DNA from: Rhodocyclaceae bacterium
GTDB lineage: Bacteria; Pseudomonadota; Gammaproteobacteria; Burkholderiales; Rhodocyclaceae
Direction: 5' to 3'
Length of the DNA: 51,855 nucleotides
Assembly (NCBI GenBank): GCA_013426785.1
Contig: JACDZI010000014.1
Location: 1 to 51,855 of the forward strand
Under the pieces are notes generated by a model. The model ran no database searches. It saw only the letters and a program-made list of their open reading frames with translations, and had not been told where the DNA came from. The position numbers and the translations under genes were made by a program. Of this stretch, positions 1 to 51,855 are shown piece after piece; the first letter of the stretch is position 1, and each line of letters opens with the position of its first letter.

Positions 1-2
1 AA

Positions 3-581
3 CTACATAACACCCTCGACCATCGCCTGTCGACGAGGTAGGGCTGGCCGCTTACTTTTCTCCAGCGGCTCCGGAGGCTGCAAGTCGCGGCCATTAACCA
101 GGGTGCGTTTGGGGACGTCGCTCAAGTTGCCACCGGGTGGGGCATTCAAATGTTGTCGTACGACCGGGCCAAGCTCCTCTGCGTGCAGAGTCAGGCTGCG
201 GTCACACATGGGATACAGGATGTTCTCTTCCTTCATGTTGTGTTGCTGCATGAGGATGAGGAGGGTCTCCGCCGCTCCGGCGAAAGCAGAGGACTCCTGA
301 CCATCAAGGGACGACCTCATCTTCTCAAGCAAGGAACGCATCTGGGCGTGTTCGAGGCGCATCATCTGGGTCGGGCCACTGGTCATGCCGATCACCGCTT
401 CGAAAGCCGGAAACAAAGTCACCTCCTCGGTACGGAAGTGTTTCTCGATCTCGACATGAAAATCATCGAACAGAACCGGGCCGCGGACCCAATCGCGATC
501 GGCAACGACGACCTCGGTTTTGGCAAACAGGTCATCGCAGTACTTGTGGTGCCGGTGTAGCGGTTCGGTCAGGAATGTCAT
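3..581 (-). CDS. Hemerythrin-like HHE domain protein with short DUF2249-like tail
   Basis: The 192-residue soluble protein has the HHE four-helix pattern: His9/His11/His12, His42, His48 and Glu52, His78, and a HNMKEEN segment with His114 and Glu118/119. These are probable diiron ligands for O2 or NO binding or sensing. After about residue 150 the tail reads VNGRDLQPPEPLEK, which resembles the start of a DUF2249 domain, but the stop follows within 20 residues, so this domain is either cut short or only vestigial. The stop (TAG) is at 3-5, at the window edge. An FNR-type box lies upstream at 639-652. The hemerythrin assignment is firm; the physiological role is inferred. Confidence 0.85.
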   Translation of the reverse strand: MTFLTEPLHRHHKYCDDLFAKTEVVVADRDWVRGPVLFDDFHVEIEKHFRTEEVTLFPAFEAVIGMTSGPTQMMRLEHAQMRSLLEKMRSSLDGQESSAFAGAAETLLILMQQHNMKEENILYPMCDRSLTLHAEELGPVVRQHLNAPPGGNLSDVPKRTLVNGRDLQPPEPLEKSKRPALPRRQAMVEGVM

Positions 582-638
582 CGGGGCAACCTTGATAAAA
601 AGGGCGACACATTGTCCCCTTCAGGCCAGCCAATCACC

Positions 639-652
639 TTGACTCGAATCAA
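639..652 (-). promoter_or_regulatory. FNR/ANR-type box upstream of hemerythrin gene
   Basis: TTGACTCGAATCAA matches the FNR consensus TTGAT-N4-ATCAA at 9 of 10 defined positions. On the minus strand a CAATGT -10-like hexamer lies at 609-614. This would put the start of transcription near 603 and the box centre close to -42, the class II activator position. The leader to the hemerythrin start codon would be about 20 nt. The box lies between the MBL-fold gene (stop at 676) and the hemerythrin gene (start at 581). Confidence 0.6.
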
Positions 653-675
653 CCCATGCTGCGAGGATCGCCAGG

Positions 676-1413
676 CTACTTGATGACACCAACCTCGAGT
701 TGGGCAAACCAGTCGATGAAACGTTTGACCTGTTCGCCCCGGTAGATGGCTCCGTGCTGAGGGCACATCATCTCGATGTCAAGCTGGCTGACGCGATGAC
801 ACCAATCGCGCTTGGCTCGATCGGAGCCCATCCAGCGCCGGTGAAAGCCTTCCGCATGACGGATATGGCGATCGAAATCTTCGACGAACAAGCTGTCTTC
901 ACCAGGCGGCAACAGGGCTGCGCCGACATCCCCGGAAAACAGTATCTTCGCATGGGGATCGTAGACGTGAAAGTTCCCCGACGAGTGCAGGTAATGAGCA
1001 GGAATCGCCTGCAGGCGCTGCCCGCCAAGAGGTATGTCGGCACCACCATCAGGCAGCGGAATGAAGGTCTCCTGATCGCCGCCGAAGTGAGGAACGAACC
1101 CTGCCCACAGCCAACTGACGTAGCACTGGATGTTCGGATTGAACTCAAGCCAGAGCGACAGGGAGGAAATGATGTCGGGGTCCTGATGACTGGCGAACAG
1201 TTTGTTGATCTTGCGCGGATCAAACTCGGTCGACAGTGCGGAAAAAACTGCCGGGAATATCTCACTGCCGCCCGGATCAAGCAGGATCGCGTCGTCGCCG
1301 ACACTGACCAGATACTCGTTGGTATCGATCAGGTAATCCGGACGACTAGGGTCGCGCACCAGCGCCAGCCAGCGGTGGGCACCTTCTTCGTAGATAACTT
1401 GTGCAGTTTTCAT
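676..1413 (-). CDS. ODP-like diiron metallo-beta-lactamase-fold protein
   Basis: This 245-residue MBL-fold protein resembles the oxygen-binding diiron proteins (ODP) and the lactamase domain of flavodiiron proteins. Candidate metal ligands are the HQDPD motif (His76, Asp78, Asp80), AHYLHSSGN (His140, His143), FSGDVGA (Asp162) and a late CPQHGAIY histidine. It lacks a C-terminal flavodoxin domain, so it is unlikely to be a complete NO or O2 reductase by itself. It starts 2 nt after the stop of an MCP-like gene. ODP proteins are known to work as oxygen sensors for chemoreceptors, so the pair is likely a sensory unit. A generic MBL hydrolase is the alternative. Confidence 0.75.
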   Translation of the reverse strand: MKTAQVIYEEGAHRWLALVRDPSRPDYLIDTNEYLVSVGDDAILLDPGGSEIFPAVFSALSTEFDPRKINKLFASHQDPDIISSLSLWLEFNPNIQCYVSWLWAGFVPHFGGDQETFIPLPDGGADIPLGGQRLQAIPAHYLHSSGNFHVYDPHAKILFSGDVGAALLPPGEDSLFVEDFDRHIRHAEGFHRRWMGSDRAKRDWCHRVSQLDIEMMCPQHGAIYRGEQVKRFIDWFAQLEVGVIK

Positions 1414-1415
1414 GA

Positions 1416-2021
1416 TCAGGCATCCTCATGCTTGGAGAGGCTTTCCAGAGAACTCTGGATTTCGCCGATGGTACGTTCGAAATCGCTGGAAACCTGCATC
1501 AACGACGTGGAGAACGGTCCGCCATAAGCTGCTTCAATTTTTGCCGAACGCGCCAACACGCTGCCCAGTTCGACCAGTTGCGTCGTATCGGCAATCATCT
1601 GGTTCAGGCGGCGGTTCAATGCGGTGATCTGGTCACGATGGCGTCCATGGGCCAATCCGTAGCGCCCGCGCATAGCTTCATCGATCAGTTTGCGCCCGCT
1701 GCCCGCAGATTCCTTGCGCGTCCGTTCGAGCAGCCTATTGACGCGCCCCTGCTGGACCAGAGCGGTGATTGTCCCCACGCTGCCGTAGGTCATTTCGCGC
1801 AGTCGGGTCATTTGCTTTTGCAGGTCCATGGCAAAGCGCCGCAGTTCGTTCGACAGCACACCAAACCCCAATGCCGACTGACCAGCTCGCTTGGCAAGGA
1901 AAATTGCATTCATCGCCATCAGGTTGATCTTGGTCGCGCGCAAGACGACTGTCTTGATTTCCTCGTTGGTTCGGACGATGCGCCGCAGTTCCCGGCCAGA
2001 ATCCTGTACTAACACTGCCAT
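1416..2021 (-). CDS. Soluble chemoreceptor (MCP)-like signalling protein
   Basis: The 201-residue protein is mostly helical with no membrane segment. Residues 33-66 (TKINLMAMNAIFLAKRAGQ and following, then LSNELRRFAMDLQ) resemble the conserved hairpin tip of methyl-accepting chemotaxis proteins, where the kinase CheA and CheW bind, but the match is diverged. No PAS, GAF or heme domain is visible, so the sensory input probably comes from a partner. The next gene, 2 nt downstream, encodes an ODP-like diiron protein, the expected partner. It could instead control a non-motility output. Confidence 0.6.
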   Translation of the reverse strand: MAVLVQDSGRELRRIVRTNEEIKTVVLRATKINLMAMNAIFLAKRAGQSALGFGVLSNELRRFAMDLQKQMTRLREMTYGSVGTITALVQQGRVNRLLERTRKESAGSGRKLIDEAMRGRYGLAHGRHRDQITALNRRLNQMIADTTQLVELGSVLARSAKIEAAYGGPFSTSLMQVSSDFERTIGEIQSSLESLSKHEDA

Positions 2022-2054
2022 GTCATGACCTCCACGCTGTCCATCATCGCCCGA

Positions 2055-3320
2055 TCAAGGTTCAGCCGGCAACGCAATGGCATCGCCGGTGCTATAGCGA
2101 TAGTCGTTAAAGATATGCTCTGCCGACAGCAGCACATAGCTATCGTCGGGCAGACGTCGCGACGTGTCCTTAAGCCGGTAAGTGTAATGCCCGCAGGTCC
2201 ATAACTCGAAATTGCGCATTTGCGTACACAGACAAGTCTTGTCCCACACCCTGATTTTTTTCTCGTCGGGATGGGTGGCCACTTCGCGATTGTAGGCGTC
2301 GATATACTGGCAATTGCCGTTGGCATCGAGCAGGTAACCGTAAGCCTCGCAATTTGGACGGATGCCAGCCCCGATTGCCGGGCTGGACTTGAGCATACGC
2401 ATCGGGTAGCCGGTGGGCGAAATACCATTCACCTCGATATCGTCCTCCCCGGCCTTGAAGTATTCCTGTTTGATCGGGTCGGGCAAGCCGCATTCTTTCG
2501 CCACCGTGAAGCGGGTCGCAACCTGCACTGCAGCAGCGCCGTTTTCGAGGAAAGTTGCCGCATCGCCACCACTGAAAATGCCGCCAGCCGGGATCAAAGG
2601 GATGTCGAGCTTCTCAGTTGCCAGCCAGGCACGGACTTCCGCAAAAATCGTAGCAAGATTGAACTTGGCCCAGTCCATGCCGAAACCCAGGTGGCCGCCG
2701 GCCAGCGGACCCTCAATCACAACGTAGTCGGGCAAGCGGTCGGTACGCGCACTCTTCTTCATGAATAGCTGTAGTGCCCGCAGGGAAGAGACGATGATGC
2801 CCAGTTGAGCATCACGGAAACGCGGATGGTCTTCGATCAGCGCAAAGGAACCCAGATGCAGGCCGGCTGCCAGCGTGATGCCATCGATACCGGCATCGAG
2901 CGCGGAACGCAGACGCACACGCAAAGTCTCCTTCGGCGCGTTCATGGTGAGCTTTTCCATGCAGTTGATGAAAATCAGCCCGGGACCACGTTTGGCCTCC
3001 ATGGTCCGTCCGATATGCATCTGCGTCGCTTCGGCCAGCAGCGCAAGATCGAACTGCACGTCGGTCTTGTCGGTATTGGCGACATTGTGCTTGTACAGTT
3101 TGAGCTTGTTCTTGACGAAATGGGTCTTGAAGCGCCGGTCGGCCACAGTTGGCACCATCGCATCGGATATATGGCCCACGCCACCCAGCCGCGCCGCTTC
3201 AAGCGCCAGTTCGGCCGTCGAGATATCGACGCCCATCCCCCCCACGACGATCGGAATCAGCTCGTGCCAGCCCAGCCGCAGGCGGAAATCATCCACACAT
3301 TTCATTATCGTTGTCCGCAA
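2055..3320 (-). CDS. Nitronate monooxygenase / NPD-family flavoenzyme
   Basis: The 421-residue protein has a TIM-barrel flavoprotein pattern: PIVVGGMGVDIS near the N-terminus, VIEGPLAGGHLG with the catalytic-type His, and IPAGGIFSGGDAATFLENGAAAVQVATRF for FMN phosphate binding. This matches the 2-nitropropane dioxygenase (nitronate monooxygenase) family. The C-terminal 110 residues hold several cysteines (PNCEAYGYL, GNCQY, KTCLCTQ, WTCGHY) that might bind a metal or cluster; this is unusual for simple NMOs. The start may be the internal Met at 3305 (MKCVDDF). The physiological substrate is unknown. Confidence 0.75.
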   Translation of the reverse strand: MRTTIMKCVDDFRLRLGWHELIPIVVGGMGVDISTAELALEAARLGGVGHISDAMVPTVADRRFKTHFVKNKLKLYKHNVANTDKTDVQFDLALLAEATQMHIGRTMEAKRGPGLIFINCMEKLTMNAPKETLRVRLRSALDAGIDGITLAAGLHLGSFALIEDHPRFRDAQLGIIVSSLRALQLFMKKSARTDRLPDYVVIEGPLAGGHLGFGMDWAKFNLATIFAEVRAWLATEKLDIPLIPAGGIFSGGDAATFLENGAAAVQVATRFTVAKECGLPDPIKQEYFKAGEDDIEVNGISPTGYPMRMLKSSPAIGAGIRPNCEAYGYLLDANGNCQYIDAYNREVATHPDEKKIRVWDKTCLCTQMRNFELWTCGHYTYRLKDTSRRLPDDSYVLLSAEHIFNDYRYSTGDAIALPAEP

Positions 3321-3393
3321 GCGTGCCCGCCGGTGAGTCCGTCGTTCAGCGGCCTGCTAAAGTAATGTGAGAATAATAGCCGATGCCACCGGC

Positions 3394-3418
3394 GCCGTCC
3401 TGCCAGCGCCGACCTTTT
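3394..3418 (-). repeat. 24-bp dispersed element, copy 1 (downstream of phaC)
   Basis: On the minus strand it reads AAAAGGTCGGCGCTGGC, then AGGACGGC, with one extra G relative to the consensus. It starts about 17 nt after the phaC stop and has the same orientation as phaC. GGCGC and the following GCGCC can pair, giving a short GC stem. Confidence 0.85.
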
Positions 3419-3434
3419 CCGTTCAAACCCTGCC

Positions 3435-5168
3435 TCAAGATTCCAGCACGTAGGTACCAGGCGCATCTGCCAGTACCGGATAAGCCTTGCTGGCTATAAC
3501 CGGCGGCTTGCCCATCTCACCGGATTGGGGCTTTAGCCAAGCCATCCAGTCCTCCCACCAGCTACCGGCGTGATGCTGAGCACGTTCCTTCCATTCATCG
3601 GCGCTGTCATGGCGCTCGGCATGGCTCACCCAGTACTCGCGCTTGGGCGGATTCACGACCGGATTGATGATCCCGAGAATGTGTCCGGAACTCGACAATA
3701 CATAACGCTTCGATCCGGCTGCAAAGTTATTGAGCCGGAAAGTCTGTTTCCAGGGGGCAATGTGATCATCCGCCGCAGCCACCGAATAGAGCGGCTGGAC
3801 GATACTGGACAGGTCGATCAGCTGACCGGCGATTTCTAGCGCATCCTTCTTGATCAGCTTGTTGTCAAGATACAAGTTGCGCAGGTACCAAGTGTGCATC
3901 CGGGCCGGCATGCGCGTGGTATCCATATTCCAGAATAAAACGTCAAACGGTGGAGGCGTTTCACCATAGAGGTATCCATGCACGACGTAATGCCAGATCA
4001 GGCTGTTGGAACGCAGCAGGCGAAACGCGGAGGCCATTTCCTTGCCGTCGAGAAAGCCCTTTTCCTCCATCTTGCGTGACAGGAAATGAAAGCTGCCTTC
4101 ATCAAGAAAAACTTCGATGTCACCCGGCTTGTGGTAGTCGACCAGAGTGGTGAAAAAGGTGGCGCTCGCCACCGGCACGTCCTTCGCAGCATGCTGACGG
4201 TTGGCCCAAGCCAGATAAGTCGCCAGCGCTGCACCGCCGATACAGTAACCGGCCATATGGATCTTCGGGCTCTTCGATATGCTGCACACGGTCTCCACAG
4301 CGGCCGCGACGCCATCGACGATATAGTCATCGAAGCCTACCTCGGCCATCGATGCGTCAGGGTTCTTCCAACTCGTTATATAGACGTCGAAACCCTGATC
4401 GAGCAGGAACTTGATCATGCTCTTCTTGGGCGTCAAGTCGAGAATGTAGAACTTGTTGATCCAAGGCGTGACGATCAGGATCGGGGTGCGATAGACCTGC
4501 GTCGCCGTCGGAGTGTAGTGGATGACTTCCAGTAGCAGGTTTTGCATCACCACCTTGCCCGGTGTGCTGGCAAGATTGACGCCAACCTTAAAGTCGTCGG
4601 GCCGCGTCATGCGGATATTGCCAGCCTGCATGTCGTCGATGAAGTTGCGCATTCCGCGGGCCAGGCTCTCGCCATTGGATTCTACGGCCTTTTGCATCGC
4701 CACCGGATTCGTCAGCAGGAAGTTCGTCGGCGCCATGGCATTAAGCCACTTCCGCCACCAGAACGCGGCGCGCCGTCGATCGCGACTGCAAAGACCAGGT
4801 GTGCGAAACAGCATGTCCTGGACATGGTGGGTCATCAGCAGGTACCACTCCTTGGTGATGTCCCAAGTCGCGGAATCATGCCAGATCGAATCGACGAAGC
4901 GATTGTCGTCAGGGTTGGGGGATTCGACGTCGTCGGCCTCAACGCCAAACATGCGCTGCCAGGATTGCCATTGCAAAGCCATCATGTGCGTGGAGTATTC
5001 GGCAGCGGCCTCGGCGAGTTCCTGCGGATGCGCCACCCAAGCCAACTGGGCATGCATCAGAGGCATCACGACCCCGAGCGGATCTAGATTGGCCTCGATC
5101 ACCTCATGCATCGCCTGAAAATTGCGGTGCGGAGACATCGCAGCTGCCATTTGTTTGCTCGTTGCCAT
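3435..5168 (-). CDS. phaC: Class I poly(3-hydroxyalkanoate) synthase
   Basis: PHA synthase polymerises 3-hydroxyacyl-CoA into storage polyester at the granule surface. The 577-residue protein has the full class I length, an N-terminal PhaC domain, then an alpha/beta-hydrolase fold with the lipase-like box GYCIGG carrying the catalytic Cys, and late Asp and His regions (AAADDHIAPW, SSSGHILGIINP). I chose the ATG at 5166-5168 because a GGAGAG Shine-Dalgarno sequence precedes it; a start 21 nt upstream is open but less well placed. The gene is divergent from uspA, with an FNR-type box between them. No phaA or phaB lies beside it. Confidence 0.93.
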   Translation of the reverse strand: MATSKQMAAAMSPHRNFQAMHEVIEANLDPLGVVMPLMHAQLAWVAHPQELAEAAAEYSTHMMALQWQSWQRMFGVEADDVESPNPDDNRFVDSIWHDSATWDITKEWYLLMTHHVQDMLFRTPGLCSRDRRRAAFWWRKWLNAMAPTNFLLTNPVAMQKAVESNGESLARGMRNFIDDMQAGNIRMTRPDDFKVGVNLASTPGKVVMQNLLLEVIHYTPTATQVYRTPILIVTPWINKFYILDLTPKKSMIKFLLDQGFDVYITSWKNPDASMAEVGFDDYIVDGVAAAVETVCSISKSPKIHMAGYCIGGAALATYLAWANRQHAAKDVPVASATFFTTLVDYHKPGDIEVFLDEGSFHFLSRKMEEKGFLDGKEMASAFRLLRSNSLIWHYVVHGYLYGETPPPFDVLFWNMDTTRMPARMHTWYLRNLYLDNKLIKKDALEIAGQLIDLSSIVQPLYSVAAADDHIAPWKQTFRLNNFAAGSKRYVLSSSGHILGIINPVVNPPKREYWVSHAERHDSADEWKERAQHHAGSWWEDWMAWLKPQSGEMGKPPVIASKAYPVLADAPGTYVLES

Positions 5169-5293
5169 ATCCACTCTCCTCGGCGGCACGCATCGCCCCG
5201 TGGACTTTGCGTGCCTTGGAATAGCGTACGCGCCAGCATCAAACCCAAGCGGGGGAATGCGCTATGATTCTGGCAAGGTTGGCGCGCTTCGTG

Positions 5294-5307
5294 TTGATCT
5301 GTGTCAA
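5294..5307. promoter_or_regulatory. FNR/ANR-type box between phaC and uspA
   Basis: TTGATCTGTGTCAA fits TTGAT-N4-ATCAA at 9 of 10 positions. It lies in the 184-bp divergent region between phaC (start 5168) and uspA (start 5353) and could serve either gene. At a class II spacing to phaC, transcription would start near 5259. Confidence 0.6.
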
Positions 5308-5352
5308 TCCCTACAGAACCGGCCGACACAAGAAAGGAAAGCGAGGTAACTC

Positions 5353-5796
5353 ATGTTCAAACATATTCTGGTACCCACAGACGGATCGCCGCTCTCGATG
5401 GAAACCGTCAAGCGGGCCGTCAGCTTTTCCAGTGAGGCTGGCGCACGCATTACCTTCTTCTATGCAAAGCCAGAGTATCCTGTAGCCTTCTATGGTGAAG
5501 GGGCTCTCATCGACCCAACCACGCCTGAGATGTTTGCAGAAATGGCGGAACAGCAGGCACAGGAAATCATTGCCAACTGCGAAGAAATCGCCAAAGCAGC
5601 CAATGTCCCTTGCGGCCATCGAACTTCGACCAGCGACATCCCCTACGAAGCCATCATCGAGGCAGCCGGATCTACCGGGTGCGATCTGATCTTTATGGCA
5701 TCGCACGGCAGGCGCGGTATTAGTGGCTTGTTACTTGGCTCCGAAACCCAGAAAGTGCTGACGCACTCCAAGATTCCCGTCCTAGTCTATCGTTAG
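5353..5796 (+). CDS. Universal stress protein, UspA family
   Basis: The 147-residue protein begins MFKHILVPTDGS and ends with the ATP-binding pattern GRRGISGLLLGSETQKVL, G-2x-G-9x-G-S/T type, so it is an ATP-binding Usp rather than an inert one. An SD (GAGG) lies before the ATG. Seven nt downstream is a hemerythrin-like gene, probably in the same operon, and an FNR-type box lies about 50 bp upstream. This fits the family's known role in oxygen limitation and growth arrest. The specific target is unknown. Confidence 0.88.
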   Translation: MFKHILVPTDGSPLSMETVKRAVSFSSEAGARITFFYAKPEYPVAFYGEGALIDPTTPEMFAEMAEQQAQEIIANCEEIAKAANVPCGHRTSTSDIPYEAIIEAAGSTGCDLIFMASHGRRGISGLLLGSETQKVLTHSKIPVLVYR

Positions 5797-5803
5797 GATT
5801 CCA

Positions 5804-6391
5804 ATGTTGAATCAAGCGCTGGCCATCATTCATGACGAGCACCGCTCCCTCGGAGCAGTCCTACACGGCTTGCGTTTCCTGGTCAGGAACATGCAGGAAA
5901 AAGCCACACCACCCGACTTCAAGCTCCTCTGGGCGATGATCTATTACATGGATGCGTTTTCAGAGCGGCTGCACAATCCCCGCGAAGACACCTACCTGTT
6001 TGCGCGCCTGAAAGATCGCACCCATAAAGCCGATGAGGTAATTGCCGAGCTCGAACGTCAGCATCAGGAAGGCGCAACACACCTGAAAGAGTTGGAACAA
6101 GTGCTAGGCCAGTTGGAGGCCGGCATACCCGGCAGTCTGGAGAACTTCGCAAAAAGCGCCGAAGCCCACATTGAAGAGGCGTGGCAACACATGAGCCTAG
6201 AGGAAAAGGTTGTCATCCCTCTGGCCAAGAAACACCTGACTGCCGAGGACTGGATCGACATCGCTGATGCCTTCGGTGAGCATGGCGACCCGCGCTTTGG
6301 CTCGAAACCCGATCACGAATTCCGTGATCTGTTCACCCGCATCGTCAATCTGGCACCGCCGCCAATTGGCGTCGGCCCTCCTCAAAATTAG
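5804..6391 (+). CDS. Hemerythrin-like HHE domain protein
   Basis: The 195-residue soluble protein has HHE-type histidines and carboxylates: IIHDEHRSL (His10, His13), then FSERLHNPREDTYLF, and later AEAHIEEAWQHMSLEEKVVIPLAKKHL. It differs in sequence from the hemerythrin at 3-581, so the two are not recent duplicates. It follows uspA by 7 nt and is convergent with the DUF3149 gene, with only 5 bp between the stops and no visible terminator. Possible roles are a diiron store or sensor of O2, NO or iron; none can be chosen from sequence. Confidence 0.8.
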   Translation: MLNQALAIIHDEHRSLGAVLHGLRFLVRNMQEKATPPDFKLLWAMIYYMDAFSERLHNPREDTYLFARLKDRTHKADEVIAELERQHQEGATHLKELEQVLGQLEAGIPGSLENFAKSAEAHIEEAWQHMSLEEKVVIPLAKKHLTAEDWIDIADAFGEHGDPRFGSKPDHEFRDLFTRIVNLAPPPIGVGPPQN

Positions 6392-6396
6392 CCAGA

Positions 6397-6555
6397 CTAC
6401 TTTTTGATGGCGTTTTTCACAGCGTTTTTGCCGTCTTCTTCCATCTTTCTCCTGGCATAGCCGTAGATAAAGACCACCGTACCGGTGGCAAAGACGACGG
6501 TAAACACGCTTAGCAAACCGATGTCAGTGCCAAATAGCAGTTTTAAAGCTTCCAT
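6397..6555 (-). CDS. DUF3149 small membrane protein of the cbb3 cluster
   Basis: A 52-residue ORF starts MEALKLLFGTDIGLLS and continues with one hydrophobic span (residues 13-31) and a Lys/Glu-rich cytoplasmic tail. It has a good SD, GGGAGG, 6 nt before the ATG. The sequence fits DUF3149 proteins, which are commonly found beside cytochrome oxidase assembly genes in betaproteobacteria. Here it follows fixH by 31 bp and is probably the last gene of a ccoG-fixH operon. No function is established; a role in cbb3 assembly or stability is inferred from context. Confidence 0.75.
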   Translation of the reverse strand: MEALKLLFGTDIGLLSVFTVVFATGTVVFIYGYARRKMEEDGKNAVKNAIKK

Positions 6556-6586
6556 GTTCGCCTCCCATTAAGTTTAAATTGAACGA

Positions 6587-7126
6587 CTAAGACTGTGGCT
6601 TGACTGTACTGCCTGCACCCCCGATAACCGCCTCGGCAGACGCCGGCAACATCACCGTACCCATCAAACGCCAGGTTTTTGCATCATCCTCGACCAGAAT
6701 CAGCCAATGACCGGATGCGGGTAGATTGAAATCGCCCTGAAATCCGTCAGCGGAACGCTTGAGCGAGATTTTCTGGTCGATACCGGCGCGTGTCGGATGA
6801 GACATGGTCATCATCAACGCATCAGGCTGAGGAAAATCGGCTTCCCGAGACGTCAGACGAATACGAATACTGTCACTGGTCAGGCGCAGGCTCACGGATA
6901 AACCGAGCTCCTGCGCTTTTTGGCTTTTTGCCAAGGTTTCTCCGGCAGCCAATCCCTGCTTGTAGTAATCGTCCGCGACCAGACCGTCGTTAGTGGAAAT
7001 GGCTATCCAGGCCGACACCAGGGCAGCCACAATGACGGTGACAGGGCCCACCATGAGAATCCATGGCCATGGCTCGCGGTACCAGGGTTTTGCAATGCGG
7101 TTGTCGGCAGTTGTCATCACAGTCAT
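6587..7126 (-). CDS. fixH: FixH family cbb3 oxidase assembly protein
   Basis: This 179-residue protein has an N-terminal membrane anchor (residues 20-43, PWPWILMVGPVTVIVAALVS), followed by the family pattern DDYYKQGLAAGETLAKSQKA and a beta-rich periplasmic domain ending near residue 170. FixH is required for cbb3 assembly, probably in copper or subunit insertion together with CcoI. It starts 8 bp after the ccoG stop, so the two are co-transcribed. The start may be Met4. Confidence 0.88.
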   Translation of the reverse strand: MTVMTTADNRIAKPWYREPWPWILMVGPVTVIVAALVSAWIAISTNDGLVADDYYKQGLAAGETLAKSQKAQELGLSVSLRLTSDSIRIRLTSREADFPQPDALMMTMSHPTRAGIDQKISLKRSADGFQGDFNLPASGHWLILVEDDAKTWRLMGTVMLPASAEAVIGGAGSTVKPQS

Positions 7127-7134
7127 TCGTTTTC

Positions 7135-8553
7135 TCAGGGCATCAGGAAGCTGGCTTTTTCATGGACGGATATCTTCTCGCCCGTTTCGGCCTTGACATC
7201 GAAATAGATCATATGGGAGCCCTTGGGCGCTGCTTCCGGCGGGACACGCACCGAGAGAGGGAAACTCTTGGAGGCGGCCGGGGCAACCTCCAGTGAGCTC
7301 TCGCCTTCCAGTTTGATGCCATCGAGCCCCGTTACGGACACACTATACCGGTGAGGTTGCTCGGATACGTTCATGACCTGCAGGCGATAAACGTTCTCGA
7401 CCAAGCCGCCTTCGACTTCGCGGGCAAGGATGGCACGATCACGAATCACGTTGACTCGCAAATCGGGCTTGTTGGCGATCCCCCAGACCAGACCGAGTGA
7501 AATGCCGATCAGAATCACCGTATAGACGATGATGCGCGGGCGGATGATATGTCCGGCAATATCCTTCCAATCCCAGTTCTGGGCCAAAGCATTTTCCGTC
7601 GTGTAGCGCACCAGGCCCTTCGGATAGTTCATCTTCTCCATGATCTCGTCGCAGACGTCGATGCAAGCTGCACAGCCGATGCACTCGTACTGCAAACCCT
7701 TGCGGATATCGATGCCGGTCGGACAAACCTGCACACACAAGCCGCAATCCACACAATCGCCCTTGCCGACACTTTTCGGATCGACGCCCTTCTTGCGCTG
7801 ACCACGCGGTTCGCCGCGTTCCGTATCGTAGGTAATCACCAGCGTATCGGGATCGAACATTACGCTCTGGAAGCGTGCGTAAGGGCACATGTAGAGGCAA
7901 ACCTGCTCGCGCATGACGCCGGCAAACAGATAGGTCATGAAGCCGTAGAAGAAAATCCAGAAGGTTTCCCAGGGTCCCAGATTCCATGACCAGAAGGACA
8001 CCCACAGATCCTTGATGGGGGTGACATAGCCAACCAGTGTAAAACCGGTCCACAAAGCCAAGAGTGCCCACAAACCGAACTTCGCCGCACGCAGGCCGAA
8101 CTTGCGTGCATCCAGAGGCGCCTTGTCGAGCTTGATGCGGGCACTGCGATCACCCTCGATCTTCTCCTCAATCCAGAGGAAGATTTCAGTATAGACGGTT
8201 TGCGGACAGGCGTAGCCGCACCACAAGCGTCCGGCAACGGCGGTGAACAGGAACAGGGCATAGGCAGAGATAATCAGAATAATGGCCAGGAAAATGACAT
8301 CCTGAGGCCACAGCACCAGACCGAAGATGTAAAACTTGCGCTCGACAATATTGAGCAGCACGGCCTGCCGGTCATTCCACGGTAGCCACGGCAGCCCGTA
8401 GTACAGCAACTGGGTAAGCCAGACCAGAACCCACCGCCAGGTGGCGAAAACCCCTTTGACCGAGCGGGGGTGGATTTTCTTGTGAACTTTGTAGAGCGAA
8501 CTTGCCTGTTCTGCGGAAGTGGAAGAATCGGTTTGGGGGGACTGCTGGTTCAT
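7135..8553 (-). CDS. ccoG: CcoG polyferredoxin, cbb3 oxidase maturation
   Basis: The 472-residue membrane protein has several TM helices, a CGYACPQTVYTE motif, CMCPYARFQ, and two 4Fe-4S motifs, CVDCGLCVQVCP and CIGCAACIDVCDEIM, then an Ig-like periplasmic C-terminal domain (residues 350-472). CcoG is known to reduce copper for cbb3 assembly. The frame is open 126 nt further upstream, but I chose MNQQSPQ at 8553 because family members start there; no strong SD is visible. It is separated from ccoP by a hairpin terminator, so it probably has its own promoter. Confidence 0.9.
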   Translation of the reverse strand: MNQQSPQTDSSTSAEQASSLYKVHKKIHPRSVKGVFATWRWVLVWLTQLLYYGLPWLPWNDRQAVLLNIVERKFYIFGLVLWPQDVIFLAIILIISAYALFLFTAVAGRLWCGYACPQTVYTEIFLWIEEKIEGDRSARIKLDKAPLDARKFGLRAAKFGLWALLALWTGFTLVGYVTPIKDLWVSFWSWNLGPWETFWIFFYGFMTYLFAGVMREQVCLYMCPYARFQSVMFDPDTLVITYDTERGEPRGQRKKGVDPKSVGKGDCVDCGLCVQVCPTGIDIRKGLQYECIGCAACIDVCDEIMEKMNYPKGLVRYTTENALAQNWDWKDIAGHIIRPRIIVYTVILIGISLGLVWGIANKPDLRVNVIRDRAILAREVEGGLVENVYRLQVMNVSEQPHRYSVSVTGLDGIKLEGESSLEVAPAASKSFPLSVRVPPEAAPKGSHMIYFDVKAETGEKISVHEKASFLMP

Positions 8554-8691
8554 ATTCTTTGGCGAATTGAAAGTAGGTTGGGGCAGGTTGATTGCTAAAT
8601 ACAGCATCCGATTTTCAGGCAATCCCCTCAAATCACCCTTTTTCTTGCTCCGCCCAAACCGCTCAATGCGATTCCCCAAGGGCGCTATTGA

Positions 8692-8720
8692 AACCTCCGG
8701 CTCCAGGGGGGCCGGAGGTT
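8692..8720 (-). terminator. Hairpin after ccoNOQP
   Basis: A perfect 10-bp stem, AACCTCCGGC (8692-8701) with GCCGGAGGTT (8711-8720), encloses a 9-nt loop and starts 11 bp beyond the ccoP stop. The following T-run on the minus strand is short, so termination may be partial or the hairpin may protect the 3' end. Confidence 0.7.
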
Positions 8721-8731
8721 CGGTGCTTCAA

Positions 8732-9691
8732 CTATTTCTGCTCGGCTGGCGCTGCCTCCGCGACTGATTCGGCCTTGACGCCACCGCCAAGCCCCCAGAC
8801 ATAGGCGGTGAGCAGATGCACCTTGGCTTCGCCGAGGAACTCGCCGAAAGCGGGCATCTGGTTCTGCCGGCCCTTGGTCACCGTCTCGATCATCGTCTCT
8901 TCGCGGGAACCGTACAACCAGACCTTGTCAGTCAGGTTAGGGTAGCCAGCAGCCTGCATACCTTTGCCATCTGGCTGGTGACAAGCAGCGCAGGCTTGCG
9001 GATAGAGTTCCTTGCCCTTTTCGGCACTACCACCTGACTTGCTCTCAAGCCCGGACAGCGAACGCACATAGGCAACCACATCCTTGACCTGTTCTGCAGT
9101 CATGTCTGGCTTGGTGCCCATGGGGGTCATGATGCCCATGCGACCCATATTGATGGTTTCCTTGATCTTGTCTGGCGTACCGCCCCACAGCCAGTCACCA
9201 TCCTTCAGGTTCGGGAAGGCGGGCTGACCACCGGCATCACCGCCATGACATTGCGCACAGTAGGTCTGGAACAGGCGTGACCCCATTTCCCTAGCTTCCG
9301 GGTTAGCTGCCACGCTCATCACATCCTGCTTAAGGAACTGGTTGAACTTGGGGCCATAGGTCTGTTCGGCGGCCTTCATTTCAGCATCGTACTGTCCGCG
9401 CATGGTCCAGTCGAATTGCCCCTTATTGCTTCCCAGTCCCGGATAAAGCGCTAGATACACTAGAGCAAAAACGACTGTGATGTAGAACATCCAGCGCCAC
9501 CAGTTGGGCAACGGGTTGCTGTACTCCTCAAGGGTTTCATCCCACACATGGCCAGTCACTTCGCCCGGCCTATGGTCGGCCGAGCTTTGTGACCAGAGAA
9601 ATACGCCGCAGGCTATGATGCTGACCGCGACGATTACAACCACGTAAAGGTTCCAAAAGCCAACGAGGTCGCTCGTAAAGTTGAGATCCAT
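8732..9691 (-). CDS. ccoP: cbb3 oxidase subunit III, diheme cytochrome c
   Basis: The 319-residue protein has a short FixP N-terminal domain with two membrane helices (residues 11-35 and about 65-85), then two cytochrome c domains with CAQCH and CAACH heme sites and axial Met candidates (MGIMTPMGT, NQMPAFGEF). It brings electrons from soluble cytochromes to CcoO and CcoN. I chose the ATG at 9691 (MDLNFTSDL), with GAAAGGA 8 nt upstream, over an open start 63 nt earlier. It is the last gene of ccoNOQP. Confidence 0.93.
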   Translation of the reverse strand: MDLNFTSDLVGFWNLYVVVIVAVSIIACGVFLWSQSSADHRPGEVTGHVWDETLEEYSNPLPNWWRWMFYITVVFALVYLALYPGLGSNKGQFDWTMRGQYDAEMKAAEQTYGPKFNQFLKQDVMSVAANPEAREMGSRLFQTYCAQCHGGDAGGQPAFPNLKDGDWLWGGTPDKIKETINMGRMGIMTPMGTKPDMTAEQVKDVVAYVRSLSGLESKSGGSAEKGKELYPQACAACHQPDGKGMQAAGYPNLTDKVWLYGSREETMIETVTKGRQNQMPAFGEFLGEAKVHLLTAYVWGLGGGVKAESVAEAAPAEQK

Positions 9692-9713
9692 GACCGAATT
9701 CCTTTCAGTTATG

Positions 9714-9884
9714 CTAATGACCTGCGCTACCACTGCGGGCGGGCGTGTCATCATCGTCGAGCGCCAGTCTGGCCGCCTCGTCGAATGACGCCTTCTGTTT
9801 TGCGGAGTAGGCCCACGCCACGATGCCGAAGAACACGAGGATCACCAGCACCGTGAAGATCGTCCGCAGGTCGTTGATATCCAT
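9714..9884 (-). CDS. ccoQ: cbb3 oxidase subunit CcoQ
   Basis: A 56-residue ORF reads MDINDLRTIFTVLVIL and onward, with one TM helix (residues 8-26) and an acidic cytoplasmic tail (ALDDDDTPARSGSAGH). Its size, topology and position between ccoO and ccoP identify it as CcoQ, a stabilising subunit of the cbb3 complex. It begins 6 bp after the ccoO stop and ends 22 bp before the ccoP start. Confidence 0.88.
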   Translation of the reverse strand: MDINDLRTIFTVLVILVFFGIVAWAYSAKQKASFDEAARLALDDDDTPARSGSAGH

Positions 9885-9890
9885 TTGCGC

Positions 9891-10502
9891 TTAACGGCTT
9901 TGCTTGAGCGCGAGGCCCATGCCCTGAAGGTAGGCGATAACGGCCTCGACCTCAGTCTTGCCTTCGAGCGCCTTGGGCGCCTCGGCAATTTCCTGGTCGG
10001 TATAAGGCACACCCACCTTGCGCAGTGCAGCCATCTTGCCACCGATCGCCGGGTCATTGAGCGGGCGATCCAGCCAATAATAAGCCGGCATGTTCGACTC
10101 GGGCACGACATCGCGGGGGTTCAGCAGATGGATCTTGTGCCACTGATCCGAGTAGCGGGCACCGACTCGCGCCAGATCCGGGCCGGTACGCTTTGACCCC
10201 CACTGGAACGGATGGTCATACACGTATTCACCTGCCACCGAATAATGACCATAACGCTCGGTCTCGGCGCGGAACGGACGGATCATCTGCGAATGGCAGT
10301 TGTAGCAGCCTTCGCGGATATAGATATCACGACCTGCCAGGCGCAGCGCATCGTAGGGTTTGACAACTTCGTTGATCGGTGTCGTGGTCGATTTCTGGAA
10401 AAACAGCGGAACAATTTCCAGCAGACCACCAACACTGACCGCCAACAAGGTCAGAACGATCATCAGCGTGTTGCTGGTTTCGATTTTCGCATGTGTCAAC
10501 AT
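9891..10502 (-). CDS. ccoO: cbb3 oxidase subunit II, monoheme cytochrome c
   Basis: The 203-residue protein has one N-terminal TM helix (residues 12-34), the sequence [25 protein letters not shown] with the CxxCH heme site, and a Met ligand candidate in [10 protein letters not shown]. It transfers electrons from CcoP to the CcoN binuclear centre. A GGGAG Shine-Dalgarno sequence precedes the ATG. It lies 21 bp downstream of ccoN. Confidence 0.95.
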
Positions 10503-10523
10503 GGTGATTTATCTCCCTTGCGA

Positions 10524-11963
10524 TCAGTGAGCATGAGCCGGTGCGAGAACCGGTGCGTTATCCACCGCTTTACCACTCGCAATCGTCCTGAACATGTTGT
10601 AAGCCATGAGAATCATGCCACTGAGGAACAACAGGCCGCCCACGACACGGATGGTCCAGAACGGATAGGACGCCTTGACCGACTCGACGAAGGCATACGT
10701 CAGCGTGCCGTCGGCGTTGGTCGCACGCCACATCAGGCCCTGCATCACGCCGGAAATCCACAGTGCCGCGATGTACAGCACGGTGCCGAGCGTCGCCAGC
10801 CAGAAGTGCACGTTGATCAGCTTGGTCGAATACATCTCTGGGCGACCGAACAGACGCGGGATCAGGTAGTACATTGAGCCGATCGAGACCATACCCACCC
10901 AGCCAAGGGCACCGGAATGCACATGGCCAACCGTCCAGTCTGTGTAGTGCGACAACGCATTCACCGTCTTGATCGACATCATCGGGCCTTCGAAGGTCGA
11001 CATGCCGTAGAAGGACAGCGAGGTGATCAGGAACTTCAGGATCGGATCGTCACGCAGCTTGTGCCAGGCGCCAGACAAGGTCATGATGCCGTTGATCATG
11101 CCACCCCAGCTGGGCGCCAGCAGGATCAACGAGAAGACCATGCCAACCGATTGAGTCCAGTCAGGCAGGGCGGTGTAATGAAGGTGGTGCGGGCCGGCCC
11201 ACATGTAGGTGAAGATCAGCGCCCAGAAGTGCACTACTGAGAGGCGGTAGGAGTACACCGGACGGCCAGCCTGCTTGGGCACGAAGTAATACATCATGCC
11301 CAGGAAGGCTGCGGTCAGGAAAAAGCCCACGGCATTGTGGCCGTACCACCACTGCACCATCGCATCCTGCACACCAGCATAAGCGGAGTAGGACTTGGGG
11401 GTCAGGATGCCGGCTTCAAAGACCGGAATTTCCGCACTATTGAAAATGTGCAGCAGGGCCACCGCAATAATGAAGGCACCGTAGAACCAGTTCGCAACAT
11501 AAATATGTGGCGTCTTGCGAGTGCCGATGGTGCCAAAGAACACGATTGCGTAAGACACCCAGACCACAGTGATCAGGATGTCGATGGGCCACTCAAGTTC
11601 GGCGTACTCCTTGCCTGAAGTGAACCCCAGTGGCAAAGAAAGTGCAGCTAGCAGAATAACCAGTTGCCAGGCCCAGAAGATAAAGCTCGCGAGGCCCGGA
11701 GCAAATAAAGTGGTATGGCAGGTTCGCTGAACCACATAGAAAGAAGTGGCGAATAGAGCGCAACCACCAAACGCGAAGATCACGGCATTGGTATGCAGGG
11801 GCCGCAGCCTTCCATAAGACAGAAACTCGATCACGTTCAGTTGCGGCCAGACCAGTTGGGCGGCGATGATGACGCCGACCAACATACCGACGATACCCCA
11901 AATGACGGTCATCACGGTGAACTGGCGCACGACTTTGTAGTTGTAAGTCGCTTGCGTTTGCAT
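10524..11963 (-). CDS. ccoN: cbb3 oxidase catalytic subunit I
   Basis: CcoN reduces O2 to water at a heme b3-CuB site and pumps protons. The 479-residue protein has twelve predicted helices and conserved histidine motifs, including [46 protein letters not shown], and [17 protein letters not shown] near the C-terminus. The ATG at 11961-11963 has AGAGG about 11 nt upstream; a GTG four codons earlier also fits. The 357-bp upstream region holds an FNR-type box and a terminator-like hairpin. Confidence 0.95.
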
Positions 11964-12172
11964 GGTGGTTTTCACCTCTCTTTAGAAAAGACAGAACTGC
12001 TACCTGCTCGCTCAATTCTCAATGAGGATTGAACATAAAGTCTACAGGCCCCTTATTCGAACTGCGACATTTTGACTCAGATCGACATTGCCGCCATACA
12101 GATTATTTTATACAGACACATAAGCATTTTATTATGATTTACATAAGACGATCTTTGGGATCAGGCTCAGGC

Positions 12173-12205
12173 AAAAAAAAGGGGGCACATTGGATGTGCA
12201 CCCCC
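12173..12205 (-). terminator. Intrinsic terminator between FNR box and ccoN
   Basis: On the minus strand GGGGG, a TG bulge, CACAT, loop CCA, ATGTG and CCCCC form a 10-bp stem, followed by eight T (plus-strand A run at 12173-12180). It would end ccoS transcripts. It also lies downstream of the FNR box at 12303-12316, so a transcript started from that box would have to pass it to reach ccoN. Confidence 0.75.
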
Positions 12206-12302
12206 AACCCCAACAGAGAGACTAACCAGCAGGACGGATCGCCATTGCTAATCATCCCGCCAAAAACCTGTCGCAGTATGGGAATACCTGATTTTCGCGG
12301 CT

Positions 12303-12316
12303 TTGATCTGCATCAA
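12303..12316. promoter_or_regulatory. Perfect FNR/ANR box upstream of ccoNOQP
   Basis: TTGATCTGCATCAA matches TTGAT-N4-ATCAA at all 10 positions. It starts about 340 bp upstream of ccoN and 5 bp beyond the ccoS stop. FNR-type control of ccoNOQP is established in many proteobacteria. The long distance and the intervening hairpin are unusual. Confidence 0.75.
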
Positions 12317-12320
12317 AAGA

Positions 12321-12527
12321 TCAGATTTTTTTCGATAACTCAATACCCTTTCTTTCCGTTCTGGGTTCACCAGGATCAAGCTTCGGGAGGTCATCATCCA
12401 TCAGAATGCGATAGGCCGGCCCTTCAAGATCTTCCATCTGACCGCCCTTCAAGGACCACCAGAAGATGATGCCAATCAGGAACACCAACACCACGGAGAC
12501 AGGAATCAGGAGGTAGAGGCTTTCCAT
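12321..12527 (-). CDS. ccoS: cbb3 oxidase maturation protein CcoS
   Basis: The 68-residue protein starts MESLYLLIPVSVVLVFLIG, has one TM helix (residues 4-25), then FWWSLKGGQMEDLEGPAYRILMDDD, the typical CcoS signature before a charged tail. CcoS is needed for cofactor insertion into CcoN in other bacteria. The ATG at 12527 lies 5 bp after the ccoI stop, so ccoI-ccoS form one unit. A terminator follows about 115 bp downstream. Confidence 0.9.
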   Translation of the reverse strand: MESLYLLIPVSVVLVFLIGIIFWWSLKGGQMEDLEGPAYRILMDDDLPKLDPGEPRTERKGIELSKKI

Positions 12528-12532
12528 TGTCT

Positions 12533-14974
12533 TCAAGTCGCTTTCTGCAGGCGCAGGGCATTCAGCACCACCAACAGCGAACTGGCCGACATGCCGATGC
12601 CGGCCATCCACGGCGTCACCCAACCGACCATAGCCAAGGGAATGGCGATGACATTGTAAGCGAAGGCCCATGCCAGGTTCTGCCGAATGATCCCCAGCGC
12701 CCGCCGCGCCAGCAAGATGCCAGAGGCCAGGTGCGTCAGATCGTCCGACAGCAGAACCACGTCGGCCTGGCCACGGGCCAGGTCGGTGCCACCGCCCATC
12801 GCCACCGAAACGTGCGCCTGCGCCAGCACTGGAGCATCGTTGACGCCATCGCCCACCATCGCCACGGTCTGTCCTTGGGTCTGAAGAGCCTGCAAGTAGG
12901 CGCGCTTGCTTTCGGGAGTCATCCCCCCCTGGTAATCATTCACATCGACTTCCCGAGCGACCGCCGCCACCGTCTGCGCCGCATCGCCAGAGAGGATAGT
13001 CAGTTTGAGGCCCTGGGCGCGCAACTGGCCAAGGGCTGCGGCCACGCCGGGACGTACGGCGTCCGCAATGCGAAACCAAGCCCGCCAACCGTGGCTATCC
13101 CCCATAGCCACGACCGTATCGCCGGCCGCCAGCCATGTCTTCATTTCGTCTGGCAACCCAGCACTGTGCAACTCGGCCACGAAAGTTGGCGCACCGATGC
13201 GCACCGGCTGATCACCCTGCCGGGCCTCCATGCCCTGCCCGGTTATGGCCTTGAGCCCGCTCACTTTCGCCGTCTCGCCAGCGCCGACTTTTTGCAGCAG
13301 CGCTTGGCCAAGCGGGTGCTCACTCGCCTGTTCGAGCGCGCGAACCTCGGCAAAGATTGCTGCCTCGTCAGCGCCGGGTGCGCATTGCCAATCAACAACC
13401 GTCGGACGTCCCATGGTCAACGTACCTGTCTTGTCGAAGACCCAGTGATCCGCCTTGGCCAGCGTTTCGATCGCATGGCCGCGCGTGACCAGCACGCCCT
13501 CGCGTGCCAGGGCTCCGGTGGCTACCGTCAACGCCGCCGGCGTCGCCAAAGACAGGGCGCAGGGGCAACTCACCACCAGCACGGCAACGAAGACCCACAG
13601 GGTACGGTCAGGATCGACATTCAGCCAATAGATCGCTGTCACAGCCGCCAGCAGCAGCAACACCCCGACGAAGCGCATCGCGATGCGGTCGGCCAACTGC
13701 ACCAGTTTCGGCTTTTCGGCGGCGGCTTGCTCCATCAGCCGCCGGATCGAGGCCAGCCGGGTCGCCTCGCCCACGCGCGCCAATCTCACCACCAGCGGGC
13801 TGGCGATATTCACGCTGCCGCCGGTCACCCTGCTCCCCAAGTGCTTCGTGACCGGCCGACTCTCACCGGTGAGCAGCGATTCATCGCTGCTGCTTTCGCC
13901 GTCGATCACCTCCCCATCGCCCGGAATCACCTCACCCGGCCTCACCCGGACCAGATTTCCTGCCGCCAGATCCGCGACAGCAACCCGTTCACCCTCACCC
14001 TGGAACGGCCACTCCGGCAGGCGTTCGGCAAAGGCCGGCAGCGCCCTGGCCAATGCCTCGACCCCGCGCGCCGCCTTCTGGCGCGCCATCATTTCCAGAT
14101 AACGCCCCCCCAGCAGGAAGAATACGAACATCGTCACCGAGTCGAAATACACCTCGCCCGCTGCGGTCAGCGTCGCCCAGACGCTGGCGAGGAAGGCGCT
14201 GCCCACCCCCAGCGCCACCGGCACATCCATGCCGACACGCCTGAACTTGAGGTCGCGCAAAGCATTGTTAAAAAAGGGCGCAGCCGAATAGGCGATCACC
14301 GGCATGGTCAGGAGCAAGCTCGCCCAGCGCATCAGCTGCTCGATGTCCGGCGTCATGTCGTCATCGGCCAGATAGACCGGCACGGCATACATCATCACCT
14401 GCATCATGCCGAAGCCGGCAACGAACAACCGCCATTGCGCCGTGCGCCGCTCTTTCTGCGCCAGTTGTTCGGAGCGGGTAATATCGTAGGGATGCGCGCG
14501 ATAGCCGATGGCCTGTACCGCTTCGAGAATGGCCGAGAGCTTGGTCTGGTTCTCGTCCCAGCGCACGCGGGCGCGGCGCGTGGCGTAGTTGATGTCCACC
14601 GCCGTCACCCCCGGCTGGCGAGCCAGATGCGCCTCGTTAAGCCAGACGCAGGCCGCGCAGGTGATGCCTTCGAGGATCAGCGCCGCCTCGCGCTCGTGGT
14701 CGCCGACCGGACGCACGAAGTTCTTCTGTACTTCCGGGTGATCGAATAAGCCAAGTTCCTGCAGCGCCTGGGGGATCGCCTCGCGGGGCGAATTCGGCAA
14801 GGCGTCGCGGTGGCGGTAGTAATCGGTCAGATTATTGGTGACGATGGCCTGCGCCACCGCCTGGCAGCCAGCACAGCACATCGGGCGCGGACTGCCATCG
14901 ATCTCGACCGGAAGGTCAAGACCCTGCGGCACCGGCAAGCCGCAGTGGTAGCAATCCGAACCGCAGTGGGGCAC
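12533..14974 (-). CDS. ccoI: CcoI/FixI copper-transporting P-type ATPase
   Basis: The 813-residue P1B ATPase exports copper needed for cbb3 assembly. It has an N-terminal Cys-rich region ([15 protein letters not shown]), a heavy-metal domain with ITCAACVW near residue 105, membrane helices, the CPC motif [12 protein letters not shown], phosphorylation site DKTGTLTMG near residue 511, and [10 protein letters not shown] near residue 715. The N-terminal extension and ccoS directly downstream favour CcoI over CopA. The nucleotide-binding domain carries the peptide KVGAGETA (residues 561-568) encoded by a dispersed 24-bp element. The gene stops the SDR gene by only 4 bp. Confidence 0.9.
13269..13293 (-). 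repeat. 24-bp dispersed element, copy 2 (inside ccoI)
   Basis: On the coding strand it reads AAAAAGTCGGCGCTGGC, then GAGACGGC, and is translated in frame as KVGAGETA between LGQALLQ and [12 protein letters not shown]. The site is a linker in the ATP-binding domain just before the conserved ITGQG region. Confidence 0.9.
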
Positions 14975-14978
14975 GCGC

Positions 14979-15746
14979 TTATTTCGGCTGCATGCGGATG
15001 GCGCCGTCGAGGCGGATCACTTCGCCATTCAGGTAGGCGTTCTCGACGATATGCCCCACCAGCGCGGCGAACTCGGTCGGCTTGCCCATGCGCGCCGGAA
15101 ACGGCACCATCTTGCCCAAGGCATCGCGAACTTCTTCCGGCATGCCCGCCATCATTGGCGTTTCGAAGATACCGGGGGCAATGGTCATCACGCGGATGCC
15201 GTTGCGCGTCAGGTCGCGGGCGAGTGGCAGGGTCATGGCGACGATGCCGCCCTTCGAAGCGGCATAGGCCACTTGCCCCATCTGACCATCGAAAGCCGCG
15301 ACCGAAGCGGTATTGATGATGACGCCACGCTCGCCACCGGCATTGGGTTCGTTTTTCGAAAATGCCTCGGCAGCAAGGCGAATCATGTTGAAGCTGCCGA
15401 CCAGGTTGATGTCGATCACGCGTTTGAAGCTGGCCAGCGCGTGCGCACCCTCCTTGCCGACCGTCTTTTCGCCGATGACCACCCCGGCACAATTGACCAA
15501 CCCATGCACCGCGCCAAAGGCTTCGCGTGCCGCAGCCACGCAAGCCCTCGCGCTGGCCTCGTCGGCGACATTGGTCTCGACGAAACGCGCCGCCGCACCC
15601 AGTTCGGCGACCAGCACCGCCCCGGCATCCGCGTTCATGTCGGCCGCTACCACCTTGCCGCCCTGCCCCACGAGGAAACGCACCGCCCCGGCGCCCAGGC
15701 CCGACGCACCGCCAGTCACGATGAAAACGCTATCCTTGATCTGCAT
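14979..15746 (-). CDS. Short-chain dehydrogenase, 3-hydroxyacyl-CoA dehydrogenase type II-like
   Basis: The 255-residue SDR has the NAD-binding [10 protein letters not shown] near residue 12, NCAGVV near residue 87, and catalytic Ser with YAASKGG at about residues 155-161. The overall pattern with [33 protein letters not shown] is typical of HSD10-type 3-hydroxyacyl-CoA dehydrogenases (beta-oxidation of acyl-CoA). An AGGAG site lies before the ATG. It precedes ccoI by 4 bp, so it may be co-transcribed with ccoI-ccoS, although the functions are unrelated. Confidence 0.85.
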
Positions 15747-15828
15747 GAATGTTCTCCTGAATCAATCCGCTCGAAATGAAAAAGGCCGAAAACCCTGGCA
15801 ATGCGCTGGATTTCCGGCCTGACTTGAG

Positions 15829-15904
<76 letters not shown>

Positions 15905-15944
15905 ACGTTGGGCGGAAGTATAGCAAACGAACAACGCCTACCCC

Positions 15945-16841
15945 TTACTTGCCCGCGATCTTCTCCAGCTTCTCGGCCTTGATCACCTGCCCGTCGAGCC
16001 CCGCCTGCTTGGCCGTGCCGCCGTAGGCGACCGTCATCAATTGCGAGTAATAAACGACCGGCATATGGAACTTGGTGCCCTGTTTGCGGTTGATCTCGGT
16101 CTGGTAGACCTCGACGTTGGTCTGGCACAACTGGCAGGGCGTGACGATCATCTCGGCACCGTGGTCGTAGGCCGACTCGACGATGTCGCGGATCTGCTTC
16201 TGTGCCTTGTCCGGTTCGGAAAAGGCCAGCGCACCACCGCAGCAAGTGACTTTCTGGTCGTAGGGCACGGCTTCGGCGCCGCACATCTCGATCATCTTGT
16301 CGAGATACTGCGGGTTCTCGAAGGACTCGCCGGCGATGCCGAAGGGGCGGTTGGTCTGGCAGCCGACATAGCCGGCGAACTTGATGTCACCGAGCGGCTT
16401 GACCACTTTTTCCTGCATCTTGTCCCAGCCGATGTCCTCGATCAGCACCTCGATGAAATGGCGGGCCTTGACGCCGCCGCTGTAGCTGAGGCCGGCTTCC
16501 TTGAGGGCCTCGTTGGTATCGGCCAGCAGGCTGCTTGATTCATGCAGGCGCTCGGCGGTCTCGCGCGAGGCAAGCCAGCAGGCCGGGCACACCGACACCA
16601 TGTCCTGTCCGGCGAACTGGTTCGACGACAGGGCCAGGTTGCGGGCCGAAAGGACGATGCGCGGCAACTGGCCACCTTCACCGTAGCCGATCGAAGCGCC
16701 GCAGCAGTTCCAGTCGGGAATCTCGTTCAACTGGACATCGAGCTTGTCGCAGACGACATCGATCGAGCGCAGGAAGTTGTCGGCCGAAACCTTCTTCTGC
16801 GAGGAGCAACCGGGGTAAAACGCGTATTGTTTTTTCGACAT
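15945..16841 (-). CDS. hdrB: HdrB-like subunit with two CCG domains
   Basis: The 298-residue protein has two cysteine-rich CCG domains. The first reads YPGCSSQKK, then WNCCGASIGYGEGG, and VCPACWLA; the second has YVGCQTNRPFG, TCCGGALAF and TPCQLCQTN. This matches subunit B of heterodisulfide reductase, where such domains bind noncubane 4Fe-4S clusters at the disulfide-reducing site. It is the last gene of qmoA-qmoB-hdrC-hdrB, 19 bp after hdrC. Together with HdrC it takes the place of the membrane subunit QmoC. The physiological substrate is unknown. Confidence 0.88.
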   Translation of the reverse strand: MSKKQYAFYPGCSSQKKVSADNFLRSIDVVCDKLDVQLNEIPDWNCCGASIGYGEGGQLPRIVLSARNLALSSNQFAGQDMVSVCPACWLASRETAERLHESSSLLADTNEALKEAGLSYSGGVKARHFIEVLIEDIGWDKMQEKVVKPLGDIKFAGYVGCQTNRPFGIAGESFENPQYLDKMIEMCGAEAVPYDQKVTCCGGALAFSEPDKAQKQIRDIVESAYDHGAEMIVTPCQLCQTNVEVYQTEINRKQGTKFHMPVVYYSQLMTVAYGGTAKQAGLDGQVIKAEKLEKIAGK

Positions 16842-16860
16842 GACCTTGTCTCCTCTCGAC

Positions 16861-17484
16861 CTATTGCGTGAAGCCCTTGCGGCGGTCTTCGATCTCGCGC
16901 GCCTTGGCCAGCATTTTCTGGATGCCGATCTTGTCCTGGCACTCGTGGGCGCTGAAGAGTTCCAGCAGGTTCAGGCGGTTGGCCTTGACCAGCCCCAGCA
17001 CGTCTTCCTTCATGTTCCACACCACCTGCATGCCAGAGGCCAAGCCATCCTTGAAATACAGGTCGATGGCGAACTTCAGCTCGTTGATGCGGCCGGTCTT
17101 GGCCAGGTTGTCCCAGAACATCCTGGCAACACCCTGCGTCGGCTGTCCTTGCGGTGCGATGCCGAGGCGGTAGGCGTAGTTGGCCAGGCCGTGCATGATG
17201 TGGGTGATCGGCAACTTGCGCGGGCAGCGGGAGATGCAGTTGTAGCAGGAGGTGCACATCCACATCGAATCGGACTTGAGCACCTCGTCGCGCTTGCCGG
17301 CGCGGATCATCATGAACAGCTTCTGCGGCGAGTGTTCCCAGGCATTGCCGAGCGGGCACGAGCCGGCGCAGACGCCGCACTGCATGCACATCTTGACCAT
17401 GTGGCCGTCTTCGACGTTGGCCTCGACTTCCTTGAGGAAGCTGTTCTTGTAACGCGCGACGGCGTTCTGGTTGGCGGTTGTCAT
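16861..17484 (-). CDS. hdrC: HdrC-like iron-sulfur subunit
   Basis: The 207-residue soluble protein has two 4Fe-4S motifs, CMQCGVCAGSCPLGNAW and CTSCYNCISRCPRKLP, then a helical C-terminal part. This is the HdrC pattern: electron relay between the flavin subunits QmoA/QmoB and HdrB. No membrane helices are present, unlike QmoC, which has a fused cytochrome b-like domain. A GGAGA site precedes the ATG, and it starts 12 bp after the qmoB stop. Confidence 0.88.
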   Translation of the reverse strand: MTTANQNAVARYKNSFLKEVEANVEDGHMVKMCMQCGVCAGSCPLGNAWEHSPQKLFMMIRAGKRDEVLKSDSMWMCTSCYNCISRCPRKLPITHIMHGLANYAYRLGIAPQGQPTQGVARMFWDNLAKTGRINELKFAIDLYFKDGLASGMQVVWNMKEDVLGLVKANRLNLLELFSAHECQDKIGIQKMLAKAREIEDRRKGFTQ

Positions 17485-17496
17485 GAGCGCGTCTCC

Positions 17497-19749
17497 TTAG
17501 CCGAAGCCCTTCATGGGCGAGGGGCCGAGCTTGTCGAGTTCGGCGACGTAGTCGTTGATCATCCTGACCACGCGGGCGTTGTCGGTGATCGCCACTTCCT
17601 CGGTCTGCACGCGCTCGGGCTCCAGGCCCAACTGCTTCAGCGTGTCGCCGATCTTGCTCATGCGATAGAAGGCCATTTCCGAGCCCTTGACGAAGTGGCA
17701 CTGGTAGTCATCGCCGCGCTTGCAGCCCATCATCATCACGCCGTCGTAGCCGGAGTTGAGCGCGTCGGTGATCCAGATGGTATTGACCGAACCGAGGCAG
17801 CGCACGGGAATCACCCGCACGAAGGCCGAGTAGGACATGCGTTGCAGGCCGGCCATATCGAGCGCCGGATAGGCGTCGTTTTCGCAGGCGAGGATCAGAA
17901 TGCGCGGCTTCTCCTCGAACTCGTCCGGCACATTGACGGCCTTGACCTGCATGCCGACAGTGTCGCAACTGTAGTTCTCGAAGGAGATCACACGTACCGG
18001 GCAGGCGCCCATGCAGGTGCCGCAACGGCGGCAGCGTTCCTCGTTGAATACCGGGAAGCGCTTCTCGTCCTCGTCAATGGCGCCGAAGGGACATTCGACC
18101 GTGCAGCGTTTGCACTGCGTACAGCCTTCGAGGCGGGCGCTGGGGAAGCTCAAGTCCCCGGCGCGCGGATGGGCAGCGCGGCCCTTCTCGACGTTCTCGA
18201 CCGCCTGGATCGCCTTCAGGGCAGCTCCGGTGGCGTCCTCGGTCGCCTGGAACAGGTCCATCGGCCGGCGCGTCGGGCCGGCGGCGTAGATGCCGGTACG
18301 GCGCGTCTCATAGGGGAAACAGATGAAGTGCGAGTCCGCGAAACCATACTTGAACTGCGGCACGTCCGGGCCCTGACGATAGTTCAGGTTGAGCACCGAG
18401 ATCTTCTGCAGTTCGCTCTTCTTCTCGGCGGCGGCGGCATCGCCGCTCTCCGCCGCGGTCACGGTGGCCGTCCATTCGTCGAGATTGACGCCGGCGTTTG
18501 GCACCTGGCCAGTGGCCAGCACGACCAGGTCAGCCGTCGTGGAGGTGACTTCGTCGAGGATCAGGTCCGCAAACTCGACCTGGCACTCGTCGCCACCGGT
18601 AACTTTGCTGGCTTTGCCCTTGGTGAAGATCACGCCCTTCTGCTGGGCACTGCGGTAGAAGTCCTCGCCCATGCCCGGCACGCGCAGGTCCTGGTACATC
18701 ACCACCGTATCGATGTCGGGGTTCTGGTCCTTGAAGTACATCGCCTGCTTGATGCTGGTGCCACAGCAGTGGCCGGAACAGTAAGGCAGGTGCATACCTG
18801 TGTCATCGCGCTGGCCGGCGCACTGGACGAAGACGACGCTCTTCACTTCTTTGCCGTCGGCGCGCAGGATGGCGCCGCCGTTGGCCTGCTTGGCCAAGGC
18901 TTCCAGACCGGCCTGATCGACCACGTTGGGCTGGCCGCCACCGAGTTCCGGCAGCTTGTCGAGCGGGTAGGTGCTGAAACCGGTCGCTTGCACGATGGCG
19001 CCGCAGGTTTCCTCAGTGATGCTGCCCGACTCCGCCGCAATCTTGACGGCAAAGCGGCCGGGGGCGCCGGCAGTCTCGGTGACGGTGGAATTGAGATAAA
19101 CCTTGATCTTCGGGTTGGCCTGCACCTGCGCCGCCGTCTCGCCAGCGCCGACTTTTTGCGGTTCGGCGTAGGCGCCGCTGAAGGGCACGCGCTTGTGGAG
19201 CCTGGCCGCGAAACCGCCGAGTGCGCCGGTCTTCTCGACCAGCACCACGGCGTAGCCGGCATCGGCCGCAGCGAGCGCCGCCGTCATGCCGGACATGCCG
19301 CCACCGACGACGAGGATGGTCTTGCTCGACGCTTCCTTGACCTTGCCGGCGGGCGACTTCATCTTCTTGACTTCGGCGCAGCCCATGCGGATGTAATCCT
19401 CGGCCATTTCCTGGCGGACTTCATCGTGGTCGCTGCCCTCGGCGACCACCCAGATCACGCCTTCGCGCAGGTTGGCGCGCGACATGGCCACGTCCGGAAA
19501 CTGGAAGGCCTCGGCCTTGGCGCGGCGCGAACAGGCGGCGATGCAGATGTGGGTAACGCCGTCGTTGGCGATGTCGTCGCGGATCATCTGCACGCCCTCG
19601 GCGTTACAGAGGAATTCGTGCGATTTGGCGACGGCCATCTTGCCCTCTTTCAGGGCGATCTTTTCCAGCGACTTGACATCGAGCACATCGCCAATGCCGC
19701 AACCAGAGCAGACATAGGCGGCGTATTTTGGAGTAGCGGGGGCGTTCAT
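17497..19749 (-). CDS. qmoB: QmoB, HdrA-like flavoprotein with MvhD domain
   Basis: The 750-residue protein has an N-terminal Cys region (YVCSGCGIGD, CIAACSRRAK), an FAD domain with ILVVGGGMSGMTAAL near residue 145, ferredoxin motifs CTQCKRCTVECP and CRRCGTCMGACP near residues 550-590, and a C-terminal MvhD-like domain with ILACENDAYPALDMAG, IPVRCLGSVN and MMGCKRGDDYQC. QmoB couples APS reductase to the quinone pool in sulfur metabolism. The FAD region contains KVGAGETA (residues 198-205), encoded by a 24-bp dispersed element. ATGA overlap with qmoA. Confidence 0.92.
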   Translation of the reverse strand: MNAPATPKYAAYVCSGCGIGDVLDVKSLEKIALKEGKMAVAKSHEFLCNAEGVQMIRDDIANDGVTHICIAACSRRAKAEAFQFPDVAMSRANLREGVIWVVAEGSDHDEVRQEMAEDYIRMGCAEVKKMKSPAGKVKEASSKTILVVGGGMSGMTAALAAADAGYAVVLVEKTGALGGFAARLHKRVPFSGAYAEPQKVGAGETAAQVQANPKIKVYLNSTVTETAGAPGRFAVKIAAESGSITEETCGAIVQATGFSTYPLDKLPELGGGQPNVVDQAGLEALAKQANGGAILRADGKEVKSVVFVQCAGQRDDTGMHLPYCSGHCCGTSIKQAMYFKDQNPDIDTVVMYQDLRVPGMGEDFYRSAQQKGVIFTKGKASKVTGGDECQVEFADLILDEVTSTTADLVVLATGQVPNAGVNLDEWTATVTAAESGDAAAAEKKSELQKISVLNLNYRQGPDVPQFKYGFADSHFICFPYETRRTGIYAAGPTRRPMDLFQATEDATGAALKAIQAVENVEKGRAAHPRAGDLSFPSARLEGCTQCKRCTVECPFGAIDEDEKRFPVFNEERCRRCGTCMGACPVRVISFENYSCDTVGMQVKAVNVPDEFEEKPRILILACENDAYPALDMAGLQRMSYSAFVRVIPVRCLGSVNTIWITDALNSGYDGVMMMGCKRGDDYQCHFVKGSEMAFYRMSKIGDTLKQLGLEPERVQTEEVAITDNARVVRMINDYVAELDKLGPSPMKGFG
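19133..19157 (-). repeat. 24-bp dispersed element, copy 3 (inside qmoB)
   Basis: On the coding strand it reads AAAAAGTCGGCGCTGGC, then GAGACGGC, in frame as KVGAGETA between AYAEPQ and AQVQANPKIKV. The position is a loop before a beta strand of the FAD domain. Confidence 0.9.
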
Positions 19750-21035
19750 ATTGCGGCCTCCGTAGCTGCGGTTTTATGGATCACCTGAATGGCTTTCAAG
19801 GAAGCGGCAGTGGCGCTTTGCACCGCGCGGTTGACGTCCAGCGGGCTGGCGGCGCTGCCGGCACCGAACATGCCGCCACTCTTCGAGCCTTCGATGAAGT
19901 TCGATGAATCGAGCAGGATGTCGTCGGGCAACTTCACACCAGTCACCTCCGGCTCCATGCCGACGGCCAGCACCACCAGGTCATGCTCAGTCGCGTAGCG
20001 CTGGTAACCCTCGGTATCGACGCCATGCAGGACCGGATTGCCGTTCTGGTCGTTCTCGGCGATGCGCGCAACCTTCGACTTGACGAAGCTGACGGTCGGG
20101 TCCTTCTGCACGTTCTGGTAAAAATCTTCGAAGCGGTCGATGGCGCGGATGTCAATGTAGTAAACGGTGGATTTACCCTCGTCGCCGAGGGCTTCGCGTA
20201 CGTACTGGGTCTGCTTGAGCGTGGCCATGCAGCAGATGCGCGAACAGTGGCGCAGATGGTTTTCGTCGCGCGAACCGGCGCACTGGATGAAGGCGATGTT
20301 CTTTGCCTCTTTTCCATCGCCCGGACGCAGCAGTTTGCCGCCGGTCGGGCCGCGCGGATCGGCCAGGCGCTCGAATTCCAGGCTGGTGATCACGTTGGCG
20401 TAGCGGTCGTAGCCGTAAGGCTGGATCTTGTTGGCATCGTAGGGACGCCAGCCGGTCGCCCAGACCACGCTGCCGACCTTGAGTTCGACAGTTTCTTCCT
20501 GCATGCCGAGATCGACCGCGCCCACCTTGCAGGCCGCCTTGGCCTTTTCGCCCTCGGGCGTGCCGACGATGGAAGGATCGATCACATAGCGCTGCGGGTA
20601 GGCCATGCCGTGCGGCAGGTAGGCTGCCTTGGTCTTGTCCAGCCCGTAGTTGGCGACGTTCGGCACCTCGGCCGCCACCGCCTTGCCGCAATCGCCGCAA
20701 GCGGTGCAGTTTTCATTGACGTAGCGCGGCCGGATCTTCAGCGTCACGCTGTAATCGCCGCGACTGCCGGAGACGGCCGCCACTTCGGTCATCGTCATCA
20801 CGCGCACATTCGGGTTGCCGCGGATGCGCTTCAGGTTGATCTCCAGCCCGCAGGTGGGGTGGCACATCTTGGGGAAGTAGCGATACAGCAGGGATGTGCG
20901 GCCGCCCAGCGTGGGCGTCTTTTCCGCGAGGATTACCTGCTTGCCGCACTCGGCCGCTTCGAGGGCCGCCGTCATGCCGGCGATACCGCCGCCGACGACC
21001 AGAATGGTCTGGTTGGTTGCGATTGAAGCCGTCAT
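19746..21035 (-). CDS. qmoA: QmoA, HdrA-like flavoprotein
   Basis: The 429-residue protein binds FAD (TILVVGGGIAGMTAALEAA near residue 11) and has HdrA-type cysteines: FPKMCHPTCGLE, NENCTACGDCGKA and FIQCAGSRDENHLRHCSRICC. QmoA is the partner of QmoB in the quinone-interacting membrane-bound oxidoreductase. I chose the ATG at 21033-21035 (MTASIATNQ) because a GGAGG sequence lies just upstream. It starts the four-gene operon. aprBA, the usual partner genes, are absent here and may lie elsewhere. Confidence 0.93.
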   Translation of the reverse strand: MTASIATNQTILVVGGGIAGMTAALEAAECGKQVILAEKTPTLGGRTSLLYRYFPKMCHPTCGLEINLKRIRGNPNVRVMTMTEVAAVSGSRGDYSVTLKIRPRYVNENCTACGDCGKAVAAEVPNVANYGLDKTKAAYLPHGMAYPQRYVIDPSIVGTPEGEKAKAACKVGAVDLGMQEETVELKVGSVVWATGWRPYDANKIQPYGYDRYANVITSLEFERLADPRGPTGGKLLRPGDGKEAKNIAFIQCAGSRDENHLRHCSRICCMATLKQTQYVREALGDEGKSTVYYIDIRAIDRFEDFYQNVQKDPTVSFVKSKVARIAENDQNGNPVLHGVDTEGYQRYATEHDLVVLAVGMEPEVTGVKLPDDILLDSSNFIEGSKSGGMFGAGSAASPLDVNRAVQSATAASLKAIQVIHKTAATEAAI

Positions 21036-21161
21036 CAAGCCTCCGTAGGGTGAGATGCCTTGAAAATCAGGGGGCAAATTCTAGCTGGCGGGGTCTCTCA
21101 GGCCGGCGAGATTGTTCCTATGGGGAAATAGAAGCGGCGAATGGCGGAACGATTGGTGGAA

Positions 21162-22181
21162 TTATTGCCGTCCCGCCAGCGCCCGATTCACCATGTCGTT
21201 GACAGCAGAACCCATGTTCATGGGCATCAGTTCGATTTGTGGGTGAGCATTGGCGAAGACGCGGAACACCTCGTCAGCGAATGCCTGGCCAATCGATTCA
21301 ACACCTGCGAAGTCAAGCATGACCGTCTTGAATCGCTCAAACCGCATCGTCAGGCGTTTCGCCTGGGAACGTGAAACAAGCTTCTCGCCTTCGTGCTGCG
21401 CGAGTTTGACGGGAACGACCGTTCGATCAAAGGTAAATTCGTCCGGCGCGGCAAACTTGTAAAAGATTTCGTTGGTCGTGCGCGTGCTGTCGTTGGCCAG
21501 CTTCATGACGACCAAGGTGCCCGGCGTATCCTTGGGGCGCTCCAGCAGGAAGTCCAGCATCCCTTCGCCGTGCATGAAATACAGGTTTCCTGACCGGATA
21601 TCAAAGCCGTCGAACATCTTCGAGGAAAAGAAGATGCCCTCGCCGGTATGGTTGGCGGGATCGGTGGTCAGCTTGCCTTTGGCCAGTTCCAGAATCGATT
21701 CGCGCGGATCGAACAATCCCAGCGCCCGCTGGATCTTCAGGAAGATACCTTCCCCATCATCGAACAACCATCCCTCGGTATGGATGGCGGTACGCCGAAT
21801 GCCTACGCTCACGTTCGCGCCGCCCGAGTGATCAATCGCGTTGTTGATCATCTCGGTCATGCCGTATTGCCAGATGTCCCGGACATTAGCCGGCAGGTCT
21901 TTCACGATTGCCGCGCAGACTTCCCGCCATGCGACATCTTCGGAGAGTCCTGCGCGCAGATAAGCTTTTACGGCTTTTTGCTTGATCGCCAGGCGGTATG
22001 TCTTGCCTTTGGTGGCGCCTTCCTCTTCCAGATCGCCATCCTTCACCATTTGCGACAAATGGCGGCTGACGCTCTGGCGAGTGATCCCGAATTCCGCACC
22101 CAATAGGGTGCCGATGCCTTTGACGCCGGCACCGGCCAGGAATAGTGCGCGCTTCCTTAACCCCTTTTTGTCAGCTTTCAT
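21162..22181 (-). CDS. wHTH-ATPase-STAS-like regulatory protein
   Basis: The 339-residue protein combines an N-terminal winged helix (residues 10-65, GITRQSVSRHLSQMVKDGDL), a GHKL-type ATPase domain with EMINNAIDHSGG (N box, about 110), DDGEGI (about 141) and GEGIFFSSKMFDGF (about 180), and a C-terminal STAS-like DUF4325 segment (about 260-339, VMLDFAGVESIGQAFADEVFRVF). This suggests a single-protein switch where ATPase state controls DNA binding or a partner. The last residues, ALAGRQ, come from a degenerate 24-bp element. The target is unknown. Confidence 0.75.
   Translation of the reverse strand: MKADKKGLRKRALFLAGAGVKGIGTLLGAEFGITRQSVSRHLSQMVKDGDLEEEGATKGKTYRLAIKQKAVKAYLRAGLSEDVAWREVCAAIVKDLPANVRDIWQYGMTEMINNAIDHSGGANVSVGIRRTAIHTEGWLFDDGEGIFLKIQRALGLFDPRESILELAKGKLTTDPANHTGEGIFFSSKMFDGFDIRSGNLYFMHGEGMLDFLLERPKDTPGTLVVMKLANDSTRTTNEIFYKFAAPDEFTFDRTVVPVKLAQHEGEKLVSRSQAKRLTMRFERFKTVMLDFAGVESIGQAFADEVFRVFANAHPQIELMPMNMGSAVNDMVNRALAGRQ
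21167..21188 (-). repeat. Degenerate 24-bp element, copy 4 (3' end of regulator gene)
   Basis: On the minus strand the last 16 bases, GCGCTGGCGGGACGGC, match the element exactly, but the first part reads AATCGG instead of AAAGTCG. It encodes the C-terminal ALAGR of the wHTH-ATPase protein. The stop TAA follows after two more codons at most. The same reading frame occurs at the pepA C-terminus. Confidence 0.6.
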
Positions 22182-22253
22182 GGAGTTTATTGTAACTATT
22201 TAGAAAAATATTGTCAGCATGTAGGGTGACAATGGGGAAATTGGGATTGGGAT

Positions 22254-22277
22254 GCCGTCCTGCCAGCGCCGACTTTT
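22254..22277 (-). repeat. 24-bp dispersed element, copy 5
   Basis: On the minus strand it reads AAAAGTCGGCGCTGGC, then AGGACGGC. It lies in the 161-bp gap between the divergent wHTH-ATPase gene and the broken DUF4160-DUF2442 gene, preceded on its own strand by TGA. This is the only copy without a co-oriented gene immediately upstream. Confidence 0.9.
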
Positions 22278-22342
22278 CATTTCTGGAACCCGCACAAAGA
22301 GGGGCGTTACAATCAAACGACAGGGTAAGGTGGAGACAAGGT

Positions 22343-22702
22343 ATGCCGGTTGTTTTGCGCTGGAAGAGCTGCAAGTTTTTCTTCTTCTCGAACGAAGGTG
22401 ACCTGCGCGAGCCGCTGCATGTCCACGTCCGTTGCCACGGCGCTCGCGCCAAGTTCTGGCTCGGCCCCGTAGCAGTAGCGGAGAATATCGGCTTCGCGGT
22501 GATGTGGGTCACGCTCGCGGATGGTCGCAAACTCGGCGTGCCCCTGGCCTATTTCCCCCGCCTGCTGGCCGCTGCCCCCGAACAACGTCAGCACTACGAA
22601 TTTTCCGGCGGCGGCACCGGCATTCATTGAGATGAACTTGATGAGGACATCAGCGTTAGCGGCCTGCTCCCAAGAAGCGGGAGTCTGCCATCATCCCTCT
22701 AA
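22343..22702 (+). pseudogene. DUF4160-DUF2442 fusion with in-frame TGA
   Basis: The ATG at 22343 opens MPVVLRWKSCKFFFFSNEGD, a DUF4160 start with the HVHVRCHGARAKFWLGPV core. After residue 50 it runs directly into a DUF2442 pattern (VMWVTLADGRKLGVPLAYFPRLLAA), so the DUF4160 C-terminal half and the DUF2442 N-terminus are missing. The frame stops at GGGTGIH with TGA at 22628-22630, where DUF2442 proteins usually have Trp. The same frame then continues DELDEDISVSGLL, the expected DUF2442 ending, to TAA at 22700-22702. This looks like a fused gene later broken by a Trp-to-stop change. The visible product would be 95 residues. Confidence 0.75.
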
Positions 22703-23104
22703 AGCCGTCGCTTTGTCTTCCACCGGCAAGAACTGAAGAACGCCGAAGACCAGTTCGATTAACGTGAATCCCAGCACGATGGCGCTAGCACCCGCCAGAA
22801 ACGCATTGACTTGCCAGGCAGCAAACAAGAACCGCGCGATACCGTCCAAACGCCCTAGCAGAACGCTGGGTGTCAGTACGCGAGCCAACGACCAAACGAC
22901 AACGACCGACCCCATCAGGTTGGCAAACATTACGTGGGAGGCGTCCAGCGGGTGCACTGTACCTGGCAATCCGAGAGACTGCGCCAAAGCGGTGAGGCTG
23001 CCGTATAGCCATACAAAAGTCCACGGCATTGCAAATGGCCAAGTCACCAACAGGTCGTACCAAGCGCTGGCACGGACGATGGTCAGATAACGAAGTTGCT
23101 TCAT
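22691..23104 (-). CDS. Small multi-span membrane protein, DUF2269-like, divergent from MerR
   Basis: The 137-residue protein starts MKQLRYLTIVRASAWYDLL and has four hydrophobic spans with few charges, ending in a short acidic tail (VEDKATALEG). Its family is not certain; it resembles small conserved membrane proteins of unknown function. ATG at 23104 or three codons earlier at 23113 are both possible and neither has a strong SD. Its promoter overlaps a MerR-type operator, so it is likely the target of the divergent MerR regulator. The 3' end overlaps the read-through end of the broken DUF2442 gene by 12 bp. Confidence 0.6.
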   Translation of the reverse strand: MKQLRYLTIVRASAWYDLLVTWPFAMPWTFVWLYGSLTALAQSLGLPGTVHPLDASHVMFANLMGSVVVVWSLARVLTPSVLLGRLDGIARFLFAAWQVNAFLAGASAIVLGFTLIELVFGVLQFLPVEDKATALEG

Positions 23105-23144
23105 GAGAATCATCCAAGAATTGTCGTTGAAGCCGCAAGTCTCA

Positions 23145-23169
23145 ACCATGGAGTAATCTCCAAGGTCAA
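23145..23169 (-). promoter_or_regulatory. MerR-type operator/promoter
   Basis: On the minus strand a -35 hexamer TTGACC (23164-23169) runs into a dyad whose arms are ACCTTGGAG and CTCCATGGT around a 4-bp centre (23145-23166), with 8 of 9 arm bases complementary. This is the layout of MerR-regulated promoters with a 19-bp spacer between -35 and -10; a TGAGAC sequence sits at the -10 position. It reads toward the membrane protein gene. Confidence 0.75.
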
Positions 23170-23189
23170 GCGCAAAATGAGATAAACCC

Positions 23190-23555
23190 ATGTTGATTGG
23201 CGAACTTGCAACGGCGGCAGGGATCAGCCGAGACACTCTGCGCTTTTATGAGCAACAAGGGCTCATTCGCGCTCGTCGACTAGATAACGGCTACAGGGAC
23301 TACCCCGAAGAGGTGCTCATGCTGGTCAACTACATCCGAACGGCGCAACAGCTCGGCTTTACATTGGCGGAAATAGGACGCAAGTTGCCTGACATTTGGG
23401 ATGCTGCCGATCCAGGCCCGGCAATCGCTGAGATCTTAGGTGAAAAACTGAAGGAGATTGATGCGCGCATCGAAGCACTGCGTCAACTTAGAGAGCAACT
23501 AGCCGTGCGAATCGCCATGGAGTGCCCACTAATAGGTGGTCATGCTTCAACTTGA
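23190..23555 (+). CDS. MerR family transcriptional regulator
   Basis: The 121-residue protein has the MerR winged helix (IGELATAAGISRDTLRFYEQQGLIRARRLDNGYRDY pattern, residues 2-40), a second wing, a dimerisation coiled coil (about 78-108) and a short C-terminal tail, ECPLIGGHA, with one Cys. It lacks the paired cysteines of copper, mercury or cadmium sensors and has no large effector domain, so the inducer is unknown. The operator described at 23145-23169 lies in the divergent promoter region. Confidence 0.88.
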   Translation: MLIGELATAAGISRDTLRFYEQQGLIRARRLDNGYRDYPEEVLMLVNYIRTAQQLGFTLAEIGRKLPDIWDAADPGPAIAEILGEKLKEIDARIEALRQLREQLAVRIAMECPLIGGHAST

Positions 23556-23660
23556 GCGCAATCGGCGCTGAGGTGATTGCTCCAATGCCTTCAGGGAGGA
23601 TTGAAAAGCCTGTCTCGATGCTGGAATTGCCTCGATGGCCTTCAAGAAAGTCCTGATTGA

Positions 23661-24126
23661 GCGTATGGCTCCGCCAGAGCCTTACGCTTCACCGGCTGCG
23701 ACGACAAGATCATCGCCATGTACGCACGCGGGATGAACGTGCGGGAGATTCAGGGCTTCCTGGCCGAGCAATACGGCACCGAGGTGTCGCCCGAGTTCAT
23801 CAGTTCGGTGACCGATGCCGTGATGGCGGAAGTCACGGCCTGGCAGGCGCGTCCGCTGGAGCCGATGTACCCGGTGGTGTTCTTCGACTGTATGAGGGTC
23901 AAGATTCGCGAGGATGCGGTGGTACGCAACAAAGCCATCTATCTGGCCTTGGGCATCCTGCCTGATGGCACACGAGACATTCTCGGTCTGTGGATCGAGA
24001 ACACCGAAGGGGCGAAGTTCTGGATGAAGGCCTTCAACGACATCAAGACCCGGGGCGTGGCCGACATCCTGATTACCGTCACCGACGGACTGAAGGGCAT
24101 GCCCGAAGCACTGGCGGCAGTTGGGC
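23661..24126 (+). mobile_element. IS256-family transposase remnant
   Basis: An open frame from 23661 encodes the central part of a mutator/IS256-type transposase: CDDKIIAMYARGMNVREIQGFL, then VSPEFISSVTDAVM, VVFFDCMRVKIRED, GILPDGTRDILGLWIENTEGAKFW, and the DILITVTDGLKGMPEALAAV segment with a catalytic-type Asp. The N-terminal 80 or so residues and everything after EALAAV (including the third acidic catalytic residue) are missing, and the frame then enters unrelated DNA. No terminal inverted repeats were found. It is inactive. Confidence 0.85.
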
Positions 24127-24144
24127 GTCGATCCAGAACTTCAT
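24106..24144 (-). pseudogene. DUF5615 (PIN-like toxin) N-terminal fragment
   Basis: On the minus strand the ATG at 24142-24144 opens MKFWIDAQLPPVL, the typical start of DUF5615 PIN-like toxins with the first catalytic-type Asp. After about 12 residues the sequence becomes the reverse strand of the IS256 remnant. The two share a short stretch around CAACTGCCGCCAGTGC, so the join could be a microhomology event. The start overlaps the TGA of the DUF433 fragment (ATGA). Confidence 0.65.
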
Positions 24145-24254
24145 GCAGCCAGACGGAGAATATCGCTTACACGGATGCGCATGCCACGGATGCACGGCTT
24201 GCCACCGCACTTTCCGGGCTCGATGGTAATGCGATTCAACAAGTGAGCATTCAT
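24141..24254 (-). pseudogene. Truncated DUF433 antitoxin-like gene
   Basis: The ATG at 24254, with AGGAG 8 nt upstream, opens a 37-residue frame: LLNRITIEPGKCGGKPCIRG, then MRIRVSDILRLAA, and stop. The pattern is DUF433, but family members run about 75 residues, so the C-terminal half is lost. It overlaps the DUF5615 fragment by the ATGA junction, as in DUF433-DUF5615 toxin-antitoxin operons. The good SD shows that the 5' part is original. Confidence 0.65.
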
Positions 24255-24297
24255 GGCGCTTTCTCCTGAGAACGCGCCGATCATAAGGCAAAAGAGC

Positions 24298-24321
24298 GCC
24301 GTCCTGCCAGCGCCGACTTTT
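24298..24321 (-). repeat. 24-bp dispersed element, copy 6 (at phosphoesterase stop)
   Basis: On the minus strand AAAAGTCGGCGCTGGC, then AGGACGGC. The first two A of the element are the last bases of the TAA stop of the phosphoesterase gene. It is followed by GCTCTTTT, so AAAAG-TCG-GCGC can pair with GCGC-T-CTTTT. Confidence 0.9.
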
Positions 24322-24838
24322 ATGCGCCCGCCAACGTGCGCACCTCGAACTGCATGCTGGCCAAGTCGCCAAGAATCCAGGTAGCGGCCGGGGCGCCCAA
24401 GCCGGCGACCGTTCCCGGATTGACCAGCCAGGTGGTGGTGCTCTTGATGTTCGGCTGCTGCCGGACCATGGGTTCATGGCTGTGGCCGCAGCAGACCAGG
24501 TCGTAGTCGCCGGTGCAGGCCATGCCGTGGCCGAAATGCGGATAGTGGGTGACGAAGATGCGCCGGCCGGCGAGGCGGATGTCGGCATCGCGGCCGTGGT
24601 AGTTGAACAGGCCTTCCGAGTGGCAGGCCATGCGCGCCAGCGAGACGATGTCGCCGAGGTTGTTGCCATGCACCGCATGGATCGGCAGGCAAAGTTTCAG
24701 CGAAGCCTTGAGCGTGTTGGTGCCGATCAGGTCGCCGCAGTGGATCACGGCCTCCGCGCCCTCGGCTTTGGCGGCGGCGATGGCCTCGGCCAGCATCGGG
24801 CCGCGGTCGTGGCTGTCGGAAACGATGCAGATTTTCAT
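24320..24838 (-). CDS. YfcE/MJ0936-type metallophosphoesterase
   Basis: The 172-residue protein has calcineurin-like metal motifs: KICIVSDSHD (Asp-x-His), VIHCGDLIG, VHGNNLGD (Gly-Asn-x), THYPHFGH and CCGHSHEP (GHSH), the last supplying late metal ligands. It hydrolyses phosphodiesters or phosphomonoesters; the substrate cannot be told. I chose the ATG at 24838, where the metal motifs start at once. It begins 2 bp after the stop of the upstream unknown gene, so the two are co-transcribed. Confidence 0.88.
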   Translation of the reverse strand: MKICIVSDSHDRGPMLAEAIAAAKAEGAEAVIHCGDLIGTNTLKASLKLCLPIHAVHGNNLGDIVSLARMACHSEGLFNYHGRDADIRLAGRRIFVTHYPHFGHGMACTGDYDLVCCGHSHEPMVRQQPNIKSTTTWLVNPGTVAGLGAPAATWILGDLASMQFEVRTLAGA

Positions 24839-24840
24839 GG

Positions 24841-25257
24841 TCAGATGATGATCGGGGCGAAGTATTCCTCGCCATCGTTGGCCTTGGTGAAATCCACCGC
24901 ATTCATGCCCGAGCGGATGCCCTCGCGCTGCAATTCGTGATCGGCCTGCACCTGCAACAGGGTGACGACGCAATCGCCGAGGTTGTCGTATTCTTCCTTG
25001 CCGGTGCCAAACTGTTCGACATCGGTGGTGTAGAACTGGCAGCGGAAACGGCTGTCGCCGGTCTTGAAGATGACGAAATGGGCGCCGCGTTCTTCCCAGG
25101 TCAGCGACGGGCAGGCCGTCAGTTCATCGACCAGCAGGTTGAGTTGCAACTCGGCCACCACCGTTTGCAGCGGCACGACATTGCCGTAGCGTTCCGTGAT
25201 GGCCTGGCCGACCAGGTTCTTTTCGCGGGCGGTGAAGTCGGGAATGGGGCGGGACAT
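24841..25257 (-). CDS. Conserved protein of unknown function
   Basis: I do not recognise the family. The 138-residue protein starts MSRPIPDFTAREKNLVGQAI, with AGGAAAG upstream, has no signal peptide or membrane span, and is alpha/beta-like and acidic. Distinct parts are VVPLQTVVAELQLNLLVDEL and ARWFRTG-like basic patches are absent; CPSLTWEERGAHFVIFKTGDSRFRC holds two Cys. It is in an operon with a metallophosphoesterase and diverges from soeA across 112 bp. A role tied to sulfite oxidation is possible only through position. Confidence 0.55.
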   Translation of the reverse strand: MSRPIPDFTAREKNLVGQAITERYGNVVPLQTVVAELQLNLLVDELTACPSLTWEERGAHFVIFKTGDSRFRCQFYTTDVEQFGTGKEEYDNLGDCVVTLLQVQADHELQREGIRSGMNAVDFTKANDGEEYFAPIII

Positions 25258-25369
25258 GGGCTTTCCTGTCGATGGCTGTTTATCGGCGAATAAAAATAAC
25301 TCCGTTGTGGCGGGGGAGCATGGCTGCAAGAATATCTCAAAATCCTAATAAACAAATTCCAATGAATTT

Positions 25370-28288
25370 ATGGAACCGGCGGAGAAGATGACCCAACCAT
25401 CCGGACAGGAAGTCAAAAAGACCACCTGCTACATGTGTGCCTGCCGCTGCGGTATCCGCGTGCATCTGCGCGATGGCGAGGTGCGTTTTATCGACGGCAA
25501 CCCCGACCACCCGCTCAACAAGGGGGTGATCTGCGCCAAGGGTTCGTCCGGCATCATGAAGCAGTATTCTCCCGCGCGCCTGACGCAACCCCTGCGCCGC
25601 AAGGCCGGGGCCGAGCGCGGCGTGGGCGAGTTCGAGCCGATTTCGTGGGAGGAGACGTTCACGATCCTCGCCGAGCGGCTCGGCAAGATCCGCGCGACCG
25701 ACCCGAAGAAATTTGCCTTGTTTACCGGCCGCGACCAGATGCAGGCCCTAACCGGCCTGTTCGCCCGCCAGTTCGGTACGCCCAACTACGCGGCGCACGG
25801 CGGCTTCTGCTCAGTGAATATGGCCGCCGGCATGATCTACACCATCGGCGGCTCGTTCTGGGAATTCGGCGGGCCAGACCTCGATCGCGCCAAGTTGTTC
25901 GTGATGATCGGCACCGCCGAGGACCATCACTCTAATCCGCTCAAGATGGCGCTGGCCAAGTTCAAGCGCGACGGTGGCCGCTTCGTCTCGATCAACCCGG
26001 TACGCACCGGCTATTCGGCCATCGCCGACGAGTGGGTGCCAATCCGCCCCGGTACCGACGGTGCCTTTCTGCTGGCGGTGATCCACGAGATCATCTACAA
26101 GGGCCTCTACGACCGCGAGTTCCTCGTGCAGTACTCGAATGCCGGCGAACTGGTGAACTGCGACGCGGCCAGCGACGAGTTCGGCATGTTCCTGCGCACC
26201 GAAGTGCCGGAGGAGGAAGCCTGCTACGACCCGCAGGACAAGCTGTGGTGGGACCGTAACGCCAACAAGCCGGTCGTCACCCACACGCCGGGCAGCGATC
26301 CCTTCCTGCGTGGCGAATTCCGCATGTCCGACGGCACGCCGGTCAAGCCGGCCTTCCAGTTGCTGAAGGAGCGTGTCAAGGACAGCACGCCAGAATGGGC
26401 TGCGGAAATTACCGGTATCCCGGCCGCCACCATCCGCCGCCTCGCCCACGAAATGGGCGTTACCGCACGCGACCAGCACATCGAACTGCCGATCGCCTGG
26501 ACCGACGCCTGGGGCAAGGAGCACAACACCGTCACCGGCAATCCGGTCGCCTTCCACGCCATGCGCGGCCTGGCGGCCCATTCGAACGGCTTCCAGACCA
26601 TCCGGGCGCTCGGCATCCTGATGTCCTTGCTGGGGACCATCGACCGGCCCGGCGGTTTCCGCCACAAGGTGCCCTTCCCGCGGCCGATCCCGCCCTGCGC
26701 GCGCACGCCCAACCACCCGAATGCGGTGCAGCCCAACACGCCGCTCGACGGCATGGCGCTCGGCTGGCCCGCCGACCCGGACGACCTGTTCGTGGATGAA
26801 AACGGCGGCCCGGTCCGCATCGACAAGGGTTTTTCCTGGGAATACCCGCTGTCGGTGCATGGCCTGATGCACAACGTCATCACCAACGCCTGGCGCGGCG
26901 ACCCGTACCAGATCGACACCTTGCTGATCTTCATGGCCAACATGGCATGGAACTCGACCATGAACACGGTCGAGGTGCGCAAGATGTTGAATGACAAAGT
27001 CAGCGACAAGGATGGGAACGACGACTACAAGATTCCCTTCATCGTCGTCTGCGATGCCTTCCAGTCGGAGATGACGGCCTTCGCCGACCTGATCCTGCCC
27101 GATACCACCTACCTCGAACGCCACGACGTGATGTCGCTGCTCGACCGACCGATCTCCGAATTCGACGGGCCGGTCGATTCGGTACGCATCCCCGTGCTGC
27201 CGCCGACAGGCGAGTGCAAGCCCTTCCAGGAAGTGCTGATCGAGCTGGGCTCGCGCCTCAAGCTACCGGCCTTCACCACCAAGGACGGCCAGCGCAAGTT
27301 CCGCGACTACCCGGATTTCATCGTCAATTACGAGACCGAGCCGGGTTCCGGCATCGGCTTCCTCGCCGGTTGGCGTGGCAAGGACGGTGATAAGTCGCTG
27401 CGTGGCGAGCCGAACCCCAACCAGTGGGAGATGTACGCCAAGAACGATTGCGTGTTCCACTACGAACTGCCCAAGAGCTACCAGTACATGCGCAACTGGA
27501 ACCAGGGCTATCTGGAATGGAGCCAGCGCAACCGCATTACCCGCTACGCCGAGCCGATCCTCATCAACATCTATTCGGAAGTGCTGATGCGCTTCCGCCA
27601 GGCTGCCCAGGGCAAGGGTTTTTCGCGCAAGCCGCCGGCGCATCTCGCGAAACGCGTTGAAACCTACTTCGATCCGCTGCCGTTCTTCTACGAAACGCTG
27701 GAAGGGCAGGCCACCGACAAGCAGCAGTATCCGCTGGCGGCGATCACCCAGCGACCGATGGCGATGTACCACTCCTGGGATTCGCAGAACGCCTGGCTGC
27801 GGCAGATTCACGCCTACAACGTGCTGTACGTGAATACGCAGACCGCCCGCGCCAACGGCATCGAGGACGAAGACTGGATCTGGGTCGAATCGCAGTGGGG
27901 CAAGGTCAAGTGCATGGCGAAGCATTCCGAGGCGGTCGAGCCGGGCACGGTGTGGACCTGGAACGCCATCGGCAAGGCGGCGGGTGCCTGGAGCCTGACG
28001 CCGGATGCCAACGAGTCGCAGCAGGGCTTCTTGCTCAACCATGTTATTTCCGAGGAGCTGCCGTCCGCGGCTGGCCCCGTGTCCAATTCCGACCCGATCA
28101 CCGGGCAGGCCGCGTGGTACGACGTGCGGGTGAAGATTTACAAGGCTGACGAAAAAGTCGGCGCTGGCGAGACGGCCTCAGTCAGCCAAACCACATGGCC
28201 GCAGTTCGCGCCGCTGAAACCCTATCCCGGCCAGGCGGAGCCAAAATCCGTCTGGAACTACTTTGCCGGGAAAGGAGGCAAGAAATGA
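25370..28288 (+). CDS. soeA: SoeA, molybdopterin subunit of cytoplasmic sulfite dehydrogenase
   Basis: SoeABC oxidises sulfite to sulfate in the cytoplasm and passes electrons to quinone. The 972-residue protein has an N-terminal 4Fe-4S site (CYMCACRCGIRV with GVICAKG) and the Mo-bis-MGD domains of the DMSO reductase family. No Tat signal is present, which supports a cytoplasmic location. The ATG at 25370 is used, but MTQPSGQ seven codons on, after GGAGAAG, is possible. The C-terminal region carries KVGAGETA (residues 928-935) from a 24-bp element. The soeB start overlaps the stop (ATGA). A polysulfide or tetrathionate reductase is a weaker alternative. Confidence 0.88.
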   Translation: MEPAEKMTQPSGQEVKKTTCYMCACRCGIRVHLRDGEVRFIDGNPDHPLNKGVICAKGSSGIMKQYSPARLTQPLRRKAGAERGVGEFEPISWEETFTILAERLGKIRATDPKKFALFTGRDQMQALTGLFARQFGTPNYAAHGGFCSVNMAAGMIYTIGGSFWEFGGPDLDRAKLFVMIGTAEDHHSNPLKMALAKFKRDGGRFVSINPVRTGYSAIADEWVPIRPGTDGAFLLAVIHEIIYKGLYDREFLVQYSNAGELVNCDAASDEFGMFLRTEVPEEEACYDPQDKLWWDRNANKPVVTHTPGSDPFLRGEFRMSDGTPVKPAFQLLKERVKDSTPEWAAEITGIPAATIRRLAHEMGVTARDQHIELPIAWTDAWGKEHNTVTGNPVAFHAMRGLAAHSNGFQTIRALGILMSLLGTIDRPGGFRHKVPFPRPIPPCARTPNHPNAVQPNTPLDGMALGWPADPDDLFVDENGGPVRIDKGFSWEYPLSVHGLMHNVITNAWRGDPYQIDTLLIFMANMAWNSTMNTVEVRKMLNDKVSDKDGNDDYKIPFIVVCDAFQSEMTAFADLILPDTTYLERHDVMSLLDRPISEFDGPVDSVRIPVLPPTGECKPFQEVLIELGSRLKLPAFTTKDGQRKFRDYPDFIVNYETEPGSGIGFLAGWRGKDGDKSLRGEPNPNQWEMYAKNDCVFHYELPKSYQYMRNWNQGYLEWSQRNRITRYAEPILINIYSEVLMRFRQAAQGKGFSRKPPAHLAKRVETYFDPLPFFYETLEGQATDKQQYPLAAITQRPMAMYHSWDSQNAWLRQIHAYNVLYVNTQTARANGIEDEDWIWVESQWGKVKCMAKHSEAVEPGTVWTWNAIGKAAGAWSLTPDANESQQGFLLNHVISEELPSAAGPVSNSDPITGQAAWYDVRVKIYKADEKVGAGETASVSQTTWPQFAPLKPYPGQAEPKSVWNYFAGKGGKK
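28152..28176 (+). repeat. 24-bp dispersed element, copy 7 (inside soeA)
   Basis: Reads AAAAAGTCGGCGCTGGC, then GAGACGGC, in frame as KVGAGETA between KIYKADE and SVSQTTWPQF. It lies in the C-terminal tail after the molybdopterin-binding domain. Confidence 0.9.
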
Positions 28289-29016
28289 CGCAACTTGCCC
28301 TGGTGATTGACCTCAACGTCTGCGTCGGCTGCCACGCCTGCGTGACCAACTGCAAGGAGTGGAACACCTCCGGCGAGGCTGGCCCGATGGTGGACCGGAA
28401 TCCCTACGGCAAGGACCCGAACGGCACCTTCTTCAATCGCGTGCAAACCTTCGAGGTCGGCGAATTCCCGCAGACCGAAACCGTCCATTTCCCCAAGTCC
28501 TGCCTGCATTGCGAGGAACCGCCCTGCGTGCCGGTCTGCCCGACGGGGGCATCCTACAAGCGCAAGGAGGACGGCATCGTCCTCGTCGACTACGACAAGT
28601 GTATCGGTTGCAAGTACTGCTCGTGGGCCTGCCCTTACGGCGCGCGCGAACTCGATGCCGACCAGCGGGTGATGAAGAAATGCACGCTGTGCGTCGACCG
28701 CATCTACGACACCACGATGACCGCCGAGGAACGCCGCCCCGCCTGCGTGCGCGCCTGCCCGACCAGCGCCCGGCTGTTCGGCGACATCCACGACCCGGAT
28801 TCCGAGGTTTCGCACGCGATCCGCGAAGCCGGCGGCTACCAGTTGATGCCGGAATGCGGCACCTACCCGGCCAATCACTACCTGCCGCGCCGCAAGGTGA
28901 AGCTGCGCATCCGTGAGGACGAGATCGAGCGCGCCGACAACCCGCTCAAGATCGACGGGCAGTTGCCCAAGCCGGGCAAGGCCGAGCCGACCCTCGACGA
29001 CGTCAGTTCCTGGTGA
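28285..29016 (+). CDS. soeB: SoeB, iron-sulfur subunit
   Basis: The 243-residue protein has four ferredoxin-type clusters: CVGCHACVTNCKEWN at residue 12, CLHCEEPPCVPVCPTGA near 74, CIGCKYCSWACPYGAR near 108, and CTLCVDRIYD with CVRACPTSA near 130-160. It moves electrons from SoeA to the membrane subunit. GGAGG lies in the soeA 3' end, and the ATG overlaps the soeA stop. The Cys spacing matches DmsB/NrfC-type proteins. Confidence 0.92.
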   Translation: MTQLALVIDLNVCVGCHACVTNCKEWNTSGEAGPMVDRNPYGKDPNGTFFNRVQTFEVGEFPQTETVHFPKSCLHCEEPPCVPVCPTGASYKRKEDGIVLVDYDKCIGCKYCSWACPYGARELDADQRVMKKCTLCVDRIYDTTMTAEERRPACVRACPTSARLFGDIHDPDSEVSHAIREAGGYQLMPECGTYPANHYLPRRKVKLRIREDEIERADNPLKIDGQLPKPGKAEPTLDDVSSW

Positions 29017-29026
29017 GGTAAACAAA

Positions 29027-30004
29027 TTGAATCCCGCCTACTCCGTCGTTTTCCTCACCACGCTGATCGGTGCCGGCCAGGGCCTGTTCCTCGCTCTGTT
29101 CACCATCGAATCCTATGCCGCCTTCGGCCTTCTGCCGCCCCAGTCGAGCGACTTCTATGCGCTGGGCGGCGAGATTTCCTTCGCGCTGCTGTCGCTGGGC
29201 CTATTCGCCTCCTTCTTCCACCTCGGCCGCCCGGAACGCGCCTGGCGTTCCGCCACCCAGTGGCGCACCTCGTGGCTGTCTCGTGAAGTCATCGCGCTGC
29301 CCGCTTTCATGGGCGTCAGCTTCCTGTATGGCGTCGCCCACTGGACGGGCGTCAATCCGGTGCTGGGCGAACTGTACAGCGGCATGCCGGTCAACATCAC
29401 TGCCGTGCTCGGTGTCGCCGGCTCCGTGCTGGCCTTCGCGCTGTTCGTCTGCACCGCCATGATCTACGCCTGCGTGCGCTTCATCCGCGAGTGGCATTCC
29501 CCGTTGACGGTGATCAACTACATCCTGCTCGGCGGCGCTTCCGGCTTCAGCATGGCGGCCGCCCTCGCCGCCTACATGGCGCCGGCGGTGATGCCGCTGC
29601 TGGCCGGCTGGGCACTGATCATCACCACGCTCGGCCTGATCGGCCGGGGGGCCAGCCTGATCCGCAACGCCCGCCTCAAGCCCAAATCCACCCTGCAGAC
29701 GGCCATCGGCATCAAGCACCAGCACATTGTGCAGAAATCGATGGGGCTGATGGGCGGCAGCTTCAACACCCGCGAATTTTTCCATGGCCAGGGAGCGGGG
29801 CGGCTGCGCTCGCTCAAGTGGGGCTTCCTGCTCAGTGTGTTCGTCGTGCCGATGGGCCTGCTCGGGGTCGGGCTGGTCTCGGCTTCGGGCGAAGTGCTGG
29901 TCCTCGCCTGCGTGGTGCAGTATCTCGGCTTGCTGGTCGAGCGCTGGTTTTTTCTCGCCCAGTCCTACCACCCGCAAAACCTGTATTACCAGTCGGTCTC
30001 ATGA
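29027..30004 (+). CDS. soeC: SoeC, membrane anchor subunit (DmsC/NrfD-like)
   Basis: The 325-residue protein has about eight hydrophobic spans starting with SVVFLTTLIGAGQGLFLALF, and the FHLGRPERAWR motif typical of DmsC-type quinone-binding subunits. No ATG fits the family start; a TTG at 29027 (reading MNPAYSVVFL) has GAGG 8 nt upstream and is 10 bp after the soeB stop, so I use it. It anchors SoeAB to the inner face of the membrane and hands electrons to quinone. Confidence 0.88.
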   Translation: MNPAYSVVFLTTLIGAGQGLFLALFTIESYAAFGLLPPQSSDFYALGGEISFALLSLGLFASFFHLGRPERAWRSATQWRTSWLSREVIALPAFMGVSFLYGVAHWTGVNPVLGELYSGMPVNITAVLGVAGSVLAFALFVCTAMIYACVRFIREWHSPLTVINYILLGGASGFSMAAALAAYMAPAVMPLLAGWALIITTLGLIGRGASLIRNARLKPKSTLQTAIGIKHQHIVQKSMGLMGGSFNTREFFHGQGAGRLRSLKWGFLLSVFVVPMGLLGVGLVSASGEVLVLACVVQYLGLLVERWFFLAQSYHPQNLYYQSVS

Positions 30005-30015
30005 AAGCCGGCAAA

Positions 30016-30078
30016 CAAATAGTCCGATGATGGAAACCAGTTTGACTATTTGCTGCAATATCGATTGGGGCTTATGAT
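30016..30078 (+). promoter_or_regulatory. tusA promoter with inverted repeat
   Basis: A perfect 9-bp inverted repeat, CAAATAGTC (30016-30024) and GACTATTTG (30044-30052), with 19 nt between, lies just beyond soeC. Its right arm overlaps a -35-like TTGCTG (30050-30055), followed after 17 bp by TATGAT (30073-30078). This would be the tusA promoter with a potential operator. A weak soeC terminator is the alternative, but no T-run follows. Confidence 0.5.
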
Positions 30079-30120
30079 TGCCCTGCTTCTTCAACCAACG
30101 ACTCAACAGTGGAGGGAATA

Positions 30121-30348
30121 ATGAATTTCGACAAGGAACTGGACGCCCGCGGCCTGAACTGCCCGTTGCCGATCCTGCGTGCAAAAAAGGCATTGAACGA
30201 AATGACCAGTGGTCAGGTGTTGCACATCGTCTCGACCGATCCGGGCTCTGTGAAGGACTTCGCCGCTTTTTCCAAGCAGACCGGCAACGAACTGCTGTCC
30301 AGCGCAGAGAACAACAAGGAATTCGAGTTCTACATCAAGCGCAAGTAA
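30121..30348 (+). CDS. tusA: TusA sulfur-carrier protein
   Basis: The 75-residue protein has the TusA signature DARGLNCPLPILRAKKAL with the persulfide-carrying Cys in CPxP, and the usual beta-alpha fold. GGAGGG precedes the ATG. TusA passes sulfane sulfur between rhodaneses, DsrE proteins and oxidation enzymes in sulfur oxidisers, and also serves tRNA thiolation elsewhere. Here, between soeABC and a DsrE-family gene, the oxidative role is more likely. A 24-bp element follows 2 nt after its stop. Confidence 0.92.
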   Translation: MNFDKELDARGLNCPLPILRAKKALNEMTSGQVLHIVSTDPGSVKDFAAFSKQTGNELLSSAENNKEFEFYIKRK

Positions 30349-30350
30349 TG

Positions 30351-30374
30351 AAAAGTCGGCGCCGGCAGGACGGC
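30351..30374 (+). repeat. 24-bp dispersed element, copy 8 (after tusA)
   Basis: AAAAGTCGGCGCCGGC, then AGGACGGC, starting 2 nt past the tusA stop and in tusA orientation. Its end forms part of the terminator stem that follows. Confidence 0.9.
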
Positions 30375-30417
30375 GCCCAGCAGCGGGAAGCGTCCGAACT
30401 TGATGGGCGCTTTTCTT
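30373..30417 (+). terminator. Putative tusA terminator
   Basis: GCGCCC (30373-30378) pairs with GGGCGC (30405-30410) across a 26-nt loop, followed by TTTTCTTT. The left arm begins in the last bases of the 24-bp element, so the element may have added to or altered the terminator. Confidence 0.5.
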
Positions 30418-30460
30418 TGCCTTCTATGCTGTTATAAATAGATTCGCTGCATGTTATGGT

Positions 30461-30474
30461 GTGATCTATATCAT
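30461..30474. promoter_or_regulatory. FNR/CRP-like palindrome before DsrE-family gene
   Basis: GTGATCTATATCAT matches the FNR box at 8 of 10 positions. It lies only 30 bp before the start codon, too near for class II activation, so it could be a repressor-type site or a weak match. Confidence 0.3.
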
Positions 30475-30503
30475 CATTCGCCGATAAGAACAGAGGAGAG
30501 AAC

Positions 30504-31109
30504 ATGACCACCCCAGCAGAAATCGATGAACTGGTCAACAAGCGTCTTGACGAACTGTTGCCGCAGAAGCTCGAAGCGCTGTTGCAGGCCCGCGCAGAAG
30601 CGAAAACCCCGTCGATGGCCATCATCGCCACCAAGGGTACGCTGGACTGGGCCTACCCGCCCTTCATCCTAGCCTCCACCGCCGCCGCACTCGGCTGGGA
30701 TGTCACCATCTTCTATACCTTCTATGGCCTCAATCTGGTCAAGAAGGATGTCTCCGACCTCAAGGTCAGCCCGCTGGGCAACCCCGGCATGCCGATGAAA
30801 ATGCCCTTCGGCCCGGACTGGTTCAAGAGCATCAACTGGAACATCCCCAATATCGTCCAGGCCGGCATCCCCGGTTTCGAAACCCTGGCGACCAGCCTGA
30901 TGCAGCAGACCATCAAGAACAACGGCGTCGCCACCATCGCCGAACTGCGGGAACTGGCGCAGGAAGCCGGAGTGAAGTTCGTTGTCTGCCAGATGACGGT
31001 CGAACTGTTCGGCTTCAGCCACGATGACTTCATTGATGGCATGGACTACGTCGGCGCTGCCTCATTCCTGCCAGTCGCGCAACAGGCCGACGTTACGCTG
31101 TTCATCTGA
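30504..31109 (+). CDS. DsrE2-like sulfur-relay protein
   Basis: The 201-residue protein belongs to the DsrE/DsrF/DrsH-like group: an N-terminal helical coil (EIDELVNKRLDELLPQKLEALL), then MAIIATKGTLDWAYPPFILASTAAALGWDVTIFYTFYGL, and a Cys in FVVCQMTVELFGF. The group is linked to sulfane sulfur transfer with TusA and rhodaneses; this is inference from the family. The fold has one predicted hydrophobic stretch but no signal peptide. A good SD (AGAGGAGAG) precedes the ATG. The tusA neighbour supports the sulfur relay role. Confidence 0.8.
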   Translation: MTTPAEIDELVNKRLDELLPQKLEALLQARAEAKTPSMAIIATKGTLDWAYPPFILASTAAALGWDVTIFYTFYGLNLVKKDVSDLKVSPLGNPGMPMKMPFGPDWFKSINWNIPNIVQAGIPGFETLATSLMQQTIKNNGVATIAELRELAQEAGVKFVVCQMTVELFGFSHDDFIDGMDYVGAASFLPVAQQADVTLFI

Positions 31110-31262
31110 TTGTCGTATTACCGCAACGAAACCAACATCAAGAACCGAGCGCAGCTAGCAAGCCTTTGTAACTTGCCGCCCAGAAGCCTAGATTGTCGCC
31201 ATTACTCAAGCCGGATAGCCGTCTTAATCTAACCACTTGCAACAAATACCAACGGGGGGATC

Positions 31263-32507
31263 ATGAAAATCAAGAAAATCGCAGCACTACTCGCCATCGC
31301 CGGACTTTCGACCTCGGCTTTCGCCACCAACGGCTATTTCTCGCACGGCTATGGCATCAAGGCCAAGGGTATGGGTGGTGTGGGCATTGCCCTGCCACAG
31401 GACGCACTGGCTGCCGCGACCAACCCGGCCGGCATGGTCATGGTCGGCAACCGCATGGACTTCGGCGTGGACTGGTTCCGGCCAATTCGTGACTCAGAAA
31501 TCGTTAGTGCAGGGCCTATAAGTGGAAAGTTCGATGGAAGCGATACCAAGGATTTCTTCATCCCCGAATTTGGTTACAACAGGATGATCAACCCGAACCT
31601 ATCCTTCGGCGTATCGGTCTATGGCAATGGTGGCATGAACACCGATTACAAAAATGGCATTCCGGCCTTCGCTTCGACTACAAGCGCCGGGGTAGACCTG
31701 ATGCAGTTGTTCATTGCTCCCACAGTGGCCTACAAGATCACCCCGGATCATGCCGTCGGGGCAACCTTGAATATTGCGTACCAGCGGTTTGAGGCAAGAG
31801 GCCTGCAAGGCTTTGACAATCCAGCATCTTCTTCTCAGGGTAACGTTACCAACAACGGTCATGACTCTTCTACCGGTTGGGGCATCCGTCTGGGCTACAC
31901 CGGAAAACTCTCCGACATGGTGACGGTGGGCGCGACCTACCAGACGAAAACCCGCATGAGCAAGTTTGGCGACTACAAGGGCTTGTTTGCTGAGGGAGGG
32001 GATTTCGATATTCCCGAGAACTACGGTGTCGGTATAGCGGTCAAGGCAACACCTGCCCTGACCGTTGCATTTGACGTCGTCGAAATCAAATACTCCGGCG
32101 TCAAATCAGTTTCCAATCCAATTTCTAACTTTGCAACTGCAACGCTAGGCAGCAATAATGGTCCCGGCTTTGGCTGGGACGACATGACGGTTTACAAACT
32201 TGGCTTCAGCTACGAGTATTCGAAAGACCTGACCCTGCGTGCCGGCTATAACCACGGCGACCAGCCCATTCCCTCTTCAGAGACAGCTTTCAACATCCTC
32301 GCTCCCGGCATCATTTCAGACCACCTGACGCTAGGCGCCACATGGACTCTAGCAAACAAGGATGAGCTCACGGTGAGCTATATGCATGGGTTTGAAAACA
32401 AGGTCAAAGGTGTTGGTTCGGGAACGTATGTGGGGTGGGGAGCTGGCGAAGCCAACCTCAAGATGTATCAGGATTCGCTTGGCATCGCATACGGCATGAA
32501 GTTCTAA
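31263..32507 (+). CDS. FadL/TodX-type outer-membrane protein
   Basis: The 414-residue protein has a signal peptide (MKIKKIAALLAIAGLSTSA, cleavage after AFA), then TNGYFSHGYGIKAKGMGGVGIALPQDALAAATNPAGM, the FadL N-terminal hatch pattern, and an amphipathic strand-rich body ending in KF. These channels take up hydrophobic compounds. In a sulfur cluster it might help elemental-sulfur contact or uptake, but a fatty acid or hydrocarbon role is equally possible. GGGGG lies before the ATG, and a terminator follows. Confidence 0.85.
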   Translation: MKIKKIAALLAIAGLSTSAFATNGYFSHGYGIKAKGMGGVGIALPQDALAAATNPAGMVMVGNRMDFGVDWFRPIRDSEIVSAGPISGKFDGSDTKDFFIPEFGYNRMINPNLSFGVSVYGNGGMNTDYKNGIPAFASTTSAGVDLMQLFIAPTVAYKITPDHAVGATLNIAYQRFEARGLQGFDNPASSSQGNVTNNGHDSSTGWGIRLGYTGKLSDMVTVGATYQTKTRMSKFGDYKGLFAEGGDFDIPENYGVGIAVKATPALTVAFDVVEIKYSGVKSVSNPISNFATATLGSNNGPGFGWDDMTVYKLGFSYEYSKDLTLRAGYNHGDQPIPSSETAFNILAPGIISDHLTLGATWTLANKDELTVSYMHGFENKVKGVGSGTYVGWGAGEANLKMYQDSLGIAYGMKF

Positions 32508-32522
32508 GCTGATCCTGCAAGG

Positions 32523-32550
32523 AAAAAAGGCCGGCCTAGCCGGCCTTTTT
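32523..32550 (+). terminator. Intrinsic terminator after FadL-type gene
   Basis: GGCCGGC (32529-32535) pairs with GCCGGCC (32539-32545) around CTA, flanked by six A and five T. It ends 43 bp after the gene's stop. Confidence 0.9.
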
Positions 32551-32592
32551 CATATGTGTCACAGATAACCACAACAGAAACGAGGAGACCCC

Positions 32593-33480
32593 ATGAAGAG
32601 AATCATTGCCGGCGCTGTACTAGCCGCTTTTTCGCTGCTGGCCCACGCCCTGCAGCCCTACGTCAGCGGCGACAAGCTGCAGGCCACCGACCTCAAGACG
32701 GCGATGACAGCGACGGAGCAGAAGCTCACCGCCGCCGGCTTTACCGTAATCGGCCGCCACACCCCCGCCGGCCTGCCCCAGCACGCGGCGATCGTCGTCA
32801 CTGAACCCGGCTATAGCGCCGCCCTTACCCAGGTCGGCGGCTCCGCCGTGGTCGGTTTACCGATCCGCGTGGGCGTCAAGGCCGACGGCACGGTGAGCTA
32901 CCAGAATCTCGAATACTGGCAGCGCGCCTACCTGCGCGACAATTACTCGAAGGCGGAAGTAGCCGTAAAGGCGACTGCCGGCAAGCTGCAGCAGGCACTC
33001 GGTGCAGGTAAGCCCTTCGGTGGCGACGTGAAGCCCGAGGAACTACCGACCTACCGCTACATGGCCGGCATGGAGCGCTTCGCCGACAAGAGCGAGCTGA
33101 AGACCTACGCCAGCTTCGACGAAGCGGTCAAGACGATCAACGACAACCTCGGCAAGGGTGTCGCCAAGACGGCGAAAGTCTATGAAGTGGTGATGCCCGA
33201 CAAGAAGTTGGCCGTGTTCGGCGTAGCCACCAACGATGCGGAAGACGGCGAAGGCTGGTGGGCCAAGAAGATCGGCCCCGACCACATCGCCGCGTTGCCC
33301 TGGGAAATCTTCGTGGTCGACAACAAGGCCTATGCCCTGTTCGCCCGCTACCGCACCGCGCTGGCCTGGCCGGACCTCGGCATGTTCGCCTTCATGGGCA
33401 TCGGCAGCCACCCTGACAGCAACCAGGGCATGATGGCCAAGGTGGCGGGCGGCGCCTATACCGGCAAAACCGAAAACTAA
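32593..33480 (+). CDS. Periplasmic DUF302-like protein
   Basis: The 295-residue protein starts with a signal peptide ([19 protein letters not shown]), so it is likely periplasmic. Two repeats of a small alpha/beta domain can be seen; the first (about 38-100) resembles DUF302, with [20 protein letters not shown]. The second half has [33 protein letters not shown]. There are no cysteines for heme. It lies after the FadL-type gene with its own SD (GAGGAG), and its stop overlaps the valS stop by 2 bp on the opposite strand. Function unknown. Confidence 0.55.
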
Positions 33481-36284
33481 CCGAGCCGTGCCAACTGGCT
33501 GGCGAGCTTTTCGCGCAATGCGTTGAAGCCGGCCAGCCGCTCGCGCTCCTGCGCCACTACGGCGGCCGGGGCACGGGCGACGAAGCTCTCGGTAGCGAGC
33601 TTTTTTTCCGCCTTCTCGATCTCCCCGACCACGCGCGCGAGTTCCTTGCCGAGGCGTTCCTTCTCGGCGGCGACGTCGATCTCGATCTTTAGCATCAGGC
33701 GGAAATCGCCGACGATCTGCACTGGCGCATCCGTGTCGGGCAGGGTATCCGCCGCGCTGACTTCGGAGAGCTTGGCCAGGGCCGCCAGATAGGGGGCGTA
33801 GCCCTGCATGGCTGCGGTATCTCCTGCGGCAATCAGCGGCACGCGCTGGGCCGGGGACAGGTTCATCTCGCCGCGCAGGCTGCGGGTCGCCGTAACCAGC
33901 GACTTGAGAATAGCGACCCAGGCGTCGGCGGAGGCGTCCTGCCGCGCCGGTTCGGCGACCGGGTAGGCGTGCAGCATGATGGTTTGCGCCGTCTCGCCAG
34001 CGCCGATTTTTTTCCCCGCCAAGGGTGCAATGGGCTGCCACAACTCTTCGGTGATGAAGGGGATCAGCGGATGGGCGAGGCGCAGCACGGTTTCCAGCAC
34101 CCTCACCAAGGTAAGACGCGTCGCCCGCTGGGCAGCCTCGTTACCCCCTTGAATCTGCACTTTCGCCAGTTCGAGATACCAGTCACAGTATTCGTCCCAG
34201 ACGAACTCGTAGATCGCCTTGGCCAGCAGGTCGAAACGGTAATCGGCGAAGTGCTTCGCCACCTCGGCTTCGACCTGTTGCAGGCGGCTGACGATCCAGC
34301 GGTCGGCCGGCGAGCGCTCCAGCGGCAGGATTTCGTCGAGGCCGACATCCTGGCCCGCGCAGTTCATCAGCACGAAGCGCGTGGCGTTCCACAGCTTGTT
34401 GCAGAAATTGCGGTAACCCTCGCAGCGCTGCATGTCGAACTTGATGTCGCGGCCGGGCGAGGCGAGCGACAGGAAGGTGAAGCGCAGCGCATCGGTGCCG
34501 AAGGCAGGGATGCCGTTCGGGTATTCCTTGCGGGTGCGCTTTTCGATCTTCGGCGCATCCTTCGGGTTCATCAGGCCGGTGGTGCGCTTGGCAACCAGAT
34601 CATCGAGCGAAATGCCGTCGATCAGGTCAATCGGGTCGAGTACGTTGCCCTTCGATTTCGACATCTTCTGGCCTTCCGCGTCGCGGATCAGGCCATGTAC
34701 GTAAACGTCCTTGAACGGGATCTTGCCGGTGATGTGCTTGGTCATCATCACCATGCGCGCCACCCAGAAGAAAATGATGTCGAAGCCGGTGACCAGCACC
34801 GTCGAAGGCAGGTAGAGGTCCAGCGCGGGATTCGACTTGGCCGGCCACTCTGGCGTCCAGTCAAGCGTCGAAAACGGCCACAGCGCCGAGGAATACCAGG
34901 TGTCGAGCACGTCGGGGTCACGCGCCAGCCCGCCCGTGTAGCCGTCGCGTTTCGCCATTGCATAGGCTTCCGCTTCGTCGTGGGCGACATAGAAGCGGCC
35001 ATCATCCGAGTACCAGGCGGGAATCTGGTGGCCCCACCACAACTGCCGCGAGATGCACCAGTCCTGGATGTTGTTGAGCCACTGGTTGTAGGTGTTCACC
35101 CAGTTTTCGGGCACGAAGCGGATCTCGCCGGAGCGCACACACTCCAGCGCCTGGCCGGCGATGGATTTTCCGTTTGCACCGGGTTTCGACATGGCGACAA
35201 ACCATTGGTCGGTCAGCATCGGCTCGATGACGGCATCGGTACGATCGCCGCGCGGCACCATCAGCTTGTGGGGCTTGACCGAAACCAGCAGGTCTGCTGC
35301 TTCAAGATCTGCGACGATCTGCTTGCGGGCCGCATAGCGATCCATGCCGCGATACGCCTCCGGTCCATGCTCGTTGATGCGCGCATCGAGGGTGAAGATC
35401 GAGATCGGTGCCAAGCCGTGGCGGTGGCCGACCTGCCAGTCGTTGAAGTCATGTGCCGGGGTGATCTTGACGCAGCCGGTGCCGAACTCCCTGTCGACAT
35501 AGCCGTCCGCGATCACCGGGATGGTCCGGTCGCAGAGCGGCAGATGGAGTTGCTTGCCGATCAGGTGGGCGTATCGTTCATCTTCTGGATTGACGGCGAC
35601 AGCGACGTCGCCAAGCATCGTCTCGGGGCGTGTCGTTGCCACGGTGAGCGAACCATTCCCGCAGGCAAACGGGTAGTTGATCTCCCACATGAAGCCGTCT
35701 TCCTCTTCGCTGACCACTTCGAGGTCGGAAACCGCCGTGAGCAGCTTCGGGTCCCAATTCACCAGTCGCTTGCCGCGGTAGATCAGGCCTTCCTTGTGCA
35801 GGCGGACGAAGGTTTCGGTGACGATCCTCGACAGCCCGGCATCCATGGTGAAGCGCTCGCGCGACCAGTCCGGGCTGGTGCCGAGCCGGCGCATCTGGCG
35901 GGTGATGGTATTGCCGGAATACTCTTTCCACTCCCAGACCTTCTCGAGGAACTGCTCGCGGCCGAGGTCGTGGCGCGAAATGCCCTGTCCGTCCAATTGG
36001 CGTTCGACAACGATCTGCGTGGCGATGCCGGCGTGGTCGGTGCCGGGCTGCCACAGGGTGTTGGCGCCGCGCATCCGGTGATAGCGCGTCAGCGCATCCA
36101 TGATTGCCTGATTGAAACCGTGGCCCATGTGCAGTGTGCCCGTCACATTGGGTGGCGGCAGCAGGATGCAGAAATTGTCATCTTTCGAAGTGTCGAGACC
36201 GGCGGCGAAGTAGCCGTTCGATTCCCAGACGGGGTACCAGCGCCGCTCGATTTCAGCGGGCTCGAAGCTTTTGGCGAGTTCCAT
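33477..36284 (-). CDS. valS: Valyl-tRNA synthetase
   Basis: The 935-residue class I synthetase has the HIGH-type motif [15 protein letters not shown] near residue 44, an editing domain, [12 protein letters not shown] near 540, and the C-terminal coiled coil. Length fits bacterial ValRS. In the anticodon-binding domain, [20 protein letters not shown] (residues 758-765) contains a 24-bp element peptide just before the conserved IML-x-x-YP segment; other ValRS have a shorter loop there. It charges tRNA-Val with valine and is convergent with the DUF302-like gene. Confidence 0.97.
33988..34013 (-). repeat. 24-bp dispersed element, copy 9 (inside valS)
   Basis: On the coding strand a run of A, ATCGGCGCTGGC, then GAGACGGC, translated in frame as KIGAGETA. 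It differs from the consensus by GTC to ATC at the second codon. Confidence 0.88.
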
Positions 36285-36304
36285 GGAGTTTGGCGTGCAG
36301 CGAT

Positions 36305-36670
36305 TTATAGTGAAGGGGCGTCAAGTCTGCGGCAGCGATCGTCGATTAGCGCCCGCAGGCGCGGCAGCAAGTCATTCGTGGCCTTGGCATCGAGTTCGGC
36401 GATGATGTGCTGGCTGGCATTGGTGACAGCGACCGGCAGAGCCTCGATCAGCCAGGCCGACAACTCCGCTTCGATCTCCGCCTGCAGGGCATCGGGCAAG
36501 GCGGCGGGTGTCTGCGGCATCAGTTCGCTTTCATCAACCACCTCGGTAAGCAGCGGGACGTCTTCTTCGAGGTCGGGCACCGGCTCGCCCTGCGGATGCT
36601 GGGCGACAAAGCTGCGGTAGCGCCCCATCAACGCATCCGCCTTGCTGAGTACCTCGTCGCCCTGCGCCAT
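36305..36670 (-). CDS. Conserved betaproteobacterial protein, DUF2486-like
   Basis: The 121-residue protein has an N-terminal helical part ([19 protein letters not shown]), a Pro- and acid-rich middle ([19 protein letters not shown]), and a C-terminal helical region with [15 protein letters not shown]. It has no membrane span or signal. It sits between holC and valS, a conserved order in this group, 3 bp after holC, so it is likely co-transcribed with pepA-holC. Function unknown. Confidence 0.6.
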
Positions 36671-36673
36671 GAC

Positions 36674-37099
36674 TTACACCCCGGCCGCAATGTCGCGGCT
36701 GTCGATGGCGTAACCACGCTCGCGGTAGAACTTGAAGCGCTCGCGGGCAGGCAGACGGTCGGCGTCGTCGGTACTGACGATCTCGACCAGATGCTCGAAA
36801 CGGGAGAAGGTCGGCGGCAGTTCGTTCGCCAGGTTGAGCAGGCAACGCTCCTGCGGCGGGTTGTCCAAGGTGCCGGTCAGCAGGATCGGCGTTTCCGTCG
36901 CCAAAGAAGAATCGGCAAAGCAGTGCGGCACAAACGAAAGTTGGGGTTGCGTCCACAGTACCCGATCAAGGCGTGCCGAGGCCTCGGCATCCGGCGCATA
37001 GACCAATACATGCTCGCGCCGCGCCCAGGCCTGCTGCAGCCATTGGGCGGCCGCCTGGATGCGGTCGGCAGCGCCGTGCAGGAAGGAGATGCGTGTCAC
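36674..37099 (-). CDS. holC: DNA polymerase III chi subunit
   Basis: The 141-residue protein fits HolC: RISFLHGAADRIQAAAQWLQQAWARREHVLVYAPDAE, then RLDRVLWTQPQLSFVPHCFADS and IVSTDDADRLPARERFKFYRERGYAI. Chi binds SSB and joins the clamp loader to it. The start codon is GTG (37097-37099). It is 4 bp after pepA, a common pairing of pepA-holC in proteobacteria. Confidence 0.92.
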   Translation of the reverse strand: MTRISFLHGAADRIQAAAQWLQQAWARREHVLVYAPDAEASARLDRVLWTQPQLSFVPHCFADSSLATETPILLTGTLDNPPQERCLLNLANELPPTFSRFEHLVEIVSTDDADRLPARERFKFYRERGYAIDSRDIAAGV

Positions 37100-37103
37100 C
37101 GCT

Positions 37104-38615
37104 TCAGTGCCGTCCCGCCAGCGCCGACTTTTCTGCCCTAGCCAACAGGAAATGCATCAGCAGCGGCACCGGCCGGCCGGTCGAGCCCTTGTCCTTGCCG
37201 CTCTTGTTGGCGGTGCCGGCAATGTCAAGGTGGGCCCAGTCGTATTTCTTGGTGAAGCGCGACAGGAAGCAGGCCGCCGTAATGGTGCCGGCAGCGCGGC
37301 CGCCGATGTTGCCCATGTCGGCGAAATTGCTCTGCAACAGTTCCTGATAGTCTTCCAGCAGCGGCATTTGCCAGGCACGGTCCCAGCTGGCATTGCCGGC
37401 ATCGAGCAGTTCGCGCGCCAGTCCGTCGTCGTTGGCGAGCAGGCCGCTGACGACGTGGCCCAGCGCGATCACGCAGGCGCCGGTGAGCGTGGCGACATCG
37501 ACGACGCAGGCCGGGTCGAAGCGCTCGACGTAGGTCAATGCATCGCAGAGGATTAGCCGGCCTTCGGCGTCGGTATTGAGGATCTCGATGGTCTGGCCCG
37601 ACAGCGAGGTGACGATGTCGCCGGGGCGCGTTGCCGCACCGCCCGGCATGTTCTCGACGGTCGGCACGACCGCGATGACATTGAGCGGCAGCTTGAGCTG
37701 CGCGGCGGCCTTGACGGTAGCCAGCACGCTGGCGGCGCCGGACATGTCGTACTTCATTTCGTCCATGTCGGGCGCCGGCTTGAGCGAGATGCCGCCGGTG
37801 TCGAAGGTGACGCCCTTGCCAACCAGCACGATGGGCTTGTCGTCCGCCGTACCGCCCAGGTACTTGAGCACGATGAACTGCGGCGGCTGGTGCGAACCGC
37901 GAGCCACCGCCAGCAGCGAATGCATGCCCAGTTGTTCCATCTCGGTCCGGCCGAGGATGTCCACCGATAACTCATGTTCGCGGGCCAGTTCGCGCGCCTG
38001 GTCGGCCAGGTAGGTCGGCGTGCAGATGTTGCCGGGCAGGTTGGCGAGGTTCTTCATCAGGTTCATGCCGCCGGCGATGGCCTGGCCTTCCTGCAGGGCC
38101 TGTTCGGCCGCCGCCAACTCGTTACGACGCTCGACACACAGGGTCAGCTTGCGCAGGGGGCGGCGTACCTCGTCCTTCTTCGACTTCAACTGATCGAAAC
38201 GGTAGAGCGTTTCTTGAATGACGATCACGGCCTGGCGGATGCGCCAGGCGAAATCGCGTTTCTTGACCGGCAGTTCGGTCAGGGTGAGCGTGCCGTCGAA
38301 CCCGCCGGTCTCGTTGAGGGTACGCACCGCCGTGGCGATCGCAGCCCGGTATTCCTTTTCGCGGAATTCCTTTTCCTTGCCCAGCCCGACCAGCAGCACG
38401 CGATCGGCCTCGATGCCCGGCACCTTGTGCAGCAAGAGGGTATTGCCTGCCTTGCCTTCCATGTCGCCGCGGCGCAGGAGTTCGGCGAGGTAACCCTCCG
38501 CGGCGTTGTCGATCAGTTCGGCTGGCAAGGACAGCTTGCGGGATTCGAAGACGCCGACGACGACGCAGGCGCTGCGCTGCTTTTCCGGGCTACCGCTCTT
38601 TATGTTAAATTCCAC
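37104..38615 (-). CDS. pepA: Leucyl aminopeptidase
   Basis: The 503-residue M17 family peptidase cleaves N-terminal amino acids using two metal ions. The signature NTDAEGRLILCDALTY near residue 345 and the VGKGVTFDTGGISLKPAPDMDEMK region carry metal ligands. I chose the GTG at 38613-38615 with AGGAG about 7 nt upstream; an ATG 42 nt earlier has no SD. The last 8 residues (KSALAGRH) are encoded by a 24-bp element, replacing the usual ending. Divergent from lptF by 107 bp. Confidence 0.93.
   Translation of the reverse strand: MEFNIKSGSPEKQRSACVVVGVFESRKLSLPAELIDNAAEGYLAELLRRGDMEGKAGNTLLLHKVPGIEADRVLLVGLGKEKEFREKEYRAAIATAVRTLNETGGFDGTLTLTELPVKKRDFAWRIRQAVIVIQETLYRFDQLKSKKDEVRRPLRKLTLCVERRNELAAAEQALQEGQAIAGGMNLMKNLANLPGNICTPTYLADQARELAREHELSVDILGRTEMEQLGMHSLLAVARGSHQPPQFIVLKYLGGTADDKPIVLVGKGVTFDTGGISLKPAPDMDEMKYDMSGAASVLATVKAAAQLKLPLNVIAVVPTVENMPGGAATRPGDIVTSLSGQTIEILNTDAEGRLILCDALTYVERFDPACVVDVATLTGACVIALGHVVSGLLANDDGLARELLDAGNASWDRAWQMPLLEDYQELLQSNFADMGNIGGRAAGTITAACFLSRFTKKYDWAHLDIAGTANKSGKDKGSTGRPVPLLMHFLLARAEKSALAGRH
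37109..37132 (-). repeat. 24-bp dispersed element, copy 10 (3' end of pepA)
   Basis: On the coding strand AAAAGTCGGCGCTGGC, then GGGACGGC, read in the frame KSALAGR, a different frame from the internal copies. The stop TGA follows two bases later after one His codon. Confidence 0.9.
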
Positions 38616-38722
38616 CGCGAACTCCTTGGAAATGGCGAAAGCGTGCAGTTTAAGCAATTTTCACGCGTTTTCCCCACTCAGGCGCCCGATTCCGACACTT
38701 TCCATTCCGGTTACCCGCCAGC

Positions 38723-39808
38723 ATGATCTTCCTGCGCGCCGCCCAGCGCGAGTTTGCCCAGACGGCCGTCGCGGTCTTCGTCGCCCTGTTCGCGATCATG
38801 CTGACCACCCAGTTGATCCGTCTGCTGGGCCAGGCGGCGGGTGGCGCCACGGCATCGGAGGCCGTCGCTGCCCTGCTCGGGTTTTCCGCCCTCAACTACC
38901 TGCCGGTCCTGCTGTCGCTGACCCTGTTCATCGCCATCCTGCTTTCCCTGTCGCGGGTCTATCGCGACTCCGAGATGGCCGTGTGGTTTTCCTGCGGGGT
39001 ACCTCTCACGCAATGGATCCGGCCGGTGTTGCGTTTCGCCCTGCCGATCGTGGCGGTCATCGCCGTGCTGGCGCTCTTTCTCACCCCCTGGGCGAACGAC
39101 AAGCGCGAGGATTATCAGGAGCGCATGGATCAGCGCGGCGACGTGGCGCGGGTCAGCCCCGGGGCATTCAGGGAATCGGCAGCGGGCGACCGCATCTTTT
39201 TCGTCGAGTCGATCAGCGACGAGAACGGCGAAAACAGCCGGGTCAAGAACATCTTCATCAACTCCATCCAGCATGGGCGGATGGGCGTGATGGTTGCCGC
39301 CAACGGCCATACCATGGTGGCGGAAAACGGCGACAAGTTCGTGGTGCTGACCAACGGGCGGCGCTATGAAGGGGAACCCGGCAGCAACGAGCATCGCATC
39401 ATGGAGTTCGACAGCTACGCCATTCGCATGGAAACAAAGGAAACCAAACAGGCGGAGCGGGCGGCGCGCAATCTATCGACCTTTGATCTGGTGACGAACT
39501 GGATTCCCCTCAACCAGGGCGAACTGCTGTGGCGCATCGGCATCCCCCTTTCTGCGCTCACCCTGGCGCTGCTGGCCATCCCGCTCTCTTTCGTCAATCC
39601 GCGGGCCGGGCGCACCAGCAACCTGCTGTTCGCCCTACTCACCTTCATGGTGTACAGCAACCTGTTGTCGGTGAGCCGGGCCTGGGTGGTCCAGGGCAAG
39701 ATGCCCTTCGGCGTCGGCGTCTGGGTGGTCCATGTGCTGATGTTTGTAGTCCTGGTAGGGATGTTCTGGAAGCGCCTCGCGGTCTTTTCGGTCTGGCGGC
39801 GGCAGTGA
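38723..39808 (+). CDS. lptF: LPS export permease LptF
   Basis: The 361-residue inner-membrane protein has a YjgP/YjgQ-type pattern: an N-terminal IFLRAAQREFAQTAVAVFVAL helix, three membrane spans, a periplasmic domain (about 130-250), and three C-terminal spans. With LptG and LptB2 it extracts lipopolysaccharide from the inner membrane. The stop overlaps the lptG start (GTGA). Confidence 0.93.
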   Translation: MIFLRAAQREFAQTAVAVFVALFAIMLTTQLIRLLGQAAGGATASEAVAALLGFSALNYLPVLLSLTLFIAILLSLSRVYRDSEMAVWFSCGVPLTQWIRPVLRFALPIVAVIAVLALFLTPWANDKREDYQERMDQRGDVARVSPGAFRESAAGDRIFFVESISDENGENSRVKNIFINSIQHGRMGVMVAANGHTMVAENGDKFVVLTNGRRYEGEPGSNEHRIMEFDSYAIRMETKETKQAERAARNLSTFDLVTNWIPLNQGELLWRIGIPLSALTLALLAIPLSFVNPRAGRTSNLLFALLTFMVYSNLLSVSRAWVVQGKMPFGVGVWVVHVLMFVVLVGMFWKRLAVFSVWRRQ

Positions 39809-40881
39809 AGATCTACGAACGCTATCTGGCGCGCGAAATCTATGGCGCCTCCTTCTTGGTTCTTGCCGCCTTCCTCGCCCTGTTCGCCTTCTTCGACCTC
39901 ATCACGGAGTTGCAGGAGATCGGCCAGGGTGGTTACCTGATCCAGCATGCTCTCGGCTATGTGGCCCTGACGCTGCCCGGCCGCAGCTACGAAATCATGC
40001 CGATCGCCGTACTGATCGGTACCCTCTATGCCCTGACGTTATTGGCACGCCACTCGGAAATTACGGTCTTGCGCGCCTCCGGCCTGCCTACGGGTACGCT
40101 GCTGCTCACCCTGGCGAAAATCGGCCTGTTGTTCGTCGTGCTGACCTTCCTCATCGGCGAATTCGTGACACCACCGGCCGAGCGCATGGCCAAGCAGTTG
40201 CGGCTGGTGGCCCAGAGCAAACTGATCGCCCAGGAATTCCGCTCCGGGCTGTGGGTGAAGGACGGCCTCTCCTTCATCAATGTACGCAATGTCATGCCGG
40301 ATGGCGGCCTGCGCGGCGTACGGGTCTATGCCTTCGATGAAAACTACCAACTGCGTTCGCTCAGCGAGGCGGAACAGGGCAGCTACCTGCCCCCCAATCG
40401 CTGGCGCCTGACCAACGTGGCGCAGACGCTCTACACGGCCGACAATCGTACCGTCCTCGCCCATCACGATGAGTTGATCTGGCAATCGGCCCTCAATCCC
40501 GAAATCCTGTCTGTTCTGCTGGTAATGCCGGAACGGATGTCGCTCATCACCCTGTTCCAGTACGTCCGGCACCTGAGCGAAAACCATCAGAAGACCGAGC
40601 GCTACGAGATCGCCTTGTGGAAAAAACTGGTGTATCCGCTGGCAATTCTGGTGATGATGGCCCTCGCCGTACCTTTCGCCTACGCCCACGACCGCCTGAG
40701 TCCGGTCAGCGCCAAGGTCTTTGCCGGCGTGATGCTCGGCATCCTGTTCCACATGCTCAACGGCATGTTCTCCCACCTGGGGGTGATCAACAACTGGCGA
40801 CCGCTGACGGCAGCCGTGATCCCCAGCGTCATGTTCCTGCTGGCGGCGGGGTCAATGCTGTGGTGGGTCGAGCGGAGGTGA
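39805..40881 (+). CDS. lptG: LPS export permease LptG
   Basis: The 358-residue protein begins at a GTG with MKIYERYLAREIYGASFLVLAA, the usual LptG start, and has six TM helices with a periplasmic jellyroll domain. It pairs with LptF. Its 3' end overlaps the opposite-strand DUF3106 gene by 30 bp. Confidence 0.93.
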   Translation: MKIYERYLAREIYGASFLVLAAFLALFAFFDLITELQEIGQGGYLIQHALGYVALTLPGRSYEIMPIAVLIGTLYALTLLARHSEITVLRASGLPTGTLLLTLAKIGLLFVVLTFLIGEFVTPPAERMAKQLRLVAQSKLIAQEFRSGLWVKDGLSFINVRNVMPDGGLRGVRVYAFDENYQLRSLSEAEQGSYLPPNRWRLTNVAQTLYTADNRTVLAHHDELIWQSALNPEILSVLLVMPERMSLITLFQYVRHLSENHQKTERYEIALWKKLVYPLAILVMMALAVPFAYAHDRLSPVSAKVFAGVMLGILFHMLNGMFSHLGVINNWRPLTAAVIPSVMFLLAAGSMLWWVERR

Positions 40882-41472
40882 TTCTGGGGATGGTGGGGGG
40901 CCCGGAGTGGTAGCCGATTTGGGCACCAGCGTGCTCTGTGGAGTCTTGAGAGGGGATAACGGCGACTTGGCCGTCTGGTCCGCAGATGATTTGGTCAGTG
41001 CCTTCGGTGTTTTCGGCGCTGGCTGACGTTTCGGCGCGCGCGCCTTCAACTGGTCGCGCTCATCCTCGGAGAGGGCCTGGTATTCCTCCCATTTCAGCTT
41101 GACGCTCTGCCGTTGCTCGGGCGTGACCTTTTTCAGGGTCTTGTACTTCTCCCGGACGACCTTGCGCTCTTCCGGTGCCAGACGCGCCCAGTCCCGCATG
41201 TTGCGCTGCATGCTGGCCTGCTCGGCGGGTGTCATGCCGGGATAGCGTTGCGCGATGCCCAGCCATTTCTTGCGGTGGAAAGCATCCATCGTCGCCCAGT
41301 CGTCGGATAGCGGCGCCAGAATGGTTTTCTGCCCGGGCGTCAGCGCAGCCCAGCCCGGTTGCTCGAACTGGGGCAGCACGGGCTGGGGCAAGGCCGCCAG
41401 CACCATCCCCGACGCAGCCCCGAGGCTGAGGCCGAGGGCTAGTCCCCAGACGGCGAGTCTTGTTCCAGCCAT
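40852..41472 (-). CDS. DUF3106 protein
   Basis: The 206-residue protein has a signal-like N-terminus (residues 5-27), then repeated helical units LTPGQKTILAPLSDDWATMD, LGIAQRYPGMTPAEQASM, WARLAPEERKVVREKYKTLK and VTPEQRQSVKLKWEEYQALSEDE, typical of DUF3106, and a Pro/Ser-rich tail. It is probably periplasmic. The start overlaps DUF3619 by 34 bp and the 3' end overlaps lptG. Repeats of this sort resemble periplasmic stress sensors such as Spy/CpxP or anti-sigma regulators, which is only an inference. Confidence 0.8.
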   Translation of the reverse strand: MAGTRLAVWGLALGLSLGAASGMVLAALPQPVLPQFEQPGWAALTPGQKTILAPLSDDWATMDAFHRKKWLGIAQRYPGMTPAEQASMQRNMRDWARLAPEERKVVREKYKTLKKVTPEQRQSVKLKWEEYQALSEDERDQLKARAPKRQPAPKTPKALTKSSADQTAKSPLSPLKTPQSTLVPKSATTPGPPPSPESPPLDPPQH

Positions 41473-41831
41473 GCCTGAAAACCTTTGTCAAGGTAAGCAT
41501 TGGGCGGCAGGTCGTCGGCCAGCAGGGCGCTATCGATTTCCTCGTTTTCACTGGCCTGGCTGAAACCATTCCAGACATAGGTCAAGCCGACCCCGATCAG
41601 CAATGCCAGAATGACCAGCAGCATGCGTAACGGGTGTCGCTCATCGTCCCCACCCAAGGTCGCCGTCCCGCCGGCGCCGATTTTTACGGAAGATGCCAGC
41701 ACGGCCCGCTGTTGCAGCAAGGCCCGCTCGCGTGCAGCACGCAGGCGTTCGGCAATGCCGTGGTCGAGCTGATTCGTGCCGTCATCAAGGACGCGGCACA
41801 ACTGGCGGGCAAATCGGTCCTCTTGACTCAT
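41439..41831 (-). CDS. DUF3619 membrane protein, possible anti-sigma
   Basis: The 130-residue protein has a cytoplasmic N-terminal part (DRFARQLCRVLDDGTNQLDHGIAERLRAARERAL), one TM helix (about 68-88) and an acidic periplasmic end. The context between an ECF sigma factor and a DUF3106 protein, with overlaps on both sides, fits an anti-sigma-like role, but this is unproven. Residues 50-57 are KIGAGGTA from a 24-bp element, between the cytoplasmic helices and the membrane helix. Confidence 0.78.
   Translation of the reverse strand: MSQEDRFARQLCRVLDDGTNQLDHGIAERLRAARERALLQQRAVLASSVKIGAGGTATLGGDDERHPLRMLLVILALLIGVGLTYVWNGFSQASENEEIDSALLADDLPPNAYLDKGFQAWLEQDSPSGD
41662..41685 (-). repeat. 24-bp dispersed element, copy 11 (inside DUF3619 gene)
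   Basis: On the coding strand AAAAATCGGCGCCGGC, then GGGACGGC, in frame as KIGAGGTA. It has GGG where the other internal copies have GAG. Confidence 0.85.
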
Positions 41832-42391
41832 GGTCGCAATCCTTTGGCTTCCAGCGCGACCGCCAGGGCGTGGGTGGCGCGCGAGCAGTGGGTTTTTACA
41901 CTACCTTCGGTACAGCCCATGACGGCGGCTGTTGCGGCAATGTCCAATCCTTCCCAGTAACGCAAGAGGAAGGCTTCGCGTTGACGCGGGGGCAAATTTT
42001 GCAAGGCTTCCTCCACCAGGTTCAGGGTTTCCGCCTGTAGCAACGCGGCATGCGGCGTGGCAAAACGGTTGAGTTCTTCATCGATTTCAAGGTGATCCAG
42101 CGGGTCGGAAACATCGTCCTCAGGGCTTTCCAGCGCCGACAGGGAAACGAAATGCCCCGCCCGGGTGCGCGACCGCCGATAGTAGTCACGGATGGCGTTC
42201 TGCAGGATGCGCTGAAACAGCAGTGGCAATTCCCCGGCCGGCCGGTCGCTGTATTTTTCCGCCAGCCGCATCATGCTGTCCTGGACGATATCGAGCGCGG
42301 CATCCTCGTCGCGCACGGCAAACAGCGCCTGCTTGAAGGCGCGCCGCTCGACATCGGCAAGAAAATCGGCAAGCTCGGGACGGGAAGCCAA
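41828..42391 (-). CDS. ECF-type RNA polymerase sigma factor
   Basis: The 187-residue protein has sigma region 2 (FKQALFAVRDEDAALDIVQDSMMRLAEKY) and region 4 (NLPPRQREAFLLRYWEGLDIAATAAVMGCTEGSVKTHCSRAT) joined by an acidic linker. The stop overlaps the DUF3619 start (ATGA). It would direct a stress regulon, perhaps envelope-related given the partners. Regulation and target promoters are not evident. Confidence 0.9.
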   Translation of the reverse strand: MASRPELADFLADVERRAFKQALFAVRDEDAALDIVQDSMMRLAEKYSDRPAGELPLLFQRILQNAIRDYYRRSRTRAGHFVSLSALESPEDDVSDPLDHLEIDEELNRFATPHAALLQAETLNLVEEALQNLPPRQREAFLLRYWEGLDIAATAAVMGCTEGSVKTHCSRATHALAVALEAKGLRP

Positions 42392-42426
42392 GTGGACGGG
42401 AAGTGAGCGGAGAATGGGCGGAAGCC

Positions 42427-42456
42427 TTGACCTGCAACCGGACTGTCAAGTATTGT
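42427..42456 (+). promoter_or_regulatory. Putative ilvB promoter
   Basis: TTGACC (42427-42432) and TATTGT (42451-42456) are spaced by 18 bp, so transcription would begin near 42463, about 36 nt before the ilvB ATG. No leader peptide or T-box is visible in that short leader. Confidence 0.5.
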
Positions 42457-42498
42457 TCCATGTTTCGGGTCAAACCCGGCAACGATGGATTGAAAACG

Positions 42499-44208
42499 AT
42501 GCAACTGACGGGCGCAGAAATTGTAATCAGGTGCCTCCAGGAAGAAAAGGTCGACCATGTGTTCGGCTATCCTGGAGGTTCGGTGTTGTTCATCTATGAC
42601 GAACTGTTCAAGCAGGACCAGATCAAGCACATCCTGGTCCGCCACGAACAGGCAGCGGTGCATGCGGCCGACGCCTATTCGCGTTCTTCGGACAAGATCG
42701 GCGTCTGCCTGGTCACTTCGGGACCGGGGGTGACGAACGCCGTGACCGGCATCGCCACGGCCTACATGGACTCCATCCCGCTGGTCGTGCTGTCGGGCCA
42801 GGTGCCGACCCACTACATCGGCCAGGATGCATTCCAGGAAGCGGACACGGTGGGCATCACGCGCCCCTGCGTCAAGCACAACTTCCTCGTCAAGGACGTC
42901 AAGGATCTCGCCGTCACCATCAAGAAGGCCTTCTACCTGGCGAAAACGGGTCGCCCCGGCCCGGTGCTGGTGGATATCCCCAAGGACATCACGGCGCAGA
43001 AGTGCGAATTCCACTATCCCAAGTCGATCGCGATGCGCTCCTACAACCCGGTGGTGAAGGGGCACACCGGCCAGATCAAGAAGGCGGTGCAACTGCTGCT
43101 GGAAGCCAAGCGGCCGATGATCTACACCGGCGGTGGCGTGATCCTGTCCGATGCCGCCGACAAGTTGATCAAGCTGACGCGCCTGCTCGGCTTCCCGATC
43201 ACCCAGACCCTGATGGGCCTGGGCGCCTACCCGGCCACCGATCGACAGTTTCTCGGCATGCTCGGCATGCACGGCACCTACGAAGCCAACATGGCCATGC
43301 AGGACTGCGACGTTTTGATCGCCATCGGCGCACGCTTCGACGACCGCGTGATCGGCAATCCCGACCATTTCGGCCGCAATCCGCGCAAGATCATCCACAT
43401 CGACATCGACCCGTCCTCGATCTCCAAGCGGGTGAAGGTGGATGTGCCGATCGTCGGCAATGTGCCGGACGTGCTGGACGAAATTCTCAAGCAGATCGAG
43501 GCGGCGAATGGCAAACCCGACGCCAAGGCGCTGGCGACCTGGTGGCAGCAGATCGAGGAATGGCGTGGCGTCCACTGCCTGAAGTACAAGATGGGCGAAG
43601 ATGTGATCATGCCGCAGTACGTCGTCGAGAAGCTTTACGAAGTCACCGGCGGCGATGCCTTCATCACGTCCGACGTCGGCCAGCACCAGATGTTCGCCGC
43701 GCAGTACTACAAGTTCGACAAGCCGCGGCGCTGGATCAACTCCGGCGGCCTGGGCACCATGGGCTTCGGCCTGCCGGCGGCGATGGGCGTGCGCTTCGCC
43801 AATCCCAAGGCACCGGTCGCCTGCATCACCGGCGAAGCGTCGATCCAGATGTGCATCCAGGAACTATCGACCTGCAAGCAATTCCGCCTGCCGGTGAAGA
43901 TCATCAACCTCAACAACGGCTATCTGGGCATGGTGCGCCAGTGGCAGCAGATGTTCCACGGCAACCGCTATGCCGAGTCCTACGTCGATGCCCTGCCCGA
44001 TTTCGTCAAGCTGGCCGAGGCCTACGGGCACGTCGGCATCAAGGTCGAGAAGCCGGCCGATGTCGAACCCGCCCTCAAGGAAGCATTCGTCAAACACAAA
44101 AACGAACTGGTTTTCCTTGATTTCATCATCAACCCCGAAGCCAACGTTTTCCCGATGGTCGCGGCCGGCAAAGGCCTGTCCGAAATGATCCTGGCGGAGG
44201 AACTCTGA
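42499..44208 (+). CDS. ilvB: Acetolactate synthase large subunit
   Basis: The 569-residue TPP enzyme makes acetolactate or acetohydroxybutyrate for branched-chain amino acid synthesis. It has HVFGYPGGSVLFIYDEL near residue 20 with the catalytic-type Glu further on (VRHEQAAVHAADAY), FAD-binding region and a C-terminal TPP motif ending GDGWLGM-type (NLNNGYLGMVRQWQ). I chose the ATG at 42499 (MQLTGAEIVIR), the family start. First gene of ilvB-ilvH-ilvC-pssA-leuA. Confidence 0.95.
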   Translation: MQLTGAEIVIRCLQEEKVDHVFGYPGGSVLFIYDELFKQDQIKHILVRHEQAAVHAADAYSRSSDKIGVCLVTSGPGVTNAVTGIATAYMDSIPLVVLSGQVPTHYIGQDAFQEADTVGITRPCVKHNFLVKDVKDLAVTIKKAFYLAKTGRPGPVLVDIPKDITAQKCEFHYPKSIAMRSYNPVVKGHTGQIKKAVQLLLEAKRPMIYTGGGVILSDAADKLIKLTRLLGFPITQTLMGLGAYPATDRQFLGMLGMHGTYEANMAMQDCDVLIAIGARFDDRVIGNPDHFGRNPRKIIHIDIDPSSISKRVKVDVPIVGNVPDVLDEILKQIEAANGKPDAKALATWWQQIEEWRGVHCLKYKMGEDVIMPQYVVEKLYEVTGGDAFITSDVGQHQMFAAQYYKFDKPRRWINSGGLGTMGFGLPAAMGVRFANPKAPVACITGEASIQMCIQELSTCKQFRLPVKIINLNNGYLGMVRQWQQMFHGNRYAESYVDALPDFVKLAEAYGHVGIKVEKPADVEPALKEAFVKHKNELVFLDFIINPEANVFPMVAAGKGLSEMILAEEL

Positions 44209-44210
44209 TC

Positions 44211-45739
<1,529 letters not shown>

Positions 45740-45768
45740 GGGTGTCTCCGGCGGCCTGAAGCGACTCC

Positions 45769-46536
45769 ATGCCTGACTATCGTCCACGCAAGTCCCTGTT
45801 CAACCCGGAACTGCGCCGCCGCGGCATCTACGTCTTGCCGAACCTGCTGACGACGGCGGCGCTGTTTTCGGGCTTCTTTGCCATCGTCCAGGCGATGAAC
45901 GGCCGCTTCGAAATCGCCGCGGTCGCCATCTTCATCGCCATGGTGCTGGATGGCCTGGACGGCCGCGTTGCCCGATTGACGCGTACGCAGAGCGCCTTCG
46001 GTGCCGAGTACGATTCGCTGTCGGACATGGTGTCCTTCGGCGCGGCGCCGGCGCTGGTGGTTTATGCCTGGGCGCTGAAGGGGCTTGGCAAGTTCGGCTG
46101 GATCGCCGCCTTCATCTACTGTGCCGGTGCCGCCCTGCGCCTGGCGCGTTTCAACACCAACATCGAGGTCATCGACAAGCGTTATTTTCAGGGCTTGCCC
46201 AGCCCGGCCGCTGCTGCGCTGGTGGCCGGACTGGTGTGGGTGCTGCTCGACAACGACTGGACCGGACAGGAAGCGGCCTGGTACGCCTTCGTCCTGACCA
46301 TCTTCGCCGGCGTGACCATGGTCAGCAACATCCGCTACTACTCCGGCAAGGACATCAACCTGCGCAAGAGCGTGCCGTTCATGATGATCGCCGCCATCGC
46401 CCTCGGCTTTGCGCTGGTCTCCAGCTACCCGCCCGGTGTGTTGTTCACGCTGTTCCTGACCTATGCGTTGTCCGGTTACGTCATTGCCTTTTTCAATTGG
46501 CTCGATAGGCGCAAAAAACTTGCACGCAAGGCATAG
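45769..46536 (+). CDS. pssA: CDP-diacylglycerol-serine O-phosphatidyltransferase
   Basis: The 255-residue membrane protein has the CDP-alcohol transferase motif DGLDGRVARLTRTQSAFGAEYDSLSD (DG-x2-AR-x8-G-x3-D-x3-D) near residue 61 and about eight membrane spans. It makes phosphatidylserine. The placement between ilvC and leuA is known from other betaproteobacteria. Confidence 0.93.
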   Translation: MPDYRPRKSLFNPELRRRGIYVLPNLLTTAALFSGFFAIVQAMNGRFEIAAVAIFIAMVLDGLDGRVARLTRTQSAFGAEYDSLSDMVSFGAAPALVVYAWALKGLGKFGWIAAFIYCAGAALRLARFNTNIEVIDKRYFQGLPSPAAAALVAGLVWVLLDNDWTGQEAAWYAFVLTIFAGVTMVSNIRYYSGKDINLRKSVPFMMIAAIALGFALVSSYPPGVLFTLFLTYALSGYVIAFFNWLDRRKKLARKA

Positions 46537-46547
46537 TTTGTTATAGT
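46520..46547 (+). promoter_or_regulatory. Putative leuA promoter
   Basis: TTGCAC (46520-46525) and TATAGT (46542-46547) with a 16-bp spacer lie in the pssA 3' end. Transcription would begin at about 46553-46555, right at the ATG of a small Leu-rich ORF. Confidence 0.55.
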
Positions 46548-46553
46548 CGGGCC

Positions 46554-46664
46554 ATGACTTCAATGACGCTATTCGCCGCCCTCTTCCTGACCCTCACCGG
46601 CATTCCGCTGGCGCGCACGCTGTTGCGCTCCAAACTGCGTCCTCTGCTGCGCCGCGCGCGCTGA
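46554..46664 (+). CDS. Leucine-rich 36-residue ORF, possible leuA leader peptide
   Basis: The ATG at 46554 opens a 36-codon frame with 10 Leu codons ([18 protein letters not shown], then LARTLL and [12 protein letters not shown]), ending TGA at 46662-46664. It has a hydrophobic front and a basic end. No SD precedes it, and the predicted transcription start coincides with its ATG, so it could be translated leaderless. A weak hairpin (46695-46714, CCGCG/CGCGG) lies between it and leuA. The ORF could instead be chance. Confidence 0.45.
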
Positions 46665-46749
46665 CAGACCCCCACCCCACACTGAACGACCCGTCCGCGA
46701 CCTGCGTGCCGCGGCCTCTGAATTATTAGCCTCCCGACTGGAGACGATC

Positions 46750-48288
46750 ATGAGCAAAAACCAATTGTTGATTTTCGATACCACCTTGCGTGACGGCGAG
46801 CAAAGCCCCGGCGCGGCCATGACGCGCGAAGAGAAGCTGCGTATTGCCCGCCAGCTCGAAAAGATGCGCGTCGACATCATCGAAGCCGGCTTCGCCGCAG
46901 CCAGCCCCGGCGATTTCGCGGCGATCCATTCGATCGCCGAGGCGATCAAGGATTCCGCCGTCTGCTCGCTGGCCCGCGCCAATGAAAATGACGTGCGCCG
47001 CGCCGGCGAAGCCATCAAGCCAGCAGCGCGTGGCCGGATTCATACGTTTATCGCCACCTCGCCCATCCACATGGAGAAGAAGCTGCGCATGCACCCGGAC
47101 GATGTGGTCGCTGCAGCCGTCAAGGCCGTCAAACTGGCCCGCGAATACACCGACGATGTCGAGTTCTCGGCCGAGGACGCGGTGCGTTCGAATTTCGACT
47201 TCCTCTGCCGCATCTTCGATGCCGTGATCCAGGCCGGCGCCACTACCATCAACGTGCCGGACACCGTCGGTTACAGCATTCCGGTGCAGTGGGGCGAGCG
47301 TATGCGGGCGCTGATCGAACACGTACCGAATTCGGACCGGGTGATCTGGTCCACCCACTGCCACAACGACCTCGGCCTCGCGGTGGCCAACTCGCTGGCC
47401 GCAGTATTGAATGGCGCACGGCAGGTGGAGTGCACCATCAACGGCCTCGGCGAGCGGGCCGGCAATGCCGCAGTCGAGGAAATCGTCATGGCGGTGCGTA
47501 CCCGCAAGGATCTCTTTCCCGTCGAGACACGCATCGACGCGACGCAGATCGTGCCGGCTTCCCGCCTCGTTTCGCAGATCACCGGCTATGTCGTGCAGCC
47601 GAACAAGGCCATTGTCGGCGCCAACGCCTTCGCCCACGAATCCGGCATCCATCAGGACGGCGTGCTCAAGCACCGCGAAACCTACGAGATCATGCGTGCC
47701 GAAGATGTGGGCTGGCACGCCAACAAGCTCTCGCTCGGCAAGCTTTCCGGCCGCAACGCCTTTCGGACCAAACTGGCCGAACTCGGCATCGAGCTGGCCA
47801 GCGAAGAGATCCTCAACACCGCCTTCGCCCGTTTCAAGGAACTGGCCGACAAGAAGCGCGAGATCTTCGACGAGGACCTCCAGGCGCTGGTGTCCGAGGA
47901 AATGGTCACGCCCGAAGTCGAGCACTACAAGCTGGTCGCGTCGAAATTCCACTCGGAAACCGGCGAATTGCCCCGCGCCGAATTGACCCTGTCACTCGGT
48001 GGTGCCGAACAACGGGCCGAATCCACCGGCAGCGGTCCGGTCGATGCCACCTTCAAGGCCATCGAAAGTGTCGCCGGCAGCGGTTCCGACCTGCTGCTCT
48101 TCTCCGTCAATGCCATCACCACCGGCACCGATGCGCAGGGCGAAGTGACCGTGCGCCTGGCGAAGGCAGGGCGCATCGTCAACGGCCAGGGCGCCGACAC
48201 CGACATCATCGTGGCGTCGGCCAAAGCCTACCTGAACGCATTGAACAAGCTGCACGCCGGTCCCGAGCGGGTCAATCCCCAGCTTTGA
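46750..48288 (+). CDS. leuA: 2-isopropylmalate synthase
   Basis: The 512-residue enzyme joins acetyl-CoA to 2-ketoisovalerate, the first leucine-specific step. It has the N-terminal [19 protein letters not shown] metal/substrate motif, the HxH motif in [18 protein letters not shown], and the C-terminal LeuA regulatory dimer domain (about 390-512) that binds leucine. GGAGACG precedes the ATG. Confidence 0.96.
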
Positions 48289-48303
48289 ACGGGGCGCCGT
48301 CCG

Positions 48304-48327
48304 AAAAGTCGGCTCCGGCAGCACGGC
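48304..48327 (+). repeat. 24-bp dispersed element, copy 12 (between leuA and yihY)
   Basis: AAAAGTCGGCTCCGGC, then AGCACGGC, 15 nt after the leuA stop and ending 1 nt before the YihY-type start codon. It is more diverged than the others. It occupies the region where a ribosome site would be. Confidence 0.8.
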
Positions 48328-48328
48328 G

Positions 48329-49150
48329 ATGATGGGCATGATCCTCGCGCCCGTCCGCCTCGTCGGACGGGTGGCGCAGCGCTTCGGCACGGAGCGCTGC
48401 GCCCAGACGGCTGCGGCGCTCTCCTTCGCCACCCTGCTGGGGCTGGTGCCGATGCTGGCGCTCGCCGCAGTGCTGATCGAACACCTGCCCTTCGGGGTCA
48501 AGCTAACCCTCGCCCTTGAAAAATTCGTCCTGTCCACCCTGTTGCCGGAAAAATCCGGCGCGGTGATCGCCCAGTATCTCGGCCAGTTCGCCCACCGCGC
48601 CGAGCGCATCACCCTGATCGGCTTCGCCATCCTGGCCGTCACGGCGCTGGCCCAGATGCTGACCATCGAACATGCCTTCAATGCCATCTGGAAGGTGCGC
48701 CAACATCGTCCCTGGCTGCGCCGGCTGGCACTGCATCTGCTGGCGTTGCTGGTCGGGCCGCTGGTGTTCGGCGGTGCCATCGCCACCCTTACCGCTCTGG
48801 CCGGCGCCTCCTTCGGCCTGCTGGAAGAACCCCGCTGGGTACGGTTGGCGTTTTCCCAGTTCATGCCCTTCCTGTTCCTCGCCGGGCTGTTCGGCCTGCT
48901 CTACTGGGCCCTGCCCAACCGGCCGGTCACCCGCTGGCATGCCGGCCTCTCCGGGGTGCTGGCCGCGCTGGCCTTTGTCGGCATGCAGCAACTATTCGCG
49001 CTCTATGTGGTCAAGCTGCCCACCTACACCCTGATCTATGGAGCCTTCGCGGCAATACCGATTTTCCTCGCCTGGCTCTACCTGTCGTGGACGGTGATCC
49101 TGCTGGGTGCCCTGCTCACCGCCGAACTACCCGCCGCACACCGTTCCTGA
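48329..49150 (+). CDS. YihY/BrkB family membrane protein
   Basis: The 273-residue protein has six membrane spans and family features ([27 protein letters not shown] near residue 30; [20 protein letters not shown] near the end). It was once called RNase BN, an incorrect name. It starts at ATG ATG GGC ATG with no SD, because a 24-bp element sits immediately upstream; the third ATG is also possible. The function is unknown. Confidence 0.85.
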
Positions 49151-49155
49151 CTGTA

Positions 49156-49180
49156 AAACTGCTTGTCTTTCAGGCAGTTT
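49156..49180. promoter_or_regulatory. Inverted repeat overlapping the rpsP promoter
   Basis: AAACTGC (49156-49162) and GCAGTTT (49174-49180) form a 7-bp stem with an 11-nt loop. A promoter with TTGTCT (49163-49168), 17 bp and TAGAAT (49186-49191) overlaps it. The hairpin may end yihY transcripts while the promoter drives the rpsP operon. Confidence 0.5.
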
Positions 49181-49223
49181 GTCAATAGAATCCGACCCCT
49201 TTTGTGATTTTCAAGGAACCAGC

Positions 49224-49478
49224 ATGGTCGTCATCCGTCTTGCCCGCAGCGGCGCCAAGAAGCGCCCCTTTTTCAACATGGTAGTCACCGATTCGCGCAA
49301 CCGTCGCGACGGGCGCTTCGTCGAACGCGTCGGTTTCTACAACCCCAAGGCCGCTGCCAACGAAAAGGGTCTGTCCATCGATACCGAGCGCGTCGCCTAC
49401 TGGCAAAGCCAGGGCGCCCAGATGTCGCCGACGGCCGCACGTCTGGTCAAGCAGCAGGCCACCAAGGCAGCAGCCTGA
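49224..49478 (+). CDS. rpsP: Ribosomal protein bS16
   Basis: The 84-residue protein has the S16 start [47 protein letters not shown] lies before the ATG. First gene of the conserved rpsP-rimM-trmD-rplS operon. Confidence 0.97.
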
Positions 49479-49484
49479 CGCCCG

Positions 49485-50000
49485 ATGATCGTCCTGGGGC
49501 GGATCACTGCCCCATATGGAGTGCGCGGCTGGGTTCGGCTGCATACCTTCGGCGACGATCCGGCACGCTGGCAGGAAATCCCGCGCTGGTGGCTGGGGGC
49601 GAACCCGGAAGAATTCGACGCATGGCGGGCATGCGCTCCGCAAACCCTGCGACCGCAAGGCAAGGACTGGCTGGTCAAGCTGACCGGCGTCGATGACCGC
49701 AGTGGTGCGGAAACGCTGGTCGGGCAGTATGTCGGCGTACCGCGCGCCAGCCTGCCGCCGACGGAAGAGAACGAGTATTACTGGGCCGACCTGGTTGGTC
49801 TGCAGGTCGTGAATGAACAGCAGGAAGCGCTGGGGCAAGTGACCGAATTGATCGAAGCGGGTGCCCATGCGGTGTTGGTCGTGACAGAAGGGGCAGGAGA
49901 CGAGGCAGTGCAGAGGCTGCTCCCCTTCGTCAGCGCAGTGGTTAAGGATGTGGATGTGCCGGCCGGCCGGATCACGGTCGACTGGGGTAGCGACTGGTAG
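49485..50000 (+). CDS. rimM: 16S rRNA processing protein RimM
   Basis: The 171-residue protein has [24 protein letters not shown] and the PRC-barrel segment [22 protein letters not shown] near residue 88. RimM helps the 30S head to mature. It begins 6 bp after rpsP. Confidence 0.95.
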
Positions 50001-50004
50001 GGCG

Positions 50005-50808
50005 ATGGTGTTGCGCTTCGATGTCGTGACGCTGTTTCCGGAAATGTTCGCGGCGATCCGCGACTTCGGCATCAGTCGGCGCGCGCTGGAGCGTGGCCTG
50101 TGGCAGATGGAATGCTGGAACCCGCGTGACTGGGCGGACAATGCCTACGGGTCGGTGGATGACCGGCCCTTCGGCGGCGGCCCCGGCATGGTGATGCAGG
50201 CCCGGCCGCTAGAACAAGCCATTGCAGCGGCGAAGGCAACCCGGGCCGCCCGCGATGATGCAGTGAAGGTGATTTACCTGTCGCCGCAAGGCCGGCCGCT
50301 CAACCACCGGCGCATCGCGGAACTGGCGGCAGGGCGGGGAGCGGTGTTGCTGTGCGGCCGCTATGAAGGCATCGACGAGCGCGTCATCGCGCGCTGCGTG
50401 GATGAGGAAGTGTCGCTCGGGGACTTCGTGCTCTCGGGCGGGGAAATTGCAGCGCTGGCGGTCATCGACGCCTGCGTGCGGCAGTTGCCCGGTGCGCTGA
50501 ACGACGGCGCATCGGCAGTGGAGGATTCTTTTGCCGAGGGGATGGGCGGGCTGCTGGATTGTCCGCACTACACGCGGCCCGAGCTGTATGAAGGATTAGC
50601 CGTACCGGACGTATTGTTGTCCGGGCACCATGAGAACATCCGGCGCTGGCGATTGAAGCAATCGCTGGCACGGACCCGGGAGCGCCGCCCGGAGCTGTTG
50701 GCCAAATGGCTGGCGCAACGAACTGCTCGAGGCCTGAGCAAGGAAGAAGCGCAACTCCTTCGCGAGATCGATGCGGAGGAGCTCTGCGGTCGTGAGAGTG
50801 CACCATAA
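50005..50808 (+). CDS. trmD: tRNA (guanine-N1-)-methyltransferase
   Basis: The 267-residue protein methylates G37 of tRNAs. It has [13 protein letters not shown] at the start, [12 protein letters not shown] near residue 51, the SPOUT knot with [13 protein letters not shown] near 115 and [14 protein letters not shown] at 50005 is 4 bp after rimM. Confidence 0.96.
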
Positions 50809-50823
50809 AAAGGAAGAAACGAC

Positions 50824-51201
50824 ATGAACCTGATTGAACAGTTGGAAAAAGAAGAAATCGAACGTCTGGGCAAAACCATTCCCGACTTTGCCCCCGGCGA
50901 TACCGTCATCGTCAGCGTGAAGGTGAAAGAAGGCAACCGCGAGCGCGTCCAGGCCTATGAAGGCGTGGTCATCGCCAAGCGCAACCGCGGCCTCAACTCC
51001 AATTTCATCGTGCGCAAGATCTCCTCGGGCGAAGGCGTCGAGCGGACCTTCCAGACCTACTCGCCGCTGCTGACCAGCATCGAAGTCAAGCGACGCGGCG
51101 ATGTGCGTCGCGCCAAGCTTTACTACCTGCGCCAGCGTTCCGGCAAGTCGGCGCGCATCAAGGAAAAGCTCACCCGGCGTGCGGCCCCCCCCAAGGCCTG
51201 A
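50824..51201 (+). CDS. rplS: Ribosomal protein bL19
   Basis: The 125-residue protein fits L19: [35 protein letters not shown] and a C-terminal [23 protein letters not shown] site precedes the ATG. It ends the operon; a terminator follows. Confidence 0.97.
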
Positions 51202-51216
51202 GTTTCCCCCGTCGTC

Positions 51217-51249
51217 AAAAATAAGCCCCGGCACAATCCGGGGCTTATT
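51217..51249. terminator. Bidirectional terminator between rplS and DUF2442 gene
   Basis: AATAAGCCCCGG (51220-51231) pairs perfectly with CCGGGGCTTATT (51238-51249) across a 6-nt loop. On the minus strand it is followed by a T-run (plus-strand AAAA before the stem), and on the plus strand by TTATTC. It serves both rplS and the convergent DUF2442 gene. Confidence 0.85.
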
Positions 51250-51260
51250 CGTTGACGGAT

Positions 51261-51284
51261 GCCGTCCTGCCGGAGCCGACTTTT
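51261..51284 (-). repeat. 24-bp dispersed element, copy 13 (at DUF2442 stop)
   Basis: On the minus strand AAAAGTCGGCTCCGGC, then AGGACGGC. Its first two A are the last bases of the TAA stop of the DUF2442 gene. With copy 14 it forms a direct pair around the DUF4160-DUF2442 genes. Confidence 0.85.
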
Positions 51285-51552
51285 ACGCTGGAAGCTGGCT
51301 CATCAATGGAAAGTTCTCGGGATGGCGGATCGAATCGACGGCCAAATCGACATCGAGTTCGGGCCAGTAGAGATGATTGTCCGAAGGCAACTCCACGTGC
51401 AAAATCTTGCCAACAGCTACATCGCGAAACCACGGAAATTCGGCAAATGGCAGGAACAACTCCTCATCTCGCAAGAGAATCCAAAAGCCATGCTTCGAGA
51501 TATGCGTAACTTCAACCGCCGAAGTGTCTGTGCCAAGCGCTGCGGATGTCAT
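51283..51552 (-). CDS. DUF2442 protein, second gene of DUF4160-DUF2442 pair
   Basis: The 89-residue protein starts MTSAALGTDTSAVEVTHISKHGFWILLRDEELFLPFAEFPWFRDVAVGK-like, a DUF2442 pattern with the LYWPELDVDLAVDSIRHPENFPL end. AGGAG lies 7 nt before the ATG. It overlaps the upstream DUF4160 gene by 41 bp. Such pairs are thought to be toxin-antitoxin-like, with no confirmed activity here. Confidence 0.75.
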   Translation of the reverse strand: MTSAALGTDTSAVEVTHISKHGFWILLRDEELFLPFAEFPWFRDVAVGKILHVELPSDNHLYWPELDVDLAVDSIRHPENFPLMSQLPA

Positions 51553-51751
51553 TTTCGTGCTCCTGCACCAGTTGTTGAGCTTCGCTGATTTCTCGGCGCG
51601 ACAAGCCTGTTTGCTGTGCCAATGCAATCACGGGTTCGAGCCAGAATTTCGCTTCGCCATCGGGCGACTGCACATGGACGTGCATCCGCGGCTCTTCACG
51701 TGAGAAGAAATAGAACCTGAACTTTCCTGAACGAAAGAGGGTAGGACTCAT
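51512..51751 (-). CDS. DUF4160 protein
   Basis: The 79-residue protein has SPTLFRSGKFRFYFFSREEPRMHVHVQSPDGEAKFWLEPVIALAQQTGLS, the full DUF4160 pattern including the C-terminal helix missing from the fused copy at 22343. It overlaps the DUF2442 gene by 41 bp and is presumably translated with it. Confidence 0.78.
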   Translation of the reverse strand: MSPTLFRSGKFRFYFFSREEPRMHVHVQSPDGEAKFWLEPVIALAQQTGLSRREISEAQQLVQEHENDIRSAWHRHFGG

Positions 51752-51777
51752 AGCGAGTAATTGTAGCTTCGATTGCC

Positions 51778-51801
51778 GCCGTCCCGCCAGCGCCGACTTT
51801 T
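51778..51801 (-). repeat. 24-bp dispersed element, copy 14 (upstream of DUF4160)
   Basis: On the minus strand AAAAGTCGGCGCTGGC, then GGGACGGC. It lies 26 bp upstream of the DUF4160 start, and TAA overlaps its beginning, as at a stop codon; whether a gene ends there cannot be seen within the window. Confidence 0.88.
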
Positions 51802-51855
51802 ACGGTCATCTGCGGAACGTGATGCGCTATTGCAACTGCCGAAAATAGCACTTAG

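Follow-up and report, generated by a model that had tools for sequence, protein, structure and literature searches.

A 24-bp dispersed element of Rhodocyclaceae genomes as a putative DNA uptake sequence

The stretch of DNA analysed here, hereafter the window, comprises 51,855 nucleotides of contig JACDZI010000014.1 from a Rhodocyclaceae bacterium, whose 3.24-Mb genome we term G000. It contains 13 copies, at no more than 3 mismatches, of a 24-bp element with the consensus AAAAGTCGGCGCTGGCRRGACGGC(R), where R is a purine at position 25; 100 dinucleotide shuffles yielded none (expected 0.00). Exact copies on the reverse strand lie within a copper P-type ATPase gene of the same strand (13269..13292, in a frame reading KVGAGETA), within an HdrA-like gene at 17497-19749(-) (19133..19156), between genes (22254..22277), in a 2-base overlap with the end of a gene at 24320-24838(-) (24298..24321), at the 3′ end of a leucyl aminopeptidase gene (37109..37132) and at 51778..51801; another, on the forward strand, lies within a molybdopterin oxidoreductase-like gene at 25370-28288(+) (28153..28176). 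Single mismatches are found in the copies located 17 bases beyond the 3′ end of a PhaC-like gene at 3435-5168(-) (3394..3417, reverse), 2 bases beyond a gene at 30121-30348(+) (30351..30374, forward) and in valS (33988..34011, reverse; site A below). Copies with 2 mismatches occur in a gene at 41439-41831(-) (41662..41685, reverse) and at 51261..51284 (reverse). One with 3 mismatches follows a LeuA-like gene at 46750-48288(+) (48304..48327, forward). A degenerate copy, read directly, carrying one extra G and falling outside the search at up to 3 substitutions, sits at the 3′ end of a gene at 21162-22181(-) (21167..21192, reverse). The 13 copies and one degenerate copy listed in an earlier note on this DNA were all found in place, with the copy given at 28152 corrected to 28153-28176.

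The element is real, and its excess extends over the whole source genome: G000 holds 748 copies (384 forward, 364 reverse), one per 4.3 kb, against none for a reversed-pattern control. The consensus carries 39.1 bits of information, where 12.8 bits would suffice to locate the sites, and the flanks are nearly information-free, the unit being the 24 bp plus the purine at position 25.

The earlier note had also described a strong bias of orientation towards that of the associated gene. Within the window this is the case for 11 of the 12 assessable copies (including the degenerate one, with 22254 as the sole exception and 51261 and 51778 not assessable), although the yardstick of a gene ending just upstream counts every convergent gap as the same orientation. 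As a general rule the bias does not hold: it is local to the window, and orientation is only weakly linked to genes elsewhere. In samples from four genomes, with genes called, as in the window, by our own script rather than a standard annotator, 164 intragenic copies ran with the gene and 114 against it (G000, 40 vs 28, P 0.18; G017, 33 vs 21, P 0.13; G001, 45 vs 42, P 0.83; G011, 46 vs 23, P 0.008). The pooled binomial P of 0.003 is optimistic, since some copies are orthologous between G001 and G011, and 7 kb is common to two of the G011 stretches. Moreover, strand showed no bias relative to GC skew, either in G017 (36 vs 35) or in G000, G001 and G011 together (171 vs 150, P 0.26), which speaks against a replichore-oriented site in these genomes.

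Copies favour intergenic DNA, which makes up 14.6% of the sampled sequence of G000 yet holds 58 of its 126 copies; the corresponding figures are 9% and 46 of 133 in G001, 9.9% and 17 of 71 in G017, and 11.1% and 45 of 114 in G011. Intragenic copies are spread along the whole gene length and strongly favour particular reading frames (114/39/11 on the same strand, 68/42/4 on the opposite strand). Spacing is more even than random in G000 (CV 0.73 vs a null of 0.98, 0/2000) and in G001 (0.81, P 0.012), and not significantly so in G011 (0.81, P 0.055). The G000 stretches were picked on contigs rich in copies, and their density (one per 3.5 kb) therefore exceeds that of the genome; some G001 and G011 stretches were likewise picked where copies were known. 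In G002 there are 146 forward and 158 reverse copies; among the matches listed only forward places appear, which we judge an effect of the listing. Among the 100 of 122 G017 places listed, the reverse ones end at 1.64 Mb.

Seven genera of the Rhodocyclaceae carry the motif in abundance, one of them in a variant form. Of the 18 congeners of G000, 17 carry 279-755 copies, with controls of 0, and one, G005, carries none. On a valS tree G005 falls within the carriers, which points to a probable loss of the motif at the species level; G639 is another apparent loser. G448 is a further carrier, and Sulfurisoma sediminicola BSN1 has at least one exact copy. The variant, AAAGTCGACGCYGG...ACGG, occurs 232 times in G455 (117+115; control 0). 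No more than 18 copies in that genome come within 2 mismatches of the canonical sequence, and all 13 of these 18 among the matches listed have the variant A. Weaker hints of dialects were seen in G034 and in genus g11.

Comparison of orthologous loci, suggested in the earlier note, found copies mostly kept, and absences took the form of substitutions or of variable indels. Between G001 and G011, two species at 87% identity, the element was kept in 86 of 93 comparisons, a shared copy being counted from both sides; these are the copies, out of 237, that had an orthologous place, the other 144 having none in the loci compared. Across eight close pairs it was kept in 74 of 81, some of these copies being counted in both sets. 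Where G001 and G011 both kept it (the 86 cases), the element was 94.0% identical and its 60-base flanks 85.4%, a difference due in part to selection, as retention was defined as at most 5 mismatches. Neither the 93 comparisons nor the 81 contained a clean 24-bp gain. Wider nucleotide comparisons gave 17 of 883 rows, at 67-79% identity, in which at least 18 of the 24 bases were gapped, all 24 in 3 rows and 18-22 in the other 14, the rows being redundant across species. Gaps or insertions marked 146 of 227 comparisons scored without the element and 129 of 5903 control windows, a count that includes redundant rows and some alignment-edge effects. The 695 rows of this control-window comparison, also redundant across species, collapse to 25 site clusters: in 6 the element was always present, in 7 its absence was only ever ungapped, 4 were mixed and 8 always showed an indel when it was absent. 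Therefore, indels as well as substitutions create or remove copies. Among 14 species compared at valS site A, 10 have an added stretch bearing the element, of 4 to 20 residues depending on the species rather than a fixed 8, and G002, G003, G005 and G017 lack it. At valS site B there are ungapped intermediates, and at the place of the element in gene 41439-41831 G002, G003 and G017 show an ungapped sequence with 6 mismatches.

These indels bear on a rival explanation, a tiny mobile repeat whose insertion as one unit would depend on a putative enzyme acting in trans. Its sharp ends and very strong consensus would suit such a repeat, as would the enrichment of gaps, the whole-element and near-whole gaps, the clusters that always show an indel and the extra residues at site A of valS. 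G017 also has 78-bp composites of element, inverted element and element, and a related insert of 27 bp interrupts one copy in G011 and one in G007. In cyanobacteria, small dispersed repeats are described as insertions; they are comparable in length, in copy number and in having no gene of their own. However, the close comparisons without a clean gain would set the element apart from those repeats, as would the 3 of 883 wider rows with whole-element gaps. The variable length at valS site A and the 7 clusters with only ungapped absence also speak against insertion as a unit, and neither even spacing nor a variant common to the listed copies across the G455 genome is expected of insertions; we consider this explanation unlikely. 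A transposase had been proposed in the earlier note, which offered a REP-like element as one option. REP and REPIN sequences mobilised by a RAYT are similarly short, numerous and biased to intergenic DNA, and one to three Y1 matches were found in each of G000 (which has one), G007, G009, G010, G012, G019 and G026. The element, by contrast, has no palindrome or hairpin and is not paired: close pairs numbered 13 at <150 bp in one set of loci and were at or below the null in another. Furthermore, a RAYT is not needed, as searches for PF01797 (Y1) returned 0 matches in the complete genome of G017, with its 446 copies, and in G001, G002, G003, G004 and G011. We therefore rejected the RAYT option as highly improbable.

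A further option in the earlier note, a signal at the level of the mRNA (terminator, stability or translation), fared no better and appears the least probable of all. In its favour are the weak excess on the sense strand and a complement ending in TTTT. Against it, 114 of the 278 copies within genes run antisense, copies occur throughout genes and the 24-mer is no more stably folded than its shuffled versions (z 0.36, 0.05, -0.04, 0.30); it was rejected on these grounds. A binding site for a chromosome-organising or repair protein, similar to Chi, KOPS or a nucleoid-protein site, would account for about 750 conserved and fairly evenly placed sites, and the middle of the element resembles Chi of Escherichia coli (GCTGGTGG). 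Chi and KOPS are strand-biased relative to GC skew, whereas the element is not. Its 39 bits far exceed the 13 needed, and complete absence from a congener would be odd for a site of chromosome maintenance. This explanation we regard as doubtful, and a little more so than the mobile repeat.

The known systems that the element most resembles are the "self" tags through which Neisseria and Haemophilus take up DNA of their own kind, and the carriers of the element may likewise possess such a system. Neisseria belongs to the Betaproteobacteria, as do the carriers of the element. Like the neisserial DUS (ATGCCGTCTGAA, receptor ComP), the element is present in hundreds of strand-neutral copies, prefers intergenic and permissive sites, is retained at orthologous places, faces a near-match or gap where absent, has dialects and is missing from some relatives; a ComP_DUS-family minor pilin is encoded in G011. 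Treangen gives DUS 97% identity against an average of 85% for conserved sequence, and places DUS opposite near-matches or gaps (PMC2397512). Van Passel reports that reading frames contain uptake sequences more often in one orientation than in the other (PMC2346458). The element differs in length (24-25 bp vs 10-12 bp), and at one per 4.3 kb it is several-fold sparser than DUS and USS, both at about one per kb (about 4 times sparser than DUS). Moreover, the CTG core, common to all neisserial dialects (PMC3630211), reads CYY in the element. With the Pasteurellacean USS it shares a very strong consensus, spacing more regular than random, a preference for non-coding DNA, the lack of a general orientation bias and two motif types within one family (PMC1626085, which notes the USS consensus as anomalously strong). 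USS has, however, a 9-bp core with AT tracts. It has been argued that USS arise by substitution and not insertion; no more than 24% of USS alignments had gaps, for the most part lying beyond the core (PMC1626085). USS shows few core gaps against outgroups and the element many.

Among the options of the earlier note, an uptake motif is favoured by abundance, sharp consensus, strand symmetry, even spacing in two of three genomes, intergenic and frame bias, retention, ungapped intermediates, restriction to a clade with apparent loss in one species, and dialect, which together match the profile published for uptake sequences. We think it probable that the element is a DNA uptake sequence outside the Neisseriaceae and Pasteurellaceae. 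A receptor in the type IV pilus or competence machinery would bind it as a "self" tag of 24-25 bp, such that DNA bearing the tag would preferentially be taken up in natural transformation. Tagged fragments would gain entry more frequently and, through homologous recombination, displace the resident allele, which could drive near-matches towards the consensus and restore lost tags. The tag would thereby multiply with no transposase, mostly where protein or regulatory sequence tolerates it. From the genomic pattern we infer that there is a receptor, that uptake is biased and that transformation takes place. Counting against this reading are the excess of gaps at element sites, the lack of significantly even spacing in G011, the density several-fold below that of DUS and USS, the presence of the candidate genes in motif-free genomes as well, and a length of 24 bp, which is considerable for a single receptor.

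ComEC was found in 18 of the 19 members of the genus, and the G011 pilin heads a group of minor-pilin genes (75.2 bits, cut-off 27.3). The ComP_DUS-family pilin lies at L097:3805-4215 and a FimT-like minor pilin at L097:4222-4680. ComEC and GspH/FimT-type pilins are also present in motif-free genomes such as G005 and G021, and tblastn in the loci searched found relatives of the G011 ComP_DUS-family pilin in motif-free genomes as well. No gene therefore tracks the motif, and with all three candidates non-discriminating, a receptor was not picked by gene presence.

Uptake sequences are described in two bacterial families in PMC1626085 and PMC2346458. In the open-licence literature we found, among the matches listed, no prior report of the element as an uptake sequence; no paper there pairs "DNA uptake sequence" with "Rhodocyclaceae", and the letters of the element occur there in four plant papers, unrelated by title. 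On balance we lean towards the Rhodocyclaceae being a third lineage with sequence-tagged natural transformation, with a tag twice the neisserial length, a shared 8-bp stretch, and dialects and losses peculiar to the lineage. If so, drive could be weighed against selection in environmental Betaproteobacteria and not just in commensals of humans and animals. Moreover, it could be predicted which uncultured lineages are naturally competent, and tagged donor DNA would be a route to their genetic tractability. As to the shared stretch, copies that have A at both position 18 and position 25 have a complement starting with TGCCGTCT, equal to 8 bases of the AT-DUS. If it is ancestral, tag-based uptake of "self" DNA would be older than the divergence of the betaproteobacterial families concerned. 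The overlap was noticed post hoc and was reached by 0.7% of 20,000 composition shuffles.

The element is real, occurs genome-wide, is clade-specific and spans 24–25 bp. The earlier note had counted 13 copies and one degenerate copy in the window; searching with AAAAGTCGGCGCTGGCRRGACGGC at up to 3 mismatches recovered 13 (0 in 100 shuffles), and an extra copy at 21167 carries one additional base. Moreover, the excess extends beyond the window, with 748 copies (384 forward, 364 reverse) in the window genome (G000; 3.24 Mb, 241 contigs) and 0 of the reversed control pattern. In 440 kb of this genome, 59, 34, 20, 11, 2 and 5 copies had 0, 1, 2, 3, 4 and 5 mismatches respectively; none had 6, and background began from 7 upward. 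The flanks beyond the 24 positions hold almost no information, apart from a purine at position 25. The sites themselves contain ~39 bits where ~13 suffice to locate them. Such an excess would be typical of something that is copied, either by transposition or by biased uptake and recombination, rather than of sites individually kept by selection for binding.

Every genome among the window genome and 18 congeners carries 279–755 copies, except G005 (0). Three stretches of named Rhodocyclaceae MAGs share exact 300-base stretches with genus members (L149 with G001, L169 with G010, L135 with G011). Across the order, 32 of 399 genomes gave any match, and rich ones (148 or more copies) occur only within this family. 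A degenerate pattern searched against 297 family genomes (reversed controls ≤3) found >100 copies in 37, as tallied from the table, spanning seven genera (g1, g2, g9, g47, g192, g199 and g215). G455, of genus g199, has 232 copies of a variant, AAAGTCGACGCYGG....ACGG, and 18 that differ from the canonical form at no more than 2 positions; the variant A is found in 13/13 among the matches listed. We read this variant as a dialect, and there are hints of further dialects in G034 and genus g11. In a valS tree of 30 rows, which does not include G282, G448, G455 and g215, all sampled carriers fall in a single clade of 17 rows (support 100/99), whose non-rich members are G005 and G028 (4 copies). G005 clusters with the carriers G002, G003, G006 and G017 (100/100), pointing to a probable loss of the motif on the thin evidence of one gene tree. 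G639, with 17–20 copies (17 canonical) although its genus is rich, is another possible loss; as apparent losers, both are useful for a receptor search. Locally clustered copies (span about 5 to 90 kb) were seen in four motif-poor genomes (G070:C3, G450:C323, G489:C1 and G533:C1), as if segments had been imported from carriers or contigs misbinned.

The orientation bias described by the earlier note is present in the window but does not generalise as a strong rule: in four genomes (444 copies), 164 of 278 intragenic copies lie on the gene's strand and 114 against it. Reading frame, by comparison, is strongly chosen, with 114 same-strand copies in the preferred frame, 39 in a KSALAGR-like frame and 11 in the third (68, 42 and 4 on the opposite strand). 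The element is enriched in intergenic DNA in all four genomes, and strand showed no dependence on GC skew. Copies are spaced more regularly than expected by chance in G000 and G001, the effect being marginal in G011 (P 0.055), and close pairs are no commoner than chance predicts. Density rises with the GC content of 2-kb windows, from 0.13 per kb in the GC-poorest tenth to 0.38 in the GC-richest. The 24-mer folds no better than its shuffles.

A mobile unit would be expected to leave clean presence or absence and to decay neutrally, and neither is seen among close relatives. Between G001 and G011 (87% identity), both flanks were available in the partner for 93 of 237 copies, shared copies being counted from both sides, and 86 of these were retained (5 or fewer mismatches). 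Retained elements show 94.0% identity against 85.4% in the 60-base flanks, a difference to which the threshold for retention contributes. Of the 7 absences none is a clean 24-base gap; they come from substitutions, indels no longer than 13 bases, an insert of 27 bases inside the element, or poor alignment. Similarly, eight close pairs kept the element in 74 of 81 comparisons, with no clean gap among the 7 absences. Genus-wide, 883 rows comprised 458 with the element in register, 356 partial or shifted, 52 lacking it without a gap and 17 with at least 18 of 24 bases gapped (all 24 in 3). Both routes of gain or loss are illustrated by valS. At one place (site B) the element of G007, G009 and G015 faces, ungapped, a PLIGAGDTA peptide of several species, and in G003 comes with four extra residues; at the other (site A), 10 of the 14 species covering the place have 4–20 added residues including the element, variable in length between species, and G002, G003, G005 and G017 have none. 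Collapsing intragenic sites gave 25, of which 6 always had the element, 7 lacked it without gaps, 4 were mixed and 8 always had indels, some of the latter being alignment-edge effects with the motif still visible. Indels occur in 146 of 227 comparisons scored as lacking the element versus 129 of 5903 control windows. For the pasteurellacean uptake signal sequence (USS), by contrast, gaps are reported to be infrequent (PMC1626085). The pattern resembles that of the neisserial DNA uptake sequence (DUS), for which Treangen and colleagues (PMC2397512) describe new DUS opposite a one-mismatch form, or opposite unrelated sequence and gaps. A mobile-repeat component is possible; taken together, the element is best explained as a putative DNA uptake sequence with a predicted receptor and a predicted effect on uptake. 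Biased uptake plus recombination would copy it through the genome. DUS and USS are described as strand-symmetric, regularly spaced, biased toward intergenic DNA and in reading frame, highly conserved at orthologous sites, divided into dialects and absent in relatives (PMC1626085, PMC2346458, PMC2397512, PMC3630211), and the element has the same traits. Of the options listed in the earlier note, the uptake motif is the favoured one.

The competence machinery needed for uptake is plausibly present. Of 19 genus members, 18 have ComEC and the remaining genome is 83% complete, and in G011 the first member of a pilin gene group matches the Pfam ComP_DUS family at 75.2 bits; ComEC and pilin genes are not restricted to carriers. 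Read on the complement, copies that have A at both position 18 and position 25 start TGCCGTCT, 8 bases of AT-DUS (a DUS form), a likeness noticed after the fact and equalled in 0.7% of composition shuffles. The CTG core, shared by all neisserial dialects (PMC3630211) and essential in Neisseria, corresponds to CYY in the element. We take this likeness as a possible lead rather than a test.

In L097 of G011, where the overlapping L099 shows the same copy, and in L070 of G007, the element is split at an identical internal point by related 27-bp palindrome-like sequences, sister species having the plain element. G017 carries a 78-bp composite of a truncated, an inverted and a full element, three times in 440 kb (L044 about 18283, L054 about 1199, L060 about 14077), which, judged from its letters rather than by folding, may be able to form a long hairpin.

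An exact 23-base match occurs in 79 stretches of the phage collection. Leaving aside the copy by which each was selected, they carry one per 11 kb, roughly a third of the density in sampled stretches of G000, G001 and G011; some of them may represent host sequence. One of them, L386 (IMGVR_UViG_3300009945_000063), has at 629–2238 a 316-bp unit in 4.7 tandem repeats, with four copies spaced 316 bp and a fifth 385 bp beyond. The unit ends resemble integron attC sites and the repeat may therefore be a cassette array bearing the element. The window also encodes a tRNA-Ala (anticodon CGC) at 15829–15904 and, at 17497–21035, two adjoining HdrA-like genes that, we infer, probably belong to a cluster for electron transfer or sulfur metabolism.
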